From Rhodoferax sp. (GTDB lineage: Bacteria > Pseudomonadota > Gammaproteobacteria > Burkholderiales > Burkholderiaceae_C): DNA of 64,000 bases. This document shows positions 1-64,000 of the stretch, piece after piece. The position numbers were made by a program, and so were the translations under genes. The notes under the pieces are model-generated. The model saw only the letters and a list, made by a program, of their open reading frames with translations, made no database searches and was not told the DNA's origin. The DNA lies in NCBI RefSeq assembly GCF_028714215.1, contig NZ_JAQTMS010000017.1, positions 1 through 64,000 of the forward strand. Direction: 5' to 3'. How positions within the stretch are numbered: position 1 is the first letter of the stretch; every line of letters starts with the position of its first letter.

Positions 1-118
1 AATGCTGCGAGCCGACAGACCACTGGTAAGCCGTGTGCGGGAAATCCGCATGCACGGTTTGAAAGGGGGCGTTGGCTCTCTAACCGGCCTTCGGGCCTTT
101 TTGCGAGCCAACGTCTAC
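1..118 (+). mobile_element. 3' end of a group II intron (domains V and VI), 5' part outside the window
   Basis: Bases 29-60 fold into a hairpin with the features of group II intron domain V: an AGC at the 5' base, a lower stem AGCCGT/ACGGTT, and an upper stem TGCGG/CCGCA closed by a GAAAT loop. After the usual purine-rich linker, bases 70-113 form a second long hairpin in the place of domain VI, with arms CGTTGGCTC (70-78) and GAGCCAACG (105-113). It contains an inner GGCC-TTCG-GGCC hairpin. The intron should end at about 113-120, just before the next gene's ATG. The reverse transcriptase ORF and 5' end lie upstream of base 1, so whether the element is complete cannot be judged. The inner hairpin plus T-run could also act as a terminator. 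Confidence 0.75.
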
Positions 119-120
119 CA

Positions 121-1254
121 ATGAAACGCTATTTGGATGACCGCATTCGCCAAGATCTTCTGAAGAAAATGGTGGTGCTGACCGGCCCGCGCCAAGTCGG
201 CAAGACAACCTTGAGCCAACAGTTGCTTGGTGAAGTTCCGGGTGGGCAGTACCTGAACTTTGATGTGGCGGCACACCGGGCCGTGATTCAAGCGCAAAGC
301 TGGCGCCAGAGTGCACCGCTGCTGGTGTTTGACGAAATCCACAAGATGCGGGACTGGAAGAGCTGGCTCAAAGGGGTTTATGACGGCCGGGCACCGGGCC
401 AGTCGATGCTGGTGACGGGGAGTGCACGCATGGACACTTTCCGGCAGGCGGGCGAGTCACTGGCCGGGCGCTTTTTCAGCTTGCGCCTGCACCCATTCTC
501 GGTTCGCGAGTGGTGCGAGGCAACCCGGGCATCACCCCACGTCGCACTTACGCATCTGCTCTCAAGGGGCGGCTTTCCGGAACCGGCGCTGGCCGACAGC
601 GATGCCGACGCCCAGCGCTGGCGCAGCGACTACTTTTCCGGTCTGGTGCGTGAGGACGTGCTGGAGTTTTCGCGCCTGCAAGAGGTCAACGCCATGCGGC
701 TGTTTGCCGAGATGTTGCGTTCACGGGTGGGCTCGCCGCTGTCCATTGCGTCTTTGGCGCGCGACCTGAACCTGTCGCCGGTGACACTCGCCAAATACCT
801 GGATATTCTTCAAGCTCTGTTCATCGTGTTTGTGGTCCGCCCCTGGCATCGCAACATTGCCCGTGCCACGCTACAGTCGCCCAAGGTCTACTTTTATGAC
901 ACCGCTCTGGTGTTGGGCGATGACGGCGTCCGGTTCGAAAATCTGGTGGCCTGCCATCTGCTGAAGAACGTGCAGTGGCAGCAAGACACACGCGGCGCTG
1001 CGGTTGACCTGCACTACATCCGTACCAAGGACGACGCCGAGGTGGACTTCTGCCTGAGCGCGGGTGATACCCTGACCCATCTGGTGGAGTGCAAGCTGTC
1101 TGCTGCCAAACCGCACCGCACCCTGACCCGGTTCGCCACCGAATGGCCGCAGGCGCAAGCCCTGCAACTGCTGCGCGAATGCAAGGCCGAGGCTGACATC
1201 GGTCGCCTGCAAATTCGGGACGCAGCGTCTTGGCTTGCGGCTTTGGAGGTATGA
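121..1254 (+). CDS. AAA-family ATPase with DUF4143 domain
   Basis: This 377-residue protein belongs to the AAA_14/DUF4143 family of ATPases. Its Walker A is GPRQVGKTT near residues 22-30, and Walker B is LLVFDEIHK near residues 67-75. The C-terminal DUF4143 region carries an EVDF...ECK pattern typical of the restriction-endonuclease-like fold of the family. Members are common in mobile and accessory DNA and their role is unknown; links with toxin-antitoxin or nucleic-acid functions are only suggestions. The ATG at 121 follows the intron end almost at once and no Shine-Dalgarno sequence is visible, so translation may depend on the upstream transcript or the intron may have displaced the native leader. 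The gene lies between intron sequence and an icmF remnant, suggesting it came with an insertion. Confidence 0.85.
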   Translation: MKRYLDDRIRQDLLKKMVVLTGPRQVGKTTLSQQLLGEVPGGQYLNFDVAAHRAVIQAQSWRQSAPLLVFDEIHKMRDWKSWLKGVYDGRAPGQSMLVTGSARMDTFRQAGESLAGRFFSLRLHPFSVREWCEATRASPHVALTHLLSRGGFPEPALADSDADAQRWRSDYFSGLVREDVLEFSRLQEVNAMRLFAEMLRSRVGSPLSIASLARDLNLSPVTLAKYLDILQALFIVFVVRPWHRNIARATLQSPKVYFYDTALVLGDDGVRFENLVACHLLKNVQWQQDTRGAAVDLHYIRTKDDAEVDFCLSAGDTLTHLVECKLSAAKPHRTLTRFATEWPQAQALQLLRECKAEADIGRLQIRDAASWLAALEV

Positions 1255-1264
1255 GAAGTATCCT

Positions 1265-1295
1265 TGCAAATTCAACATGCCCTATTGAATTTGCA
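1265..1295. repeat. Perfect 11-bp inverted repeat at the insertion junction
   Basis: TGCAAATTCAA (1265-1275) and TTGAATTTGCA (1285-1295) are perfect reverse complements around a 9-base loop. The palindrome starts 11 bases after the ATPase stop codon and ends where similarity to the mutase C-terminus begins. It has no T-run, so it is not a typical terminator. It may be the right boundary of the inserted segment. Confidence 0.7.
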
Positions 1296-1532
1296 GGACT
1301 GTTACTGGCCCGCTCCGCCGACGAAGAAAAGCAGAGCCAGCTCCAGTGCCTGGCCGACTTCCACGCGCTGCACGCGAACGAGTCGCCGGCCATGCTGAAA
1401 CGCCTGCAGCAGGCCGTCATGGAAAACAAAAACGTGTTCGAGGTCCTGATGGACGCCGTGCGCGTCTGCTCGCTGGGCCAGATCACCAACGCCCTGTTCC
1501 AGGTCGGCGGGCAGTACCGGCGCAGCATGTAA
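1296..1532 (+). pseudogene. icmF: 3' remnant of fused isobutyryl-CoA mutase gene (icmF)
   Basis: The frame ending at 1532 encodes LARSADEEKQSQ, then a helix-rich stretch, NVFEVLMDAVRVCSLGQI and a terminal VGGQYRRSM. This is the extreme C-terminus of IcmF/methylmalonyl-CoA mutase-type proteins, which are about 1,090 residues long, so only roughly the last 75 residues are present. The upstream frame has no mutase sequence and no convincing start, and the ATPase gene and palindrome occupy the place of the preceding part. The 5' portion may lie beyond the left edge of the window. It abuts the stop codon of the convergent LysR gene. I infer an icmF gene broken by insertion. Confidence 0.75.
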
Positions 1533-2426
1533 TCACCACGGGACAGCGGCGAAGCGCTGCACCAGAAAATCCAGCAGCGCCCGCACCGCGGGCGACAAAT
1601 GTTTGCGCGAGGGATACAGCGCGTAGATCGCCATGTCGGGCACCTTCCAATCCGGCAACACCCGTTGCAGACTGCCGTCACGCAGGTGCGGATTGGCCAG
1701 GTAGGTGGGTTGCAGCGCGATGCCGCCACCCGCCAGCGCGGCGCGCAGCAAGGCGGTGGCCTCGTTGGCGCTGAAGTGGCTGGCCACGCTGACCTGGGCC
1801 TGCTCATCACCCCGGCTGAGCTGCCACACACTTTTGCCAAAGTTGGCGTAGCTCAGGCATCGATGTGAAGCCAACTCTGCAGGGGTTTGCGGCGTGCCGT
1901 GTGCGCCCAAGTAAGTGGGTGACGCCACCAACACCGACGTGCAGGGCGCCAGCACGCGGCCAATGAGCGCGGGGTCCGGCTCGGCACTGATGCGTATCGC
2001 CAGGTCGACGCGTGCCTCGACCAGATTCAGAGCACCCTCGCTGGCGTTGAGGTCAACCTTAAGCTGCGGGTGCAGCTTCAGAAAGTCCACCACGGCGGCA
2101 GCCATCTGCGCATAGGCAAACGACACGCTGCAAGTGATGCGCAGTTGCCCGCGCATGGCGCCGTCGCGGTTGCTGGTTTCTTCTTCCACGTTCTCCATCA
2201 GCGCCAACATTTGCTGGCTGCGGCGCAGGCAGCTCTCGCCCGCATCGGTCAGCGTCACGCTGCGGGTGGTGCGCTGCAACAGGCGTGCGCCCAGCCACTG
2301 CTCCAGCTCGCCCACGTAGCGTGTCACCATGGCGCGCGACATGTCCAGCTTGTCGGCCGTGGCGCTGAAACTGCCTCTGTGGGCCACCTCCACAAACACC
2401 TGCATGGCGGTCAATCGGTCCATCAT
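1533..2426 (-). CDS. LysR-family transcriptional regulator
   Basis: The 297-residue protein has the LysR layout: an N-terminal winged helix-turn-helix (about residues 3-62, with SFSATADKLDMSRAMVTRYV) and a periplasmic-binding-type effector domain from about residue 90. The start is the first of two adjacent ATGs; an upstream in-frame extension has no LysR similarity. It is divergent from the metallo-beta-lactamase-fold gene that begins 120 bases away, and LysR regulators commonly control such a divergent neighbour, so the MBL/DsbA-like pair is the likely target. The effector cannot be read from sequence. Its stop abuts the icmF remnant. Confidence 0.88.
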   Translation of the reverse strand: MMDRLTAMQVFVEVAHRGSFSATADKLDMSRAMVTRYVGELEQWLGARLLQRTTRSVTLTDAGESCLRRSQQMLALMENVEEETSNRDGAMRGQLRITCSVSFAYAQMAAAVVDFLKLHPQLKVDLNASEGALNLVEARVDLAIRISAEPDPALIGRVLAPCTSVLVASPTYLGAHGTPQTPAELASHRCLSYANFGKSVWQLSRGDEQAQVSVASHFSANEATALLRAALAGGGIALQPTYLANPHLRDGSLQRVLPDWKVPDMAIYALYPSRKHLSPAVRALLDFLVQRFAAVPW

Positions 2427-2546
2427 TTGCTCGATTTGTGAAACAGTAATGCGCGAATTATCCGGTTTATCTGCGCGGATATTGAAACTACAGTTCATCC
2501 CAGCGCTGCAGAGCGTGTTTTTCAAACCACCCACAGGAGCTACTCC

Positions 2547-3410
2547 ATGATCCGCACCACCGTCATTGCCGCCTCACTCGCCATTGCCTTTTCCGCCCAA
2601 GCCGCCCAGCCTTTGAGCGTCAAGGTCTACAACGCCGGCGCCGCCAGCTTCAACGTCAACTCCACGCTGGTCTACGGCGAAAAAGAGGCCATCGTGATCG
2701 ACGCCGGCTTCACCCGTGCCGACGCGCTGCGCATTGCCGCCAACGTGCTCGACAGCGGCAAGCAGCTCACCACCATCTACGTCAGCCAGGCCGACCCGGA
2801 CTACTACTTTGGCGTGGAAACCTTGAAGGAATTTTTTCCGCAGGCCGATGTGGTGAGCACCCCCGCCGTGCTGGAAAAACTGAGCGCCAAGCTGGCGGGC
2901 AAGCTCGCGTTCTGGGGCCCCAAGATGGGTGCCAACGCACCGCGCAAACCGGTGGTGCCGCGCGCTCTCGTTGGCAACACCCTGACGCTGGAAGGCCAGA
3001 CGATTGAGATTCGCGGCACGCAAGGCGCGCTGGCGCATCGTCCCTACGCCTGGATTCCATCCATCAAGGCGGTGGTCGGCAACATCGGCGTGTTTGGCAA
3101 CATGCACGTGTGGACCGCTGACACGCAAACCGCTGCGCTGCGCGCGGCCTGGGTGGCGCAACTCGATGAGATGGCAGCGCTGAAGCCCGAGCTGGTGATT
3201 CCCGGCCACATGCAGGCCGGCACTGCGCTCGATGCCAGTGCCATCACCTTCACCAAGGACTATTTGCAGACCTTTGAAAAGAACCTGGCTGCCAACACCA
3301 CCAGCGCAGCGCTGATCGGTGCCATGAAGCAGTCCTACCCGCAACTGACCGAAGGCGCGATGTCGCTGGACATTGGCGCCAAGGTCAACACCGGCGAGAT
3401 GAAGTGGTAA
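2547..3410 (+). CDS. Exported metallo-beta-lactamase-fold protein with altered metal site
   Basis: This 287-residue protein begins with a Sec signal peptide (cleavage likely after AFSAQA). The fold is recognisable from NSTLVYGEKEAIVIDAGF near residues 37-54, the strand before the HxHxDH position, and a late IPGHMQAG motif that keeps one metal-binding His. The main metal motif is replaced: where active members have HxHxDH, this protein reads SQADPDYYFG near residues 80-89, so its histidines are lost. It may bind metal differently or be non-catalytic. It is divergent from the LysR gene and is followed after 26 bases by a DsbA-family gene, probably in one transcript. Confidence 0.8.
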   Translation: MIRTTVIAASLAIAFSAQAAQPLSVKVYNAGAASFNVNSTLVYGEKEAIVIDAGFTRADALRIAANVLDSGKQLTTIYVSQADPDYYFGVETLKEFFPQADVVSTPAVLEKLSAKLAGKLAFWGPKMGANAPRKPVVPRALVGNTLTLEGQTIEIRGTQGALAHRPYAWIPSIKAVVGNIGVFGNMHVWTADTQTAALRAAWVAQLDEMAALKPELVIPGHMQAGTALDASAITFTKDYLQTFEKNLAANTTSAALIGAMKQSYPQLTEGAMSLDIGAKVNTGEMKW

Positions 3411-3436
3411 GGCTGAATAGGGAAGAAGGCGGCACC

Positions 3437-4072
3437 ATGCGCAGCACCGTTACCTATCTGTTCGATCCCCTGTGCGGCTGGTGCTATGGCGCGTCACCCG
3501 TGATCCAGCAACTGGGGCAACAAGCCAGCATCCAACTGGAGCTGGCCCCCACGGGCCTGTTCGCCGACGCCGGGCGCAGCATGGACGCGGCCTTCGCGGA
3601 CTATGCCTGGTCGAACGACCTGCGCATAGCCAAGCTCACCGGCCAGCGCTTCACCGAGGCCTACCGCGACAACGTGCTGGGTCGCCACGGCAGCCGCTTT
3701 GACTCGTCCGCCGCGACGCTGGCCTTGACAGCAGTGTCCTTGTCCGAGCCGCTGCGTGAGTTGGAAACGCTTAAGGTTTTGCAGGAGGCGCGTTACGTGC
3801 AGGGTCTGGACACCTGCGCCGTGTCGGTGGTGGAGACGCTGCTGCGCGATCGGGGCCTGGCCGCTGCCGCGGATCGGCTGGCGTCAGCCGATGACGAACT
3901 GCTGGCCGCCAACGCGGCGCGCATCCGGAAGGCGCAGGGCATGATGCAGAGCTTTGGCGCGCAAGGTGTGCCAGCCCTGGCGGTCAGTGATGACAGGGGC
4001 CGTCGCCTGCTGAGTGGCAATGTGTTGATGGGTAGTCTGGACAGTCTGCTCGGTCACATTGCGGCCGTCTGA
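3437..4072 (+). CDS. DsbA-family (thioredoxin-fold) oxidoreductase
   Basis: The 211-residue protein opens with a strand and LFDPLCGWCYGASP, giving a CGWC redox motif at residues 13-16. A helical insertion follows, then a GVPALAVSD segment near residues 177-185 that supplies the cis-proline loop of the thioredoxin fold. There is no signal peptide with the ATG at 3437, so it is probably cytoplasmic, like the FrnE/DsbA-like proteins and 2-hydroxychromene-2-carboxylate isomerase relatives. A start 33 bases upstream would overlap the previous gene and adds no domain. It is likely cotranscribed with the MBL-fold gene. The substrate is unknown. Confidence 0.83.
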   Translation: MRSTVTYLFDPLCGWCYGASPVIQQLGQQASIQLELAPTGLFADAGRSMDAAFADYAWSNDLRIAKLTGQRFTEAYRDNVLGRHGSRFDSSAATLALTAVSLSEPLRELETLKVLQEARYVQGLDTCAVSVVETLLRDRGLAAAADRLASADDELLAANAARIRKAQGMMQSFGAQGVPALAVSDDRGRRLLSGNVLMGSLDSLLGHIAAV

Positions 4073-4116
4073 ACGTCACAACAGAAATGGTCAGACACCA
4101 CGAGAAGGAGTTTGCG

Positions 4117-4371
4117 ATGACTGTTCTTCACCAAGTTCTGGCCCACCTGCGCGCGGGTCGCTGGAACGAGGCCCACAACCTGGTGCAGAGCGATGCTTCG
4201 CAGTTGGGCGCCTGGTTGCATGGCATCCTGCACATTCAGGAAGGTGATCTGGAAGATGCCGAGTATTGGTACGGCAAGGCCGACCGGCATTTCCGCAGCC
4301 GCGGCAGCCTGACGGAAGAGTTGGAACGTTTTGAGGCGGCGTTGCCGCGTGGCGAAGGCTCAGTGCGGTGA
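4117..4371 (+). CDS. Small TPR-like protein of unknown function
   Basis: The ATG at 4117 is preceded by a strong AAGGAG six bases upstream, which decides the start. The 84-residue product is helical and acidic. It contains RAGRWNEAHNLVQ and QEGDLEDAEYWYGKADRHF, the pattern of a pair of tetratricopeptide-like helices. Similar small proteins of unknown role occur in Burkholderiales and other proteobacteria. It follows the DsbA-family gene by 44 bases in the same direction. No enzymatic motif is visible. Confidence 0.75.
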   Translation: MTVLHQVLAHLRAGRWNEAHNLVQSDASQLGAWLHGILHIQEGDLEDAEYWYGKADRHFRSRGSLTEELERFEAALPRGEGSVR

Positions 4372-4455
4372 ACAACAGGCGCCGGCGCTGACGATCCGCC
4401 TCCGCGTGAACGCTCTTCAGACTTACCTCAATGAAGCAAGACTTGGGTTTACGCG

Positions 4456-5403
4456 TCAAGCCGCTTTGCCTCTTGCCAATGACTTGACAGAAAGCACGTG
4501 GGCCAGCTTCTGTTCACCGAACGCACTGATCGCAAAATCAATAAAGGCGCGCGTTTTGGCCGGCAGCAGTTTCTGGCTGGTGAAGTAGAGCGAAAGCGGC
4601 CCCAGATCGACATGCCAGTCGGGCAGCAGCCGCTCCAGCGCGCCACTGGCCAAGTGGGGTGCGGCATGCGGCACCGCCACCAAACCGACGCCCAGACCCA
4701 GCACGGTTGCGCGGCACAGCGCATCCGGTTCATTGAACACAATCACGGGCTTTTGTTCTGCCTCCATCTCGGTGCCCGCACTGTTGCGCATGATTCGCGT
4801 GCGGGCGCGGCCGCTCAGTGGCGACCGCATGACCACGCCGGCCAAATCTGCCAGTCCGGACGGATCTTTGGGGCGGCGTTTGCCGCGCAGGAACGCCGGC
4901 GCTGCCACCGCAATCAGATGTATCCGTCCCAGTTCGCGCGCCACCATGCCGGGTTGCAGTTCGAAGCCACCGCCGATCGCCGCGTCGAAACCTTCGGCAA
5001 TCAGGTCCAGTGGCCGGTTGTCAAAGGTCCAGTCAGGGATGACCGCCGGATAACGCGCCAGAAAGGCGGGCATCAGCGGCAACAGGAATTCCATGCCAAA
5101 GCTGGGTGCAGCACTCAGTTTGAGCACTCCGGCCGGCTGTCCCGCGTTGACCTTGATGTCGGCAATTGCATCCTGGACGCTGTTGAGTCCGCCACGCACG
5201 GATTGCAAAAAACGCTCGCCTGCTTCATTCAGGGTCAGGCCGCGGGTGCTGCGCTGGAACAGCCGCACGCCCAGATTGCGCTCCAGTTGCGCGACGTTGC
5301 GGCTGACCGCCGCAGGAGTCAGTGCCAGCCGGCGCGCTGCCGAAGAGAAGCTGCCGCTTTCCGCGCTTCGAACGAAAGACTCCAGGTTGGCGAAAGTTTC
5401 CAT
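4456..5403 (-). CDS. LysR-family transcriptional regulator
   Basis: This 315-residue regulator has the N-terminal winged helix-turn-helix with SFSSAARRLALTPAAVSRNV near residues 19-38, then a LysR effector-binding domain. The ATG at 5403 follows an in-frame GTG and either could be used. The next gene on the opposite strand begins 175 bases away and encodes a F420-reductase-like NADP-binding protein, the probable target. It differs from the other LysR protein of the window both in the DNA-recognition helix and in the effector domain. Confidence 0.88.
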   Translation of the reverse strand: METFANLESFVRSAESGSFSSAARRLALTPAAVSRNVAQLERNLGVRLFQRSTRGLTLNEAGERFLQSVRGGLNSVQDAIADIKVNAGQPAGVLKLSAAPSFGMEFLLPLMPAFLARYPAVIPDWTFDNRPLDLIAEGFDAAIGGGFELQPGMVARELGRIHLIAVAAPAFLRGKRRPKDPSGLADLAGVVMRSPLSGRARTRIMRNSAGTEMEAEQKPVIVFNEPDALCRATVLGLGVGLVAVPHAAPHLASGALERLLPDWHVDLGPLSLYFTSQKLLPAKTRAFIDFAISAFGEQKLAHVLSVKSLARGKAA

Positions 5404-5578
5404 CACGCGCTTTCAACTGTTGGTTGAAACAGATTCTATCTGGCTGCAACTACCGCTACAGGATGGAAGCACCTAAAGTTCACCCCATCAGCCGTCGAGA
5501 CGGGCATGGACAGCACCGGCTTTTCGGGGCGCTGGCGGTTCGCAAATTTGAAGCCCTATTTATCAACTGGAGTTAATC

Positions 5579-6217
5579 ATGAGTATCGGAATTATTGGTT
5601 CTGGCGGCCTTGGCGCCAACGTGGCACGCGCACTGGCCAAGAAGGGCATTGCAGCGACCATTTCAAACAGTCGTGGGCCGGCCTCTCTGGCTGCGCTGAT
5701 TGCGGAAGTCGGCCCGTCGATCAAGGCAGGCACGGTGGCAGAAGCCGCGAGCGCGGACATCGTGCTGGTGGCGGTGCGCTGGGAGTCGCTTCCCGAGGTG
5801 CTCTCAGGCATGCCCGCCTGGAATGGACGCATCGTCATTGACGGCACCAATCCAGTCGAGTTTCTTGACCCCAATGCGCCCAAAGACCCGAGCAATCCGC
5901 TGGCCGACTGGGGCATCAAGGCGATTGATCTTGGTGGCAAACATTCCAGCGCGGTGTTCCGCGAGATGGTGCCTGGCGCGCGGGTCGTCAAAGCCCTCAA
6001 CCATCTGGGCGTGGACGCGCTGACGCAGACCGAAGTTTCTGGCGGCACGCGTGTCCAGTTCTATTCCGGCGACGACGCGGCGGCAAAAGCCGAAGTTCGC
6101 AAGCTGCTGGAAGCGGCGGGTTACTTTGCCGTGGACCTGGGGACGCTCGATGTGGGTGGCCCGCTGGCACAACTTCCGTTCGGCCCGCTGGCGGCGATCA
6201 ACTTCATCAAGATCTGA
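5579..6217 (+). CDS. NADPH-dependent F420 reductase-like NAD(P)-binding protein
   Basis: The 212-residue protein starts with a Rossmann motif, GIIGSGGLGANVARALA, at residues 4-20. It follows the F420-dependent NADP reductase/prephenate-dehydrogenase-like fold (DIVLVAVRWESLPEVL near residue 60, VVKALNHLG near residue 138). Betaproteobacteria usually lack F420, so the name marks the family and the true substrate is open. It is divergent from a LysR gene, a frequent arrangement for inducible oxidoreductases. The start is the first ATG of the frame, after TGGAGTTAATC, which supplies a GGAG ribosome-binding site. Confidence 0.82.
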   Translation: MSIGIIGSGGLGANVARALAKKGIAATISNSRGPASLAALIAEVGPSIKAGTVAEAASADIVLVAVRWESLPEVLSGMPAWNGRIVIDGTNPVEFLDPNAPKDPSNPLADWGIKAIDLGGKHSSAVFREMVPGARVVKALNHLGVDALTQTEVSGGTRVQFYSGDDAAAKAEVRKLLEAAGYFAVDLGTLDVGGPLAQLPFGPLAAINFIKI

Positions 6218-6260
6218 CTCAGCTTTGTCCGCAGGGCTGCTGGTGATGCAGAGGGTCGCG

Positions 6261-6716
6261 TCACAGCACCGTGATGTCGTCCTGGTGGTTGGCTATGTGC
6301 AGCGTGTGCGCCAGCGCAAAATCGGCGTGGCTCAGCGTGCCGTAGGCGAAATGCGGCTTGAGTGCGCCGGTGTGGCGCTGAAAACGTTGCACGGCGGCGC
6401 GTAGCCGCGTCTCCCCTGATTGCCACTGGGCCACTTGCGGCAAGGCGGGCGCACCGGGAATGGGTTCAATCAGGCTGTGGCTCATGCGCCCGCGCAGCCG
6501 GAATAGCGTGAACGCCGCAGCCCCCAGTGTCGACTGAAACAACGCGCTCCTGGGTTGCGGAAAGCCGTCCATGCTCATGTCGATGCTCTGCGCCATGTGC
6601 TCCAGCACGGCAGACATGGGCCAGGCGTTGCTGCTTTGCACCTGGGTGGCGTGCTCCAGGCGGTCCAGCCAGCGCAAGACATCGTCCAGCGACTGGACCT
6701 TGGGGCTATCCGCCAT
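6261..6716 (-). CDS. DUF1569 (DinB-like fold) protein
   Basis: The 151-residue protein has the features of the DUF1569 family: a helix with AVLEHMAQSIDMSMDGFP near residues 34-51, a central arginine-rich segment, and a final LSHADFALAHTLHIANHQDD. The spaced histidines match the metal-binding pattern of DinB-like four-helix bundles. Function is unknown. It converges with the F420-reductase-like gene and is followed upstream by two further small minus-strand genes, with which it may form an operon. Confidence 0.72.
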   Translation of the reverse strand: MADSPKVQSLDDVLRWLDRLEHATQVQSSNAWPMSAVLEHMAQSIDMSMDGFPQPRSALFQSTLGAAAFTLFRLRGRMSHSLIEPIPGAPALPQVAQWQSGETRLRAAVQRFQRHTGALKPHFAYGTLSHADFALAHTLHIANHQDDITVL

Positions 6717-6754
6717 GGCGACTCATGTGGACAAGGCCAGCGGGGTGATGCGAA

Positions 6755-6922
6755 TCAGCCGCCTTTTTTACAGCGCTTGCCGGGGTTTTTCTTGTTGTTG
6801 GTGGCGGTACCGCGCTCCAGGCTGCGCAGTTGTCCGCGGGGGGCGGTAAAGCACACGCCCTTGGGCGGCACGGGGCGGGGGGTAGCCTTGCGCTCGGCTT
6901 CGGTACGGAACTCTTTAGACAT
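6755..6922 (-). CDS. Short basic hypothetical protein (55 aa)
   Basis: A 55-codon frame starts at ATG 6922, 11 bases after a GGAG ribosome-binding site, and ends at TGA 6755-6757. The product begins MSKEFRTEAERK, has a proline-rich middle (PRPVPPKG), two cysteines, and a very basic end (NNKKNPGKRCKKGG). It is not long enough to contain an enzyme. Its charge suggests nucleic-acid or ribosome contact, which is only an inference. It lies between the DUF1569 and DUF6172 genes on the same strand, with codon use like its neighbours, so I regard it as a real gene. Confidence 0.65.
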   Translation of the reverse strand: MSKEFRTEAERKATPRPVPPKGVCFTAPRGQLRSLERGTATNNKKNPGKRCKKGG

Positions 6923-6959
6923 GCAATAACTCCATTGATTAAAAAACGAAACCCCGCGA

Positions 6960-7247
6960 TTATCCCCGGACTGCGCGCTGGCCGCCTTTGGCCACCAGTT
7001 CCAGGTAGAACGAGGCCGCCCCTTCCTTGGCGGCGGCGTCGATCAAGGCGGTCAGGGTGGCGAAATGAACCACGCTGGCGGCCTCCGCGCTGTGGCCGAA
7101 CTTGCAGTCAAAATCCCAGTAGTCGACGCCCTCGGGCAGCGGTTTGCGGCGCTCCCGTTTGACGTATTTGCGGATTTCGTGCTTGACGGCTTCCAGCACA
7201 CGGTCAGGGTGCTTGCCTTCGATGTTTAATAGGAATGTTTTCTTCAT
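6960..7247 (-). CDS. DUF6172-family protein
   Basis: The 95-residue protein starts MKKTFLLNIEGKHPDRVLEA. It has a basic helix (RKYVKRERRKPLP) and the signature GVDYWDFDCKFG near residues 60-71, as in DUF6172 proteins of proteobacteria. No function is known for the family. It is divergent from the RNA helicase gene that begins 60 bases away, so both promoters must lie in that short gap. Confidence 0.78.
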   Translation of the reverse strand: MKKTFLLNIEGKHPDRVLEAVKHEIRKYVKRERRKPLPEGVDYWDFDCKFGHSAEAASVVHFATLTALIDAAAKEGAASFYLELVAKGGQRAVRG

Positions 7248-7307
7248 TCGTGCGATTATGCGGTGGCTGCTCGCGGCCCCGACTTTTACCTAACAAAGCG
7301 TTTGCCT

Positions 7308-8546
7308 ATGCCATTTTCCTCACTGGGCCTGTCGCCTGCGCTGTTGCGCGGCTTGGGCGACAAAGCTTATCCGGCGCCGACACCGATTCAGTTGGCGGCC
7401 ATCCCCGCCGCTCTGCAAGGCCGCGATGTGCTGGGTTCGGCGCAGACCGGCTCCGGCAAGACCGTGGCTTTTGCGCTGCCCCTGTTGCAGCAACTGGAAT
7501 CTGCCGCGATGGAGCGGCCACGGCGCCTGCGCGCGCTGGTGCTGGTGCCGACGCGCGAACTCTCAACCCAGGTAGGCGAAGAGATTCGCAGCCTGGGAGC
7601 GCATCTGGCCAATGTCCCGAAGGTTTCGATTGTGTTCGGCGGTGTTTCCATCAACCCGCAACTGCTGCGTTTGCGCGGTGGCACCGATGTGGTGGTCGCT
7701 ACGCCGGGGCGCCTGCTGGACCTGGTGGCGCATAACGCGCTGGACCTGTCCTCCGTGGCGACCCTGGTGCTGGACGAGGCCGATCGTCTGCTGGACCTGG
7801 GTTTTACCGAGGAGTTGACGCGCATCCTGGCACTGCTGCCGGCGCGGCGCCAGAACCTGTTTTTCTCCGCCACTTTTGCGCCGGCGGTGCAGGCGCTGGC
7901 GCACCAGTTGTTGCACGACCCCGTTCGCATCACGGTGCAGCCAGAGCCTTTGACGCAGCCCGACATCCAGCAGCGCGCCATTGCCGTCGATGCGGGCCGG
8001 CGCACCCAGCTGCTGCGCCATTTGATACAACAAAACCATTGGAGCCGGGTACTGGTGTTTGTCGCCACCAAACACGCCGCCGAGATCGTTGCCGACAAAT
8101 TGCGCAAGGCCCGCATCTATGCCGAGCCTTTCCACGGCGAGTTGAGTCAGGGCAAGCGCACCCAGGTGCTGGCCGACTTCAAGGCCTCGCGCCTGAAAGT
8201 GGTGGTGGCCACCGACATGGCGGCGCGCGGCCTGGACATCGCGCTATTGCCGGTGGTGGTCAACTACGACCTGCCGCGCTCGGCGCTGGACTACACGCAC
8301 CGCATCGGCCGCACCGGCCGCGCCGGGGAGCCCGGCATTGCCCTGAGCTTTGTCAGCGCCGACAGCGAAGCCCATTTCCGCCTGATAGAAAAACGCCAGC
8401 ATCTGAAGCTGGCACTGGAGCAGGTTGAGGGCTTCGAGCCGCTGCAAACCCTGGGCACGGCGGCACCGACCGCTGGAGGCATCAAGGGCAAACGCCCCAG
8501 CAAGAAAGACCGGTTGCGGGCGGCCGCGGCGGCGGCGGGCTCCTGA
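7308..8546 (+). CDS. rhlE: DEAD-box RNA helicase, RhlE type
   Basis: The 412-residue protein carries the full DEAD-box set: the Q motif around PTPIQLAAIP, motif I AQTGSGKT, motif Ia PTRELS, motif Ib TPGRLLD, motif II DEAD, motif III SAT, motif V ATDMAARGLDI and motif VI HRIGRTGR. Its short basic alanine-rich tail (GKRPSKKDRLRAAA) matches RhlE-type helicases of betaproteobacteria, which act in ribosome assembly and RNA turnover. I chose the ATG at 7308 because conservation begins there; upstream in-frame codons overlap the promoter region. The Shine-Dalgarno sequence is weak. Confidence 0.88.
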   Translation: MPFSSLGLSPALLRGLGDKAYPAPTPIQLAAIPAALQGRDVLGSAQTGSGKTVAFALPLLQQLESAAMERPRRLRALVLVPTRELSTQVGEEIRSLGAHLANVPKVSIVFGGVSINPQLLRLRGGTDVVVATPGRLLDLVAHNALDLSSVATLVLDEADRLLDLGFTEELTRILALLPARRQNLFFSATFAPAVQALAHQLLHDPVRITVQPEPLTQPDIQQRAIAVDAGRRTQLLRHLIQQNHWSRVLVFVATKHAAEIVADKLRKARIYAEPFHGELSQGKRTQVLADFKASRLKVVVATDMAARGLDIALLPVVVNYDLPRSALDYTHRIGRTGRAGEPGIALSFVSADSEAHFRLIEKRQHLKLALEQVEGFEPLQTLGTAAPTAGGIKGKRPSKKDRLRAAAAAAGS

Positions 8547-8655
8547 GCCGCCGCCAACCGGGCCCTATTTGACACAGGACAAGTCGGGGCCAGTCAGCAA
8601 GCGACGGATAGCCCTGCCGCCGATATACTCCGGGTAACTACTTACAGGAGTTTTC

Positions 8656-9039
8656 ATGAGGTTTTTATCCATCGCGCTGGCCCTGCTGTTGGGCACCCTG
8701 GGCTTTGTTTCGTTCAGCGCAACTGCCGCCGAAGCCAATCTGAAGACCGTCGCGGCGCTCTACAAGGACAAGACGGCCCTGGCCGGCAAGACCATCAGTG
8801 CCCAGGGCAAGGTGGTGAAGGTCAACAACGGCATCATGGGGCGCAACTTCGTGCACGTGCAGGACGGCAGCGGCGACGCCAAAGCCGGCACCAACAACCT
8901 GGTTGTCACCAGCAAGCAAACGGCGGCGGTCGGTGACCAGGTCACCATTTCGGGCCTGGTCGTGATCAACCGGGATTTTGGCAGCGGCTATTCCTACCCC
9001 CTGCTGATCGAAGAGGCCACGGTCACCGTCAAGAAATAA
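8656..9039 (+). CDS. Exported OB-fold nucleotide-binding-like protein
   Basis: This 127-residue protein has a clear signal peptide (cleavage probably after FSATAA). The mature part is a single small beta-barrel with the OB-fold motif GKTISAQGKVVKVNNGIMG, followed by FVHVQDGSG and a DQVTISGLVVINRDFG strand pair. It resembles the tRNA_anti-like/BOF group of exported proteins often annotated as DNA-binding or nucleotide-binding, for which no function is firmly known. A good ribosome-binding site (ACAGGAG) precedes the ATG. It stands alone between the two helicase genes. Confidence 0.78.
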   Translation: MRFLSIALALLLGTLGFVSFSATAAEANLKTVAALYKDKTALAGKTISAQGKVVKVNNGIMGRNFVHVQDGSGDAKAGTNNLVVTSKQTAAVGDQVTISGLVVINRDFGSGYSYPLLIEEATVTVKK

Positions 9040-9060
9040 GGGCTGGCCCTTGAACAGTTG

Positions 9061-9084
9061 GGGACAGAGTTGAAGGTCTGTCCC
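9061..9084. repeat. GGGACAGA/TCTGTCCC hairpin between convergent genes
   Basis: Eight-base perfect arms (9061-9068 and 9077-9084) surround an eight-base loop in the gap between two convergent genes. There is no T-run. The GGGACAGA arm resembles repetitive extragenic hairpins of some betaproteobacteria, but only one copy was noticed here. It may protect mRNA 3' ends or serve as a factor-dependent terminator. Confidence 0.5.
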
Positions 9085-9092
9085 GCAAAGTA

Positions 9093-10526
9093 TTAGAGAA
9101 GCCTTACCTTCACGCTCTTGCCCTTGACCTTGCCGGCGTTGAGTTTCTGCATCGCCTCCAGCGCAATATCGCGCTGCACCGCCACAAAGGTGGTGAACTC
9201 GGTCACATTGATTCTCCCGATCTGCTCGCGGCTGTAGCCGGCATCGGCGGTCAAGGCGCCCAGCACGTCGCCGGGGCGGATTTTCTCCTTGCGGCCCCCC
9301 AGAATCTGCAGCGTCACCATCGGCGGCAGCAGCGGCCCCTTGCCCGTGGGGGTCAGTTCTTCGAGCTTGTGCCAGACCGACTCATGGCTCTGGTACAACT
9401 CGATCTTGCCGACCGAACCCATCTCGTTCATGCTGGCCAGGCTCAGGGCCAGGCCCGATTCGCCGGCGCGCCCGGTGCGGCCGATGCGGTGGATGTGCAC
9501 TTCGGGGTCCGGTGTGATGTCGACATTGATGACGGCTTCCAGTTGCGTGATGTCCAGGCCGCGCGAGGCGACGTCGGTGGCCACCAGCACCGAGCAACTG
9601 CGGTTGGCAAACTGCGCCAGCACCTGGTCGCGCTCGCGCTGCTCCAGCTCGCCATAGAGGGCCAGTGCGCTGAAACCCTGCGCTTGCAGGTAAGAAACCA
9701 ACTCCTTGCAGCGCAGTTTGGTGTTGCAAAACGCCAGTGTGCTGGCCGGGCGGAAGTGATTCAGCAGCAGTGCCACCGCTTCGAGCCGGTTGGCGCGCGT
9801 GACCTCGTAGAAACGCTGTTCGATCAGGCTTTTGGCGTGCTGCGCCTCGACCTTGATGGTCAGCGGCTGGCGCATGAACTGCTGCGCCAGCTTCTCGATG
9901 CCCTCCGGATAGGTGGCCGAAAACAACAGCGTCTGGCGCGTCGGCGGACATTGCCTGGCAACGGTCGCGATGTCGTCGAAGAAGCCCATGTCCAGCATGC
10001 GGTCGGCCTCGTCCAGCACCAGGGTGTTGAGCGCTTCCAGCGTCAGGTAGCCGCGCGCCAGATGGTCCATGACGCGCCCCGGCGTGCCGACCACGATGTG
10101 CGCGCCATGCTCCAGCGAGGCGCGCTGGCCGCGCAGCGCGACGCCGCCGCACAAGGTGACCAGCTTGATGTTTTCCTCGGCCCGCGCCAGACGGCGGATC
10201 TCGACGCTGACCTGGTCCGCCAACTCGCGCGTCGGGCACAAGACCAGGGCCTGCACGGCAAAGCGGCGCGGGTTCAGCTTGTCCAGCAAGGCCAGCGCAA
10301 AGGCGGCGGTCTTGCCGCTGCCCGTTTTGGCCTGCGCAATCAGGTCTTTGCCGGCCAAGGCAGCGGGCAGGCTGGCGGCCTGGATTGGCGTCATTTCCAG
10401 GTAGCCCAGTTGCACCAGGTTGGCCAGGGTGGCGGGGTTCAGGGGCAGGGTGGAGAAGCTGTTGCCGGCAGATGGCTGGGTGGCGGAGGGCGCGCTGCTG
10501 GCGGCTTTTTTTTCGGTGGTGCTCAT
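9093..10526 (-). CDS. dbpA: ATP-dependent RNA helicase DbpA
   Basis: The 477-residue protein has the DEAD-box core (AKTGSGKT, PTRELADQ, DEAD, SAT, ATDVASRGLDI, HRIGRTGR) followed by the DbpA RNA-recognition domain over about the last 75 residues, with VTLQILGGRKEKIRPGD and a RINVTEF segment. DbpA is activated by hairpin 92 of 23S rRNA and acts in large-subunit assembly. The ATG at 10526 is preferred over an upstream extension that reaches into the promoter of the divergent slyX gene. An alanine/serine-rich leader of about 35 residues precedes the Q motif. Confidence 0.92.
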   Translation of the reverse strand: MSTTEKKAASSAPSATQPSAGNSFSTLPLNPATLANLVQLGYLEMTPIQAASLPAALAGKDLIAQAKTGSGKTAAFALALLDKLNPRRFAVQALVLCPTRELADQVSVEIRRLARAEENIKLVTLCGGVALRGQRASLEHGAHIVVGTPGRVMDHLARGYLTLEALNTLVLDEADRMLDMGFFDDIATVARQCPPTRQTLLFSATYPEGIEKLAQQFMRQPLTIKVEAQHAKSLIEQRFYEVTRANRLEAVALLLNHFRPASTLAFCNTKLRCKELVSYLQAQGFSALALYGELEQRERDQVLAQFANRSCSVLVATDVASRGLDITQLEAVINVDITPDPEVHIHRIGRTGRAGESGLALSLASMNEMGSVGKIELYQSHESVWHKLEELTPTGKGPLLPPMVTLQILGGRKEKIRPGDVLGALTADAGYSREQIGRINVTEFTTFVAVQRDIALEAMQKLNAGKVKGKSVKVRLL

Positions 10527-10568
10527 GGGTCGATTATCCGTACAACCCGTTGTTGGGCAAAATGCGGC

Positions 10569-10787
10569 ATGGACCACGCACACGACACCCAGCAGCGCCT
10601 GACCGATCTGGAGATCAAGGCCAGCTTCAGCGAAGATTTACTCGACCAGTTGAACCAGGTCATCATCCGCCAGCAGCAGCAAATCGACCTGCTGATACGC
10701 GAAATCGCCGACCTGAAACAGTCCAGCACCGACGGCGGCCTAGCCGCGCCGCGCAACCTGCGCGATGAGCTGCCGCCGCATTATTGA
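10569..10787 (+). CDS. slyX: SlyX family protein
   Basis: The 72-residue product is almost entirely an amphipathic coiled coil (QQRLTDLEIKASFSEDLLDQ, then VIIRQQQQIDLLIREIADL) and ends in the proline-rich ELPPHY typical of SlyX. The function of SlyX is unknown. The gene is divergent from dbpA with 42 bases between the starts, so the two share one promoter region. The start is the ATG at 10569, which gives the family's usual length. Confidence 0.9.
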   Translation: MDHAHDTQQRLTDLEIKASFSEDLLDQLNQVIIRQQQQIDLLIREIADLKQSSTDGGLAAPRNLRDELPPHY

Positions 10788-10891
10788 CACTCTGAGCCTG
10801 CCGCATGAGGACGCTATGGCGATCCTTTCTACAATCGAACGATCAGAGCCCGACAGACGGCAGTCGCCGCACCCCCAGACAGGCAGATCGC

Positions 10892-12043
10892 ATGACCCAA
10901 CTCCATATCTCCACCGCATTTGATTCCGGCGCCATCGAGGTGCTGAGCCTGGCCGACGCCGGCGACATCCAGCTCAACATCCGGCGCGACAACGCCAGCG
11001 AGTTTGCCCAGTGGTTTCACTTCTCGCTGCAGGGCGCGATGGGCCTGGCCGTGACGCTGCGCTTTCTCAACGCCGGCGCCTGCGCTTACCCGAAAGGCTG
11101 GCAGGGCTACCGGGTGGTGGCCAGTTACGACCGCCAGCACTGGTTTCGCATTGCCACCGAGTTTGACGGCACCCAAATGAGCGCCCACCTCACGCCCCAG
11201 ACGCAATGTGTTTACTTTGCCTATTTCGAACCCTATTCGCACGAGCGCCATCTGGACCTGATAGCCTCGACGGCCGCGTCCGACTGCGTGACGGTGCAGC
11301 ACCTGGGCCAGACGGTCGATGGGCGCGACCTGACGCTGCTGCGCATCAGCGATGAGGGCAGCGCCACGGCGCCGGCGCAGAAGAAGAAAATCTGGTTGAT
11401 CGCCCGCCAACATCCCGGCGAAGCGATGGCCGAGTGGTTTGTCGAAGGCTTTCTGGAACGCTTGCTGGACGGCGACGACCCGGTGGCGCGCGTGCTGCTG
11501 GCCCAATGCGTTTTTTACGTGGTGCCCAATATGAACCCGGATGGCGCCCTGCGCGGCAACCTGCGAACCAACGCCGCCGGTGCCAACCTGAACCGCGAGT
11601 GGCAAAACCCCAGCCTCGAGAAATCGCCCGAAGTCTTCTGGGTGCGCCAGAAGATGCAAGAGACCGGCGTCGATCTGAGCCTGGACGCTCATGGCGACGA
11701 GGGCCTGCCGTACAACTTCTGTGTCGGCACCGAGGGCACCCCCGGCTACACGCCGCGCCGCGAGGCGCTCGAGTCCAGCTTCAAGACCGCCTGGCGGCAA
11801 ACCTGCCCCGATTTTCAAACCACGCAAGGTTATGCCCGCGCCAATCCGGGCGAGGCCAACATGACGTTGGCCACCAACTGGGTCGGGCAGAATTTCGATT
11901 GCCTGGCTTTCACCATCGAAATGCCGTTCAAGGACAACGCCGATTTGCCCGATGCGGTGGCGGGCTGGAGTTCTGAGCGCTCGCGCAAGCTGGGAGCCAG
12001 CGTGCTGTTGCCGATTCTGGCGGTGTTGGAACAATTGAGGTAG
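10892..12043 (+). CDS. M14 family zinc carboxypeptidase, cytosolic-carboxypeptidase type
   Basis: The 383-residue protein has a beta-rich N-terminal domain (about residues 1-115) followed by an M14 catalytic domain. Zinc ligands are visible in ARQHPGEAMAEW (HxxE, near residues 173-176) and the later DAHGDE; NLNREW holds the substrate-binding Asn-Arg, and the catalytic Glu lies in FTIEMPFK near the end. The N-domain plus M14 layout matches the cytosolic carboxypeptidase (M14D) group, whose bacterial members have poorly known substrates. No signal peptide is present with the ATG at 10892. The pseudouridine synthase gene follows after four bases. Confidence 0.85.
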   Translation: MTQLHISTAFDSGAIEVLSLADAGDIQLNIRRDNASEFAQWFHFSLQGAMGLAVTLRFLNAGACAYPKGWQGYRVVASYDRQHWFRIATEFDGTQMSAHLTPQTQCVYFAYFEPYSHERHLDLIASTAASDCVTVQHLGQTVDGRDLTLLRISDEGSATAPAQKKKIWLIARQHPGEAMAEWFVEGFLERLLDGDDPVARVLLAQCVFYVVPNMNPDGALRGNLRTNAAGANLNREWQNPSLEKSPEVFWVRQKMQETGVDLSLDAHGDEGLPYNFCVGTEGTPGYTPRREALESSFKTAWRQTCPDFQTTQGYARANPGEANMTLATNWVGQNFDCLAFTIEMPFKDNADLPDAVAGWSSERSRKLGASVLLPILAVLEQLR

Positions 12044-12047
12044 CGCC

Positions 12048-12962
12048 ATGACAGACGCCAGCAACAAGCCCACGTTTCGCCGCGCCGCGCCGCCAAAGCC
12101 ACGCGCCCCCATCCCGGCCGGGCAGAGCAACACCGCCGCCATCGGCACCAACGGTACCCTGCGCCTGAACAAGCGCATGGCCGAGCTGGGGCTGGCGTCG
12201 CGCCGCGAGGCCGACGAGTGGATCGCCAAGGGTTGGGTCAAGGTCAATGGCGAAGTTGCCACCATGGGCATGCAGGTGAAGCCCGATGTGCGCATCGAGA
12301 TCGCCAGGCAGGCGCAAGGCCAGCAGGCCAACCAGGTGACGATTCTGCTGAACAAGCCGATGGGCATTGTGAGCGGCCAGGCCGAGGACGGTCACCTGCC
12401 GGCCATCACCTTGATCCAGCCGCAAAACCGCTGGGCCGAGGACAACGCGCGCTTCTTCTTTCACCCCCGGCAACTGCAAAGCCTGGTGCCGGCCGGGCGG
12501 CTCGACATCGATTCGATTGGCCTCTTGGTGCTGACGCAGGACGGCCGGGTGGCGCGCCAGTTGATCGGCGAAGACTCGGTGATGGAAAAGGAATACCTGG
12601 TGCGGGTCAGCTACACCGGCTTTGCCGAGCCCGATGGTCAGCCGGACCGGCTGTTGCAGATCAACGATGGCGATCCGGTGAGCAGCAATGTGCAGGCGAT
12701 TTTTCCGGCCGCCGGCCTGGAAAAATTGCGCCATGGTTTGAGCCTGGACGGCCAGGCCCTGAAACCGGCCAAGGTAACGTGGCAAAACCCGGAGCAGTTG
12801 CGCGTCGTGTTGACGGAAGGAAAGAAGCGCCAGATCCGCCGCATGTGCGAACTGGTGGGCCTGAAAGTGGTGGGCCTGAAACGCGTGCGCATCGGCAACG
12901 TGATGCTGGGTAACCTGCCGCTGGGCCAGTGGCGCTATCTGGCGCCGCATGAACACTTCTGA
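12048..12962 (+). CDS. rluF: RNA pseudouridine synthase, RluF/RsuA type
   Basis: The 304-residue protein has a basic proline/alanine-rich leader, an S4 RNA-binding domain (RLNKRMAELGLASRREADEW, near residues 40-60) and an RsuA/RluB/RluF-type catalytic domain. The active-site motif GRLDIDSIGLLVLTQDG has the catalytic Asp in RLD. KKRQIRRM near residue 260 is the conserved basic motif. RluF modifies U2604 of 23S rRNA in E. coli, and the S4 domain and overall length suit RluF best. It lies four bases after the M14 gene, implying cotranscription. Confidence 0.85.
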   Translation: MTDASNKPTFRRAAPPKPRAPIPAGQSNTAAIGTNGTLRLNKRMAELGLASRREADEWIAKGWVKVNGEVATMGMQVKPDVRIEIARQAQGQQANQVTILLNKPMGIVSGQAEDGHLPAITLIQPQNRWAEDNARFFFHPRQLQSLVPAGRLDIDSIGLLVLTQDGRVARQLIGEDSVMEKEYLVRVSYTGFAEPDGQPDRLLQINDGDPVSSNVQAIFPAAGLEKLRHGLSLDGQALKPAKVTWQNPEQLRVVLTEGKKRQIRRMCELVGLKVVGLKRVRIGNVMLGNLPLGQWRYLAPHEHF

Positions 12963-12995
12963 TACCCCGGCCGACCGCAACTCTGGATCCATCGT

Positions 12996-14036
12996 ATGAA
13001 CAACTTGAGCTTGAAACATGTCTCATGGGCCGCCCTGCTGATAGTCGCGGCGTTACCGCTGGCTCAAGTGCAGGCGCAGCCGGCCACGGTCAATGCCATC
13101 TGCAGCACCGACCAGCTCTGGTGCGAGCGGGCGGCGCAGGAATTTACCCGCGGCACTGGCATCAAGGTGCTGCAATCGCACAAGGCCACCGGCGAGGCGG
13201 CGGCCCAGTTGCGCGCCGAGGCGGCCAATCCCAAAACCGACATCTGGTGGGGCGGCACCGGCGACCCTTACCTGCAAGCTGCCGAACTGGGCTTGCTGGA
13301 ACCCTACCGCCCCAGCTACCTGAACGACTTGCATGGCTGGAGCGTGCGCCAATACGCCATGACCCAGAACATGGTGGGCGGCTTTTACACCTCAGCCATC
13401 GGCTTCGGCTGGAACACCGAACTGCTGCGGAAAAAGAAGCTGCCGGAACCCAAATGCTGGTCCGACATGATCCGGCCCGAATACAAGGGCGACATCGAGA
13501 TTTCCCACCCCGCCTCCAGCGGCACTGCCTACACCATCCTGGCCGGGCTGGTGCAGTTGATGGGGGAAGAGCCAGCCTTTGACTACATGAAGAAGCTGCA
13601 CAAGAACATCAGCAACTACACCCGCAGCGGCCAGGCGCAGGCGCCCAACGTGGCCAAGGGCGAGGTCGCCATCGGCATCAGCTTCATCTTTGGTTTCGAC
13701 GGCTGGCGGCACAACAAGTACCCGGTCAAAACGGTCGCGCCCTGCGAGGGCACCAGCTACGAAGTGGGCGGCATTGCAATGGTCAAGGGCCAGCGCAACA
13801 AGGACGCCGCCAGGCGCTATTACGACTGGTTGATGAGCCCGCAGGGGCAGGCCATAGGCGCCCAGGTCAACAGCTTGCAGGTGCCGGCCAACAAGACCTT
13901 CAAGCCCGATCCCAAAATTCCGCAGCTCGATTCGGTGCGCCTGATCAAGTACGACTTCGAAAAATACGGCAAGGCGGCCGAGCGCCGCCGTCTGCTGGAG
14001 CGCTGGACCAAAGAGGTCGAGTCGCTGCCGCGCTAG
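12996..14036 (+). CDS. ABC transporter periplasmic solute-binding protein (iron/phosphonate-like type)
   Basis: The 346-residue protein has a signal peptide (cleavage near AQVQAQ) and the fold of family 1 extracellular binding proteins of the FbpA/AfuA/PhnS kind: VNAICSTDQLWCERAAQEF at the start, DIWWGGTGDPYLQA near residues 83-96 and the SHPASSGTAYT segment near residue 168. No permease or ATPase gene lies nearby, so it is an orphan in this window. Substrates of this group include ferric iron and organophosphorus compounds, and I cannot choose between them. The lipase-like gene follows after 17 bases. Confidence 0.82.
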   Translation: MNNLSLKHVSWAALLIVAALPLAQVQAQPATVNAICSTDQLWCERAAQEFTRGTGIKVLQSHKATGEAAAQLRAEAANPKTDIWWGGTGDPYLQAAELGLLEPYRPSYLNDLHGWSVRQYAMTQNMVGGFYTSAIGFGWNTELLRKKKLPEPKCWSDMIRPEYKGDIEISHPASSGTAYTILAGLVQLMGEEPAFDYMKKLHKNISNYTRSGQAQAPNVAKGEVAIGISFIFGFDGWRHNKYPVKTVAPCEGTSYEVGGIAMVKGQRNKDAARRYYDWLMSPQGQAIGAQVNSLQVPANKTFKPDPKIPQLDSVRLIKYDFEKYGKAAERRRLLERWTKEVESLPR

Positions 14037-14053
14037 CAGCGGCGCCAGAGCGT

Positions 14054-15307
14054 ATGGGTAAGCCGCCCGCCAGGAATCCGCTGCGCCATCTGCGACCGAG
14101 CGACCTCAGGGCTGTGGCGCAGTTGGCCACTCAGGCTACAGCGGGTGTGGCGCGCATGGCCGAGGGCGTGCACCAGTCGGTCTGGAACAGCCTGGGCGTG
14201 CCGGGTGGCAAGGCGCCGGGGCAGACCCGTGGCTTGACCGGCCTGGTTTACCAAAGCGTGCAGGGCGTCACGCAACTGGTGGGCCAGGGGCTGGACACCC
14301 TGTTTGCCGGGCTGCAACCTTTTTTCGAGCGGGTGGAGCAGGAGCCGCCCGGTACACCGGAGCGCGAAGCCGTGCTGGCTGCGCTCAACGGCGTACTGGG
14401 GGACCGGCTGCTGGCCGGCCGCAACCCGCTGGCCACCCCCATGACACTGCGCTACCAGGGCCAGGCGCTGAACTGGCAAGCGCTGCCGCCCCTGCCGGCG
14501 GCGACCGGCAAAGTGCTGCTGCTGATTCATGGTCTATGCATGAACGATCTGCAATGGCAGGGCCGGGCGCAGGACGGCGCCGTCGATCACGGCGCGGCGC
14601 TGGCCTCTGCACTGGGCTATACGCCGGTCTATTTGCGCTACAACTCGGGCTTGCACACCTCGCAAAACGCGCATGAACTGGCGCAGCAGCTGGAGCAACT
14701 GGTCGACCACTGGCCGACACCGGTAACCGAAATCACAGTGCTGGCACACAGCATGGGTGGCTTGCTGACGCGCGGCGCTTGCCACTATGCCAGGGAACAA
14801 GGTTTGCGCTGGCCCGGCTATTTGAAGAACATCGTGTTTCTGGGCACGCCGCACCATGGCGCGCCGCTGGAGCGCGCCGGCAACTGGATCGATGTCATCC
14901 TGGGCAGCACGCCTTACAGCCGGCCGTTCGCCAAGCTGGGCCAGTTGCGCAGCGCCGGCATCACCGACCTGCGTTATGGCCACCTGCTGGACCTCGATTG
15001 GCAAGGCCACGATCGCTTTCAGCGCCGACCCGACCAGCGGCAGGTTCTGCCCTTGCCCGAGGGCGTGGCCTGCTACGCCGTCGCCGCCACCCTGGCCGCC
15101 AAACGCAGCTTGCTGGCGGACCGCCTGCTGGGCGACGGCCTGGTTCCGCTGCCCAGCGCACTGGGCCAGCACATGGACCCGCGGCGCACGCTGGCCTTTG
15201 CCAAGTCGGCACAGTGGATTGCCTACCGCACCGGCCACATGGCCTTGCTCAGCAGCCCCGAGGTGACGCGCCAGTTGCTGCTGTGGCTGACGCCGGCGCC
15301 GGTCTGA
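14054..15307 (+). CDS. Alpha/beta-hydrolase, PGAP1/lipase-like
   Basis: The 417-residue protein has a helical N-terminal part and a hydrolase domain from about residue 150. VLLLIHGLCMND supplies the oxyanion-hole HG, and VLAHSMGGLLTRGA near residues 230-243 is the nucleophile elbow (GxSxG type, with Ser in HSMGG). FLGTPHHGAPLERAG is typical of PGAP1/triacylglycerol-lipase relatives. A later DGLVPLPSA and a terminal His in GHMALLSS complete the triad. There is no signal peptide. Similar proteins are often placed with polyhydroxyalkanoate or lipid metabolism, but nothing here confirms a substrate. Confidence 0.82.
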   Translation: MGKPPARNPLRHLRPSDLRAVAQLATQATAGVARMAEGVHQSVWNSLGVPGGKAPGQTRGLTGLVYQSVQGVTQLVGQGLDTLFAGLQPFFERVEQEPPGTPEREAVLAALNGVLGDRLLAGRNPLATPMTLRYQGQALNWQALPPLPAATGKVLLLIHGLCMNDLQWQGRAQDGAVDHGAALASALGYTPVYLRYNSGLHTSQNAHELAQQLEQLVDHWPTPVTEITVLAHSMGGLLTRGACHYAREQGLRWPGYLKNIVFLGTPHHGAPLERAGNWIDVILGSTPYSRPFAKLGQLRSAGITDLRYGHLLDLDWQGHDRFQRRPDQRQVLPLPEGVACYAVAATLAAKRSLLADRLLGDGLVPLPSALGQHMDPRRTLAFAKSAQWIAYRTGHMALLSSPEVTRQLLLWLTPAPV

Positions 15308-15341
15308 ATTCTTGCCGTCGGTTGCGGCGCTTGCGGTCTAC

Positions 15342-15983
15342 TCAGGACGCCGGAGATGGAAGCTGGCAGGCGGCCATGAAGCGTTGGGCATTGGCCTGCA
15401 CCTGACTGGCTTGCATGCCCGGCTGGTAGAGCGCCGAGCCGATGCCAAAACCGTTGGCCCCGGCGGCCAGGTAGCTGCCCATGTTGTCCGGCGTGATACC
15501 GCCTACCGGCAGCAGCCGCGCGCTTTTGGGCAGCACGGCGCGCAGCGCCCGCAGCACCGCCGGGCTGATCATCTCGGCCGGAAACAGTTTCAGTCCGCTG
15601 GCGCCCGCTTCCAGTGCCGCAAAGGCTTCGCTGGGCGTCATCACGCCGGGCAGGCACAACAAGCCCAGGCGGACCGCCTCGCGCACCACCGCCGGATTGA
15701 AATTGGGGGAGACGATCAACTGGCCGCCGGCGCCATGAACCTGGCGCACGTCTTCCGGCGTCAGCACGGTACCGGCGCCGACCAGCGCTTGCGGAAAATT
15801 GCTGGCCAGGGTCGCAATGCTGGTCAGCGGATCGGGCGAGTTGAGCGGCACCTCGATCAGGCGCCAGCCGCTGTTGTTCAGCGCGCTACCGATCGCCAGC
15901 GCGTCGTGCGCCGGCAGGCCGCGCAGGATGGCGACCAGGGGCACCTGACGCAGTGCGGCTTCAAATTTTTGCAGTGAGTTCAT
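15342..15983 (-). CDS. dgoA: 2-dehydro-3-deoxy-6-phosphogalactonate aldolase
   Basis: The 213-residue protein belongs to the KDPG/KDPGal aldolase family. It cleaves 2-dehydro-3-deoxy-6-phospho-galactonate to pyruvate and glyceraldehyde 3-phosphate. VPLVAILRGL is at the start, VGAGTVL precedes the middle, and the Schiff-base Lys is in GLKLFPAE near residue 130, followed by VGGIT. The KDPGal version is preferred over KDPG aldolase because the KDGal kinase gene lies eight bases upstream on the same strand. It is the last gene of a four-gene minus-strand operon that starts with the IlvD/Edd dehydratase. Confidence 0.88.
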   Translation of the reverse strand: MNSLQKFEAALRQVPLVAILRGLPAHDALAIGSALNNSGWRLIEVPLNSPDPLTSIATLASNFPQALVGAGTVLTPEDVRQVHGAGGQLIVSPNFNPAVVREAVRLGLLCLPGVMTPSEAFAALEAGASGLKLFPAEMISPAVLRALRAVLPKSARLLPVGGITPDNMGSYLAAGANGFGIGSALYQPGMQASQVQANAQRFMAACQLPSPAS

Positions 15984-15990
15984 GATGTTT

Positions 15991-16917
15991 TCAATTGGGT
16001 CGGGCGAGTGTTTGCGCGATCGCCCAGAGACCGGTCCAGGTTGCCTTGGCACCCAGGCATTGCGCCGCCACGCCGCGCAGCGCCAAGGCTTTCTGGTAGC
16101 GTTGCGTCAAGGCTTCCGAGCCTATCACCACCACGCTGCTGCCCACCGCCATCGGCTGGGCGCGCAGTTCCTCGCCGATCACCAGGCCCGACAGATAGCT
16201 GGGCAGGGCCGTGGCCGGCAGCCGATCGAACAGCGACAGGGTGCGCGTGCTGAACGCTGTTTGCAGCAAGCTGTGGCCGCGCAGTGCCAGCGTCACGCCC
16301 TGTTCGAAAGCCGCGTCGTCGAATTCAGTATCGCCGGAGGGCAGGGTGCGCGACAAAATGGAGTGCTGGCGCAGCAGGGCGAAAAACTCGCCGGTCATGA
16401 AAGTCGAGAAGGATTGGATGCGGCCGGCGCGCACCTGCACCCATTTGCTGTGGGTACCCGGCAACACCAGCAGCGCATCCTGCAAGCCCAGCAGTTGCAG
16501 GGCGCCAAAAATCTGCGTTTCCTCGCCTCGCATGACGTCCGGAATGCGCTCCAGTCTCTTGACATTCGGAATGCCGTCCATTTCACAGCAAAGCCCCGGC
16601 ACGATGGCGATGCGGCCCGGTTCCACCCAGGCCAGTTGGGCGGCGATTTCCGCGAATCCGGCCGGACAGGCGCAGTAAGGCGCCTCCAGCCAGCCCTGGC
16701 GGCTGCCGACCATGCCCGACATCAGGCACAGCGCATCGGGCGCCTGCATCCAGTCGCCAAAACAGGTTTCGAAAACGGCGGGGAATTCACCCGCCTGTAC
16801 CGTCAGGATGCCGCGCGCAAAAGAGCGCTCTTCCAGCACTTGGCCCTGGACGTCGAGCCGGGCACCGCGCAGCGAAGTGGTGCCCCAGTCGAGCGCCAAC
16901 ATGGTGAAATCTGGCAT
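15991..16917 (-). CDS. dgoK: 2-dehydro-3-deoxygalactonokinase
   Basis: The 308-residue protein begins MLALDWGTTSLRGARLD within its first 20 residues, the phosphate-binding start of DgoK. It continues with GMVGSRQGWLEAPYCACP and VLPGTHSKWVQV near residue 150, both characteristic of the family. The enzyme phosphorylates 2-dehydro-3-deoxygalactonate at C6 for the aldolase encoded downstream. The ATG at 16917 follows an AAGGGG ribosome-binding site; a GTG 12 bases upstream is possible. Gaps of 8 and 16 bases to its neighbours indicate one transcript. Confidence 0.9.
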   Translation of the reverse strand: MPDFTMLALDWGTTSLRGARLDVQGQVLEERSFARGILTVQAGEFPAVFETCFGDWMQAPDALCLMSGMVGSRQGWLEAPYCACPAGFAEIAAQLAWVEPGRIAIVPGLCCEMDGIPNVKRLERIPDVMRGEETQIFGALQLLGLQDALLVLPGTHSKWVQVRAGRIQSFSTFMTGEFFALLRQHSILSRTLPSGDTEFDDAAFEQGVTLALRGHSLLQTAFSTRTLSLFDRLPATALPSYLSGLVIGEELRAQPMAVGSSVVVIGSEALTQRYQKALALRGVAAQCLGAKATWTGLWAIAQTLARPN

Positions 16918-16933
16918 GCCCCTTGGCACCCGT

Positions 16934-17938
16934 TCAGCGTTTCAGGCCTTTGAGGGCATCCGCCGGGTAGCTGGGTTGCCGGCAATCCTCGATGTACTGT
17001 TCGATGATGGCCTTGAAGGAGGCGTCCGGCCGCAGTCCCAACGCCAGCGCGCGCTGCGCCGTGGAACCGCGGGGCCAGTTGGCGACGATGCCGGCGATGC
17101 GCGCGTCGGGCTCGAAGCGGACCCGTTGCCGCACCTCGGGGCCGGCCACGTCCTCCAGCGCTTGCAGCATGTCAGCGACGCGCACATTGAGCCCCGGCAG
17201 ATTCAGCGCCAGACGTCCGCCCATGGCTTCCCGGCTGGCTTCGAACACGGTCAGCAAGCCTTGCACGGTATTGCTTGGCGACGACACCGGATGCCTGACC
17301 TCCGGCGAGACCGGGCAGGTGGTTTCCACGCCGGCCAGCGGCTCGCGGATGATGCCGCTGAAGAAAGACGAGGCCGCGCCGTTGGGCTTGCCGGGGCGTA
17401 CCGCGACGGTCATCAGGCGCGCCGAACGGCCGTCGATGAAACCCTTGCGCGTGTAGTCGGCAATCAGGTATTCGCACATCAGCTTGTGCGTGCCGTACGA
17501 GGTCTGCGGCGACGGCAAGGTGTTGTCGCCCACCAGATCCGGCAGCGGGTTGGCGGCGTCCGGCCCGAACACCGCCACCGAACTGGCAAACACCAGGCGC
17601 GGCACGTTGCCGGCTTTGCGCAAGCCCTCCAGCAGGGCCCGGGTGCTGTCCAGGTTGGAGCGCAGGCCTAGCTCGAAATCGAGTTCGCATTCGCCCGAGA
17701 CCGCCGACGCCAGGTGGAAGACGGCGTCGAAGCCGCTGGCAAACAGTTCGGCTTGCTGCAACAGGGGGCCGGTGTAAACCTGCACCCGCGGGTCGGCGCC
17801 GAGGTCGGCCGGCGGCGGGAACAGGTCGGCGATGGCGAGTTGGGCGATCGGCCGGCCCATCAGTTGCCCTTGCTTGAGCAGTTGGCGCGCCAGACGCGCG
17901 CCGACAAAACCGGCGCCGCCGGTGACGAGTATTTTCAT
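16934..17938 (-). CDS. denD: NAD-dependent sugar-acid epimerase/dehydrogenase, D-erythronate dehydrogenase-like
   Basis: The 334-residue protein is an extended short-chain dehydrogenase. Its NAD-binding motif is VTGGAGFVGARLARQL at residues 5-20, with HLASAVSG near residue 75, a catalytic Ser in FASSVAVFG, and YGTHK holding the catalytic Tyr and Lys near residue 150. The closest named family is D-erythronate dehydrogenase DenD, which oxidises four-carbon sugar acids. No other erythronate-pathway gene is visible, so its role may be on a different acid in this locus. It sits between the dehydratase and dgoK in one operon. Confidence 0.78.
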   Translation of the reverse strand: MKILVTGGAGFVGARLARQLLKQGQLMGRPIAQLAIADLFPPPADLGADPRVQVYTGPLLQQAELFASGFDAVFHLASAVSGECELDFELGLRSNLDSTRALLEGLRKAGNVPRLVFASSVAVFGPDAANPLPDLVGDNTLPSPQTSYGTHKLMCEYLIADYTRKGFIDGRSARLMTVAVRPGKPNGAASSFFSGIIREPLAGVETTCPVSPEVRHPVSSPSNTVQGLLTVFEASREAMGGRLALNLPGLNVRVADMLQALEDVAGPEVRQRVRFEPDARIAGIVANWPRGSTAQRALALGLRPDASFKAIIEQYIEDCRQPSYPADALKGLKR

Positions 17939-17954
17939 GACGGAATCCTTAGTG

Positions 17955-19697
17955 TCAGTGATTGTCGCGCGGAATGAAGGCTTCGCGCTGGCCGACCAGA
18001 AAGTCCAGGTCGGCCCCTTCATCGGCCTGCAGCACATGCTCGATGTAGAGCTTCCAGTAGCCCGAGGTCATGGGTGGCTTGGGCGCTTTCCAGTTGGCCA
18101 GGCGGCGCGCCAGTTCCTGGTCCGTCACGTGCAGCTGGATCTTGCGGTTGGGCACATCGAGTTCGATGATGTCGCCGTTTTGCACCACTGCCAGCGGGCC
18201 GCCGGCGGCCGCCTCGGGCGCCACGTGCAACACCACGGTGCCGTAAGCGGTGCCGCTCATGCGGCCGTCGCAGATGCGCACCATGTCGGTAATGCCTTTG
18301 CGCAGGATCTTGGGTGGCAGCGGCATGTTGCTCACCTCGGCCATGCCGGGGTAGCCCTTGGGGCCGCAGTTCTTCAGCACCATGACGCAGGTTTCGTCGA
18401 TGTCCAGATTCTCGTCATCGATGCGCGCGTGGAAGTCCTCGATATTTTCGAACACCACGGCGCGGCCCTTGTGCGTAGTCAGTGCCGGCGTCGCGGCGCT
18501 GGGCTTGATGATGGCGCCGCGCGGCGCCAGATTGCCGCGCAAGACGGCGATGCCGGCCTTGTCCTTGAACGGCGCATTGAACGGCTTGATGACGCGCGGG
18601 TCGTAATTCTTGGCACCGGCAATGTTCTCTCCCACCGTCTTGCCGTTGGCCGTGACGATCTCGGTGTGCAGCAGGTGCGCAATTTCCTTCATCACCACCG
18701 GCAGGCCGCCGGCATCGCAGAAGTCTTCCATCAGGTGCTCGCCGGAGGGCTGCAGATTCACCAGGCAAGGCAAGTCGCTCGCCAGGCGGTCGAAATCCTC
18801 AATCTGGAGCTTGACGCCGAGCCGGGTCGCCATCGCGATCAGGTGAATCACGGCATTGGTCGAGCCGCCAATCGCGGCCAGCGTTTTGATGGCGTTCTCA
18901 AACGCTTCACGCGTCAGGACCTTGGAGAGTTTCTGGTCCTCGTGCACCATTTCCACGGCGCGCCGGCCGACCATGCGCGCCAGCACGTTGCGCCGGCCAT
19001 CGACCGCCGGGTAAGCGGCATTGCCGGGCAGACCCAGGCCCAGCGCCTCCACCATGCAAGCCATGGTGCTGGCGGTGCCCATGGTCATGCAGTGGCCGTG
19101 GCTGCGGTGCATGCAACTCTCGGCCTCCAGGAACTCCTCCAGCTTGAGGGTGCCGGCGCGGACCTGCTCGCTCATGCTCCAGACCCCGGTGCCGGAGCCC
19201 AGTTCCTGGCCGCGCCATTTGCCGTTGAGCATCGGGCCGCCGCTCAGGCCGATGGTGGGCAGGTCGACGCTGGCCGCGCCCATCACCAGGGAGGGCGTGG
19301 TCTTGTCGCAGCCCATCAGCAGCACCACGCCGTCCATCGGATTGCCGCGAATGCTTTCTTCCACGTCCATGCTGGCCAGGTTGCGGTACAGCATGGCGGT
19401 CGGGCGCAGCAAGGTCTCGCCCAGCGACATGACCGGAAACTCCAGCGGAAAACCGCCGGCTTCGTAGACGCCGATCTTGACCTGCTCGGCCAGCGTGCGG
19501 AAGTGCGAGTTGCAGGGCGTGAATTCGCTGAAGGTATTGCAGATGCCGATCACCGGGCGGCCGTCGAACTGGTCGTCCGGCACGCCCTTGCCCTTGACCC
19601 AGCTGCGGTAGACAAAACCGTCGCGGTCCTGGCGGCCGAACCATTGTTGGCTGCGGAGTTCTTCCGGTTTCTTTGGGGGGCGGCTTGAGTTTGTCAT
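17955..19697 (-). CDS. IlvD/Edd-family sugar-acid dehydratase (L-arabinonate/galactonate type)
   Basis: The 580-residue protein is an iron-sulfur dehydratase. Cluster-binding cysteines appear in GICNTFSEFTPCNSH (near residue 60), LMGCDKTTPS and SCMHRSHGHCMTMGTAST. Its N-terminus (PEELRSQQWFGRQDRDGFVYRSW) resembles L-arabinonate dehydratases of the family rather than IlvD or Edd. It would convert an aldonate to a 2-keto-3-deoxy acid. With DgoK and DgoA downstream the product could be 2-keto-3-deoxygalactonate; with the DHDPS-family gene across the regulator it could be 2-keto-3-deoxyarabinonate. The ATG at 19697 begins the conserved region. A GntR-site lies 30 bases upstream. Confidence 0.85.
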   Translation of the reverse strand: MTNSSRPPKKPEELRSQQWFGRQDRDGFVYRSWVKGKGVPDDQFDGRPVIGICNTFSEFTPCNSHFRTLAEQVKIGVYEAGGFPLEFPVMSLGETLLRPTAMLYRNLASMDVEESIRGNPMDGVVLLMGCDKTTPSLVMGAASVDLPTIGLSGGPMLNGKWRGQELGSGTGVWSMSEQVRAGTLKLEEFLEAESCMHRSHGHCMTMGTASTMACMVEALGLGLPGNAAYPAVDGRRNVLARMVGRRAVEMVHEDQKLSKVLTREAFENAIKTLAAIGGSTNAVIHLIAMATRLGVKLQIEDFDRLASDLPCLVNLQPSGEHLMEDFCDAGGLPVVMKEIAHLLHTEIVTANGKTVGENIAGAKNYDPRVIKPFNAPFKDKAGIAVLRGNLAPRGAIIKPSAATPALTTHKGRAVVFENIEDFHARIDDENLDIDETCVMVLKNCGPKGYPGMAEVSNMPLPPKILRKGITDMVRICDGRMSGTAYGTVVLHVAPEAAAGGPLAVVQNGDIIELDVPNRKIQLHVTDQELARRLANWKAPKPPMTSGYWKLYIEHVLQADEGADLDFLVGQREAFIPRDNH

Positions 19698-19726
19698 ACG
19701 GGAAAAGTAGGAATGGATGAACGTAT

Positions 19727-19741
19727 TATCATCATACGATA
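19727..19741 (+). promoter_or_regulatory. Predicted operator of the FCD-GntR regulator (copy 1)
   Basis: The 15-mer TATCATCATACGATA has TATC/GATA outer arms and matches copy 2 at 13 of 15 positions (consensus TATCRTCATAYGATA). It overlaps GATAAT on the minus strand (19725-19730), a plausible -10 for the dehydratase operon, so binding there would repress. The regulator gene is next door. Confidence 0.72.
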
Positions 19742-19783
19742 ACAGCTGTGCGTTGGTGAAAACCCTTACGGGGAAGCACATTT

Positions 19784-19798
19784 TATCGTCATATGATA
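19784..19798 (+). promoter_or_regulatory. Predicted operator of the FCD-GntR regulator (copy 2)
   Basis: TATCGTCATATGATA lies 57 bases from copy 1 and 23 bases before the regulator's start codon. It overlaps TATGAT (19792-19797), a plausible -10 of the regulator gene, so autorepression is likely. Two sites in a divergent gap could also permit looping. Confidence 0.72.
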
Positions 19799-19821
19799 GC
19801 AATTGAAAGCAGGTAACAGAC

Positions 19822-20565
19822 ATGATTAAGAACGTGCACGGCAATACCGTCGATCGTCTTGGAGAAGCCATCGTCGCCGGGCGTTACGCGGTCGGTGCGT
19901 CGATTCCGCCGGAGCCCCTGCTGGGCGCCGAGCTGGGGGTCAGCCGCACCGTGGTGCGCGAAGCCGTCAAGTCGCTGATCGCCAAGGGTCTGGTCACCAC
20001 CGGTCCCAAGGTCGGCACCCGGGTGCTGTCGGAAGAGCACTGGAACTGGTTCGATCCGGACGTCATTGCCTGGCAGTCCAAAGCCGGCCTGACGCCTGAA
20101 TTCCTGCGCGACCTGCAGGATCTGCGCCGCGTGGTGGAGCCGGCCGCGGTGCGGCTGGCGGCCCAGCGTGCCACCGCTGAGGATATTGCCGGCATCGAAG
20201 CCGCTCTGGAAGGCATGAAGCACGCCGTCAAGGAAGGCGGCGATTACGTGACGCACGACCTGCGCTTTCACCAGGGTCTGCTGCGCGCCTGCCGCAACCG
20301 CATGCTGATCCAGATGAGCAAGGCGCTGGCGGCCTTGCTGCGCACCAGCTTCGAGTTGTCCGCCAGCAAAAAAGGCGGGCCGGCCAGTTCCCTGGCACTG
20401 CACCGCGCGGTGCTCGATGCCGTGATCGCGCGCAACCCGGCCAAGGCCGAGAAGGCGATCCTGGTGCTGATCGACGGCGCGCATGAGGACATCGAGCAAA
20501 TCCTGGCCTCGCGCCGCCGCCTGCCCCGGCTGAATAGCCCGGCTTCGGTGCTGAAAGCGGCCTGA
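19822..20565 (+). CDS. GntR-family regulator, FCD subfamily
   Basis: The 247-residue protein has an N-terminal winged helix (PPEPLLGAELGVSRTVVREAVKSL, residues about 32-55) and an all-helical FCD effector domain from about residue 90. The domain includes the metal-binding positions in DLRFHQGLLRA and LALHRAVLDA. Proteins of this group, such as DgoR, usually repress sugar-acid operons and are released by the acid or a pathway intermediate. It is divergent from the dehydratase operon and lies 26 bases before the TRAP genes, so it probably controls both. Two matching palindromic sites lie in the divergent gap. Confidence 0.88.
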   Translation: MIKNVHGNTVDRLGEAIVAGRYAVGASIPPEPLLGAELGVSRTVVREAVKSLIAKGLVTTGPKVGTRVLSEEHWNWFDPDVIAWQSKAGLTPEFLRDLQDLRRVVEPAAVRLAAQRATAEDIAGIEAALEGMKHAVKEGGDYVTHDLRFHQGLLRACRNRMLIQMSKALAALLRTSFELSASKKGGPASSLALHRAVLDAVIARNPAKAEKAILVLIDGAHEDIEQILASRRRLPRLNSPASVLKAA

Positions 20566-20590
20566 TGCGGCGAATATTCTGGAGTTGACG

Positions 20591-21136
20591 TTGCAAAAAA
20601 TAATCAATCTGTTTTTCAAGCTGCTCGAATTTTTGGTGGTGGCGTGCATGGTCGCCATGGTCGTCATGGTGTTCGGCAATGTGGTGCTGCGCTACGGCTT
20701 CAACTCCGGCATCGACATCTCCGACGAGATGGCGCGCTACTTCTTCATCTGGCTGACCTACATCGGTGCCATGTTGGCGATGCGCGAGAAAGGGCACCTG
20801 GGCGTCGACACCCTGGTCATGCATCTGGGCATCGGGGGCAAGAAGCTGTGCCTGTTTCTGAGCGAGACGCTGATGCTGGCCTGCAACGTGCTGTTTTTCG
20901 TCGGCACCTGGCAGATGCATGCGCTGCAGGTCAGCAATGTCTCGCCGGTGGTGGGCATCTCGATGATCTGGATTTACGGCATCGGCTACGTCGTCGGCGT
21001 GGTCATGGGCCTGATGAACCTGAATGTGCTGTACCGCCTGCTGACCGGCCGGCTGCGCGAGGACGAGCTGGTCCAGGTGATTGAAACCGAAGGCCTGGCG
21101 GAAGTCGAAAAACAACTCAAGGAAGCCAAGGTATGA
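20591..21136 (+). CDS. dctQ: TRAP transporter small membrane subunit DctQ
   Basis: The 181-residue protein has four predicted membrane segments and the DctQ signatures VMVFGNVVLRYGF and ISDEMARYFFIWLTYIGAM (residues about 25-62). The best start is the TTG at 20591, six bases after GGAG; no ATG is available near the N-terminus. The small subunit joins DctM in the membrane and receives substrate from the DctP binding protein. Its last codons overlap the dctM start (ATGA), indicating translational coupling. Confidence 0.9.
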   Translation: MQKIINLFFKLLEFLVVACMVAMVVMVFGNVVLRYGFNSGIDISDEMARYFFIWLTYIGAMLAMREKGHLGVDTLVMHLGIGGKKLCLFLSETLMLACNVLFFVGTWQMHALQVSNVSPVVGISMIWIYGIGYVVGVVMGLMNLNVLYRLLTGRLREDELVQVIETEGLAEVEKQLKEAKV

Positions 21137-22431
21137 CGGTTACAGTCTTCATCGTCAGCCTGCTGGCGGCCATGGCGGTGGGCATGCCGATCGCCTATGC
21201 CTTGCTGGTGTGCGGCGTCACGCTGATGGGTTTTCTGGCGGCCACCAGCGGCCTGGTGACCTTCGATGCCCAGATCCTGGCGCAGCGCTTTGTCGACGGT
21301 GCCGACAACTTCCCGCTGCTGGCGGTGCCGTTCTTCATGCTGGCCGGCGAGTTCATGAACGCCGGCGGCTTGAGTCGGCGCATCGTCAATCTGGCGATGG
21401 CCTGGGTCGGCCACTACCGGGGCGGCCTGGGTTACGTCACGGTGGTTGCCGCCGTCATCATGGCGTCGCTGTCGGGTTCGGCCGTGGCCGACACCGCGGC
21501 GCTGGCGGCACTGCTGATTCCCATGATGCGCAGCGCTGGCTACAACCTCAACCGCTCGGCCGGGCTGATCGCCTCCGGCGGCATCATCGCGCCGGTGATT
21601 CCGCCCTCCATCGGCATGATCATTTTCGGCGTCGCCGGCAACGTCTCCATCACCAAGCTGTTTCTGGCCGGCATTGTGCCGGGTGTCTTGATGGGCGCCG
21701 CCGTCGGTCTGACCTGGTGGTGGCTGGCGAAGAAGGAAAAAGTGCTGCCGGCGACCAAAGTGGCGTTGCCGCTGCGCCTCAAAATCACCGCCGAAGGCGC
21801 CCTGGCGCTGGCCTTGCCGGTGCTCATCATCGGCGGCATGAAATTCGGCGTCTTCACACCCACCGAAGCGGCCGTGGTGGCGGCGGTCTACAGTTTTGTG
21901 GTCGGCATGTTCATCTACCGCGAACTCAAGTGGTCGGCGCTGTACCAGCTGGTGCTTACGGCCGGCAAGACGACGGCGGTGGTGATGTTTCTGGTGGCGG
22001 CGGCCATGGTCAGCGCCTGGCTCATCACGGTGGCCAATATTCCGACCGAGGTGGCGGCCATGCTGGAGCCCTTCATGGGCAACAAGATGCTGCTGATGTT
22101 CGTCATGATGGTGCTGATCGTGGTGGTCGGCACGGCCCTCGATTTCACGCCCACGGTGCTGATCCTGACGCCGGTGCTGATGCCGGTGGTGCTGAAAGCC
22201 GGCATCGATCCGGTCTACTTCGGCGTCCTGTTCATCATGAACAACGCCATCGGTCTGATCACGCCGCCGGTGGGCACCGTGCTCAATGTCGTCTGCGGTG
22301 TGGCCAAAATCACCATGGACGACGCCTTCAAGGGCGTGCTGCCGTTCCTGCTGGCGCAACTGGCGGTACTTTTCCTGCTGGTTCTCTTTCCCCAGATCGT
22401 CACCGTGCCGCTGCACTGGTGGATGCACTGA
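21133..22431 (+). CDS. dctM: TRAP transporter large membrane subunit DctM
   Basis: The 432-residue protein is a multi-spanning membrane protein of the DctM family, which drives sodium-coupled uptake of organic acids. Characteristic segments include FPLLAVPFFMLAGEFMN near residue 60, the GSAVADTAALAALLIP loop near residue 115 and IAPVIPPSIGMIIFGV near residue 152. It overlaps dctQ by four bases and precedes dctP by 47 bases. Given the surrounding enzymes, an aldonate or uronate is the likely substrate. Confidence 0.92.
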   Translation: MTVTVFIVSLLAAMAVGMPIAYALLVCGVTLMGFLAATSGLVTFDAQILAQRFVDGADNFPLLAVPFFMLAGEFMNAGGLSRRIVNLAMAWVGHYRGGLGYVTVVAAVIMASLSGSAVADTAALAALLIPMMRSAGYNLNRSAGLIASGGIIAPVIPPSIGMIIFGVAGNVSITKLFLAGIVPGVLMGAAVGLTWWWLAKKEKVLPATKVALPLRLKITAEGALALALPVLIIGGMKFGVFTPTEAAVVAAVYSFVVGMFIYRELKWSALYQLVLTAGKTTAVVMFLVAAAMVSAWLITVANIPTEVAAMLEPFMGNKMLLMFVMMVLIVVVGTALDFTPTVLILTPVLMPVVLKAGIDPVYFGVLFIMNNAIGLITPPVGTVLNVVCGVAKITMDDAFKGVLPFLLAQLAVLFLLVLFPQIVTVPLHWWMH

Positions 22432-22478
22432 CAGCCATTTTTCAACCCGGTCTTCATACTTAATTAAAGGAAACAACC

Positions 22479-23486
22479 ATGTTCAAACGCAGAACCATTG
22501 CCTCGCTCGTTGCCGCCGGCGCCTTGCTGCTGGCCAGTTCGTCCTTCGCCCAGTTTGCCGAGCGCACCATCAAGTTCACCAACGGCGTGGCCGAGGACCA
22601 CCCGGTCGGGCTGGGCGTGAAGCGGATGCAGGAAGTGCTGAACGCCAAAACCGGCGGCAAGATCAAGATCAATGCCTTCTGGAACAACGCCGCCGGCGGC
22701 GACTTGCAAGCGACCCAGGCGCTGCGCGCCGGCACCCAGGAGATGGTCTGCACCTCCAGCTCGCCGCTGGTGGGCATCATCAAGGAACTGGGCGTGTTCG
22801 ACCTGCCGTTCCTGTTTGCCAATGAAAAAGAAGCCGATGCCGTGCTGGACGGCGCGGCCGGCGTCTACTTCAACAAGAAGCTGGAAGAAGCCGGCCTGAT
22901 CAATCTGGCCTACTGGGAAAACGGTTTTCGCAACCTGACCAACAACAAGCGCGCGGTGGCCAAGGCGGAGGATTTCGAGGGCATCAAGGTGCGCGTCATG
23001 CAGAACAAGATCTTCCTCGATACCTTCAAGACGCTGGGCACCAATGCCGTGCCGATGAACTTCGGCGAGGTCTTCACGGCGCTGGAAACCCGGACCATCG
23101 ACGGCCAGGAAAATCCCTTCGTCACGATCGAGACGTCCAAGTTCAACGAGGTGCAGAAGTACCTGTCGGTGACGCGCCATGCCTACACACCGTTTCTGAT
23201 TCTCTACAGCAAAAAGCTGTGGGACCAGCTCAATGCGCAAGAGCAGGCCGTGCTGCGCGAAGCCGCCATGGAAGGCCAGAAAACGCAGCGCGCCGCCATC
23301 CGCGCGCAGTCCGACAAATCGCTGGCCAGCCTGAAAGCCAAGGGCATGCAGGTCAACGAGGTGAGTCCGGCCGAGCAGCGCCGCATGTTTGAAAAAGTCA
23401 AACCGGTGTATGACAAGAACGTGCCGACGATTGGCGCGGAAGCCGTCAACATGGTGTTTGACGCCCTGAAAAAAGCCCGCGGCTGA
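22479..23486 (+). CDS. dctP: TRAP transporter periplasmic solute-binding protein DctP
   Basis: The 335-residue protein has a signal peptide (cleavage after ASSSFA) and the DctP fold. LGVKRMQEVLNAKTGGKIKI lies near residue 45, and the conserved KVRVMQNKIF segment near residue 170 holds the Arg that usually binds the substrate carboxylate. FNEVQKYLSVTRHAYTPF follows. AAAGGAAACAACC before the ATG gives a strong ribosome-binding site. A strong terminator lies just after the stop. The family feeds DctQM; the ligand here is probably a sugar acid. Confidence 0.92.
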   Translation: MFKRRTIASLVAAGALLLASSSFAQFAERTIKFTNGVAEDHPVGLGVKRMQEVLNAKTGGKIKINAFWNNAAGGDLQATQALRAGTQEMVCTSSSPLVGIIKELGVFDLPFLFANEKEADAVLDGAAGVYFNKKLEEAGLINLAYWENGFRNLTNNKRAVAKAEDFEGIKVRVMQNKIFLDTFKTLGTNAVPMNFGEVFTALETRTIDGQENPFVTIETSKFNEVQKYLSVTRHAYTPFLILYSKKLWDQLNAQEQAVLREAAMEGQKTQRAAIRAQSDKSLASLKAKGMQVNEVSPAEQRRMFEKVKPVYDKNVPTIGAEAVNMVFDALKKARG

Positions 23487-23502
23487 TTCCAGGCTGGCGA
23501 CA

Positions 23503-23534
23503 AGGCCGCAAAGACTGTTCTTTGCGGCCTTTTT
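23503..23534 (+). terminator. Rho-independent terminator after the TRAP genes
   Basis: AGGCCGCAAAG and CTTTGCGGCCT form a perfect 11-bp stem around ACTGTT and run into TTTTT. It closes the GntR-TRAP transcript, so the DHDPS-family gene 39 bases on needs read-through or its own promoter. Confidence 0.9.
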
Positions 23535-23572
23535 CAATGATCACCCTCTTCTTGAATCCCGACAGGATCGAC

Positions 23573-24511
23573 ATGAACCCTTCAGCCAACCTCGGAGCGG
23601 CCCGTTTCAAGGGTGTTTTTCCGGTGGTGCCCACCCCTTTCCGCGAAGACGGCGAACTCGATCTGGCGAGCCAGAAGCGCTGCGTCGATTTCATGATCGA
23701 CGCCGGCTCCAACGGCTTGTGCATCCTGGCCAATTTCTCCGAGCAGTTCGCCCTGTCGGACGCCGAGCGGGAGGTCTTGACCGACACCATCCTGGGCCAC
23801 GTGGCCGGTCGCGTGCCGGTGATTGTGACTACCACGCATTTCAGCTCAAGCATCTGCGCGCAGCGCAGCCGCCGCGCCCAGGACGCCGGTGCCGCGATGG
23901 TGATGCTGATGCCGCCCTACCACGGCGCCACCTTGCGCGCCACCGAGGAAAAGACGTTCGAGTTCTTCCAGAGCGTCGGCGCCGCCATCGACATTCCGAT
24001 CATGGTGCAGGACGCCCCGGTCAGCGGCACCACCTTGTCGGCGGCCTTGCTGGCGCGCATGGCGAAAGAAATCGAGCAAGTGGCCTACTTCAAGATCGAG
24101 GTGCCCGGTGCCGCCTCGAAGCTGCGCGAACTGATCCGCCTGGGCGGCGCCGCGATCGAAGGCCCGTGGGACGGCGAGGAAGCCATTACCTTGCTGGCCG
24201 ACCTGGACGCCGGCGCCACCGGCGCCATGACCGGTGGCGCCTACCCGGACGGCATCCGCGGCATTGTCGATGCCTATGCGGCGGGGCAACGTGAAGAGGC
24301 GGTGGCGGCGTACGCGCGCTGGCTGCCCCTGATCAATTTCGAGAACCGCCAGTGCGGTCCGCTGGCCTGCAAGACCTTGATGAAAGAAGGCGGCGTGATC
24401 GCCTGCGAAGCGCCGCGCCATCCGGTGGCGCCGCTGCACCCGGCGACGCGCGCCGGCTTGATCGAAACCGCGCGCCGGCTCGATCCCATGGTCTTGCGCT
24501 GGGGCCGGTAG
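23573..24511 (+). CDS. DHDPS-family lyase/dehydratase of sugar-acid catabolism
   Basis: The 312-residue protein has the dihydrodipicolinate synthase/N-acetylneuraminate lyase barrel: FPVVPTPFREDGELD near the start and a Schiff-base Lys in VAYFKIEVPG near residue 167. The stretch EGPWDGEEAITLLADLDAG resembles L-2-keto-3-deoxyarabinonate dehydratase of the oxidative L-arabinose pathway, which makes 2-oxoglutarate semialdehyde. An aldolase role on a 2-keto-3-deoxy acid is the alternative. The ATG at 23573 follows AGGA. It lies after the TRAP terminator and 28 bases before the enolase-superfamily gene. Confidence 0.82.
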   Translation: MNPSANLGAARFKGVFPVVPTPFREDGELDLASQKRCVDFMIDAGSNGLCILANFSEQFALSDAEREVLTDTILGHVAGRVPVIVTTTHFSSSICAQRSRRAQDAGAAMVMLMPPYHGATLRATEEKTFEFFQSVGAAIDIPIMVQDAPVSGTTLSAALLARMAKEIEQVAYFKIEVPGAASKLRELIRLGGAAIEGPWDGEEAITLLADLDAGATGAMTGGAYPDGIRGIVDAYAAGQREEAVAAYARWLPLINFENRQCGPLACKTLMKEGGVIACEAPRHPVAPLHPATRAGLIETARRLDPMVLRWGR

Positions 24512-24539
24512 AACACTTCTTTCCTCGGGAAGGCATGCC

Positions 24540-25739
24540 ATGAAGATCACGCAACTCGAAACCATTCGTCTGGGCGAATTTCCCAACATCATCTGGGTCC
24601 GCCTGCATACCGATGAAGGGCTGGTGGGACTGGGCGAAACCTTCATGGGGGCGCAGGCGGTGGAGGCCTACCTGCATGAATGGGCGGCGCCCAAGTTGCT
24701 GGGCCGCGACCCGCTGGCGATTGAGGCGCGCAACCGGGAACTGATGGGCTATCTGGGCTGGCGCGGCTCCGGTGTCGAGACGCGCGGCAACTCGGCCGTC
24801 GACATTGCGCTGTGGGACCTGTTCGGCAAGGCCGCCAACATGCCTGTGCATACCGCGCTGGGCGGCAAGAGCCGCGACGCCATCCGCGTCTACAACACCT
24901 GCGCCGGCTACCGCTATGTGCGCAACACGGCCAACCAGAGCAGCGCCAACTGGGGCCTGGGCCAGCATGCCGGGCCGTACGAAGACCTGGAAGGCTTTCT
25001 GCAACGCGCCGATGAAGTGGCCCAGTCGCTGTTGAGCGAGGGCATCACGGCCATGAAGATCTGGCCGTTCGACCCGGCGGCCGAGAAGAGCGACGGCCAG
25101 TACATCAGCAACGCCGATCTCGATAGCGCGCTGGAGCCATTTCGCAAAATTCGCAAGGCGGTGGGCGACCAGATGGACATCATGGTCGAGTTCCACAGCC
25201 TGTGGCGCTTGCCGATGGCGCAAAAAATCGCCCGCGCGCTGCAGCCGTTCAACACCTTCTGGCACGAGGACGCGATCCGCATGGACAGCCTCGATCTGCT
25301 CAAGCAGTACGCGCGGGACTGCCAGGCCCTGGTCTGCGCCAGTGAGACGCTGAGCTACAAATGGGGTTTCAAGGACTACCTGCAAACGGGCGTCGCCGGC
25401 GTTGCCATGCTGGACCTGAGTTGGTGCGGCGGCTTGACCGAGGCGCGCAAGATCGCCGCCATGGCCGACGCCTGGCAGTTGCCGGTGGCGCCGCACGACT
25501 GCACCGGACCAGTGGTGTGGGCCGCCTCCACCCATCTGTCGCTGCACGCGCCCAATGCGCTGATCCAGGAGAGCGTGCGCGCCTTCTACAGCGGCTGGTA
25601 CCGGGAACTGGTGACCGAGCTGCCGCGCGTGCAAGACGGCATGATCAGCCTGAACGACCAGCCCGGTCTGGGGCTGGAACTGCTGCCCGATCTGCACTTG
25701 CGCGCTGACGCCGTGGTCCGGGTGGCGCTGCCGGAGTAA
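24540..25739 (+). CDS. Enolase-superfamily sugar-acid dehydratase (mandelate racemase group)
   Basis: The 399-residue protein has the capping domain (MKITQLETIRLGEFPNII at the start) and a barrel of the mandelate racemase group. Probable metal ligands and catalytic residues lie in VEFHSLW, FWHEDAI and ASETLSYKWG, and PVAPHDCTGPV supplies a catalytic His. ITAMKIWPFD carries the Lys at the second strand. Such enzymes dehydrate aldonates or aldarates (galactonate, arabinonate, galactarate and others), and the motifs do not settle which. It gives the locus a second dehydratase besides the IlvD/Edd enzyme. It is probably transcribed with the DHDPS-family gene. Confidence 0.84.
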   Translation: MKITQLETIRLGEFPNIIWVRLHTDEGLVGLGETFMGAQAVEAYLHEWAAPKLLGRDPLAIEARNRELMGYLGWRGSGVETRGNSAVDIALWDLFGKAANMPVHTALGGKSRDAIRVYNTCAGYRYVRNTANQSSANWGLGQHAGPYEDLEGFLQRADEVAQSLLSEGITAMKIWPFDPAAEKSDGQYISNADLDSALEPFRKIRKAVGDQMDIMVEFHSLWRLPMAQKIARALQPFNTFWHEDAIRMDSLDLLKQYARDCQALVCASETLSYKWGFKDYLQTGVAGVAMLDLSWCGGLTEARKIAAMADAWQLPVAPHDCTGPVVWAASTHLSLHAPNALIQESVRAFYSGWYRELVTELPRVQDGMISLNDQPGLGLELLPDLHLRADAVVRVALPE

Positions 25740-26040
25740 GCCTTTTCGGCCGCCGTGGCCGGGCCGCGGAGCGCCAACTCAGGGTTTCTACCGGTATCCA
25801 GTTGGCAATGGCCATTGGTATGATGATATTTCAATACGATGTAAGCCGACCGGTGCTTTGCCTTCGACGGAAGTCAGTCGTGCCAGCCGGCCTTTCAGGT
25901 GTTGACATGCGTTTGCCTGGCTGCGCCGTTCTGCCGACGTGGTACCTCTGACGACCGGCATGAGCCGTGGCTTGTCGGACGGGCATTTTTTTTAGCAAAC
26001 ACCTGAGACCGGGTCCGCCGGTTCAGGAGAAGGAACTTAA
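25740..26040. other. 301-bp intergenic region before the ABC transporter operon
   Basis: No gene is supported here. The left part is a GC-rich stretch with short CGGCC repeats. The middle holds a GntR-site-like sequence at 25814-25828, and the right part has an AT-rich tract (CATTTTTTTTAGC, 25984-25996) about 45 bases before the start codon. It is a long leader that probably carries the promoter of the sugar ABC operon; no riboswitch fold was recognised. Confidence 0.5.
25814..25828 (-). promoter_or_regulatory. Probable third GntR operator, before the sugar ABC operon
   Basis: Read on the minus strand, this site gives TATCATCATAC followed by CAAT. It matches the TATCRTCATAYGATA consensus of the 19.7-kb pair at 12 of 15 positions, with all 11 bases of the left part and core exact and the right arm degenerate. 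Its place upstream of the ABC operon suggests that the same regulator controls both uptake systems. Confidence 0.55.
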
Positions 26041-27066
26041 ATGAAAAATCGTCGATTCACGCTCCGCACCCTGGCACTCGGTTGTTTGCTGGCGGTTGCG
26101 ACCCAACTGCCGGCCACGGCGGCCGATACCGCCAGCAAGAAGATTGCGCTGTCGAATAACTTTGCCGGCAATTCCTGGCGCCAGACCATGCTCAAGAGCT
26201 GGGACAAGATCACCAAGGAAGCGGTGGCCAAGAAGGTCGTGGCACAAGCCCCCAGCTTCACCACCGCCGAGAACCAGGCGACCGAGCAGGCGGCACAGAT
26301 TCAGAACATGATTCTGCAGGGCTTTGATGCCATCGTCGTCAATGCGGCCTCGCCGACGGCGCTCAATGGCGCCGTCAAGAAAGCCTGCGATGCGGGCATC
26401 GTGGTGGTGTCGTTCGACGGCATCGTGACCGAACCCTGCGCCTACCGCATCGCGGTCGATTTCAAGCAGTTGGGGGCGATGCAGATCGACTACTTTGCCA
26501 GCCGCGGCCTGAAGGGCAACCTGCTGGAAGTGCGGGGCCTGGCGGGCGTCTTCGTGGATGACGAAATTCACCAGGGCATTGTCGACGGCGTGAAGAAACA
26601 CCCGCAATACAAGATCGTCGGATCGGCCCCAGGCAACTGGACCCAGACGGTGGCGCAGAAGGAAGTCTCGGCCATTCTCTCGACCCTGCCGGCCGTGACG
26701 GCGGTGGCGACCCAGGGCGGTGACGGCTATGGCGTGGCCCAGGCCTTCAAGGCGGCAGGGCGGCCGACCCCGGTCATCTTCCTCGGCAATCGCCATGACG
26801 AACTGACCTGGTGGAAAGAGCAGCGCGACGCCAACAAATACCAGACCATGTCGGCCAGCATTGCACCGGGCGCTTCGACCTTTGCCTTCTGGGTGGCACA
26901 GCAGATCCTGGCCGGCGCCAAGGTGCCCAAGGACATGAAGCTGCCGCTGAGCGTGGTGACGCAGCAGACGCTGGATGCCTCGCTCAAGAACACCGAACCC
27001 GGTGGCGTGGTGAACGTCGAGTACTCGCAAAAGGAAGTGATGGATTTCCTGGCCAAGCTGAAATAG
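26041..27066 (+). CDS. Ribose-type ABC transporter sugar-binding protein
   Basis: The 341-residue protein has a signal peptide (cleavage after PATAA) and the periplasmic-binding-protein type 1 fold of the RbsB/XylF group. It has KKIALSNNFAGNSWRQTM after the signal, QIQNMILQGFDAIVVNAASPTA near residue 85, and VVVSFDGIVTEPCAYRI near residue 125. The start is the ATG after GGAGAAGGAACTTAA, a strong site. A GC-rich hairpin follows the gene and probably sets its expression above that of the ATPase and permeases. Ligand type is inferred as a pentose, hexose or related acid. Confidence 0.9.
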   Translation: MKNRRFTLRTLALGCLLAVATQLPATAADTASKKIALSNNFAGNSWRQTMLKSWDKITKEAVAKKVVAQAPSFTTAENQATEQAAQIQNMILQGFDAIVVNAASPTALNGAVKKACDAGIVVVSFDGIVTEPCAYRIAVDFKQLGAMQIDYFASRGLKGNLLEVRGLAGVFVDDEIHQGIVDGVKKHPQYKIVGSAPGNWTQTVAQKEVSAILSTLPAVTAVATQGGDGYGVAQAFKAAGRPTPVIFLGNRHDELTWWKEQRDANKYQTMSASIAPGASTFAFWVAQQILAGAKVPKDMKLPLSVVTQQTLDASLKNTEPGGVVNVEYSQKEVMDFLAKLK

Positions 27067-27078
27067 TGCGCGACTGAG

Positions 27079-27118
27079 CCGGCCCGGCCCTCAAGTGAAG
27101 GCCGGGCCGGTTTGGTTT
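27079..27118 (+). terminator. GC-rich hairpin between the binding-protein and ATPase genes
   Basis: CCGGCCCGGCC (27079-27089) and GGCCGGGCCGG (27100-27110) form a perfect 11-bp stem with a 10-base loop, followed by TTTGGTTT. This is a partial terminator or mRNA-stabilising hairpin, common after binding-protein genes inside ABC operons. Confidence 0.72.
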
Positions 27119-27137
27119 GATCGACCGGAAACACAGG

Positions 27138-28619
27138 GTGACAAATTTGACTTCTGAAACAGTGTTCGAAGTGCGGCAGGCGGCCAAGGCGTTTGCCGCG
27201 GTGCAGGCTTTGCGCGGCGTCGACCTCCAGATCAGGCGCGGCGAATGCATAGGACTGGTGGGACACAACGGTGCCGGCAAATCGACCCTGATGAATGTGC
27301 TCTCAGGCACCCTGAAACCCGATCGCGGGGAACTGCTGTTGGCCGGTCGAGCGCCGCAGTCCGAATGGGACGTGCGCGCCGCCCAGGGCCTGGGCGTGCG
27401 TTCGGTCTACCAGGAACTGTCTCTGTGCGCCAATCTCTCGCTGGCCGAGAACATGCGCATCGCCCAGCCGCAGTTCAAGGGCTGGAACTGGCGCCAAAAG
27501 ACCGGCGCCCAATTGACGGCAACGCTGGACCGCATCTTTCCGGGCCATGGCTTGCGCGCCGACCAGGTGGTGGGCGAGCTGCCCATCGGCAAGCGCCAGA
27601 TGGTCGAGATTGCCCGTGCTTTCACGCCGGGACTGCTGCCGCTGGAACTGATGATTCTGGACGAGCCGACCTCGTCGCTGGACAGCCAGGCGGCAGCCCA
27701 GCTGCTGGCCTACATCCGCGAATTCGTGGCGCAGGGAAAAAGCTGCATCCTGATCTCCCACAAGCTGCGCGAAATTTTCACCGTGACCGATCGCATCGTG
27801 GTGATGCGCGACGGTCAGGTGGTGGAGTCGGTGGCCACCGGCCAAACCAGCCGCGACCGGGTGGTTGCCGCCATGGGCCAGGACGAGCAATCTGGCGGCG
27901 TTGCCGCCAAGGCCACCGGCAACGCCGGGCCAGCAACGGCGCAGCGGGTGGTGCAGGTGGCCGCAAGCGGCCCGGCGCCGGTCGGGATGACGGCGGCGGC
28001 CGGTGAAATCATCGGCCTGGCCGGCCTGGCCGGCCATGGGCAGACTGCGCTGCTGCTGCGTTTGCAGGCGGCCTCCGGCGGCCGGGCCGAGCCCGGTGTC
28101 TCGGTGGCCGCTGCCACCTCGTTTGTCGCCGGCGACCGCCAGACCGACGGTGTCTTTGCCTTGTGGTCGATCGCGCGCAACATGAGCGTCGGCTGGTTGC
28201 CGCAATTGCGCCGCCACCGGCTGATCGATCTGAAGCAGGAGCGCGCGCAGGCCCAGCACTGGCGCTCGCGCCTGGGTCTGGTGACGCCGGACCTGGAGCT
28301 GCCGATTCTCTCGCTCTCCGGCGGCAATCAGCAAAAAGTGCTGTTCGCCCGGGCACTGGGGTCCAGCGCGCCCATCATCCTGATGGACGACCCGATGCGC
28401 GGCGTCGACGTCGGCACCAAGCACGATGTCTATGCCTTGATTGCCGAGGAGGCCAGCCAGGGGCGCACCTTCATCTGGTACACCACCGAGTTCGATGAGC
28501 TGTTTCATTGCGACCGGGTTTATGTTTTCAACATGGGCGCCGTGGTCGGTGAGCTGACACGGGCTGAGCTGAGCGAAGAGCGGGTGCTGAACATGTCTTT
28601 CCAGGAGACTGCCGCATGA
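27138..28619 (+). CDS. Sugar ABC transporter ATP-binding protein with two ATPase domains
   Basis: The 493-residue protein is of the RbsA/XylG/MglA kind, with two tandem nucleotide-binding domains. The first is complete (GHNGAGKST near residues 44-52 and ILDEPTSSLD as Walker B). The second has a degenerate P-loop (GLAGHGQTALLL) but a good signature LSGGNQQKVLFARAL and MDDPMRGVDVGTK, as is usual for the family. I chose the GTG at 27138, just ahead of the conserved start; no ATG fits. Its stop overlaps the first permease start. Confidence 0.88.
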   Translation: MTNLTSETVFEVRQAAKAFAAVQALRGVDLQIRRGECIGLVGHNGAGKSTLMNVLSGTLKPDRGELLLAGRAPQSEWDVRAAQGLGVRSVYQELSLCANLSLAENMRIAQPQFKGWNWRQKTGAQLTATLDRIFPGHGLRADQVVGELPIGKRQMVEIARAFTPGLLPLELMILDEPTSSLDSQAAAQLLAYIREFVAQGKSCILISHKLREIFTVTDRIVVMRDGQVVESVATGQTSRDRVVAAMGQDEQSGGVAAKATGNAGPATAQRVVQVAASGPAPVGMTAAAGEIIGLAGLAGHGQTALLLRLQAASGGRAEPGVSVAAATSFVAGDRQTDGVFALWSIARNMSVGWLPQLRRHRLIDLKQERAQAQHWRSRLGLVTPDLELPILSLSGGNQQKVLFARALGSSAPIILMDDPMRGVDVGTKHDVYALIAEEASQGRTFIWYTTEFDELFHCDRVYVFNMGAVVGELTRAELSEERVLNMSFQETAA

Positions 28620-29629
28620 GCGCCGCGCCGGGCCGTTCCCAAGCAAGCTCGCACCGCAGTGCGCAGCACGAAGGTACTCCAGTGAGCCCCCTGTTTGCGA
28701 AGCGCGGCGTGCAACTGCTGCATGGCTTCTTGCCGGTGCTGGCCTTGGGCTTGTTGCTGGCGGCGGTATTCTGGCGCCAGCCGCGCGCCATGTCGTACTT
28801 CGGCCTGAATCTGCTGCTGGACCTGGCCATCCCCCTGATGTTTGCGACGCTGGCGCAGATGATGATTCTGGCGGTCAGCGATCTGGACCTGTCGATCGGC
28901 CCGTTCGTCTCGCTGGTGGCCAGCATAGGCGCCACCTTGTTGCCGACGCGGCCGGCCGTGGCCGTGCTGGCGCTGCTGGCCGCGATAGCGGCTTATGCGT
29001 TGGCCGGCGCGGTGATCGAGTCGCGCCGCCTGCCCTCCATCGTCGTCACCCTGGGCCTGTCTTTTGTCTGGCTGGGCTGCGCCGTGCTGCTGCTGCCGAC
29101 GCCCGGCGGCCTGGCGCCGGACTGGCTGAGCAGCGCCATGGCGTACCGCACGCCGTGGCTACCGATGCCGATCTGGATGGCGGTGCTGGCCGCCGTAGTG
29201 GGCCACTTGCTGATCACGCGCAGCGCCTTCGGCACCTTGGTGCGCGGCCTGGGCGGCAATCCGGCGGCGGTGGCGCGGGTCGGCTGGTCGCTGGTGCGGT
29301 TGCGCGCCGGCGTCTACGCCCTGGCCGGCCTGTTCGGCGTCATTTCCGGCTTGATGCTGGTGGGGCAAACCACCTCCGCCGATCCCAACATTGCCGCCCG
29401 CTACACGCTGGTCTCGATTGCCGCCGTGATCCTGGGTGGCGGGAAATTCGTCGGCGGCTATGTCTCGCCGGTGGGCGCCGTGATCGGTGCCTTGACCATG
29501 ACACTGGCGGCCTCTTTTCTGACCTTCCTGGACATCGCGCCGGACTGGCAGGTCGGCATGCAGGGACTGATTCTGATCCTGGTGCTGGGCCTGCGCACGG
29601 CGATCGACCGGCTGGAGCAATTCGCATGA
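28616..29629 (+). CDS. Sugar ABC transporter permease (RbsC type), first
   Basis: The 337-residue membrane protein belongs to the branched-chain/monosaccharide permease family. It has about ten hydrophobic segments, MMILAVSDLDLSIGPFVSLV near residue 82 and the GLMLVGQTTSADPN loop near residue 246. The ATG overlaps the ATPase stop (ATGA). A hydrophilic leader of about 35 residues precedes the first membrane segment, and an internal start is possible. It should pair with the second permease to form a heterodimeric channel. Confidence 0.88.
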   Translation: MSAAPGRSQASSHRSAQHEGTPVSPLFAKRGVQLLHGFLPVLALGLLLAAVFWRQPRAMSYFGLNLLLDLAIPLMFATLAQMMILAVSDLDLSIGPFVSLVASIGATLLPTRPAVAVLALLAAIAAYALAGAVIESRRLPSIVVTLGLSFVWLGCAVLLLPTPGGLAPDWLSSAMAYRTPWLPMPIWMAVLAAVVGHLLITRSAFGTLVRGLGGNPAAVARVGWSLVRLRAGVYALAGLFGVISGLMLVGQTTSADPNIAARYTLVSIAAVILGGGKFVGGYVSPVGAVIGALTMTLAASFLTFLDIAPDWQVGMQGLILILVLGLRTAIDRLEQFA

Positions 29630-30603
29630 ACGCTGTTTCCAATTCCATGTCCAGGCTGGCCAGCTGGCGGCGCTGGGGCGCCGGCCGGCCCTGGCTCGGT
29701 TCCTGTGTTGCCGCCGTGCTGGCCTGGGCCGCCACCGTGTTCTCGGGTCAGGGCCATGGCTCCGGCGACCTGCTGACGGCGGCCCTGACTTTTTCCGCCT
29801 TCACGGTGCTGGTGTCGCTGGGCCAGATGCTGGTCATCAGCGTCGGCCCCGGCAACGCCGACCTCTCCATCCCGTCCTCCATCGCCTTGTCGGGCGCGGT
29901 GGCGATGATCGTGATGGACGGCAACAACGCCATGCTGCTGCCCGGTCTGCTGGCGGCCGTGCTGGTGGGCGTGGCGGTGGGCGTCTTCAACTTCGGCCTG
30001 ATCCGTGTGCTGAATATTCCGCCAATCATCGCCACCCTGGCCGGCTCGCTGATTGTGATGTCGGTGGCGATCTCGATCGGCCGCGGGCTGAAGATCAAGC
30101 CGCCGCCCCTGTTTTCCGATCTCATGGCGCTGCGGCTGCTGGGCCTGCCGCTGCTGGCCTTGCTGGCGCTGCTGGTCACCGTTGGCATCGCAGTCATGCT
30201 ACGGCGCAGCGTGCTGGGCCGCTCCATCGAGGCGGTGGGGCAGAACGAGCGTGCCGCTGGCTTGGCCGGTCTGCGGGTGCAGGTCACCCGCTTCTGGGCT
30301 TACGTCATTTGCGCCGGCCTGGCCGGCCTGACCGGCGCCCTGATCTCCGGCTTTGCCGGCGGCAATTCGCTGGACCAGGGGCAGGAATACCTGCTGCTGA
30401 CGATCGCCGTGGTGGTGATAGGCGGCACCGTGGTGAGCGGCGGCGCGCCCTGCGTGCCTGGCATCTGGGGCGCCGCCATGTTCATGTTTTTGCTGGTGGC
30501 CATGCTCAACGCCGCGGGGGCCGGGCCGGGTCTGCGCATGTTGCTGACCGGACTCATCATCATCGCCGTGATCGTGGCCGCCAGTTCACCCGCCAAACGC
30601 TGA
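29626..30603 (+). CDS. Sugar ABC transporter permease (RbsC type), second
   Basis: The 325-residue membrane protein is homologous to its upstream neighbour. It has the same family motifs: LGQMLVISVGPGNADLSIPS near residue 65, GQNERAAGLAGLRV near residue 205 and FAGGNSLDQGQEYLL near residue 243. It starts in an ATGA overlap with the first permease. Two distinct permease genes, rather than one forming a homodimer, are common in this transporter class. It ends 26 bases before the lactonase gene. Confidence 0.88.
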   Translation: MNAVSNSMSRLASWRRWGAGRPWLGSCVAAVLAWAATVFSGQGHGSGDLLTAALTFSAFTVLVSLGQMLVISVGPGNADLSIPSSIALSGAVAMIVMDGNNAMLLPGLLAAVLVGVAVGVFNFGLIRVLNIPPIIATLAGSLIVMSVAISIGRGLKIKPPPLFSDLMALRLLGLPLLALLALLVTVGIAVMLRRSVLGRSIEAVGQNERAAGLAGLRVQVTRFWAYVICAGLAGLTGALISGFAGGNSLDQGQEYLLLTIAVVVIGGTVVSGGAPCVPGIWGAAMFMFLLVAMLNAAGAGPGLRMLLTGLIIIAVIVAASSPAKR

Positions 30604-30629
30604 AGTTTTTATCGGAAGGAAGCACCAGC

Positions 30630-31553
30630 ATGAGTTCATTTGGAATCCTGGAGGGCACCGGCTTCGAGGTGATCGAGCCGGCATTTAGGTCTTGTCTGGA
30701 ACATTCGGAGCGCGTCCAGCGCCTCTGGACCGGTGGCCGCTGGTGCGAGGGGCCGGCCTGGTTTGCCGCGCACGGCACGCTGGTCTGGTCCGACATCCCG
30801 AACGACCGCATGCTGCGCCTGGACGAGCGCAACGCCAGCGTCGGCATGTTTCGGCAACCGGCGCAAAACGCCAACGGCAACACGGTGGACCGTGACGGGC
30901 GGTTGGTCACCTGCGAGCACTTGACGCGGCGCGTGCTGCGCACCGAACACGACGGCACGCAGACCGTGCTGGCAGATCGCTGGCAGGGCCGGCGCCTGAA
31001 TTCGCCCAACGATGTGGTGGTGCGCTCGGACGGTTCAATCTGGTTCACCGACCCCGACTACGGCATTCTTTCGGCCAACGAAGGCGCGCTGGCCGAGAGC
31101 GAAATCGGCGCCTGCCACGTCTACCGGGTCGATCCCGCCAGCGGTGCGGTGGAGCGGGTGGCGGACGACTTCGTCAAGCCCAACGGCCTGGCTTTTTCGC
31201 CCGATGAATCGATTCTCTACATTGCCGATACCGGCGCCAGCCACGACCCCGACGGACCGCGCCATATCCGCGCCTTCAAGGTCAGCCCGGATGGGCGTCG
31301 CCTGACGTCCTCGCGTCTGTTTGCGGTGTGCACTAACGGTTTGTTCGACGGCTTTCGCGTCGATCAGCAGGGGCGGCTGTGGTGCAGCGCCGCCGATGGC
31401 GTGCACGCCTACGCCGCCGACGGCACTCTGCTGGGCAAAATCCTGCTGCCCGAGACGGTTGCCAACGTCTGCTTCGGCGGGCCTAAGCGCAACCGCTTGT
31501 TCATCTGCGCCACCAGTTCCCTGTACGCGGTTTACCTCAACACAATCGGCTAA
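30630..31553 (+). CDS. SMP-30/gluconolactonase-family sugar lactonase
   Basis: The 307-residue protein has the six-bladed propeller signature of SMP-30 lactonases. Metal ligands are expected in WCEGPAWF (Glu), LNSPNDVVV (Asn and Asp), KPNGLAFS and IADTGAS. It would open an aldonolactone to the aldonate that the dehydratases use. A GGAAGG ribosome-binding site precedes the ATG. It lies between the permease and dehydrogenase genes with short gaps, making it part of the ABC operon. Substrate range in this family is broad. Confidence 0.88.
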   Translation: MSSFGILEGTGFEVIEPAFRSCLEHSERVQRLWTGGRWCEGPAWFAAHGTLVWSDIPNDRMLRLDERNASVGMFRQPAQNANGNTVDRDGRLVTCEHLTRRVLRTEHDGTQTVLADRWQGRRLNSPNDVVVRSDGSIWFTDPDYGILSANEGALAESEIGACHVYRVDPASGAVERVADDFVKPNGLAFSPDESILYIADTGASHDPDGPRHIRAFKVSPDGRRLTSSRLFAVCTNGLFDGFRVDQQGRLWCSAADGVHAYAADGTLLGKILLPETVANVCFGGPKRNRLFICATSSLYAVYLNTIG

Positions 31554-31584
31554 ACAGCACAGACTGACTCAAGGGAAATAGCGT

Positions 31585-32499
31585 ATGGCACAACCAAGAA
31601 TCGGCTTTATCGGCATCGGCATGATGGGCCATGGCATGGCCAAAAATCTGCTGGCCAAGGGCTATGCCTTGAGCTTCAAGGTCAACCGCAATCGCGACAA
31701 TCTGGCCGATCTGATTGCCGCCGGCGCGCAGGAGGCCCACACCAATGCGGCCTGCGCGCAGGCCTCGGACATCGTCTTCATCTGCGTCACCGGCTCGCCG
31801 CAGGTGGAGCAGATCGTCTATGGCCAGGACGGCTTGCTGGGCTGCGGGCGCGCCGGCCTGATGGTGGTCGACACTTCCACCGCCGAGCCCGCTTCCAGCG
31901 CTCGGATTCGCAGCGATCTGGCCGCCCGGGGCATCACGCTGATCGATGCGCCGCTGACGCGCACGCCCAAGGAGGCGGAAGAGGGCCGGCTCAACACCAT
32001 GGTGGGCGCCACGCCGCAGGACTTCAAAACCCTGGAGCCGGTGCTCAAGGCATTTTGCGAAAACATTTTCCATGTCGGCCCACCGGGGCACGGGCACGTG
32101 CTCAAGCTGGTCAACAACATGATGGCCATGAGCTTCGCAGCCTCCATTGCCGAGGCCTTTGCCGTGGCGGCCAAAAGCGGTATCGACCTGAACCGGCTCT
32201 ACGACGTGGTTTCTGCCGGCGGCGTGAACAGCGGCATTTTCCAGATGATGACGGCGCAAACCCTCAAGACCGGCGACCTGACCGGGTTCAAGTTCGCCAT
32301 CGCCAATGCCCAGAAAGACCTGCGCTACTACACGCACCTGGCCGAAACGTTGCCGGTCGCCAGCCTGATGGGCGAGGCCGCGCACCAAAGCCTGATCCAG
32401 GCCGTCAATGCCGGCTACGGCGACAGGCTGATCGCCTCGCTGTTCGAGGCGCAGGAAAAACTCAATAACGTCAAGATCGTGCCGCGTTGCGCGTCCTGA
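31585..32499 (+). CDS. 3-hydroxyisobutyrate dehydrogenase/tartronate semialdehyde reductase-family protein
   Basis: The 304-residue protein has an N-terminal Rossmann motif GFIGIGMMGHGMAKNL, the substrate-binding DAPLTRTPKEAEEG near residue 132 (family form DAPVSGG), and the catalytic Lys in HVLKLVNNMM near residue 173. It resembles GarR/MmsB-type beta-hydroxyacid dehydrogenases. The altered DAPLTRTP segment suggests a substrate other than the classical ones. In this locus it may act on a short hydroxy-acid from sugar-acid breakdown. It is 31 bases after the lactonase gene. Confidence 0.84.
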   Translation: MAQPRIGFIGIGMMGHGMAKNLLAKGYALSFKVNRNRDNLADLIAAGAQEAHTNAACAQASDIVFICVTGSPQVEQIVYGQDGLLGCGRAGLMVVDTSTAEPASSARIRSDLAARGITLIDAPLTRTPKEAEEGRLNTMVGATPQDFKTLEPVLKAFCENIFHVGPPGHGHVLKLVNNMMAMSFAASIAEAFAVAAKSGIDLNRLYDVVSAGGVNSGIFQMMTAQTLKTGDLTGFKFAIANAQKDLRYYTHLAETLPVASLMGEAAHQSLIQAVNAGYGDRLIASLFEAQEKLNNVKIVPRCAS

Positions 32500-32516
32500 C
32501 TGGGCCTTCGTCCTGC

Positions 32517-33032
32517 ATGAATAGGGGTCCGGTTATTTTTGTCGTCATGGGCGTCAGCGCCAGCGGCAAAAGCACCGTGGGGGCACAACTGGCGGCGACT
32601 CTGGGACTGGAATTTCTGGAAGGCGACAGCTTGCATTCGGCCGCCAATGTGGCCCGCATGGCCGCCGGCGTGGCTTTGACCGATGCCGACCGCCTGGGCT
32701 GGTTGCAGGCGTTGGCGCGGCGCATCGCGGCGGCGCGGGCCGCCGGGCTGGGCCTGGTGCTGTCGTGCTCGGCGCTCAAGCGCGCTTACCGCGACATCCT
32801 GCGCCAGGCTGCGCCCGACCTGCACCTGGTGCACCTGCAAGGCGGGCGGCAACTTCTGGCGCAGCGCATGGCGGCGCGCACCGGCCATTACATGCCGCTG
32901 TCCTTGCTGGAGAGCCAGTTGGCGACCCTGGAAACGCCGGATGCACAGGAGAAGGCACAGACTTTTGACGTGCGCAGCCACCCCGAGCAGATCGTGGCCG
33001 CCGTGATCGCCGGCCTCAAGCTGGCGAAGTGA
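32517..33032 (+). CDS. gntK: Gluconokinase
   Basis: The 171-residue protein is a small P-loop kinase: FVVMGVSASGKSTVGAQLA carries the Walker A at the start. FLEGDSLHSAANVARMAAG, CSALKRAYRDILR and HYMPLSLLESQLATLE are diagnostic for GntK-type gluconokinases. It makes 6-phosphogluconate from gluconate, though related acids are possible in this context. The ATG at 32517 lies 17 bases after the preceding stop. It is the last gene of the ABC operon. Confidence 0.9.
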   Translation: MNRGPVIFVVMGVSASGKSTVGAQLAATLGLEFLEGDSLHSAANVARMAAGVALTDADRLGWLQALARRIAAARAAGLGLVLSCSALKRAYRDILRQAAPDLHLVHLQGGRQLLAQRMAARTGHYMPLSLLESQLATLETPDAQEKAQTFDVRSHPEQIVAAVIAGLKLAK

Positions 33033-33120
33033 CACCCACTTTGCGGGGCCGCATCGCGCGCAATCTGCGCGTCAAATTGAACATCGGGTAGGGAGGAAAT
33101 CGTGGACCCGCTCGGCTGGA

Positions 33121-33639
33121 TCAACGAAGCAAGGACTGGATGTCCTGTTCGAATTGAGTGAACGTGCGCGCACCGTCATGGAAGTAGCGCAGCTTGCCCG
33201 TCTTGTCGTAAATCAGGGACAACGGCACTCCGCTGGACCATCGCTGGTCGACCGAACGGTAGAACGTGTCCTCTACCGTCCCGGCGATGAATAACGGAAA
33301 TGCCGGATTCTGCGCGCGGACGAACCTCATGACGGCTTGGGTTTCGGAGAAATCGTTCAGGGAGACAGCGACCACTTCAAGGCCTCTTGCCTTGTACCCG
33401 CCATAGAGATTCACGAGAGCCGGAAATTCAACTGTGCAGGGAGCGCACCAGGTAGCCCAGAAGTGGAGCAGCACAACCTTCCCTTTGTTCTTTGCAAGCA
33501 GCGCTTGAATTTCCTTGCTGTTGATCCTGGGCAGGGCCGACGAATCGGCAGCAAAAGCGTTAGGCAGCAAGATCAGGCAAGCGACCAGAACGAGCCGGCC
33601 AAGTATCGGTGCGATGGGACGGGAGGGGTGCGCCGGCAT
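33121..33639 (-). CDS. TlpA/ResA-type membrane-anchored thiol-disulfide oxidoreductase
   Basis: The 172-residue protein has an N-terminal hydrophobic signal or anchor and a TlpA-like thioredoxin domain. VVLLHFWATWCAPCTVEFP puts the redox cysteines at residues 65 and 68, and GVPLSLIYD supplies the cis-proline loop. It acts outside the inner membrane as a reductant or oxidant of exported thiols. Its ATG directly abuts the stop codon of the upstream thioredoxin-like gene. It is the last gene of the redox run that starts at the response regulator (38,762). Confidence 0.88.
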   Translation of the reverse strand: MPAHPSRPIAPILGRLVLVACLILLPNAFAADSSALPRINSKEIQALLAKNKGKVVLLHFWATWCAPCTVEFPALVNLYGGYKARGLEVVAVSLNDFSETQAVMRFVRAQNPAFPLFIAGTVEDTFYRSVDQRWSSGVPLSLIYDKTGKLRYFHDGARTFTQFEQDIQSLLR

Positions 33640-34188
33640 TTATTTCTGACCGACTACGCGGGATACCGCATTCGTTACCCTGCCGAAGTTCTGCACCTTC
33701 ACATTGACGAAGTTCGCCGTGACCTTGCGCTTCGCGCTGACAAGGATCGTGTTGCTCACGCTGGCATTCAGCTTGTAAAGCTTGATGGCGACGTCGTGCT
33801 TCCCATTGCGCAACACGGTCAAGGGGATCGTGATGTGATTTTCCTCTGCCAATTTTTCGAGCCAGGGCTGGCTGTCTGGCCCCTCGATCATGACCGCGAC
33901 TACCCTCAGGTTCTGATCTTTCGCAAGGTCATTGAGCTTGCCTACCAAGCTCGCGGTTTCATTCCCCGTTTCCCGGAAAAACGCAAGAACCAGGGGGGCA
34001 TCCTTCGATTCGCATACGTAGCAGACCGAATTGCCCTTGTGCGGCCCGGTCACGTCCAGGACCGGAAAGGACGGAATCATCTCTCCCACGGCGCGGCCCG
34101 ACACGGTGTTCGGTGGCGCCGCCAGGCAGTCTGGAGCGGACGCCGCGATGCTCGTGGCAACCATGAACGCAAGCAAAGCTCGCTGCAT
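33640..34188 (-). CDS. Exported thioredoxin-like-fold protein with CYVC motif
   Basis: The 182-residue protein has a signal peptide (cleavage after DCLAA). Its mature domain reads like the start of a peroxiredoxin/thioredoxin fold: GEMIPSFPVLDVTGPHKG, then SVCYVCESKDAPLVLAFFRE with a CxxC at residues about 56-59, and NHITIPLTVLRNGK later. It is not a standard Prx, since PxxxTxxC is lacking. I infer a periplasmic redox partner of the TlpA protein encoded immediately downstream. A strong GGGGAAGG precedes the ATG. Confidence 0.7.
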   Translation of the reverse strand: MQRALLAFMVATSIAASAPDCLAAPPNTVSGRAVGEMIPSFPVLDVTGPHKGNSVCYVCESKDAPLVLAFFRETGNETASLVGKLNDLAKDQNLRVVAVMIEGPDSQPWLEKLAEENHITIPLTVLRNGKHDVAIKLYKLNASVSNTILVSAKRKVTANFVNVKVQNFGRVTNAVSRVVGQK

Positions 34189-34204
34189 ACAACCTTCCCC
34201 CGGC

Positions 34205-34663
34205 CTAGCGTTTCTCAGCCCGCCCGTTGGTGCTTCCTACGGTTGGATATCCCAGTTCTCGCCATCGGGGCAAGCCGCCCTGGAGAATCTTCAATCGCGT
34301 GTACCCCAGCTTCTCCAGTTTCGTCGCCATTGCGGTCGACTCTTCCTCTTGCTCACACGGGCAGTACAGCACCAGGGTCTTTGTGCGGGGAAGGTTCACC
34401 GGTGTCCTGATCCTGTCCGCGTAGGGCAGATTGACGGCACCGGGCAGGTGCGCTTCCTGGAAGTACTCGCTCGGCTGGGTATCGACGACGACGATATCCT
34501 GGGTTGCGCTGGAGTCGATCAGCTTCTTCAACTCCTGGGCAGTCACAAACGGATACCGCCCGGCCTTGCCTGGCTCGCCTGCCTCGCTCCGGAGGGTGAA
34601 GATGAGCGAGTCGCCTACCCAAGCGAGAAGAAACGAACGCGCGATGAGTCTTCTGGATGTCAT
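34205..34663 (-). CDS. Exported rhodanese-domain protein
   Basis: The 152-residue protein has a hydrophobic N-terminal signal and a single rhodanese domain: VTAQELKKLIDSS, VVVDTQPSEYFQEAHLPGAV, and the active-site loop LVLYCPCEQEEES with Cys near residue 112. LQGGLPRWRELGYP ends the domain. The CPCEQEEES loop keeps the catalytic Cys and resembles rhodaneses that move sulfur or handle persulfide. GGAG lies before the ATG. It is between the UGSC-like gene and the thioredoxin-like gene with gaps of 26 and 16 bases. Confidence 0.83.
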   Translation of the reverse strand: MTSRRLIARSFLLAWVGDSLIFTLRSEAGEPGKAGRYPFVTAQELKKLIDSSATQDIVVVDTQPSEYFQEAHLPGAVNLPYADRIRTPVNLPRTKTLVLYCPCEQEEESTAMATKLEKLGYTRLKILQGGLPRWRELGYPTVGSTNGRAEKR

Positions 34664-34689
34664 GAGATTCTCCTTGCCGGCCGGCTGTT

Positions 34690-36573
34690 CTACTGGATCA
34701 CGAATTCCTTCAGCGGGCGATATCCCGCCTTGTCCATGAGCTCGTCCCAGTTCGCGGGCAGGTTCACCTGCTTCACGGCTTTTCCCGTGGCGCCGGCCAG
34801 AACCTGCGCCTTGTTTCTGCTCGGGTCGCCGCAGACGAGAATCCGGATGCCATTGCGCGCAATCGACGGCATCGTCTTGATTTCTTCCCATCCAGGTGTT
34901 CTCGGATACCACGGCGGCAGTTTCCCTTTCGCTGCGCGCGGATCCCTGAGATCTCGCTCGACTTCCGCCTCGAAGGACCGGAATATCCGGCCGTAGGAGC
35001 CGTACACCTTGGAGAAGGTCCACTCGTACGTGGGCTTTCTCGCCGTGTCCACCAATTCTTCGATCAGCTTCTTCTTCGTATAGCCGCCCTTTGCGAGAAC
35101 TTCGGCAGTGCCCGGCGTGATCAGCAGCGTTCGCGGCGAATCGATCATGCCGGTGGCAAAGGCTTCGTTGTAGGTGATTGCGTAGGCCAGGATCTGCATC
35201 AGGATCTTGGGGTCGGAGGTCGATGGGATGACGTTTTGCCCCATGAACGAGCTGCTCGCGGCTGCTACCGTATTCGCGTTCCTGTCGAATCCTCTTTCCA
35301 CGTGATCCGGCTCCCAGCCGATGTTCTTCAGGGCTTCTTCGTCTTCGGCCAGGACCCAGGATTGCAGCTTGCCGAACGTGCCCATCTGCGTTTCCTTGAT
35401 CCGGAAACCCGCTATGTTCCTCTCGATGAGGCTCATGGCGCGGCCGATGGCCGCATTGGCGGGTGCGGCGATCAGCCCCTGCCCGTAGTCGATCCCGAGC
35501 TGCCTGGCCAGCGGCCCGTTGAGCCAATAGAACGTGCTGAGTGAATGTGTGCTGCCGCCCGTCACGGTCAGCCGGTATGCAGGGTCGCCGATGGCTTGCA
35601 CCGCCGCAATGATGACCGGCATGTGCTCCGGGCGCGCTCCTGCCATGACGGCGTTGACGGCGATATTCCACGGTGTGGCTCGCAGGTTCGCCAAAGGAAG
35701 CACGGCGATCTCCTCGTGCCGGGCGTAGCCGGTGTATTTCAGGAACTCTTCGACCCGCGCCACGGTGGGCGGGATGATCGCCATCCCGTCACTCCACTGG
35801 TAATCCGCGAAGTAGCGGTTGACCTCGTCGAGCGTTCCCGTGAACACCACTTCCGGGGCCTTCTTCTCCTTGAGAGCTCCCTCCTGATTCGGGGACAATT
35901 CGGCCAATGGCTTTGTCAGAGCCTGTACCACCTGGGGTACCACCACCTTGGTCGCGTTCTCCCGCACTTGTGAGTCCGAGTGGAGATCGAACGGGCCGGG
36001 ATACACGGCCACGCGCATCGACGGCACGCCCTGGTCGTGCGCCGTCATTTCGGCCTGTTTCCTGAAAGCAGGCGCTACCACGACGACGCTCGGGATCCCC
36101 GATTTTTCGGCGACAACCGCCGCCTGCGTGGCACGCGGTGTACACACCCCACAGCCGCCATCCCCGGTGATCACCACGCTGCAAGCTTCCTGCTTCAGCG
36201 CGAGCCGCAATTTCTCGGCATCCGTTTGGGGATTGTCGGGCGTCGACGGCAATGGAGCGATTGGCATCTGCGTGTGCGAGACGACCCTGATGTCCGGATA
36301 GATCCGCTTCAACTGTTCCCCGATCGCCGGGAGCGTGATGTCGGCCTTGAATGCCCGGTTCGACACCATGCAGACCGTCTTGCCGGCCAAGGTATTCGGC
36401 CGAGGCGTCATGTTGATCATCTTCACGGTACTTTCGCCGATCGGGCTCAGGACGCTGTACACCGGCTCAGCCGAGCCGGCTCGAACTGCACCGGACGTCT
36501 GCGCCGCCGCCGAAGCACTGAACACAACAAGCGCTAACCAGAGCTTGACGCTCCTGATTTCAGTTGAAGCCAT
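34690..36573 (-). CDS. UGSC-like (Cys-form) redox protein, exported, large
   Basis: The 627-residue protein has a signal peptide (FSASAAAQ) and an N-terminal domain like the UGSC selenoprotein family. TGDGGCGVCTPRATQ puts CGVC at residues 141-144, where family members have U/C-G-S-C. VSNRAFKADITLPAIGEQL precedes it. A second region from about residue 260 (WSDGMAIIPPTVARVEEFL, then VTGGSTHSLSTFYWLNG) is conserved with it in longer family members. No function is established; a thiol-based reaction is inferred. I chose the ATG at 36573 with GGAG upstream; another ATG lies 24 bases earlier. The surrounding genes are all thiol-related. Confidence 0.65.
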   Translation of the reverse strand: MASTEIRSVKLWLALVVFSASAAAQTSGAVRAGSAEPVYSVLSPIGESTVKMINMTPRPNTLAGKTVCMVSNRAFKADITLPAIGEQLKRIYPDIRVVSHTQMPIAPLPSTPDNPQTDAEKLRLALKQEACSVVITGDGGCGVCTPRATQAAVVAEKSGIPSVVVVAPAFRKQAEMTAHDQGVPSMRVAVYPGPFDLHSDSQVRENATKVVVPQVVQALTKPLAELSPNQEGALKEKKAPEVVFTGTLDEVNRYFADYQWSDGMAIIPPTVARVEEFLKYTGYARHEEIAVLPLANLRATPWNIAVNAVMAGARPEHMPVIIAAVQAIGDPAYRLTVTGGSTHSLSTFYWLNGPLARQLGIDYGQGLIAAPANAAIGRAMSLIERNIAGFRIKETQMGTFGKLQSWVLAEDEEALKNIGWEPDHVERGFDRNANTVAAASSSFMGQNVIPSTSDPKILMQILAYAITYNEAFATGMIDSPRTLLITPGTAEVLAKGGYTKKKLIEELVDTARKPTYEWTFSKVYGSYGRIFRSFEAEVERDLRDPRAAKGKLPPWYPRTPGWEEIKTMPSIARNGIRILVCGDPSRNKAQVLAGATGKAVKQVNLPANWDELMDKAGYRPLKEFVIQ

Positions 36574-36685
36574 TTTCAAGGGATCTCCGTTGTTCATCTC
36601 GTCAGTACCGAGCCTATAGAAGAATTGTTGCTCCCCGGTTGCCAACTGGTGAACTCGCGTCACACGCGCCTGTTGCAGCGCCCGC

Positions 36686-38020
36686 TCATGCGGCGATCAA
36701 TTCCAGTGTGGCGCAGAGGCCGCCGCCCGCCCGGTTGCTGATCAGCAGCCGGCCACCGTGGCGGATTGCAACTTCGTTCGTGATCGAGAGGCCCAGCCCC
36801 GCGCCGGACGAGTAGCCGCGAGAGCGATCCAACTGCTCGAACGGCTGTAGCACGCGCGCGATCTCGGACTCCGGAATTCCCGGGCCGCGGTCCATCACAT
36901 GAACCCGCACGCGTTCGCCTTCCAGGTCCACCGACAGCTCCAGTTCGGACGCATGCACGACGGCATTTCGCAGCAGGTTCACGAGCGCACGGCGCAACGA
37001 AGGCGCGTGCCCGCGCACCACGAACCCAGTGGGCTCGGGGCTGCGTACCTCCACGCCCAGGGCTTCGATGTCCTCCACGGCTTGCGCGAGCAATCCGTCC
37101 AGATCCACCGACTCCAAAGGTGGCGTCTCGCCGATGCCGCGCAGGTAGTCGAGCGTGCCCTGCACCATTTCTTCCAACTGGCGCAAATCGCGGCCGAAGG
37201 AGGTTCGGCTTGCGGGATCGGCGAGCAACTCGGCGCGAAGCCGCAGGCGGGTGATCGGCGTGCGCAGGTCGTGCGAGATGGCCGCAAGCGCCTGCACGCG
37301 CCCTTGCACGTGCTCCTTGAGCCGCTGGTGCAGGCCGTTCAGCACCTCGGCAGCGCCGCGCACTTCGGGCGGCCCCTGCAGCGCCAGGGGCGTGACCTCA
37401 AGGCCTGCGCCCAGCGCTTGCGCACCGCGGGCGAGCTGCTCCAGCGGACGCAATGCCCAGCGCATCGCCAGCATCACCAGCAGCGACGTCACCACGCCGA
37501 GCAGCAGGAACGGCCCCAGCAGGCCGTCGGTGCGGAACCTCGGTTGCGCCACCTCCACCTCGGCTTGAAGCTGTTGCCCGTCGCGCAGGCTGGTCGCGAT
37601 CGTGATGCGCAGCCCCTGCGTGCGAGAGGAGTCGCGCACGCGCTGCAGGGGACCGCGCGTGGCGACGACCGATACCGCGCGGGCGGAGAGGCGCCGTCCC
37701 CACACCTCGCGCACCACGGCCAGCACTTCCGGTGGCGCGGCTTGCGGCGCGGACGCGGCATCGAGCCGCACGACCGGGTACGGGACCGCAGCCGCGACGG
37801 CGGCGCGGTCCGCCGCCGGGACGGCGTCGATGACCGCCACCACGTCCGCGGCGCGCTGCACCTGTTGCACCAGTGCGGCGCGGCGCGCGGTGGCGGCGCG
37901 ATCCGACAGCGCCCACCAGAGACTGGCCGCCTGCACCGACAACAGCCCGGCCAACAGCAGCAGGAGCAGCCGCGCCCGCAGCGACACACTCGCCCATGCA
38001 CGCTGCGACCGCTCAAGCAT
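36686..38020 (-). CDS. Two-component sensor histidine kinase (OmpR-partner type)
   Basis: The 444-residue protein has two membrane segments (about residues 16-38 and 167-188) around a periplasmic sensor region of about 130 residues, a HAMP linker, a HisKA box AAISHDLRTPITRLRLRAEL with His250, and a HATPase domain with NLLRNAVVHA, DRGPGIPE and SGAGLGLSI. It overlaps the response-regulator gene by eight bases. It probably senses an envelope signal for the redox genes that follow it on the same strand. No PAS domain is present. Confidence 0.92.
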   Translation of the reverse strand: MLERSQRAWASVSLRARLLLLLLAGLLSVQAASLWWALSDRAATARRAALVQQVQRAADVVAVIDAVPAADRAAVAAAVPYPVVRLDAASAPQAAPPEVLAVVREVWGRRLSARAVSVVATRGPLQRVRDSSRTQGLRITIATSLRDGQQLQAEVEVAQPRFRTDGLLGPFLLLGVVTSLLVMLAMRWALRPLEQLARGAQALGAGLEVTPLALQGPPEVRGAAEVLNGLHQRLKEHVQGRVQALAAISHDLRTPITRLRLRAELLADPASRTSFGRDLRQLEEMVQGTLDYLRGIGETPPLESVDLDGLLAQAVEDIEALGVEVRSPEPTGFVVRGHAPSLRRALVNLLRNAVVHASELELSVDLEGERVRVHVMDRGPGIPESEIARVLQPFEQLDRSRGYSSGAGLGLSITNEVAIRHGGRLLISNRAGGGLCATLELIAA

Positions 38021-38762
38021 CGGGCGGCACCGCGTGCACGTCGGCGTCCAGCACATAGCCGCTGTTGCGAATGGTCTTGAGGAACTGGCCTTCGCCTGCG
38101 TCCCGCAGCCTTTGGCGCAAGCGGTAGACCTGGAAGTCGATTGTGCGATCGGAAGGTTGGAGATCGCGCTTGTGCGCCAGTTCCACGAGGCGTTCCCGCG
38201 ACAACACAACGCGCGGGTGCATGAGGAATACGCAGAGCAGCCGGTACTCTGACGTCGACAGCGGCACCAGGACGCCGTCATCGTGCCGCAGCTCACGCGA
38301 ACGGGTGTCCAGGCGCCAGGCGCCGAACCGCAGCCTGGCCGGCAGGGTCGAGTCAGCGGCCGCACCCGCAGTGCGCGCGGGCGCGCGACGCAACACCGCG
38401 CGGATGCGGGCCACCAGCTCGCGTGGCTCGAATGGCTTGCTCACGTAGTCATCCGCGCCGATCTCCAGGCCCACCACGCGATCGATCGGAGAACTCAGCG
38501 CCGTGACCATGATGACGGGCACGCGCGTGTGCTCCCGCAGCCACCGCAGGAGGTCCAGGCCGCTCTCCTGCGCAAGCATGACGTCGAGCACCACGAGGTC
38601 GATGCGGTGTTCCTGGAAGTTCTGCCGCATCTCGGCGCCACCGGCCGCCAGTAGCGGGCGCAGCTCACAGGCTTCCAGATACTGGCGCAGCAACTGTCGG
38701 ATCTCGGGGTCGTCATCGACGACCAGCACGGAGTCGGGCGAGGTGGGCGCGGCGGTTGGCAT
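38013..38762 (-). CDS. OmpR-family response regulator
   Basis: The 249-residue protein has a receiver domain with VLVVDDDPEIR at the start, phospho-acceptor Asp60 in VVLDVML and a late KPFEPRELVARI. An OmpR/PhoB winged helix follows (LSTSEYRLLCVFLMHPRVVLSRERL, then DRTIDFQVYRLRQRL). It is the first gene of the run RR-kinase-UGSC-rhodanese-thioredoxin-TlpA. The start at 38762 gives the normal N-terminus. Upstream is a 239-base gap before the divergent tannase gene. Confidence 0.92.
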   Translation of the reverse strand: MPTAAPTSPDSVLVVDDDPEIRQLLRQYLEACELRPLLAAGGAEMRQNFQEHRIDLVVLDVMLAQESGLDLLRWLREHTRVPVIMVTALSSPIDRVVGLEIGADDYVSKPFEPRELVARIRAVLRRAPARTAGAAADSTLPARLRFGAWRLDTRSRELRHDDGVLVPLSTSEYRLLCVFLMHPRVVLSRERLVELAHKRDLQPSDRTIDFQVYRLRQRLRDAGEGQFLKTIRNSGYVLDADVHAVPPDA

Positions 38763-39001
38763 CCCCGGATTGTCGTGGCGATTTGTGAGACCTGCCAGCG
38801 GTCATACAAAGCTGCTACCTGCGCTTTACAAAACCGTGCAGGACGGGTGCCGTCGTGGTGGAGAAGGTCCGCTTCTGTCAACCATCGCGCCAGTTCGTGC
38901 ACCGTGTACCTGAACATCCCGGATTGCGATGAGACAGCGCGACGGGGCGCCTCACCGGTGACACGATTATGATCACATGACACAAGAATCCGGATACCTC
39001 C

Positions 39002-40477
39002 ATGCTGGAACACATATTGGTCACGTCGACCCGGTTGCTACCCCTGATGCTGGCAGCTTGCGCATCCATCAGCAGTTCCGCCGCCGTCCAGCCCGTGCTG
39101 GCGTGTGTCAATCTGTTGAACACAAATTTCGAGAATGTCGTCGTTACTGCTGCCAGGGCAGTGCCTGCTATCGATCAGTTGCCAGGCTACTGCGAAGTCT
39201 TGGCCACTGAGATCGGGACCCGCCATGACATGAAGGCGCTGCTGCCCGAAACATGGTCTCGCCGCTTTTACCAGCAAGGCGGCAGTGGCATGGATGGCGT
39301 GATTCCTGAATTGATCCCGCAAAACATCACCGCTACGCAGGGTGGCAGTGCCGCCCTGAAAGCGGGCGCTATCGTTCTTGGCAACAACGGTGGTCACAGA
39401 GATCGCACTGGCGCGGACTTGCTTGATAACCCGAACGCAACCGAAAGGTACGCTCACACAGCCATTGGTATCGCCAGGGATTTCGGCGAAGCCCTGGCAC
39501 GGGCCTATTACGGCAAGCCAACCCAATTTGCCTATTACCAGGGATGCTCCAACGGAGGGCGTGGCGCGCTCAATGCCGCCGCCAAATACGGCACGAAGTT
39601 TGATGCGGTCATCGCGGGTTCGCCAACGCGTAGCGATCCGGGGGTCACCGCACAATGGTTGCGTCTTTCTCAATTGCCCCTGCCGCAATACGACAAACTC
39701 AAGGCGGTTGCAGCGGCCGCTGTTTTGAAGTGCGACAGGCTCGATGGTGTGCAGGATGGGATCATTTCAAACTGGCGAGCCTGCGAATTTGATCCGGCCA
39801 AGGATGTACAGGTTGCGCTTCAACTGACGCCTGTGGAAGCGGCAGCCATCAAGAGCTTGATGAGCGACATTGAACTTCCCAACTCGGGTACCGTTTACTC
39901 GGGCTACGGTTATGGTTTTGGCGACAAAAGCATGAAGTTTTCGTCCAAACTTTATGAATTCCTCGGGCTTGGATACATGCGCTACATCGTTCTCAATGAA
40001 CCCAAATGGGAGGCCGCCAACTTTACGGTTGAGGTCTATTTCGAGCGGATCCGGTCGATCCTGGAAGATAAGTATCAATTCGACGCCGAGACGGCAGGAC
40101 TCCAACAATTCTTGGATTCAGGAAAGAAGATTCTGGTTTGGCACGGTTCTGACGACACCATCGATTCGCATCGCGACACCATCCGCAAATGGGATGAATT
40201 GGAGAGCGCCGCGGGTGCGATGGCAAGGCAGAACGCCCGGCTCTTCATCCTTCCCGGTGTTCAGCATTGCGGCGGGGGCGCTGGTGCCGATACTTTCGAT
40301 CCTTTCACGGCCATGATGAATTGGGTCGAGAAAGGCGTTGCGCCCGATGGCCTGGTTGCAACCAAATTGGACGGCGTACCGGTCTCGTCGCGCCCGCTAT
40401 GCCGGCATCCGAGTTATCCACGATACCGGGGCGCAGGCGATATCAATCTGGCAGAAAACTACCGGTGCACCCCATAG
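39002..40477 (+). CDS. Tannase/feruloyl esterase-family secreted esterase
   Basis: The 491-residue protein has a signal sequence with a lipobox-like LMLAACAS. The catalytic set of the tannase family is complete: GCSNGGRGAL with Cys182-Ser183, an Asp in WHGSDDTIDSH near residue 382, and His-Cys in GVQHCGGGA near residue 420. The family's CS-D-HC arrangement, in which a disulfide ties Ser and His loops, is thus present. Such enzymes release gallate, ferulate or related aromatic acids from plant esters. It has a weak ribosome-binding site and stands alone, divergent from the redox two-component operon. Confidence 0.85.
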   Translation: MLEHILVTSTRLLPLMLAACASISSSAAVQPVLACVNLLNTNFENVVVTAARAVPAIDQLPGYCEVLATEIGTRHDMKALLPETWSRRFYQQGGSGMDGVIPELIPQNITATQGGSAALKAGAIVLGNNGGHRDRTGADLLDNPNATERYAHTAIGIARDFGEALARAYYGKPTQFAYYQGCSNGGRGALNAAAKYGTKFDAVIAGSPTRSDPGVTAQWLRLSQLPLPQYDKLKAVAAAAVLKCDRLDGVQDGIISNWRACEFDPAKDVQVALQLTPVEAAAIKSLMSDIELPNSGTVYSGYGYGFGDKSMKFSSKLYEFLGLGYMRYIVLNEPKWEAANFTVEVYFERIRSILEDKYQFDAETAGLQQFLDSGKKILVWHGSDDTIDSHRDTIRKWDELESAAGAMARQNARLFILPGVQHCGGGAGADTFDPFTAMMNWVEKGVAPDGLVATKLDGVPVSSRPLCRHPSYPRYRGAGDINLAENYRCTP

Positions 40478-40568
40478 AGCAGGCGGTCGTCCCTGAAATC
40501 TTCACTCCGAACCCAAGCGCGGCGTGTGCCGGTCTCGTTGAAGTCCCTGCGCCGTTGCCGAGCGAGAC

Positions 40569-41417
40569 TTACTGCGCCAGCGATGGTTTGATGGCCAGTG
40601 CGGCCGCTTCGGCGACGCAATCGCGATCAGGCTTCATGCCCATGCTGCGCACTGCTGCAAGCTCGGCTTTGGCGGCACCAAGATCAGCCCGAAAGTCATC
40701 ATCGGCATGCAGCCGTGCGACCGTTCCGGCGGCGACGTTGCGTGCCTGAACCACGTCGCTGTGCCAATGGGCGTTGCAGACGTTGCGGCTCTCGCCAAAA
40801 CTCAGGCCACGCAGCAGGATGGCGTCGCTCTGGGCGGGCGAAAGCTCGGCCAGAATCAGCGCCCAACCCCAGCCGGCAGCGGTGTGCCCGGACGGATAGG
40901 AGCCGTCTTTTGCCAGTATCTCCCGGTCGTTGGGCGTGCAGATGGGCTCCTGGTTCCAGATGAACGGTCGAGCCCGGTTGTAATGAATCTTGGCGGCATA
41001 GGTGGAACCCCCGAGGTCGGCCAACGTGCGGCGCAGCAACTTGTAGAGACGGGGCGTAGCGGGCTCGCTGACAGGAGCGTTCAAGGCACAGGAAAACGTT
41101 CCAGCCGCATGCGGAAAACTCAGGTTGGCATCCGATTTGGCCAACGCCCAGCGCGCCGTGTCGCGCAAGAGGAAGCTGCGGCGGCTGATCTCCTTGTCCA
41201 GCATCAAGGCTGAAGAATCGGCGGCGGGAACCGGGGGCACCATGGCAAGGCTGTTCGGCAATGCGCTGGGCGCAAGGTAACCTGGCAGCATTCCGGTGAA
41301 TCCTGCCGGTACGGCAATGCTGTCATTCTGTGCCTGCACAGTGATACAAGCGGTGGTGATGGCAACAAGGGCAGCGCGCCGACCGAACTTCTGCCGAAAA
41401 AACATCTTTGAAGTCAT
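40569..41417 (-). CDS. phoN: Class A non-specific acid phosphatase (PAP2 superfamily)
   Basis: The 282-residue protein has a signal peptide (cleavage near TVQAQ). It carries the class A acid phosphatase signature in order: KIHYNRARP (K-x6-RP), PSGH near residue 172 and SRNVCNAHWHSD (SR-x5-H-x3-D). It hydrolyses phosphomonoesters in the periplasm. GGAG seven bases before the ATG supports the start at 41417. It lies 81 bases downstream of the C11 peptidase gene on the same strand and may be transcribed with it from the 43.6-kb promoter. Confidence 0.88.
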   Translation of the reverse strand: MTSKMFFRQKFGRRAALVAITTACITVQAQNDSIAVPAGFTGMLPGYLAPSALPNSLAMVPPVPAADSSALMLDKEISRRSFLLRDTARWALAKSDANLSFPHAAGTFSCALNAPVSEPATPRLYKLLRRTLADLGGSTYAAKIHYNRARPFIWNQEPICTPNDREILAKDGSYPSGHTAAGWGWALILAELSPAQSDAILLRGLSFGESRNVCNAHWHSDVVQARNVAAGTVARLHADDDFRADLGAAKAELAAVRSMGMKPDRDCVAEAAALAIKPSLAQ

Positions 41418-41498
41418 TCAATGCTCCATTGGTTAGGCGTCAGCCTAGAGTGCCTCTTACCGGCGATTGACGCCAATTACCTTCGCCGGGAAAGCGTA

Positions 41499-43535
41499 TC
41501 AATTTTGATATCCAACGGTGCTCGATACCGAAAGCTTGCCCGTCAAATCTGTGACGATATAGCCAAAACTGCCACCGCTGGGAATGGGACCGCGTTTGAG
41601 GTTCAAGGCGCCACCACTGACCGTCACTTGCCGGTTCGTCCTGCCGAAGACGTAGTAGTCCGCCGGGGTGCCGTCGGAGTATTTACCGCGGTAGTAGGCA
41701 CCCAGAGCAAACTGATCTCCATCTTTAATGGGGGCGATCCTGTCGGCGTTGCTTGAACTCCCCGGCGCTCCCTGAAAGCCAAGAACTCGCAAGGCTGTCG
41801 TTGAACCGCCTTCCGGTACGTATTCCTCAACCGAAAGAGCGCCATCCTCCCAATAACTGTATGTTGTGTTCCAGCGATATACCGGAACCAAGCTGCGGTT
41901 ATTGATATTGCTGCCGACCGTTGCAACTTGATCAGGAATCATGGCCACGGTATAGGCCGACCCCTCAATAGAAGCCCAGCTCCGGGTTCCGATAAAGTCC
42001 ACCCCCCACTGACCAGTGGAGTCCGTAGCTGTGTTCACATTCTCCTGAATGGCATCAAAACACGGGACCTCCTGAGGAGGTTTATTTGCGTCGTAGTAAA
42101 TCTGGCAGGCATCCGCTTGATGGGCGGAAAGCACCAACGCAAAGTCGTTGCTGATGACTGCCGCATATTTACCCTTGGTCGAGTCCATCGTCACTTGAGC
42201 CTCCAGTTGGTCCTTGTTGGTGGCATAAAAATCATAGTAGTTTTTGACGAGGCCGGTGCTGCCGTTGGTGTACTTGCTTGCAAAGGTCGCTATGCCGGAG
42301 AACATGGTATTTGAAGCGTACGCGTGATAACCATCAACATAGGCAGCCAATGTGGATGGGAAATACAAGGCCAATCCACTTGCAGGCAGGTTGCTACCGT
42401 TTTGGATTTTGTAAACGACTGCGGCGCCAAGCGCGTTGTACAAGGCGTCGCTCGCATCCATCAAGGGCTGATCGGCTCCAACGTATTTGTTGATATTGGT
42501 CACGACATTCGCCGGAAAACTCGCCATGTCTACAAGGTCGGTGGACATCGCAAGGATCGGAGCGGTTTGCCAATCCAGAGACCTCGCACGAGCGAAAGCG
42601 ATCTGCTTCCAGGCAATCAGACTTGCCGGCGCGTTGACGGTGTATTTTTGCAGCGCAGTGGCAAATCCGTCGGTCGCAGCACTCAGGGCAGCCATCTTCG
42701 ACAAATCGGTTACAGAGAGCGTAACGGTTTGCTTGGCCAAGTTCATCTTGACGAGATAGGAGTTGGCGATTTCCGCTCCGATGTCCTTGCCAGTGGCTGC
42801 AGGGTTGTCGGTGACAAACTTCAGGAACCCATTCCAGGCCCAGCCCCCGCCTGGCTCCAGGTCTTGTGAGGCGACCATGTATTTCGTCGAATTTGCCAGA
42901 CTTGCCGCCACTTCAGCGTTGGCCATCAGGCAGGCGTCAAATCCGACCATCTCAAACTTGATGTTTTGTGCTTGCGAGACTGTTTGCAGGCTTTCCTGAA
43001 TTGCCGGCACAGAAAGTGCGTTGCCGGTAATCTCATCGCTTCCTATTCCCGAGTTAATGCCGCCGCCGTGATCCCAAAGCACGACGATGTATTTATCTGC
43101 CGGATAGGCCTTGACACCCCATGCCAAGAAGCTTTGCAGAGTGGCCTTACTTCCCATATCGACATTGGTGCCTTTGGCGTCTGGCCCCAGATCATCGAGT
43201 TTGGACAGAGTACCCTTCTGCACCTGATAACGCTGAACCCTGCGCCAGTCAATCGCCCGCGTCGGGTCTTTTGCAGTGTCTGCTTCGGACCCCGGATCCT
43301 TTTTCGCCCCACCGGTCTGGATAACGACAGTCATGTTGGCCGTTGAACCGACGGCCATCATCTCCTTGATATTCGCGCTGGCTTGACCGTCTTCGCTTTC
43401 CAGATTTGCGCCGATGATGTAGACCATAACGGTTGTTGTCGGCGAGGCCGGCGACCCGGTGGACGACCCGCCGCAGGCAACCAGAAGCGTTGTTGCAAAC
43501 AACAGAATCGTGAGTAAACGAAACATGTCTCTCAT
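41499..43535 (-). CDS. Clostripain-family (C11) cysteine peptidase lipoprotein
   Basis: The 678-residue protein starts with a lipoprotein signal (lipobox LLVACGG, Cys21). The C11 fold follows: TVMVYIIGANLESEDGQA, the catalytic His156 in VVLWDHGGGINS and the catalytic Cys202 in MVGFDACLMANAEVA, then VASQDLEPGGGWAW. About 300 further residues have no recognised domain. C11 enzymes cleave after basic residues. The ATG at 43535 has a GGA nearby; longer in-frame starts would put the operator inside the coding region. It is the target of the AraC-type site at 43,573-43,630. Confidence 0.87.
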   Translation of the reverse strand: MRDMFRLLTILLFATTLLVACGGSSTGSPASPTTTVMVYIIGANLESEDGQASANIKEMMAVGSTANMTVVIQTGGAKKDPGSEADTAKDPTRAIDWRRVQRYQVQKGTLSKLDDLGPDAKGTNVDMGSKATLQSFLAWGVKAYPADKYIVVLWDHGGGINSGIGSDEITGNALSVPAIQESLQTVSQAQNIKFEMVGFDACLMANAEVAASLANSTKYMVASQDLEPGGGWAWNGFLKFVTDNPAATGKDIGAEIANSYLVKMNLAKQTVTLSVTDLSKMAALSAATDGFATALQKYTVNAPASLIAWKQIAFARARSLDWQTAPILAMSTDLVDMASFPANVVTNINKYVGADQPLMDASDALYNALGAAVVYKIQNGSNLPASGLALYFPSTLAAYVDGYHAYASNTMFSGIATFASKYTNGSTGLVKNYYDFYATNKDQLEAQVTMDSTKGKYAAVISNDFALVLSAHQADACQIYYDANKPPQEVPCFDAIQENVNTATDSTGQWGVDFIGTRSWASIEGSAYTVAMIPDQVATVGSNINNRSLVPVYRWNTTYSYWEDGALSVEEYVPEGGSTTALRVLGFQGAPGSSSNADRIAPIKDGDQFALGAYYRGKYSDGTPADYYVFGRTNRQVTVSGGALNLKRGPIPSGGSFGYIVTDLTGKLSVSSTVGYQN

Positions 43536-43572
43536 AATGAGTTCCAGATGGGTTGCGAAGCACGCAGGAGCG

Positions 43573-43630
43573 ATGCTAAGAGCCATGGTGCGGTGAACCT
43601 TTGCTGGACTGCGCAATACCTTTGCCGGAC
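43573..43630 (-). promoter_or_regulatory. AraC-type activator site and promoter, copy A (C11 peptidase gene)
   Basis: Direct repeats ACCTTTGCTGGAC (43597-43609) and ACCTTTGCCGGAC (43618-43630) are 21 bp apart. On the minus strand the proximal repeat is followed at 18 bp by TAGCAT (43573-43578), a plausible -10; the -35 place falls within the repeat and is poor. The peptidase start codon is 38 bases further on. Activation by the REC-AraC protein encoded at 47,369 is inferred. Confidence 0.78.
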
Positions 43631-43721
43631 GGAAACATCTTTCTCCGATGAACTTCAGGTGAACCTGAAAGTGCCGAACGGGATTGCCTGAGCATGCTGT
43701 AAATAGGCTCATGCGGTCTGA

Positions 43722-44372
43722 CTATTTCTGCGGTCCTGCCTGCATCCGCACAATCGGCTCGCCACTGGCGTCCTTGGCGTCGCCACCGCGATACCCTGCG
43801 GGACGCTGCGGTGCATCGGACGGCAAGGTCAGCGCGATCGAGCGTGCCGCGTGTCTGCCGTGCTGAGCGGTAAAGACGTGCAGGTAGCTGTCGCCCGGAG
43901 GTGCCATCAGCTTGACAACGAGTTGCGACGGAACACCGGCCGTCAGCCGCCAGGTCGATTCGCCTCCCTGCGGTAGCAGGCGGGCGCCGTCACTGGTGCT
44001 CAACCGAACCGAGGCGTCGTCGCCGCTCACCCCCTCAAAGCGCAATACCAGGTCAAAGGGTTGACCGAGCACCGGACTGAATGGCCGCACATACAGCGCG
44101 ATTCCGGTTCGCAACTTGCCCGACACCGGCTCTGGTCCACCGAGCCAGACACCCGTGCGCTCGGGCTCTGCCAGCGGCGCCAGGGCGATCACGTCCTGGT
44201 TGCTGGGTAGACGCGCCTGGTTCGTGGCAGCCATGTCATTGCCTTGCTGACAGGCGACCAGCAAGACGCAGATTCCCCAACCCAACACCCGTGCTGACAA
44301 GGCACGCACCGCAGAGCCAGCCAACGGCCCTGGAACAGCGTGACGAAGCGATGTCAAGAAGCCTCCCGCCAC
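43722..44372 (-). CDS. Hypothetical lipoprotein (216 aa)
   Basis: I do not recognise this protein. It has a basic N-terminus, a hydrophobic segment and a lipobox-like LLVACQQG near residue 41, then a beta-rich domain (RTGIALYVRPFSPVLGQPFDLVLRF) that looks like an immunoglobulin-type sandwich. The start is a GTG at 44372 inside the last codons of the upstream metallopeptidase gene (19-base overlap), which implies translational coupling. It may be an accessory or inhibitor of that peptidase, but this rests only on the coupling. Confidence 0.65.
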   Translation of the reverse strand: MAGGFLTSLRHAVPGPLAGSAVRALSARVLGWGICVLLVACQQGNDMAATNQARLPSNQDVIALAPLAEPERTGVWLGGPEPVSGKLRTGIALYVRPFSPVLGQPFDLVLRFEGVSGDDASVRLSTSDGARLLPQGGESTWRLTAGVPSQLVVKLMAPPGDSYLHVFTAQHGRHAARSIALTLPSDAPQRPAGYRGGDAKDASGEPIVRMQAGPQK

Positions 44373-47212
44373 AGCTTCAGGTTGTTATTGCAGCGATTGC
44401 CCCGGAAGACGCTGTCCGGATCGACCACGAACTTGAGCGAGTACACGCGTCCCTGGGTCACTGCGATGAGTGAAGGGCTGTCCTTCATATTTTCATAGCC
44501 CAGGATGCTGACCTCTTGACCTGTTTCATCGCGCACGCTGAAATACCGCGGCTTGAACTCTTTGCCGCGGTCGTCGACCGGCTGTAGCCGCATATAGCCC
44601 GTGAAGGTGGATTTGAACGTGAAGCGCCGGCTCAGGCCCAAGGTATTTTCAAAAGCTTTGATTGGCTTTTCTTTCAGTGACGTGAAACGTGACATCCGGT
44701 GATTGAGACAAAACGAAGGGGAATTGGTGCTGACCAGCGTGGACGAGGCGCTTGGCCCACTGGCGGCGTCCAGCGCCACCGTCAGGTACAGCACCTCCAG
44801 ATCATTGGCGCCTATGCTGACGGTGGCGTTGATCGCCGGGTCAGGCGCCAAGCCCGCAGGCAAGGTGCCCAAGGGATCGGTGGAGCGAATGTTTTCAGTG
44901 CTCAAGAGATCCGAGAGCGATACAGTTGGATTTTGCTTTATGAACTGGTCCAGGAAGGCAAAGACCGTGGCCGAATGATGCACGTTCTTGAGGGCAGAGA
45001 CGGCCTTCCAGAACGCTGGGAAGCCGTAGTCATTGCCCATCTTGTACAGCATGTAACCAATCGACTCTTCCGAATAGAAACCCTTGCGAATGCCGGCAGC
45101 AGTTGCCTTTCTTAGGTCCGTCAGGCTGCCAGTGGCCTGAAGCGGACCCGAGGAATCGGTGTAGAAAGGGCTACCTGTCAACAGCCCGCCAACCGCCGTG
45201 CCATAGCCTTCGCCGTAGGACAGACTGGCGTCCTTGAATTCTTCTGCTGCATGGTTGTCACCCGGGCTGTCGGAGTAGGACAAAGCGAACTGTAGATAGT
45301 GACCGAATTCATGACCGATCACGCCCTGATCAAATTCGTCGGTATCGACATCGGCCATGCCAAGGATGAACAAGCCCGGGAAGGCCCCCTCACTGGCGAA
45401 CTTGGAAGTCGTGATTTCCCCTCTCTCAATCTTCTGGGCCTCGGTTTCTTCAGGCTTGACTTGAACAGGCGTTCGAATGACCGTTGTATTGGCCTTGCTC
45501 CAGTAGATGTTGAGGTCCGGCAGCTTGACGTTCGGGTCTGTGGTCTGCAGCTTGGTCACTGCGGTGTAGGCCACCTCGAGAATAGAAAACGGTGCGGACA
45601 GGCGATTGGAGCCATCAGCGGGAACCTGTCTTGCGTTGCCATCAAAGCCCAACGTGGCTTCGATATCTTTTGTGGTATTTCCGGCAATTGTGGTGAACGG
45701 GACTGAGTCCAGCAAATACATCCCCTTCGGACTGCCTTTGAAGGTGTTGTCGCGCACCGAGATGTTCCATTGAGCGCCGGTCGTGCTTCCAATGTCGCGC
45801 GTCTTGAGCAGTTGCGCCCTGACGCGCACGGCCACATTCTTGCCGGCCGGTGCGCCTGTGAACTGGTACTGTCCGTTGGCATCGGTGGATGTTGCCATCA
45901 GAACCGTGTCTTTGACATCAAGGTCCAGCAATTCGACGACAACCCCCTTGACCAGGAACGTCCTCAACTGGTCGTAACGCAGGGCGCCGTTGCCGACATT
46001 GATGCTGGGTGCAACGGCCCTTACCGTGCCGGACACGTTGGCTGGCCCCGTGCCAGCCTGCAGCAGAAAAGCCCTGGCCTGCAGGGCGGCACGCACTGCG
46101 CTCGCGTTGGCCACATCCTGAACCGTGATGGTGGTACGCGAGGCGACATCGCCATCGTCCATCACCAACAACTCGGCGCTGCCGGCGGCGCGCGCAGGAC
46201 AGTCGGCAGTGACCACTTCGTCTTCAGAGTGAACCTCAAAGTCCTGCGTTGGCCGCAGATCATGCAATTGGCACGACACACCGCCGAGCGTGACGTGAAG
46301 CCCGAAATGGAGGTTGCGGCCCACGATTTCAATGCTGGAGGTGACACCAGAAGGCACTGTGCTGCCAGGCACACCTGACTGTGTTGTTGATGGGTCCGCA
46401 TCAACGTACCAGACCGTCGTCGCCACGCCCTGGTGCTGCATGTTCTCAAAGACGTCGCGCAATACGTCCATGCCCGAGCCGGCGACCTGGTTCTGAAGCC
46501 GGTTGTTGTCTGTCAGCTTTTCCATGGCGCCTGTTACCGCGTCCCTGAGCTCCCCATCCTTGAAACGACCGCCGGCCGTCATCGCGGCAGTCAGGCTGTC
46601 CATCACCGCGGAAGCCTGGTTACCCGCCGAGCCGCCCTGTTGCAACTGCGACAGCGCGGCCAGGACTGCGCCGTAACGTCCTGCATCACTGTCTGCGAGC
46701 GGCTTGGCCGAGAGGTCGTCTGGAACTTGCCTGTCGATGTCAATGCCAGCCAGTCCAAAAGCCGAGGCTACCGCCATGGACAGCTTTTGGTAATTGGCGC
46801 CAGGGTCGCGCTCAGCCAGCACACGAAACGCCAACTCCGTCAGCGGCGTTACGACCGCCGTTTCATTGTTCTGCGCCAACTCGATGTAGGAGCGCAACGG
46901 GATGCCGATGGCAGTTGCGCCTGTGGCCTCGTCCGTGTAAGTGCCCCCGGCACAGGACAGCTGGGCCATGCCGGCGACGGCCGGTACATCCAGCGTCGCG
47001 GTACCTGCCTTGGTTTTCGCCGGACCCGCAATCGTTGTTCCGCTGGCGTCCAGCAGCACGCAAGAGCCGCCATCCACCGGTGCCAGGACGTAAAGTACGG
47101 TCAGTTGGTTCGTCGCTCTGTCCCCGGAACAAGCGGCCAGCAAGGCAAGCGCGCTGACCGTGAAGACCGCGGTTTTCAAGACACGCTTGAAGACGCTTGG
47201 CAATTCGATCAT
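44354..47212 (-). CDS. Large HExxH metallopeptidase lipoprotein
   Basis: The 952-residue protein has a lipoprotein signal (lipobox LLAACSG). The middle carries a beta-sandwich region and a carboxypeptidase-regulatory-like domain (STDANGQYQFTGAPAGKNVAV). The zinc site is VIGHEFGHYLQF, with HEFGH at residues 634-638; a Glu in SYGEGYGTAVGG about 35 residues on may be the third ligand. The family was not recognised by name. I chose the ATG at 47212 with GGAG upstream; another ATG 15 bases earlier lacks one. It is divergent from the response-regulator gene and is served by the site at 47,245-47,302. Confidence 0.72.
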   Translation of the reverse strand: MIELPSVFKRVLKTAVFTVSALALLAACSGDRATNQLTVLYVLAPVDGGSCVLLDASGTTIAGPAKTKAGTATLDVPAVAGMAQLSCAGGTYTDEATGATAIGIPLRSYIELAQNNETAVVTPLTELAFRVLAERDPGANYQKLSMAVASAFGLAGIDIDRQVPDDLSAKPLADSDAGRYGAVLAALSQLQQGGSAGNQASAVMDSLTAAMTAGGRFKDGELRDAVTGAMEKLTDNNRLQNQVAGSGMDVLRDVFENMQHQGVATTVWYVDADPSTTQSGVPGSTVPSGVTSSIEIVGRNLHFGLHVTLGGVSCQLHDLRPTQDFEVHSEDEVVTADCPARAAGSAELLVMDDGDVASRTTITVQDVANASAVRAALQARAFLLQAGTGPANVSGTVRAVAPSINVGNGALRYDQLRTFLVKGVVVELLDLDVKDTVLMATSTDANGQYQFTGAPAGKNVAVRVRAQLLKTRDIGSTTGAQWNISVRDNTFKGSPKGMYLLDSVPFTTIAGNTTKDIEATLGFDGNARQVPADGSNRLSAPFSILEVAYTAVTKLQTTDPNVKLPDLNIYWSKANTTVIRTPVQVKPEETEAQKIERGEITTSKFASEGAFPGLFILGMADVDTDEFDQGVIGHEFGHYLQFALSYSDSPGDNHAAEEFKDASLSYGEGYGTAVGGLLTGSPFYTDSSGPLQATGSLTDLRKATAAGIRKGFYSEESIGYMLYKMGNDYGFPAFWKAVSALKNVHHSATVFAFLDQFIKQNPTVSLSDLLSTENIRSTDPLGTLPAGLAPDPAINATVSIGANDLEVLYLTVALDAASGPSASSTLVSTNSPSFCLNHRMSRFTSLKEKPIKAFENTLGLSRRFTFKSTFTGYMRLQPVDDRGKEFKPRYFSVRDETGQEVSILGYENMKDSPSLIAVTQGRVYSLKFVVDPDSVFRGNRCNNNLKLWREAS

Positions 47213-47244
47213 TTGAGGCCACTCCATAAAGTCAAGGCGGGCCC

Positions 47245-47302
47245 ATTTTGAAGAACAATGTTCAACAAAACTTTGCTGGACTGCGCAATACCTTTGCTGG
47301 AC
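47245..47302 (-). promoter_or_regulatory. AraC-type activator site and promoter, copy B (metallopeptidase/regulator gap)
   Basis: AACTTTGCTGGAC (47269-47281) and ACCTTTGCTGGAC (47290-47302) are direct repeats 21 bp apart. On the minus strand, 18 bp beyond the proximal repeat, is CAAAAT (47245-47250), a possible -10. GAACAATGTTC (47252-47262), a perfect palindrome, lies between them. The site is in the gap between the metallopeptidase and the response-regulator gene, so the regulator may also control itself. Confidence 0.75.
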
Positions 47303-47368
47303 GGAAATATTTATTGGAACGGCAGGAACGGGGGTGGCAATCCCCACTGACGGTGAAACAATGGCGGC

Positions 47369-48160
47369 ATGATCAACATTGCTTCACCGCCTTCTCGATC
47401 CGCACGTATTCTGGTGGTGGATGATCGCGAGGAAGATCGGCATTTGCTCGCCGACTACCTGCGCCGCCAGGGCTATCGGCTTTACGTGGCGGAAGATGGG
47501 CGCGATGGCGTTGAGAAGGCCATCTACATCCAGCCCGATTTGATACTGATGGACGTGCACATGCCGGTTTGTGACGGCATTGCGGCGTGCCGTTTGCTCA
47601 AGGCAGAACCAAAGACGATGGCGATTCCCTTGATCTTTCTGACGGCCGCGGCCTTGCCCGAGGAGCGGGTGCAGGGCCTGCTCGAGGGCGCGGTGGACTA
47701 CATCACCAAACCGTTCAATTTTGACGAGGTTCGCTTGCGCATCTGCATTCAACTGAACGCCGCGCACGGCCACGAGCACCCTCCCGGCGGACGTGACGAA
47801 ACAGGCCCGAGCGGGTCCGTCGAAGCAGCGATATTTCTGGCTGCACAGCGGCGCATCCTGCAAGATCTTGCGTCTACGCCAGAGTTGGCAGTTTTGGCAC
47901 ACAGCGTCGGGACGAATACACGTCTGCTCAATGAGGCTTTTCGTAAATTCGTCGGCGTTACGGTGTTTGACTATCTGCGCGAGGCCCGCATGAAGGAGGC
48001 GCGTCACCTGTTGTCTGAAACCGACCTGGAAGTACAGACCGTCGCCAATGACCTGGGTTATGGCAACGCGGCCAACTTCTCGACGGCATTTCGCGAGCGT
48101 TTTGGCCTGTCACCGCGCCAGTATCGCAAGGCGACGCCCGGAGCCATGGAAGGCACATGA
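47369..48160 (+). CDS. Response regulator with receiver and AraC-type DNA-binding domains
   Basis: The 263-residue protein has a receiver domain (ILVVDDREEDRHLLADYL near residue 14, phospho-acceptor Asp62 in LILMDVHMP, KPFNFDEVRL near residue 111). A linker leads to an AraC-type double helix-turn-helix: LAVLAHSVGTNTRLLNEAFRK, then VANDLGYGNAANFSTAFRERFG and SPRQYR. AraC-type proteins bind direct repeats about 21 bp apart, the spacing seen at four sites in this region. Its stop overlaps the kinase start (ATGA). No strong ribosome-binding site is visible before ATG 47369. Confidence 0.92.
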   Translation: MINIASPPSRSARILVVDDREEDRHLLADYLRRQGYRLYVAEDGRDGVEKAIYIQPDLILMDVHMPVCDGIAACRLLKAEPKTMAIPLIFLTAAALPEERVQGLLEGAVDYITKPFNFDEVRLRICIQLNAAHGHEHPPGGRDETGPSGSVEAAIFLAAQRRILQDLASTPELAVLAHSVGTNTRLLNEAFRKFVGVTVFDYLREARMKEARHLLSETDLEVQTVANDLGYGNAANFSTAFRERFGLSPRQYRKATPGAMEGT

Positions 48161-50913
48161 TCACGGGCTTGCTGCGCCGCCTGCTCTGCCTTCTTCTTGG
48201 CCTGGGCGCGCTGGCCTGCACCCTGGTGCGGGCGCAGGGGCTCGATCTGGGGGTGCCAGACAGACAGGTCGCCGTATGGGGAGAATTGGCGATTCTGGAA
48301 GATCCGACTGCCCAACTATCCCCGGCCACGGCACTGGCACAACCCGGTTGGCAAGTAGCCACGCCGCGCCTGATGAGCAGGAGCACCAGCACTTCTGCAT
48401 TCTGGCTGCGATTGGTCGTCGTCAACCATGCACCTGAGAAGATCACGCGCTGGCTGAGCGTGGGTTCGCAGCAACTCGAAGATATCGGTTTTTACCGCCT
48501 GGCGCCGGACGCTGAACAGGTACAACTGTTCCTGCCGGGTGGCGCAGTGCATGCGCGCAAGGAGATGCCGCTGGCTGGCAGGACTTTTGTCTTTCCGGTC
48601 GCACTGGCCAGCGGCGAGGGGGCGATCTTGCTGCTGCGCATCCAGGGGCGCACGACCATGTCCATGGAGGTCGGACTGTGGGAACCTGCTGCTTTGCGGG
48701 AACAGGAAGCCCGCAAGGATTTGGCCCATTTGATTCCTCTATCTGCCTTGATGACGGTGGCACTTTATCTGTTGGTCCATTCGCTGGCACGAATGGACCG
48801 TCCTCTTCTGTTGTTGGCCGCCTGGTTGTTGCTGGCGGCGCTCCACGACCTGGCTTACGGTGGATATCTGAATCGTTATGTCTTGACCGGTGGCGGTGAA
48901 CCAAGCCTGCGGACTTCCGCGGTGCTGGCTAATCTGGCGCTCGCGGTGTGCACCGCGTTCATGTACGTTTTTCTCGAACTTTCACGCCTCAAATTCTGGC
49001 GCCACGTCTACTTGGGCCTACCGCTGGTCTTCCTGGCCATCGCGCTGGGCGCCGCGTTTGGCAATCTGCGGTTGTTTATTACGCTGACGAACAGTTTCCT
49101 GATGGCGTTCTTGCTGATCTGGCCCCTGTCCATGCTGTTGGCATGGCGTCGGCGCCTGCCCAACGTTGGAATATTTTTCATTTCCATTGCCGGCCAGTGG
49201 GTCATCCTGATCCTGCGCTTGTTGACGGTGCTGGGGATGGCGCCGATCATGGTGGACCACGACAGTCTGGCCATATCGATCCTGCTGGGATTCACCCTGG
49301 TTTTGCTGTACTTTGTGGTACGCCGCTCGATCGCTGAGCACAAGGCGAAAACAGATTCCCAGACCGCCATGTTGGAGTTCAATGCCCAGCAGCACGCCCG
49401 CCTCGAGGAGGCGGTGAATGCCCGCACCAACGCTTTGCAGGACGCGGTCATCGCGGCCGACGATGCCAACCGTGCCAAGAGCGACTTCCTGGCACGGATC
49501 AGCCATGATTTGCGCTCACCGCTGACGGCAATCATTGGCTATGCCGAAATGATCATCGCTGCCGGACGCACCGATGCCCAGAACGGACGGATCATCCGGC
49601 GCAGTGCCCAGCATCTGCTGGCCCTGCTCAACGACCTGATCGACTATGCACGCGGCAGCGCCCAACCCAACGCCTTGCTCGTATTGCCGCTCTATACGTC
49701 GACCTGGCTCGACAGTATCGCTGCCGACGCCAGGGCATTGGCCACCAAGCATGGAAACAGCTTCGACTTCAAGGTGTTTGGCAACCTTCCCCTGGTGATT
49801 GAGGTGGACGCCAAGCGCCTACGGCAGGTGCTGGAGAACCTGCTGACCAATGCTTCAAAATTCACCAACCACGGAAATATCGATTTCCATGTCACGGTGT
49901 CAACCGATGACACTGCGAATGACGCTAGTCTCCAGCATTTCCTCTTTACCGTGCGCGATAACGGTCCAGGCATTCCCGCGGAAGAACTGGTGCAGATCTT
50001 TGAACCGTTTCATCGTTTGAAGGGCGCCGAACACCACGAGGGGCTGGGCCTGGGCCTGGCCATTGCGCAGCAGTGGATCAAGCGCATGGGCGGTTCCATC
50101 GAAGCCTCCAGCGTGCTTGGCCAGGGCACAACCATGCAGGTGCGCATCGCGCTGCAGCAGTCCAGCGAGGACAGTTTGTCGCATCAAAACCAGATTCTCG
50201 ATGAAGGCTCTCCGCCCACCCTTGACGGACGCGACTGCCGAATCTGGATTGTGGAGGACAGCCACATTATCCGCAGCATGTTGTGCACTGAATTGGGCGG
50301 TCTGGGCTTTATCGTGGTGCCGATCAGCAATGGACAGGAGGCGTTGGTGCGCCTGAACCAGCCTGAAACCAAGGTGCCGGATTTGATACTGACCGACTTT
50401 CAAATGCCATTCGCCGATGGGAAAGCGGTGTTGAAGGCGGCGCGTGCAAAGTGGCCAGGGATACCGGTGGTGCTGTTGACCGCAACCCACGATTGGGCGA
50501 GCCACGGAGAAGATGGATTTTCCGAAATCTTGCCCAAGCCCGTCAGCCTCACTTTGCTGCGTCAGTCGGTGGCCCGTTTGCTGGGGCTTCAGACAAGTGG
50601 CCAGAGCACTGATGTTGACATCTTGCCGCCAGCGATGGTTTATCCGGACCCGCAATATCTTGACGAAGCGCTTCTGCTCATCCGGATGGGCGCCATCTCC
50701 GATCTGGTCGACTGGGCCAGCGCGCTGGCCGAGAAGCATGCGCAGTGGAGCAGCTTTGCAGATTGGGCCAAAGAGTTGGCGGATCGCGGGAATCTCAAAG
50801 AGCTGGCGGTGCTGTGTGAGTCAGCGCAAAGCAAACCTGCCGATGTGCCAAAGATGCCTCTTCATCCCGGTGGCGGTACAACCATCAACAGTGAAACAGG
50901 AACAGGACCATGA
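48157..50913 (+). CDS. 7TMR-DISM hybrid sensor histidine kinase
   Basis: The 918-residue protein has a signal peptide and a periplasmic 7TMR-DISMED2 domain (about residues 35-170, with FWLRLVVVNHAPEKITRWL). Seven membrane segments lie at about residues 185-395. A coiled linker follows, then a HisKA box FLARISHDLRSPLTAIIGY with His450, HATPase motifs NLLTNASKF, VRDNGPGIP and GLGLGLAIA, and a receiver with Asp747 in ILTDFQMP. A helical tail of about 100 residues resembles a phosphotransfer region but has no clear His motif. DISMED2 domains are thought to sense small extracellular ligands, often carbohydrate-like. It is coupled to the REC-AraC gene. Confidence 0.9.
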   Translation: MITGLLRRLLCLLLGLGALACTLVRAQGLDLGVPDRQVAVWGELAILEDPTAQLSPATALAQPGWQVATPRLMSRSTSTSAFWLRLVVVNHAPEKITRWLSVGSQQLEDIGFYRLAPDAEQVQLFLPGGAVHARKEMPLAGRTFVFPVALASGEGAILLLRIQGRTTMSMEVGLWEPAALREQEARKDLAHLIPLSALMTVALYLLVHSLARMDRPLLLLAAWLLLAALHDLAYGGYLNRYVLTGGGEPSLRTSAVLANLALAVCTAFMYVFLELSRLKFWRHVYLGLPLVFLAIALGAAFGNLRLFITLTNSFLMAFLLIWPLSMLLAWRRRLPNVGIFFISIAGQWVILILRLLTVLGMAPIMVDHDSLAISILLGFTLVLLYFVVRRSIAEHKAKTDSQTAMLEFNAQQHARLEEAVNARTNALQDAVIAADDANRAKSDFLARISHDLRSPLTAIIGYAEMIIAAGRTDAQNGRIIRRSAQHLLALLNDLIDYARGSAQPNALLVLPLYTSTWLDSIAADARALATKHGNSFDFKVFGNLPLVIEVDAKRLRQVLENLLTNASKFTNHGNIDFHVTVSTDDTANDASLQHFLFTVRDNGPGIPAEELVQIFEPFHRLKGAEHHEGLGLGLAIAQQWIKRMGGSIEASSVLGQGTTMQVRIALQQSSEDSLSHQNQILDEGSPPTLDGRDCRIWIVEDSHIIRSMLCTELGGLGFIVVPISNGQEALVRLNQPETKVPDLILTDFQMPFADGKAVLKAARAKWPGIPVVLLTATHDWASHGEDGFSEILPKPVSLTLLRQSVARLLGLQTSGQSTDVDILPPAMVYPDPQYLDEALLLIRMGAISDLVDWASALAEKHAQWSSFADWAKELADRGNLKELAVLCESAQSKPADVPKMPLHPGGGTTINSETGTGP

Positions 50914-51617
50914 ACAAAACATCAATTCTTTTACTCAAGACAAGCCTTGCCGGCATTGCATTCGCAGCCGCATCTGCTTTTGCTCAAACCTATGACAGCC
51001 AGAACGCGCTGGACGACGAGATCAGGAAAACCGCTGATGAACTGAGTTTTCTTGAGTTTGAGAGTGCGTCAAGCTGGGGCCAGACCAGCAGGTGCCAGCT
51101 CAAGTACCGGGTCGCCAATACGGAGAATCCGTACCAAGCCGGAGATGCGCAACTTGTGCAGGGTTCGATTACCAGCGACTACTACAAAGACAAGCCGATC
51201 AACTTCATTTTGAACGTGCAGCCCCTGCGACTCGATGTAAATCGGGCCAGTCGCCAGGCCGGGTCCAGGACCCTTCATCCAATGCGTGCCGCTCTTATGG
51301 TCAATGGGCTGGACCTGAGCAAGTATCAACTGGATGCGAACACCTGTGATGGAAGCAGCTGCTTTGTTTACGCGCCGACCAAGGGCGAAGAAATCGTCGA
51401 CCTGATGAAGGCGGTGCAATCGAAGTCGATCCTGGATGCCGAAATAGTGTTTTCGTTGGACAAAGTCTTACCGGAAAGAACGATCAGAATTTCCAATCTC
51501 ACAACCCATGGAATCACCAACAGCGAAGTCAGAAAACAGTTCACGACTTGCCTCGCCGAACTGGTGAAGAAAGAAGTCGCTGATATACAAAAGTCTGACG
51601 CGGCCCAAAAGAAGTAG
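50910..51617 (+). CDS. Exported hypothetical protein coupled to the hybrid kinase
   Basis: This 235-residue protein has a signal peptide (cleavage after ASAFA). The mature part starts QTYDSQNALDDEIRKTADELSFLEFESAS. It contains three cysteines (two in CDGSSC near residue 147) and ends in a lysine-rich tail. I recognise no family. Its ATG overlaps the kinase stop (ATGA), so it is made with the two-component system. A periplasmic accessory that modulates the kinase's sensor domain is a reasonable guess, but unproven. Confidence 0.7.
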   Translation: MNKTSILLLKTSLAGIAFAAASAFAQTYDSQNALDDEIRKTADELSFLEFESASSWGQTSRCQLKYRVANTENPYQAGDAQLVQGSITSDYYKDKPINFILNVQPLRLDVNRASRQAGSRTLHPMRAALMVNGLDLSKYQLDANTCDGSSCFVYAPTKGEEIVDLMKAVQSKSILDAEIVFSLDKVLPERTIRISNLTTHGITNSEVRKQFTTCLAELVKKEVADIQKSDAAQKK

Positions 51618-51659
51618 GCTGCGGCAACACAGCGGGCTTGTGCCCCTGGGCTCCGACCG

Positions 51660-52190
51660 TCACACGTCGCGGTTCAGTGTCACATGCCATGCAAAGCACT
51701 TCGCCAGCCGGGCCGGGATGCCTTTGACGTTACTGGAAACCCACTGCGCAATTTCTGTGGTCTCGAAAACCATGGCCGCGCCACCCCATACGTTGACGGG
51801 ATGCGCTGCTGCGAGTGGATCGCCTGAATAGAAAAAGTACCCATTGTCGGAAACATGGGTGCCCACGTAGATGATGCTCCAACCGGCTTCGCTGAAGGAT
51901 TGATAGATATCGACCTTCTTCAGCTTTTGTTGCCTTGCAATGGCCTGCCCCAGTTGCAGCTTTCGGGCAGCACTCAGACTGCGATTGACGCCATCGCATG
52001 GACTCAACCGCACCCATGCAAGGGCTTCGTCGTACTGTTGCCTGGAGATCGCCTTGTCCGCCAGCGCTTCTGTGAGAACCTGAAGGGCTTGCGCTTTTGA
52101 TTTCTCCGACAATGGCGGCTCGGTTGCACTCTGATCGGCCCGGGCGCAAAGCGCAAGAAGCGCGAGAGTGAAAAGCAGCAGGTGTCGCAT
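51660..52190 (-). CDS. Exported hypothetical protein
   Basis: I do not recognise this 176-residue protein. It has a short signal peptide (cleavage after LCARA) and a helical first half (QALQVLTEALADKAISRQQYDEAL). A globular second half has DIYQSFSEAGWSIIYVGTHVSDNGYFFYSG and a WGGAAMVFETTEIAQWV segment. GGGGG before the ATG at 52190 favours that start; an ATG 15 bases upstream overlaps the previous stop as ATGA. It is the last gene of a five-gene minus-strand operon and converges with the exported protein after the kinase. Confidence 0.65.
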   Translation of the reverse strand: MRHLLLFTLALLALCARADQSATEPPLSEKSKAQALQVLTEALADKAISRQQYDEALAWVRLSPCDGVNRSLSAARKLQLGQAIARQQKLKKVDIYQSFSEAGWSIIYVGTHVSDNGYFFYSGDPLAAAHPVNVWGGAAMVFETTEIAQWVSSNVKGIPARLAKCFAWHVTLNRDV

Positions 52191-52201
52191 GGATAACCCC
52201 C

Positions 52202-52762
52202 TCATTTGAGATCGTCCACGGGTGCCTTTCTTACCAGCACGGGCGACTTGATCGCATCGAAGTCGAATTCATCCCGAAGTGAATAGAAGTCCGTTCCTTC
52301 ATCGGTTCCAGAAAACAAATCCGTGATCTTTTTCCCATTACCAAAGACGACCAGGCTTACGCCGCTGCCCTGACCCAGCGCATCGGAAACGTAGTAATGG
52401 AAGCTGCCTTGATTGAAACTTATGATGTTTTCACCCGTGTGCGGAGTGGTGCTTCGAGTGAAGATGGCCATCTTGGAGACGGTCGATGCGGACTGGTCAA
52501 ACTCTACATTGCCAGGCGCGCCATAGCGGTAAGTCATTTGCGTGATCGTTGGCCCCTGCGGGTTGATGCATATCGAAAGCACCTTGCCGGTCGAGCTGTA
52601 CGTGATGCCGACTTTCGATGTGTGAACCTTCTGCATCTTTGCCGTGATGAACGTTCTCTCGGCCGCTGTGCAGTGGGTCGGGACTGTGGTCTGGGCGCCA
52701 GAGTATCCGCAGCAGAGCAATGAGCTTGCGACCATTGCGGCTCCAAATTTAATCGGCGGCAT
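52202..52762 (-). CDS. Exported hypothetical protein
   Basis: This 186-residue protein has a signal peptide (SLLCCGYSGAQ) and a beta-rich mature part: KVGITYSSTGKVLSICINPQG, then YRYGAPGNVEFD and HTGENIISFNQGSFHYYVSD. No family is recognised. The end (DFDAIKSPVLVRKAPVDDL) is charged. The ATG at 52762 is preceded by GGA at seven bases. It lies between the DUF4239 gene (31-base gap) and the last gene (start overlap) of the operon that begins with the patatin gene. Confidence 0.65.
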   Translation of the reverse strand: MPPIKFGAAMVASSLLCCGYSGAQTTVPTHCTAAERTFITAKMQKVHTSKVGITYSSTGKVLSICINPQGPTITQMTYRYGAPGNVEFDQSASTVSKMAIFTRSTTPHTGENIISFNQGSFHYYVSDALGQGSGVSLVVFGNGKKITDLFSGTDEGTDFYSLRDEFDFDAIKSPVLVRKAPVDDLK

Positions 52763-52793
52763 TGTGCAATCCTTCAATCCGGCGCCAGACGGC

Positions 52794-53594
52794 TTACCTG
52801 GCTGCAACCATCTGCTCAATCACCCTGCGAAGGGGTTCGCTTGAGATGCTGGTCTCTCCCCTGAAAGGCTGATCCAGAATCATGATCAACCCGACGACCA
52901 TGCCCAAGGCTCCGAAATAGGCTCCAAGGACACCCGCGCGTCGCCCATCCAGTTTGGTGCGTCCCACCAGGACGCTGCCCAGCAACATCAGAACGGCGAT
53001 ATAGAGCCAGAATACCCGTGGCGACGAAGCCGTGGCCAGCTGGTATCTCAGGAGCCGGGAATTCTCCAGTTTGCTCAAGGACGTCAGGATCTTGTCCGAG
53101 TAGGACGACATTCCGGATTCCTGCACATTCTTTTGCACTGAATTGCGCAACTCGACGACAGCTTTCTCGACCTCGACAGACAGCATGGGATTGGCTTGCG
53201 CCAACGAACTCCATTCGTCCGCAACCACGGCTTTGGCGTATCTTTCCAACTGCTTCTTCTGATGCTGGGTGAAGACGCTCGGCTGCAAATCCAAGAGAAA
53301 GATGTACTGTCGCAACTCAAGAGATTCATTGATGACACTGTCCTGAGCTTTGCTGAAATTGGCGCGCACGTCACCCAGCGTAATCGCCAGCAAGAAGACC
53401 AGAAAGGCAAATATGCTTTTTTCAACGGTTTCAAAGAGCACATCGGAATCCATGTTCTTGCTGCCGAACAAGAACCGGTTTGAAAGAGCTGAAATCGAAA
53501 TTCCAGCGACGGCAAAAAACGCAAGGAATTCGGCCATGATGGTGATATCGGAATTCGACGCAATATGCCTCAATACCAGATCTGAAAGATTCAT
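52794..53594 (-). CDS. DUF4239-like membrane protein
   Basis: The 266-residue protein has paired hydrophobic segments at the N-terminus (ITIMAEFLAFFAVAGISISAL and IFAFLVFLLAITLGDVRANF). A soluble helical region of about 110 residues follows, then two further membrane segments (VFWLYIAVLMLLGSVLVG and VLGAYFGALGMVVGLIMIL). The final DQPFRGETSISSEPLR is typical of DUF4239 proteins, which have a bestrophin-like topology and no proven function. I prefer the ATG at 53594 to a TTG 12 bases upstream. It lies in the patatin operon, 30 bases after the solute-binding gene. Confidence 0.8.
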   Translation of the reverse strand: MNLSDLVLRHIASNSDITIMAEFLAFFAVAGISISALSNRFLFGSKNMDSDVLFETVEKSIFAFLVFLLAITLGDVRANFSKAQDSVINESLELRQYIFLLDLQPSVFTQHQKKQLERYAKAVVADEWSSLAQANPMLSVEVEKAVVELRNSVQKNVQESGMSSYSDKILTSLSKLENSRLLRYQLATASSPRVFWLYIAVLMLLGSVLVGRTKLDGRRAGVLGAYFGALGMVVGLIMILDQPFRGETSISSEPLRRVIEQMVAAR

Positions 53595-53624
53595 ATGGAT
53601 CTTCAATAAGTCAAAATCGCCGTC

Positions 53625-54992
53625 TCAGATCTCGCCTTGGCCAGCCGCTCCATGGGTGACCCCAAACTGTCGGAGGATCGCGTTGCCCCTGAGCACGGCG
53701 GCGTCGAGCCCCTCCTTGACGGTCTTCTTGCCGGCAAAAATGTTCTCCAGTTCCATTTCGATGGCCTGGCGAACCTGGGTGTAGTTGCCCAGGCGCAGAC
53801 CTTGACCGGTCTGGGTGGCTGGGGCGTTCAGCAGTTGGCTTACGCCCGCCCACTGCTCCGGGTTGTTCTTGTAGAAGGCCTGTTCCTCCAGGCTTTTAAC
53901 CGCTGCCTTGGTGATTGGCAAATACCCTGTGGTGGCGGCCCACCAGCTCTGCTGGGACGGCTCGGCGACGAACCTCAGGAACAGCACCACGCCCTTATAG
54001 CTCGCAAGGTCGTGCCCCCTCATCACCCACAGGGTGGCGCCCCCCAAAGTAGTGTTGGCCTTCGGATAGGGCCACCCCCAGTGGGGGAACTGGCCGGTCC
54101 CCCAGTCGAAGCCGAGAGATTTTCTGAGACTGCCTATGGACCCGGACGACTGCAGGAGCATGGCGCAATCGCGCTTGATGAACTTGATATCTGCCTCCTC
54201 CAACCGGCCACCGTAGGAGAAGATTCTTTCCTTTTGCCACCGGGTGAGAGCCTCTGTATGCATGCGGCCAAAGTCACCATTGATGAGGAGCTTGGTATCG
54301 AGGCCCGAGTAGCCGTTCTGATTGGTGGCGAAGGGCTGGTCGTGCCAGGCAAACGTGTTCTCGAGCAGCGTCCATGACGGCCACGAAGTGGTAAAGCCGC
54401 AGCTGGCGGCACCGGTGGCCAGAATCACTCTGGATGCGGCTTCGACCTCCTGCCAGGTGGCTGGAGGTGTGTCGCCAAGCCCCGCCTTCTTGAAGATGTC
54501 CTTGTTGTAGTAAAGGATCGGGGTAGAGACGTTGAACGGCATCGAAGCAAGCTTGCCATCCTTGGCGTAGTAGCCGGCGATGGTCTCCATAAAATCGTCC
54601 CAGTTGGGCTCGCTGCCGTGTTGACGCATCAAGCGCTGAACCGGGACAATGGCATCCGACAACATCATGCTCAGGGTACCGACTTCGTAGACCTGCACAA
54701 TGTGCGGCGAGGCCTTCTGTCGAAAGGCTGACATAGCCAAGGCCTGGACCTCCGGGTACGACCCTTTATAAACGGCCTTGACTTGGAACTCCCCCTGACT
54801 CTGGTTGAACTGTCTCACCAGTTCGCTCACAGCATCACCGAGTTGGCCGTCCATGGCATGCCAGAACGTGATCTCGGTTTTTGCCTGTGCACTGGAGGCT
54901 CCCCCTATCAGGGCCATGGCCGCGACAGCGACCACCCCTATGCAATGGATGATGCAGTATCGCAATGCAGGTTTGATACGGAATAGCTTCAT
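53625..54992 (-). CDS. UgpB-like ABC solute-binding protein without a visible transporter
   Basis: The 455-residue protein has a signal peptide (cleavage after GASSAQA) and the family-1 sugar/glycerol-3-phosphate-binding fold: EITFWHAMDGQLGDAVSELV, then AVYKGSYPEVQALAMSAFRQ and HIVQVYEVGTLSMMLSD. These are close to UgpB, which binds sn-glycerol 3-phosphate and its diesters. No permease or ATPase gene is nearby. It is translationally coupled (ATGA) to the upstream patatin-like lipase gene, whose products could include glycerophosphodiesters. The link between the two is an inference. Confidence 0.85.
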   Translation of the reverse strand: MKLFRIKPALRYCIIHCIGVVAVAAMALIGGASSAQAKTEITFWHAMDGQLGDAVSELVRQFNQSQGEFQVKAVYKGSYPEVQALAMSAFRQKASPHIVQVYEVGTLSMMLSDAIVPVQRLMRQHGSEPNWDDFMETIAGYYAKDGKLASMPFNVSTPILYYNKDIFKKAGLGDTPPATWQEVEAASRVILATGAASCGFTTSWPSWTLLENTFAWHDQPFATNQNGYSGLDTKLLINGDFGRMHTEALTRWQKERIFSYGGRLEEADIKFIKRDCAMLLQSSGSIGSLRKSLGFDWGTGQFPHWGWPYPKANTTLGGATLWVMRGHDLASYKGVVLFLRFVAEPSQQSWWAATTGYLPITKAAVKSLEEQAFYKNNPEQWAGVSQLLNAPATQTGQGLRLGNYTQVRQAIEMELENIFAGKKTVKEGLDAAVLRGNAILRQFGVTHGAAGQGEI

Positions 54993-56473
54993 TGCGCGGG
55001 ACCCTTCGACGCCGGGCGGTCCGCCAGGAACTCCAGGATCGTCTGCCGGTTCTGCATGACCACCTTCGCCGCGGCGGTGTGTAACAAGTGCCGATCGCAC
55101 TCGGACTCCATCACGAACTTGGTCGGAATCATGGCAAGGCGCTGTTGTACGTCCTCTGGCGAGGACAAAGGGGGATCCTCATGGCGACAGGCTTCCGGCA
55201 GATCGCTGAGATCCTCGTCCCACTGCGCGCTCTCGTGGTTCAGGAACAGGATGCGCAGGCTGGCGTCATCGGGAAACACACCTTCGATCTGGAGGCTACG
55301 GTAGAAGAGAGACCAATAAGCCGTTGCCCGTTCCTCCATCACCTTGGGGATGCGGGAAAAGTCGTAGTTGAAGAGGGTCCAGGGTTGGCTGCGCTGTTTG
55401 AGCTGCTTGAAACCGACCGAGAAGGGGTAGGAACTGTTGAAGGCGAGGATCAGGGCGCGGCGCACCTTGTGGTCCTGCATCTGCTTCTGAAATGTGAACA
55501 ACAGCGACTCCAGACCGAGGTTTTCGTAGAGTCCGCCATCCCCCGTATGCCAGTAGTCCAGTTCGTCGCCCACCGTGAACGTGATCGGTCCCACCAGGGG
55601 CGGGAACGAGGCGGACGCCGTCACCGCTACCGCCACCTTCAGGGGGCAAGGGTCGATCTGCAGTTCGAGCGGAGACACCGGCAGCAGCGACTCCCAGCGT
55701 TTCTTCATCACCTCCGGGTAGGTGCGCGTGATCCCCCTGCTGATCAGCGACCGGTCCAGATCAGCAATGAAGTCGTATTGCGCTGCATCGGGTGTGAGCG
55801 TGGTGAACATGAACCGCCGACCATTGTTGTAGAGCGTGCTGTTGATAAGCAACGTGGGGCTATCCCCGCTCTGTTGTCGCGCCGCCAGATCTGCAAAGGT
55901 GCCGGGGCCCAGCAGGCTCTCTTCAAGAATTTCGTGCAACGATTGCGCTGCCAGGGCCGAGTTCAGGATAAACCGGCCTGCACCGAGTTGACGCCAGATC
56001 AGTGCGCTCTGGAAGTCCTGGGCCAGTTTGGTCTGGAAATCGGTGAAAAAGGTCTGGTAGGCCTGCGTCATTGTCCCGTCCGCGGCGAGCATCGGCGTCT
56101 CGTGCGCAGGCTTGTGCAACGCATAGTAGGCCGCCGCCAGGCCGCCTCCGGAGACACTGGAGAGGTACGAGACCTGCTCCAGTACCGACGACCCACCCTG
56201 CGGAGATTTCAGCCGGCCCAGGGCCTCCAGTCCGGCTGCAGCGTAGAGAGCCGCTCGACTCCCGCCGCCAGACAGGGCGACCCCCACAACGGTGTCCTGC
56301 TGCACCGCCGGTGTGATGCAAGTCGTCTCCGAGCCCACTTTGGGCAGACGTGTTATCTCAGGCGAGGCGCACGCCGTCACGATCAGCGCGCAGGCAGTCC
56401 ACAGCGCCGCTGGGAGCCAGCAGAACCGACACCTGTCGTCCATGGATTGTTTTACGGTTTGACCTCGCCACAT
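54989..56473 (-). CDS. Patatin-like phospholipase lipoprotein
   Basis: The 494-residue protein has a lipoprotein signal (lipobox IVTACAS near residue 35). The patatin motifs are present: VALSGGGSRAALYAA (oxyanion loop, near residues 66-80), YLSSVSGGGLAAAYY with the probable nucleophile Ser108, and WHTGDGGLYENLG with the catalytic Asp in DGG. It should hydrolyse phospholipids or other acyl esters at the envelope. AGGA lies six bases before the ATG at 56473. It opens the operon patatin-UgpB-like-DUF4239-two exported unknowns. No AraC-type repeat was found upstream. Confidence 0.85.
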   Translation of the reverse strand: MWRGQTVKQSMDDRCRFCWLPAALWTACALIVTACASPEITRLPKVGSETTCITPAVQQDTVVGVALSGGGSRAALYAAAGLEALGRLKSPQGGSSVLEQVSYLSSVSGGGLAAAYYALHKPAHETPMLAADGTMTQAYQTFFTDFQTKLAQDFQSALIWRQLGAGRFILNSALAAQSLHEILEESLLGPGTFADLAARQQSGDSPTLLINSTLYNNGRRFMFTTLTPDAAQYDFIADLDRSLISRGITRTYPEVMKKRWESLLPVSPLELQIDPCPLKVAVAVTASASFPPLVGPITFTVGDELDYWHTGDGGLYENLGLESLLFTFQKQMQDHKVRRALILAFNSSYPFSVGFKQLKQRSQPWTLFNYDFSRIPKVMEERATAYWSLFYRSLQIEGVFPDDASLRILFLNHESAQWDEDLSDLPEACRHEDPPLSSPEDVQQRLAMIPTKFVMESECDRHLLHTAAAKVVMQNRQTILEFLADRPASKGPAQ

Positions 56474-56518
56474 GTCATTCCTGCCACCATGCGCATCGCA
56501 TCGGTTCTCTCAATGCAT

Positions 56519-57601
56519 TCACAAGCCCTGGAATCTAAAGGGTTTTGTTTCCACGAACTTGTCAGCGGTGTTGCCTGAGTAGGTTTGGTTGTTTGAAATG
56601 CTGAGCTTCTTGACTTTGCCTGTCCTGGAAAAGTCGATGTCTTTGAACTCTACCCAGAACGTGTTTGGAGTGAGTGCCGATTCGAAAAAGTAGATCTTGT
56701 TCTTGTGGTCAGCGACTGTGCGCCATCTTGTGGATGAGATGTTTGGCTGTCCCGGTGTGCTAATGCCGAACGGCACCGAAGCGTTGCGGATGACGCTGAA
56801 TACGCTGGCGACTGCCACGCGCGTGTCTTCGGTCTGCGGTATGGCGTTGATGTAAAACGAGGCTCTTACGAACCTGTCGGCGGCACGGTTTGTGCCCGGA
56901 AGCATGACGGTTCCGCCAATTTGTTTCCAGTATTCATTCAGTGCCAGTTGCTTTTCGAAGATGGGCGAGTTTGTCATCACCTGATAGGACCTGTTGTGGT
57001 GGATGACGAGTTTGCCGCCGAGGTATTCAAAGATGGCGTTGTCACCCGTCGCGTCGGAGATTGCCAGGTGAAGCGTTGCGAGCGATGTTCGGCCCGGCGT
57101 GTTACCCGTGACGATGGCAAATTCTCCCTTGCTCAAGCCCTTGACTGCTTCGTCTACCGTAGCGTATGAATCGAGCACGTATTGCACCCATGCCGAGATG
57201 GTGAGGCCAGCCCTTTTCTGATCCCATACCCCGTATTCTGATTCGGCGAGCCAGAGCAGGTTTGCGACCAGCCCTTTTTCATTCATTCCGTCAGTGCTTG
57301 CACTGTCGTATCCCGTGGCGATGACGCTGCCGAATTTTGAAGTCCACTTCAGCGAGTTGGGTCCGACTTCGCCGTTACGTCCCATGCCTGAGGGGAATAT
57401 CCAGAGGTTGGTACCCATATCTTCATTCCAGTCCATGGAACGGGCGGTGATGATGGTGCCGTTGGGTCCCTGATAGACCACGCGTGTGCATGCGTCCACC
57501 GTGTTGACGCCTAGCGCTGCTGCTGCAACAAGCAACAAGGGCGAAAGCAAAGTTCTTAGTCTCATGATGAGCGTGACTCTGGTATTGGGCAAGCTGGACA
57601 T
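56519..57601 (-). CDS. Exported N-terminal-nucleophile amidohydrolase (choloylglycine hydrolase family)
   Basis: The 360-residue protein has a signal peptide ending VDA just before Cys38. Cleavage would expose that Cys as the catalytic nucleophile, as in linear amide C-N hydrolases. The mature start CTRVVYQGPNGTIITARSMDW fits the family, as do the later GMNEKGLVANLLWL (near residue 110) and DATGDNAIFEY. Substrates in the family include bile-salt amides, penicillin V and acyl-homoserine lactones. AGGAGG before the ATG decides the start. It is the target of the site at 57,649-57,706. Confidence 0.86.
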   Translation of the reverse strand: MSSLPNTRVTLIMRLRTLLSPLLLVAAAALGVNTVDACTRVVYQGPNGTIITARSMDWNEDMGTNLWIFPSGMGRNGEVGPNSLKWTSKFGSVIATGYDSASTDGMNEKGLVANLLWLAESEYGVWDQKRAGLTISAWVQYVLDSYATVDEAVKGLSKGEFAIVTGNTPGRTSLATLHLAISDATGDNAIFEYLGGKLVIHHNRSYQVMTNSPIFEKQLALNEYWKQIGGTVMLPGTNRAADRFVRASFYINAIPQTEDTRVAVASVFSVIRNASVPFGISTPGQPNISSTRWRTVADHKNKIYFFESALTPNTFWVEFKDIDFSRTGKVKKLSISNNQTYSGNTADKFVETKPFRFQGL

Positions 57602-57648
57602 GGCAACCTCCTTCTGATGGTGGGTGGGGATTCGTACCGGCTTCGAAG

Positions 57649-57706
57649 ATGCTAAGAGCATTGGCGCGGGAAACCTTTGGCAGCCGACGCAATACCTTTG
57701 CCCGAC
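57649..57706 (-). promoter_or_regulatory. AraC-type activator site and promoter, copy C (amidohydrolase gene)
   Basis: Repeats ACCTTTGGCAGCC (57673-57685) and ACCTTTGCCCGAC (57694-57706) are 21 bp apart. On the minus strand TAGCAT (57649-57654) lies exactly 18 bp after the proximal repeat and 47 bases before the amidohydrolase ATG. GATGCTAAGAGCAT around the -10 is shared with copy A. Confidence 0.78.
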
Positions 57707-57795
57707 GGATATTTCTCTGCCGTGGCCCAGGGTGTGACAGAACCAGTAATCTTCCCGTCCTGCAAAGGTTTTTCGCCGTCAGGCAAAGGTTTGGC
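57701..57795. repeat. Duplicated operator segment, left copy
   Basis: These 95 bases match 60855-60950 at about nine positions in ten, with one single-base indel near 57733. The shared block includes GATATTTCTCTGCCGTGGCC and the right-pointing operator pair. The two copies are direct repeats, about 3.15 kb apart, flanking the metallopeptidase gene. Confidence 0.85.
57757..57790 (+). promoter_or_regulatory. Orphan plus-strand operator pair at copy C
   Basis: GTCCTGCAAAGGT (57757-57769) and GTCAGGCAAAGGT (57778-57790) keep the 21-bp period and point right. The hexamer at the 18-bp position (57809-57814, GCCGCA) is not a -10, and no plus-strand gene follows. The pair looks vestigial. Confidence 0.65.
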
Positions 57796-57829
57796 ACACC
57801 ATCGTCACGCCGCATGCACGGCATCACCT

Positions 57830-60400
57830 CTATTGAGCCAGGAAACCTTTCTTAAGGATACTCAGGCCTTCCAGGTACCACTGGTAAGCGGAATTGCCGA
57901 CATTTTGATTTGCAAAACCATCTGCAACGACTGGCGAGTCGAAGATGCCACCGCTTGCCGCGACCGATTGATTCAGTAGCGTTGTGAGGGATCCCTTGAG
58001 GGTCTCGGTTTCCCGCATCCCCCACCAGAGGGCTGAACCGACCGACCTGCTGTTCATCAGGCGCGAGGCATCCAGCCGCAGTGACCAGTCATAGCTGAAC
58101 AGTGGCAAAGTCAGCGCGGCCTTGTTGACTGTGGCGCTTAGAGTCGTTCCCGTCGTGGCCTCGACGTATGTCTTGCTGGTTGAGTTCATGGCAGCCAGCA
58201 GCGCGTTCCCGGCCGGGCCATCCACCAAATCGATTTTGCTGGTGACCGATGACAACAGTCTGATGTCTTCTGTCGCCAGCGCGGGAATCAGTTTGCTGAA
58301 GAAGTCGGCCGCCATGGTCCGCAGTTGTGCACGTTCTTCAGCGGTAAAGGTTCTGCTGTTGCCGTCCTGGTCAACGATCGTATAGAAGGCCGGGTCTTCT
58401 GTGAGCGTGTTGAAACGCTTGATCCAGGCATCCTTCCAGGCCGGATCGACAGTCCTGAACATCCCGGTCAATGATGTGATCCCCAAGGGGTTGGACTGGA
58501 TCCATGCATCGAGATCTGACCGCACGACGGGCATGACCGCTGCACGCAGCTCGGTGGGGTCGGCATCCTTGAGCTGGGTACCGGGATAGAAACTCTTGAG
58601 CGTGCGCGCATAAAACCCGGTCTGGGTGAAGGGTGTCAGCAGCAAGGGTTTGTTTTTCAGCAAACTTTTTGCCATCTGGAGCGGCGACGGGTGCAGATCG
58701 GCGACGCTGCCTGCGTTCGCCATCAACTCTGCCACCTGGTCAAGGTAGAACATGACGGGCAGAATGTCGGCCCTCAGTTTGTATTCAATTTCCGAGGACG
58801 CGAATTCCAGAGGTGAGCGGCCGCGATCAAAGCGCAGGCAGTCCTGCATGCTGCCATCTGCGTCCGTATCGGTGCAAAAGGGGATGCTCTTGTCCAGAGT
58901 CTTCTCCTGGTAGAGAAACTTCATGGCGCTCACATCGTGCGGGAGGGTCAGCTTTGTCGTATTGAAGCGCTCGGCGATCAGAACCTCTTCGATCGAATCG
59001 TGGTAGTCCATCACGCTGCTCGACGGAAGCACACCGGTATCGTAAGGCTGGTTGTTCAGAAAATTGGCATACAGATCCTCGTGCTTCTTGCCGTTGTAAA
59101 CGGCGGCCAGACTGCCGGCAAAGTTGTGGCGCAGACCCATGGTGTGCCCGACCTCATGAGCCACAACCTGCTGCACTGTCGCTTGGGCGGACTTCAATAT
59201 CGCCGCATCGCTGGCGTTGTTTGCCAGCAGTGCGGTCATCCGGTTCACCATCCCCTCTTTCACCGACAAGTCGCATAGCCGGGGCGTGTGGAGGTTTTTC
59301 AGCGCAATCTGTGTGCTCGATGATGCTGGTGCTGACAGAAGCTTGAGCGCTCTCCAAGCGTCTTTTCTGTTACCGACCCCGAAACTGCTTGGCATGAAAA
59401 CCTGGGCATGCAGGATCTGGCCGGTTCTCGGATCGGCCTGCATGTCGGCGTAGGCTGATCCGGCCGTGTCATACGTCAGCCATTGGATGATGTTGCGGTC
59501 CATGTCCGGAGCCGTAGCACCCACCGGAGCGTCGGCCACGGCGAATACATCCTGCTCCAGGACCTGGTTCCAGTACAGGACACCATTCCTGACGGCATCA
59601 CGGTACTCCGGGGGGGTTTCAGCGGAGATGAAGTAGGTGATCGGTTCCTTGTTCATTTGCCACTTCATGGCCAACACCTTGGTCTTGGCACCACCCGCTA
59701 CATCCTGCGGCATGACTTCGAAATAGCCGGCATTCGTGAAGCCGGGAGACACAGTCTGTTGGAAGGAAGGGTCCGGCAGATAGGGGGAGAGGTAATAGCG
59801 GACCTCGACACTCTGAACCGTGTTGTTGCTGGTGTCGACCTGGGCCGACTGGCGCAGCGACAGACGATTATTCTTGCTGTCATCCACCTGTTCCAGGTAA
59901 CTGCTCCGGATCGAAGCGACCTGGAAGGAAGGCATGTACGCACTGCCTTCGTAGTCGGACGCATACATCTCTGCAGTCGTGAATATCTTGGACATGCCCT
60001 GATTGAAATCGAACCAGATCCAGCCGCCGTCCTCATTGGTAATCGGAAATTCGGCCAGAATAATGGCAAAGGGGGTATCCGGTGTCACGGTATGCCCGAC
60101 TTGGGATTCCAGCATGAAGAGCTTGCCGGCCTGCTTTTGAAAGACGACAACCCTGCTCTTGAGTCCACTGAAGTTCTGGGCGTCTGTAAGTTGGATCAAG
60201 TTCCCCTGCAACAGGAACTCATGGTTCAGGGCATCAGACCTGATTGCCACATTCTTGCTGACATCCGTTCTGAATGAGGCGTTGAGCAAGGGAGCTGCAG
60301 GTGAAGCGCCACCGCCACCGCAGCCGCCGAGAACCAGCATGAACAACAGGGTGACGGATACAACGACCAGTTTGAATCGATCGGTTTTTACTTCAATCAC
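57830..60400 (-). CDS. Large metzincin-type zinc metallopeptidase lipoprotein (DUF5117-like)
   Basis: The 856-residue protein has a lipoprotein signal (lipobox LVLGGCGG). The zinc motif is VVAHEVGHTMGLRHNFAG, with HEVGHTMGLRH at residues 415-425, and a Met-turn SSVMDYHD follows about 45 residues later, as in metzincins. The layout matches the DUF5117/DUF4953-type peptidases of proteobacteria and Bacteroidetes. The start is a GTG at 60400, seven bases after GGAAGGAG; no ATG has a comparable site. It lies between two copies of a duplicated operator segment, yet no intact operator points to it. Confidence 0.86.
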   Translation of the reverse strand: MIEVKTDRFKLVVVSVTLLFMLVLGGCGGGGASPAAPLLNASFRTDVSKNVAIRSDALNHEFLLQGNLIQLTDAQNFSGLKSRVVVFQKQAGKLFMLESQVGHTVTPDTPFAIILAEFPITNEDGGWIWFDFNQGMSKIFTTAEMYASDYEGSAYMPSFQVASIRSSYLEQVDDSKNNRLSLRQSAQVDTSNNTVQSVEVRYYLSPYLPDPSFQQTVSPGFTNAGYFEVMPQDVAGGAKTKVLAMKWQMNKEPITYFISAETPPEYRDAVRNGVLYWNQVLEQDVFAVADAPVGATAPDMDRNIIQWLTYDTAGSAYADMQADPRTGQILHAQVFMPSSFGVGNRKDAWRALKLLSAPASSSTQIALKNLHTPRLCDLSVKEGMVNRMTALLANNASDAAILKSAQATVQQVVAHEVGHTMGLRHNFAGSLAAVYNGKKHEDLYANFLNNQPYDTGVLPSSSVMDYHDSIEEVLIAERFNTTKLTLPHDVSAMKFLYQEKTLDKSIPFCTDTDADGSMQDCLRFDRGRSPLEFASSEIEYKLRADILPVMFYLDQVAELMANAGSVADLHPSPLQMAKSLLKNKPLLLTPFTQTGFYARTLKSFYPGTQLKDADPTELRAAVMPVVRSDLDAWIQSNPLGITSLTGMFRTVDPAWKDAWIKRFNTLTEDPAFYTIVDQDGNSRTFTAEERAQLRTMAADFFSKLIPALATEDIRLLSSVTSKIDLVDGPAGNALLAAMNSTSKTYVEATTGTTLSATVNKAALTLPLFSYDWSLRLDASRLMNSRSVGSALWWGMRETETLKGSLTTLLNQSVAASGGIFDSPVVADGFANQNVGNSAYQWYLEGLSILKKGFLAQ

Positions 60401-60470
60401 AGCAATACTCCTTCCGGTTAACCAGTGTGGCCGGCCAACTGAAAGGGTGGCCTTGCTCTGCTTGGGCCTG

Positions 60471-60551
60471 TCAGACCAGTATTCCGACTTCCTCCTGGAC
60501 TTTGCCGGCGGCATCTTTGACAACGCCGTGAACTTGATTCTTGTTGATCAT
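60471..60551 (-). pseudogene. Truncated CsbD-like stress protein gene
   Basis: A frame of 26 codons starts at ATG 60551 after GGAG and reads MINKNQVHGVVKDAAGKVQE, then EVGILV and TGA. This is the start of a CsbD-like protein, which is normally about 60-70 residues. After the TGA the same frame continues with QAQAEQG, like the expected next CsbD residues, so a Gly codon (GGA) may have mutated to TGA. I regard it as a broken gene, though a functional micropeptide cannot be excluded. Confidence 0.6.
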
Positions 60552-60854
60552 GGCTACTCCTTAAGTTGATGGAGGCTGATCACGCCCTATGAAACAGTGT
60601 TGCCTCAATTTGATCCATGGCCAAGAATTGCATCTTGAGAAAACGCAAGGACACAGACTACCGACGCTCGAACTCGCCGATGGCAGCCGCGCCCACACCA
60701 TCGAGTGGCCAGTTCACCGTGATTGCGCTGCTGCCTCTTTGAATCTTCACCCGTATGTCGGCGTTGGACCTGGCGTGCTTTGGTCATGATCGACCAGACC
60801 CTTCTATCGCCCCATGAAGAGCGGGTGCGACTTTGTGCGGAGTTGGTCCCTTCG

Positions 60855-60950
60855 CCCGACCGATATTTCTCTGCCGTGGCCCAGGGCTGCGACAGATCCA
60901 GTAATTTTTCCGTCCAGCAAAGGTTTTTGGCAGTCAGGCAAAGGTTTGGC
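60855..60950. repeat. Duplicated operator segment, right copy
   Basis: This 96-base block is the partner of 57701-57795. Its left-pointing repeats are degraded: the remaining half-sites read about CTTTGTGCGGA and CCCTTCGCCCGAC at a spacing that no longer fits 21 bp. Its right-pointing pair is intact and leads to a working-looking promoter. Confidence 0.85.
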
Positions 60951-60969
60951 GGGCCAGCGCGCCTATCAT
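60912..60969 (+). promoter_or_regulatory. AraC-type activator site and promoter, copy D (outer-membrane barrel gene)
   Basis: GTCCAGCAAAGGT (60912-60924) and GTCAGGCAAAGGT (60933-60945) are 21 bp apart. TATCAT (60964-60969) follows exactly 18 bp after the proximal repeat, as at copies A and C. The barrel gene's ATG is at 61058. Orientation relative to the gene is the same as at the other copies. Confidence 0.78.
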
Positions 60970-61057
60970 GATTTCGAGGTCGGCTCGATTCATGGCCGAT
61001 AGCCAACCCGACCATCAAACCACCTTCCCCTTCGACACCACCTACTGGAAGTTTTAT

Positions 61058-61900
61058 ATGCGTCACCTCTTGAGCCAGCAGTACTTCAATGCATCCCGCG
61101 TTTCACTCGCGCTATCGGCCCTGCTGCTGGCGCAATCAGCACTGGCGCAGGATTTCATCAAAGGTGGTCAGGACACCTTCACGTTCAACGTTGGCGGTAT
61201 CGTCAACCGGTTTGATACCCGTGTCGCTGTCGATGGTGCAACTTCCTCTGGCACCCTGCTTGATATGGAGAGCGATGGAGTCCCCAACCGCACCTCGGGC
61301 CTCGAGCTCTCCGCCACCTGGCGCGCCGCCGATCGCCATCGCTTTGACCTGCTCTATTTCGGTGCCACTCGCAGTGGCAGCTATAGAAACGAAAGCGACA
61401 TAACGGTAGGAAACAATCTGATCCTGGCCGGATCCTTGGTCAATACCGAGGCAAAAAGCAACTACTTTCTGGCCGACTACCGTTATTCGTTCTACAAGAC
61501 CGACGCCGTTGAACTAGGTGGGGTGCTCGGTCTGTATGGCCTTGATCTCAACTACAAGGTGACCGGTACCAACTCCGCTGGGGGAGTCGCCAAGGTGGTC
61601 AATGCATCGGCATCGGGCACCCTGCCACTGCCATCGATCGGTGTGTCAGCCGACTGGTACATCCAACCCCGCTGGAGGGTTTCTTCGAACCTGATGGGCC
61701 TGTCGACCAAGCTCGGATCGGTCGACGGGTCGTGGACTGTCCTGCAACTCGGAACCGACTACATGTTCACGCGAAATTGGGGTATCGGTTTGTCCTACCT
61801 GCACGCCAAAGTCAACCTCAATGCCACCAAGTCGGACTTCGACGGCCAGCTCGACTGGAGTAGCAACTCCTTCCTGCTCTACGCAACTTTGAAATACTGA
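61058..61900 (+). CDS. Outer-membrane beta-barrel protein
   Basis: The 280-residue protein has a signal peptide (cleavage after QSALA). The mature part is made of alternating amphipathic strands (TFTFNVGGIVNRFDTRVAV, SNYFLADYRYSFYKTDAVELG, WSSNSFLLYATLKY) and ends in an aromatic residue, as outer-membrane barrels do. An OmpW-like or small-porin fold is likely. The start at 61058 has GGAAG upstream and gives a clean signal peptide; the frame is open further upstream, but that would run into the promoter. The carbonic anhydrase gene follows after 12 bases. It is the target of site D. Confidence 0.8.
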   Translation: MRHLLSQQYFNASRVSLALSALLLAQSALAQDFIKGGQDTFTFNVGGIVNRFDTRVAVDGATSSGTLLDMESDGVPNRTSGLELSATWRAADRHRFDLLYFGATRSGSYRNESDITVGNNLILAGSLVNTEAKSNYFLADYRYSFYKTDAVELGGVLGLYGLDLNYKVTGTNSAGGVAKVVNASASGTLPLPSIGVSADWYIQPRWRVSSNLMGLSTKLGSVDGSWTVLQLGTDYMFTRNWGIGLSYLHAKVNLNATKSDFDGQLDWSSNSFLLYATLKY

Positions 61901-61912
61901 CCCGGTGTGACA

Positions 61913-62665
61913 ATGTGCCATGCCTTGAAAGCCCTCTCGGCGGCGATACTGCTCCTGGCTGGATTTCTGGCGCATGCGCAGGGGCATCCTGCGCACTGGA
62001 GCTATGAGTCGAGCCACGCCGGTCCGGCACACTGGGCTGAACTCGATCCAGCCTTCGAGAGCTGCGCCAAGGGGATCAACCAAAGTCCCATCGACATCCG
62101 TAACGCAGTGAAAGCGGATTTGCCGCTTCTTCAATTCGGCTACGCGCAAGCGGCACCTACTTTTGTCAACAACGGGCACACCATTCAAGTCAATTTGCCC
62201 GCCGGGCAAACATTGACGGTGGGCAACACGACCTATGAACTTCTTCAATTCCACTTTCACAGCCCAAGCGAAGAAGCCGTGAACGGCAAGCGCGCCGCAA
62301 TGGTGGGACACTTCGTTCACAAGAATGCTGCTGGTGAATTGGCAGTGATCGCCATCCTGATGCAGCCTGGCAATAGGCATGCCGCCTTTGAGCCTGTGTT
62401 TGCCCACCTGCCGCGCCAAGGTGAATCAATCCAAGTTGATGACCTCAAATTGAATCTGGCAGCGATGCTTCCCGCCGATAAGGGCTACTACGCGTTTGAA
62501 GGCTCTTTGACGACACCTCCATGTTCGGAAGGTGTGCACTGGATGGTCATGAAGAAGCCCATCACGCTGGGTGCCGCGCAGATCAAGGCATTTCGCCGTG
62601 TTTTCAATGCCAATGCGCGTCCCATTCAACCGCTAAATGGTCGCATCGTCAAAGAATCAATGTAA
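61913..62665 (+). CDS. Periplasmic alpha-class carbonic anhydrase
   Basis: The 250-residue protein has a signal peptide (cleavage after AHAQG). Alpha-carbonic anhydrase motifs are complete: GINQSPIDI near residue 54, zinc ligands His114 and His116 in QFHFHSPSE and His133 in MVGHFVHKN, and the active-site Thr in SLTTPPCSEGVHW. It interconverts carbon dioxide and bicarbonate in the periplasm. The ATG at 61913 is 12 bases after the barrel gene; a GTG six bases earlier is possible. Cotranscription from site D is likely. Confidence 0.92.
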   Translation: MCHALKALSAAILLLAGFLAHAQGHPAHWSYESSHAGPAHWAELDPAFESCAKGINQSPIDIRNAVKADLPLLQFGYAQAAPTFVNNGHTIQVNLPAGQTLTVGNTTYELLQFHFHSPSEEAVNGKRAAMVGHFVHKNAAGELAVIAILMQPGNRHAAFEPVFAHLPRQGESIQVDDLKLNLAAMLPADKGYYAFEGSLTTPPCSEGVHWMVMKKPITLGAAQIKAFRRVFNANARPIQPLNGRIVKESM

Positions 62666-62839
62666 ATTTCAACCCGCACGGCGACCCCCTGGCGGGGTGG
62701 TGCAGACATGGGTACCAACAACGTGCCTTCGCCACAGCAACATCGTCGATCCCGGCGGCAGGATGAACGCGCTTCCATTTCCCAAGCCATGCGGAGCATG
62801 CTCCGTATCTTGTGGGCCGAATGATGGCCGGGCCTGTCG

Positions 62840-63961
62840 TTAACGTCGCGCTCCCACAAACGAGACTTTCCACAACATCACATCCTGTGCGTTGTCCGGC
62901 AGATTTTGCGGTTGCCACGTGACTCCACCGTCATGGGTGACATAGATCGCACCAAGAGGAAGTGCAGCAGCGGCGCGAACGGTTTTCAGACCGACCACCC
63001 ACGCCGTTTGGTTGTCGCTCATGGCGGAAATTCCCTCCAGGTTGTAATCTCCATCTGAATAGGAATTGGTCACGTAGCTGCCGTTGGTTACCGTGATGCG
63101 CGCGGCCACGCCACCACCATTTCCGTTGTTGAAGGCGATCCAGACTACATTGGCGGCGGAGGCGCAAATATCATCGAAATCCGACCCTGCAACAATGGTG
63201 TCCTGGCTTTTACTCCAGGAAGTTCCGCCGTCGCTGGTGCCCCAGAGATTGCCTTCCCAATGCATCGCCGCCCAGGCAACACTTGAACTAAACGCCGATA
63301 TGGCCAGAAGTCCACCGCCTGCGACGTCATCCGGCAACAGTTCCTGCCGCCAGGTTCTTCCTGCGTCCGCGGAGTGGATCGCGCTGAGGTTACCGGCCTG
63401 GGAATCGGCGATCCAGATATCCTGACCCGTCACATCCATCCGATTCACTTGTTTCATCGGAATGATGCTGCCGTTGCTGTCTTTCACGGCGACGATGGCC
63501 CAGGAGTTTCCTCCGTCCGTGGTATGCAGCACGTCACCCACAATGCTGGCCGCCCAGGCCTCGGTGGGACTCACTGCCTTGATGCTTTTGATGTACCTGT
63601 GATTGGTGCTCAAACCGTCGGGCAGCACCTGCCACGTCCAGGATGAGCCGCCGTCGGCAGTATGAAGAATACCGCCGCCGTCCCCCTCACCCACTGCCGC
63701 CCAGGCCACCAGACTGTTTACGGCGCTGATGTCGTTTCCATTGAACCCGACGCTCTGGGCCGGCAGCGTTTGCAGTGTCCAGGACGCACCGCCGTCGCCG
63801 GTTTTCAGAATCTTGGGCGTCGGGGTCGGCGGGAAATGATTTTGATCCATTGACTGGCCGATGACCCATCCCGTGGCCGCTGCGGGAGGGGAGCTACCGC
63901 CACAGGATGACAGCATCAGAGACACGCCGACCAAAATCGAAACCATGATTTTCTTCTTCAT
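62840..63961 (-). CDS. Ycf48-like beta-propeller lipoprotein
   Basis: The 373-residue protein has a lipoprotein signal (lipobox LMLSSCGG). At least six repeats carry the sialidase/Ycf48 pattern of D-G-G-x-S-W: TGDGGASWTLQTL, TADGGSSWTWQVL, TTDGGNSWAIV, SADAGRTWRQEL, TSDGGTSWSKS and THDGGVTWQPQNL. These form the blades of a propeller. In phototrophs Ycf48 aids photosystem II assembly; in other bacteria such proteins are exported with unknown roles. GGAG precedes the ATG at 63961. It converges with the carbonic anhydrase gene, leaving a 174-base gap with nothing recognised. Confidence 0.82.
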   Translation of the reverse strand: MKKKIMVSILVGVSLMLSSCGGSSPPAAATGWVIGQSMDQNHFPPTPTPKILKTGDGGASWTLQTLPAQSVGFNGNDISAVNSLVAWAAVGEGDGGGILHTADGGSSWTWQVLPDGLSTNHRYIKSIKAVSPTEAWAASIVGDVLHTTDGGNSWAIVAVKDSNGSIIPMKQVNRMDVTGQDIWIADSQAGNLSAIHSADAGRTWRQELLPDDVAGGGLLAISAFSSSVAWAAMHWEGNLWGTSDGGTSWSKSQDTIVAGSDFDDICASAANVVWIAFNNGNGGGVAARITVTNGSYVTNSYSDGDYNLEGISAMSDNQTAWVVGLKTVRAAAALPLGAIYVTHDGGVTWQPQNLPDNAQDVMLWKVSFVGARR

Positions 63962-64000
63962 CGCTCACTCCTTGTACGCGTATCGGTACCTTGAATTCCA

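Follow-up and report, generated by a model that had tools for sequence, protein, structure and literature searches.

The question raised by this locus is whether a 21-bp direct repeat that recurs in front of genes for exported hydrolases is the operator of a single regulon and, if so, which protein reads it. In the window, by which we mean the whole stretch of 64,000 nucleotides analysed, a preliminary description had placed four such tandem sites, each with a period of exactly 21 bp and a proximal repeat exactly 18 bp from a -10-like hexamer. All four are present at the positions given there, the period is exact at each, and the 18-bp gap is exact to TAGCAT, CAAAAT, TAGCAT and TATCAT for operators 1-4, respectively. 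The total is nevertheless five, as operator 5 had been overlooked (Table 1). This additional site faces the met-zincin gene from the side of its 3′ end and probably represents an orphaned copy of the one that faces OMP.

Table 1. Operator sites, regulatory genes and target genes in the window
Feature	Position	Strand	Remarks
Operator 1, two half-sites, period 21	43597-43630	-	A-rich block 43631-43642; -10 TAGCAT 43573-43578
Operator 2, between HExxH gene and regulator gene	47269-47302	-	weak -10 CAAAAT 47245-47250
Operator 3, CBAH-facing	57673-57706	-	proximal half-site with 2 mismatches; -10 TAGCAT 57649-57654
Operator 4, OMP-facing	60912-60945	+	-10 TATCAT 60964-60969
Operator 5	57757-57790	+	half-sites match pattern exactly; GCCGCA at the -10 position, no -10
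CBAH-facing half-site remnant	60848-60860	-	3 mismatches; not site-like by weight matrix
REC-AraC response regulator, proposed activator	47369-48160	+	PF00072; PF12833, E 3.8e-24
Hybrid histidine kinase with 7TMR-DISM sensor, proposed partner	48157-50913	+	overlaps regulator gene by 4 bp
C11 (clostripain-type) lipoprotein, operator 1 target	41499-43535	-	start revised from 43712
PAP2 phosphatase	40569-41417	-	82 bp behind C11 gene; orthologues in three relatives follow their own site
HExxH lipoprotein, operator 2 target	44354-47227	-	start revised from 47347; gene 43722-44372 overlaps its end
CBAH-family Ntn hydrolase, operator 3 target	56519-57601	-	start revised from 57661
DUF4953 met-zincin lipoprotein	57830-60523	-	no intact site upstream in the window
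Outer-membrane beta-barrel protein (OMP), operator 4 target	61058-61900	+	start revised from 60968
Alpha-type carbonic anhydrase	61907-62665	+	6 bp behind OMP gene

The pattern is not scattered over the genome. At up to three mismatches, a scan of the 5.16-Mb assembly (116 contigs) returned tandems only at the five sites of the window, between 43.6 and 60.9 kb and hence all within 17.4 kb around the regulator gene, and the reversed pattern returned none. Exact copies of GTCNNGCAAAGGT-N8-GTCNNGCAAAGGT occur three times in the window versus zero times in 100 dinucleotide shuffles, and when exact pairs were collected from eight genomes at any spacer between 0 and 30 bp, all five had the 8-bp spacer. 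Three of the 11 exact half-sites in the own genome lie outside tandems (reversed control, two), and three genomes without sites contain 0, 2 and 2 exact half-sites. Elsewhere in the window, positions 51570-51641 on the forward strand give a weak weight-matrix match that is well above background and is possibly a decayed site. We did not count it as a further operator: it falls at the coding end of the gene at 50910-51617, and the sequence model described below is silent there at E values up to 5.

The repeat is part of a longer module shared between species. When the 36 pattern matches obtained from seven genomes at up to three mismatches were oriented and aligned, the order read from the alignment was an A-rich AAAAATATATCC, GTCCRGCAAAGGT, 8 bp, GTCCRGCAAAGGT, 18 bp and the -10. 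Two elements outside the search pattern are conserved: (i) AAAAATATATCC immediately 5′ of the first half-site, where column -8 is A in 35 and column -5 is T in 34 of the 36 sequences, and (ii) a TAGNAT hexamer occupying columns 52-57 (T 27, A 32, G 29, A 32 and T 33 of 36). Beyond columns -12 to 57 conservation drops to background. We also note a GCGCCAGCGC-like block in the promoter spacer, conserved at columns 39-48 (G in 31, C in 30 and A in 31 of 36 at three positions).

A sequence-only model of 73 columns was built from 35 of the 36 matches; the one left out (G478:C907:1340, L129) has three mismatches and neither an A-rich block nor a -10. Searched against 89 congeneric genomes, the model returned 44 matches of at least 32 bits in seven genomes, with the next listed match at 18.4 bits; stricter filters were used for this search, and some weak matches were lost. 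TANNAT is found at column 52 in 29 of the 44 matches, whereas the 21 other offsets tested (44 to 65) gave no case of it. Nine of the 44 are new relative to the model, although both the A-rich block and the -10 fall within its columns. Six of the 44 sites (L097, L098, L103, L120, L133 and L239) have CAGAAT in place of TAGCAT, and their known targets are M49-like, TpsB, pentapeptide, S8 and papain proteins. This second promoter type could represent a different strength or a sub-regulon.

How might such a module work? The reading that we favor, and consider probable, is that the exported hydrolases form a two-component regulon activated by the REC-AraC protein, which would bind the 21-bp direct repeat across the -35 region. 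A 17-bp spacer counted from the -10 puts the -35 position where the proximal half-site ends, and the hexamer there, AAGGTT, is unlike TTGACA. Taken together with the AraC-type domain and the period of 21 bp, this hexamer suggests an activator layout over the -35. AraC and XylS are activators that contact polymerase from this location. From gene order and domain content, the 7TMR-DISM hybrid kinase would pass phosphate to the receiver of REC-AraC, in which the phospho-acceptor Asp lies in LMDVHMP; it counts against this scheme that an Hpt phosphotransfer partner was not found by Pfam in the kinase. Two REC-AraC subunits, each with an AraC-type double HTH domain, would occupy the two GTCCRGCAAAGGT half-sites about two helical turns apart, with the proximal subunit covering the -35 region, and the bound protein would hold RNA polymerase at a promoter that has a usable -10 (TAGCAT type) and no -35. 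The A-rich block would fall at about -69 to -77 if transcription starts some 6-7 bp after the -10, and perhaps assists polymerase there, possibly by contacting the alpha-CTD.

The preliminary description had named the product of the gene at 47369 as the likely regulator, and most of the comparative evidence agrees. REC-AraC orthologues of at least 76% identity occur in four of 89 genomes (G000, G466, G472 and, in two copies, G475), and all four carry sites, 5 to 13 each, as opposed to three of the 85 genomes in which no orthologue is present (Fisher p = 1.4e-5). For this search up to 29 candidates were scored per genome, and all candidates were scored for the seven site genomes and for G457. 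The next-best homologues, the first of them truncated and from G457, have 54, 41, 41 and 38% identity, and their genomes are without a site. Carriers are related to one another, and when the comparison was restricted to 11 genomes with DbpA identities of at least 90%, sites were found in four of four with the regulator versus one of seven without it (p = 0.015); 17 of the 89 genomes had no DbpA match at the cut-off, G469 among them, and G478 had a partial match at 85%. Kinship of the carriers remains a partial confounder of the co-occurrence.

A positional relationship involves the regulator gene itself. At all five copies the distal edge of a site lies 66-67 bp 5′ of the start codon (66 bp in the window; the fifth distance was read off the printed sequence). 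The site stays constant while the divergent gene varies, being PAP2 in three relatives, the HExxH lipoprotein here and TauE at the second G475 copy, where the site faces the TauE gene and is without a -10. In G466, 475 bp separate the -10 from the PAP2 start. Immediately 5′ of the start codon, all five copies have a GGTGAAACAATGG-like block (47335-47370 in the window), which perhaps serves the regulator gene as a promoter of its own or as a leader, and the regulator may control its own expression from the adjacent site. The kinase orthologue follows the regulator in four of five copies, with none near the second G475 copy. The second recognition-helix region reads [NS]AANFSTAFRERFG in the five carriers and is different in 11 aligned non-carrier homologues. 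Gene order near the regulator is otherwise rearranged between species.

A difficulty for this assignment is that three site genomes, G476 (five sites), G478 (one) and G469 (one), have no regulator orthologue detectable at 1e-12 and no kinase at 1e-60, as would be expected if the operator were read by another regulator encoded elsewhere and the REC-AraC gene were merely a neighbor or a target. These three assemblies are incomplete, however (82, 75 and 84%, respectively), and a different reader would leave unaccounted for the presence of a site before every regulator copy, including the G475 duplicate, and of sites in every genome with an orthologue, as well as the fit of a 21-bp direct repeat over the -35 to an AraC-type domain. 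We therefore regard another regulator as unlikely. The assignment to REC-AraC has strong correlative support from the genome comparisons and is not proven.

If REC-AraC is the reader, it might instead act mainly as a repressor that keeps the genes for exported enzymes shut until a stimulus reaches the kinase, since a protein positioned over the -35 region is able to block polymerase. We find this very unlikely. A promoter with AAGGTT at -35, far from TTGACA, should be weak unaided, and the fixed distance to the -10, together with the conserved A-rich block upstream, fits activation as generally known for AraC/XylS activators.

What, then, is controlled? The proposal of a regulon is borne out across species, where the same module precedes orthologues of window genes and genes for further exported proteins. 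In the window, the earlier listed ORF starts overlap operators or -10 hexamers, and clean signal peptides begin at 43535, 47227, 57601 and 61058. The genes for PAP2 and C11 are possibly in one operon, judging from their spacing, and the carbonic anhydrase gene is probably co-transcribed with the OMP gene. Downstream of CBAH, closely packed on the same strand, are genes for a patatin, a solute-binding protein and a bestrophin-like protein and two more genes. Just past the window, G000:C17:64035-64427 (L200:2036-2428) has a 70% match to the C-terminal half of PAP2 (residues 152-282) and looks like a partial second PAP2 copy.

Orthologues with the module in relatives include CBAH (83, 86 and 76% identity, the last over part of the length), met-zincin (75-86% in five copies from four relatives), OMP (70 and 84%), PAP2 (81-82%), the HExxH protein (56%), the product of 52202-52819 (69%) and a C11 peptidase (38%). 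Further peptidase targets in relatives are S8 subtilases (L188 and L195 by Pfam, and L232 from the resemblance of its start), a papain (L239), a C39-like protein (L231) and an M49-like protein below the cut-off (L182). Other targets are an autotransporter (L174), a TpsB transporter (L171), a pentapeptide lipoprotein (L173) and beta-barrels (L168 and L236), and to these are added a phosphoesterase lipoprotein (L238) and a beta-lactamase-family protein (L234). An MFS gene, a TauE gene and a zinc-ribbon ORF beside L193 are exceptions, and ORF calling gave no clear ORF at sites L172, L192 and L233.

The bias toward export is evident from a crude signal rule, which was positive for 22 of 27 targets versus six of 32 control ORFs, where two of the 22 positives (MFS and TauE) are membrane transporters and three of the coordinates used do not end at a stop codon. 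The targets were chosen mostly as one per orthologue group, excluding sites without a clear ORF, and the controls were mechanical ORFs from positions 1-38800 of the window. By eye, the five negatives look exported as well: L182 is lipobox-like, L178, L235 and L234 are twin-arginine-like and L187 is signal-like. For L177, L178, L189 and the product of 52202-52819, no Pfam family was found, and membership in the regulon is the first clue to their role.

The paired sites near CBAH, and those near OMP, can be compared with G476, in which a single intergenic region carrying two divergent sites (L191) lies between the OMP and CBAH genes. Segments 57.65-57.80 and 60.85-60.98 kb of the window align to L191 and to each other, from which we infer that an ancestral OMP/CBAH bidirectional promoter was duplicated and that the met-zincin gene now lies between the copies. 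In each copy one of the two sites has decayed: at 57757 the site directed at OMP no longer has a -10, and at 60848 a remnant is left of the site directed at CBAH. Upstream of met-zincin in the window there is no intact site (best weight-matrix score -44.9). This split promoter and the exchange of partners beside the regulator (PAP2 or HExxH) raise the tentative, and rather doubtful, idea that the 70-bp operator-promoter is a portable module, such that unrelated exported hydrolases could join or leave one secretome regulon by gain, duplication or swap. These hydrolases comprise five kinds of peptidase by Pfam, plus the HExxH lipoprotein and a weak M49 match. That the same 70 bp is a small mobile promoter-carrying repeat (a MITE, for example), spread by copying and served by no dedicated regulator, would account for the one clear local duplication in the window and for a few non-orthologous pairs with a common flank (e.g. 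L098 with L232 and L103 with L120), but is highly improbable given that flanks of non-orthologous sites score on average no differently from the null (14.0-16.0 vs 15.2), that core likeness is highest between orthologous sites (0.784 vs 0.701 and 0.686) and that sharing ends, apart from those pairs, at the limits of the functional core.

The distribution of the operator is narrow. At up to two mismatches, the tandem occurs in one of 399 family genomes, the own one, and in none of the 394 that lie outside the genus (five of the 399 belong to it). Within the genus, the 36 matches at up to three mismatches come from seven of 89 genomes, and the reversed control gave five single matches in five other genomes. 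By the model, the sites number 13 in G466, 12 in G475, seven in G472, five each in G000 and G476 and one each in G478 and G469. In relatives G466, G472 and G475 they are dispersed over many contigs, as opposed to 17.4 kb in the window's genome. Most carriers found in the genus are metagenome assemblies.

The operator-regulator pair seems special to one species group, because four family genomes outside the genus with regulator homologues of 49-65% identity have no tandem at up to two mismatches. In the 450 bp upstream of the distant regulators L009, L010 and L197-L199, we found no direct repeat of at least 11/13; this is a weak negative, as the scan recovered the known site in only two of five true carriers (the window and L183) and upstream sequence was lacking for L196. 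Upstream of the other-genus homologues L241-L245, matches at 10/13 are scattered over many periods, a few of them at 21 bp (L243 and L245), and L241 has one 11/13 repeat at period 24. On firmer ground, the genomes of L241-L245 contain no tandem at up to two mismatches, and those of L009 and L010 none at up to three. An imperfect 21-bp repeat at L245:1340-1375 (copies beginning GTCGAG and GTCTAG, 8-bp spacer), 5′ of an other-genus homologue, might be a diverged operator; at 10/13 it is near background.

The REC-AraC family itself extends across the Betaproteobacteria, with Thauera, Ralstonia, Pandoraea and Herbaspirillum represented in the 120 matches listed out of 353, and none of its best 25 NCBIfam matches reaches the cut-off. 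Since the family is so widespread and without such a match, one defined operator would help to show what it reads and controls. The locus also offers a testable set of regulator, operator and regulon for exported proteases and other hydrolases against a very clean genomic background. Our literature searches, mostly at title level, found no published account of this operator, of the regulon or of the role of this regulator; a text search with four versions of the half-site and a stretch of the A-rich block gave, among the matches listed, mostly cell-biology titles and one on Azotobacter AlgU.

Three groups of known systems bear on the proposal. AraC and XylS bind two half-sites in tandem, at a period of about 21 bp, of which the proximal one covers the -35, and activators of this type sense a small ligand via another N-terminal domain, whereas the N-terminus of the regulator described here is a receiver. 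HrpX is likewise an AraC-type protein and is not known to have a receiver domain. Features shared with activators of the AraC/XylS type are a direct repeat of ~21 bp, a proximal copy over the -35, a fixed distance to the -10 and a double HTH. For RhaS, the overlap with the -35 at PrhaBAD is 4 bp (PMC9429829). The HrpX regulon of Xanthomonas resembles ours in having a direct repeat, TTCGB-N15/N8-TTCGB, bound by HrpX in front of secreted-protein genes (PMC7831014). Our half-site is instead GTCCRGCAAAGGT, TTCGB-N15-TTCGB does not describe it, and no type III secretion families appear among the Pfam results of the scanned targets.

A third parallel is with the hybrid two-component systems (HTCS) of Bacteroides. 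These have predicted direct-repeat motifs of two 16-bp sites with a 5-bp spacer, and further motifs of 12 bp with 9 (period 21) and 14 bp with 6 (period 20), and their regulons consist of exported degradative enzymes (PMC3878776). To that extent, both systems combine a receiver and an AraC-type output with a direct repeat of period 20-21. HTCS are single proteins, whereas the kinase and regulator here are the products of two genes and do not form one polypeptide. HTCS also belong to the Bacteroidetes and to polysaccharide use, whereas the present host is betaproteobacterial and its target genes encode mainly peptidases and other hydrolases. The layout, a REC-AraC output on a direct repeat of period 20-21, is of a known kind.
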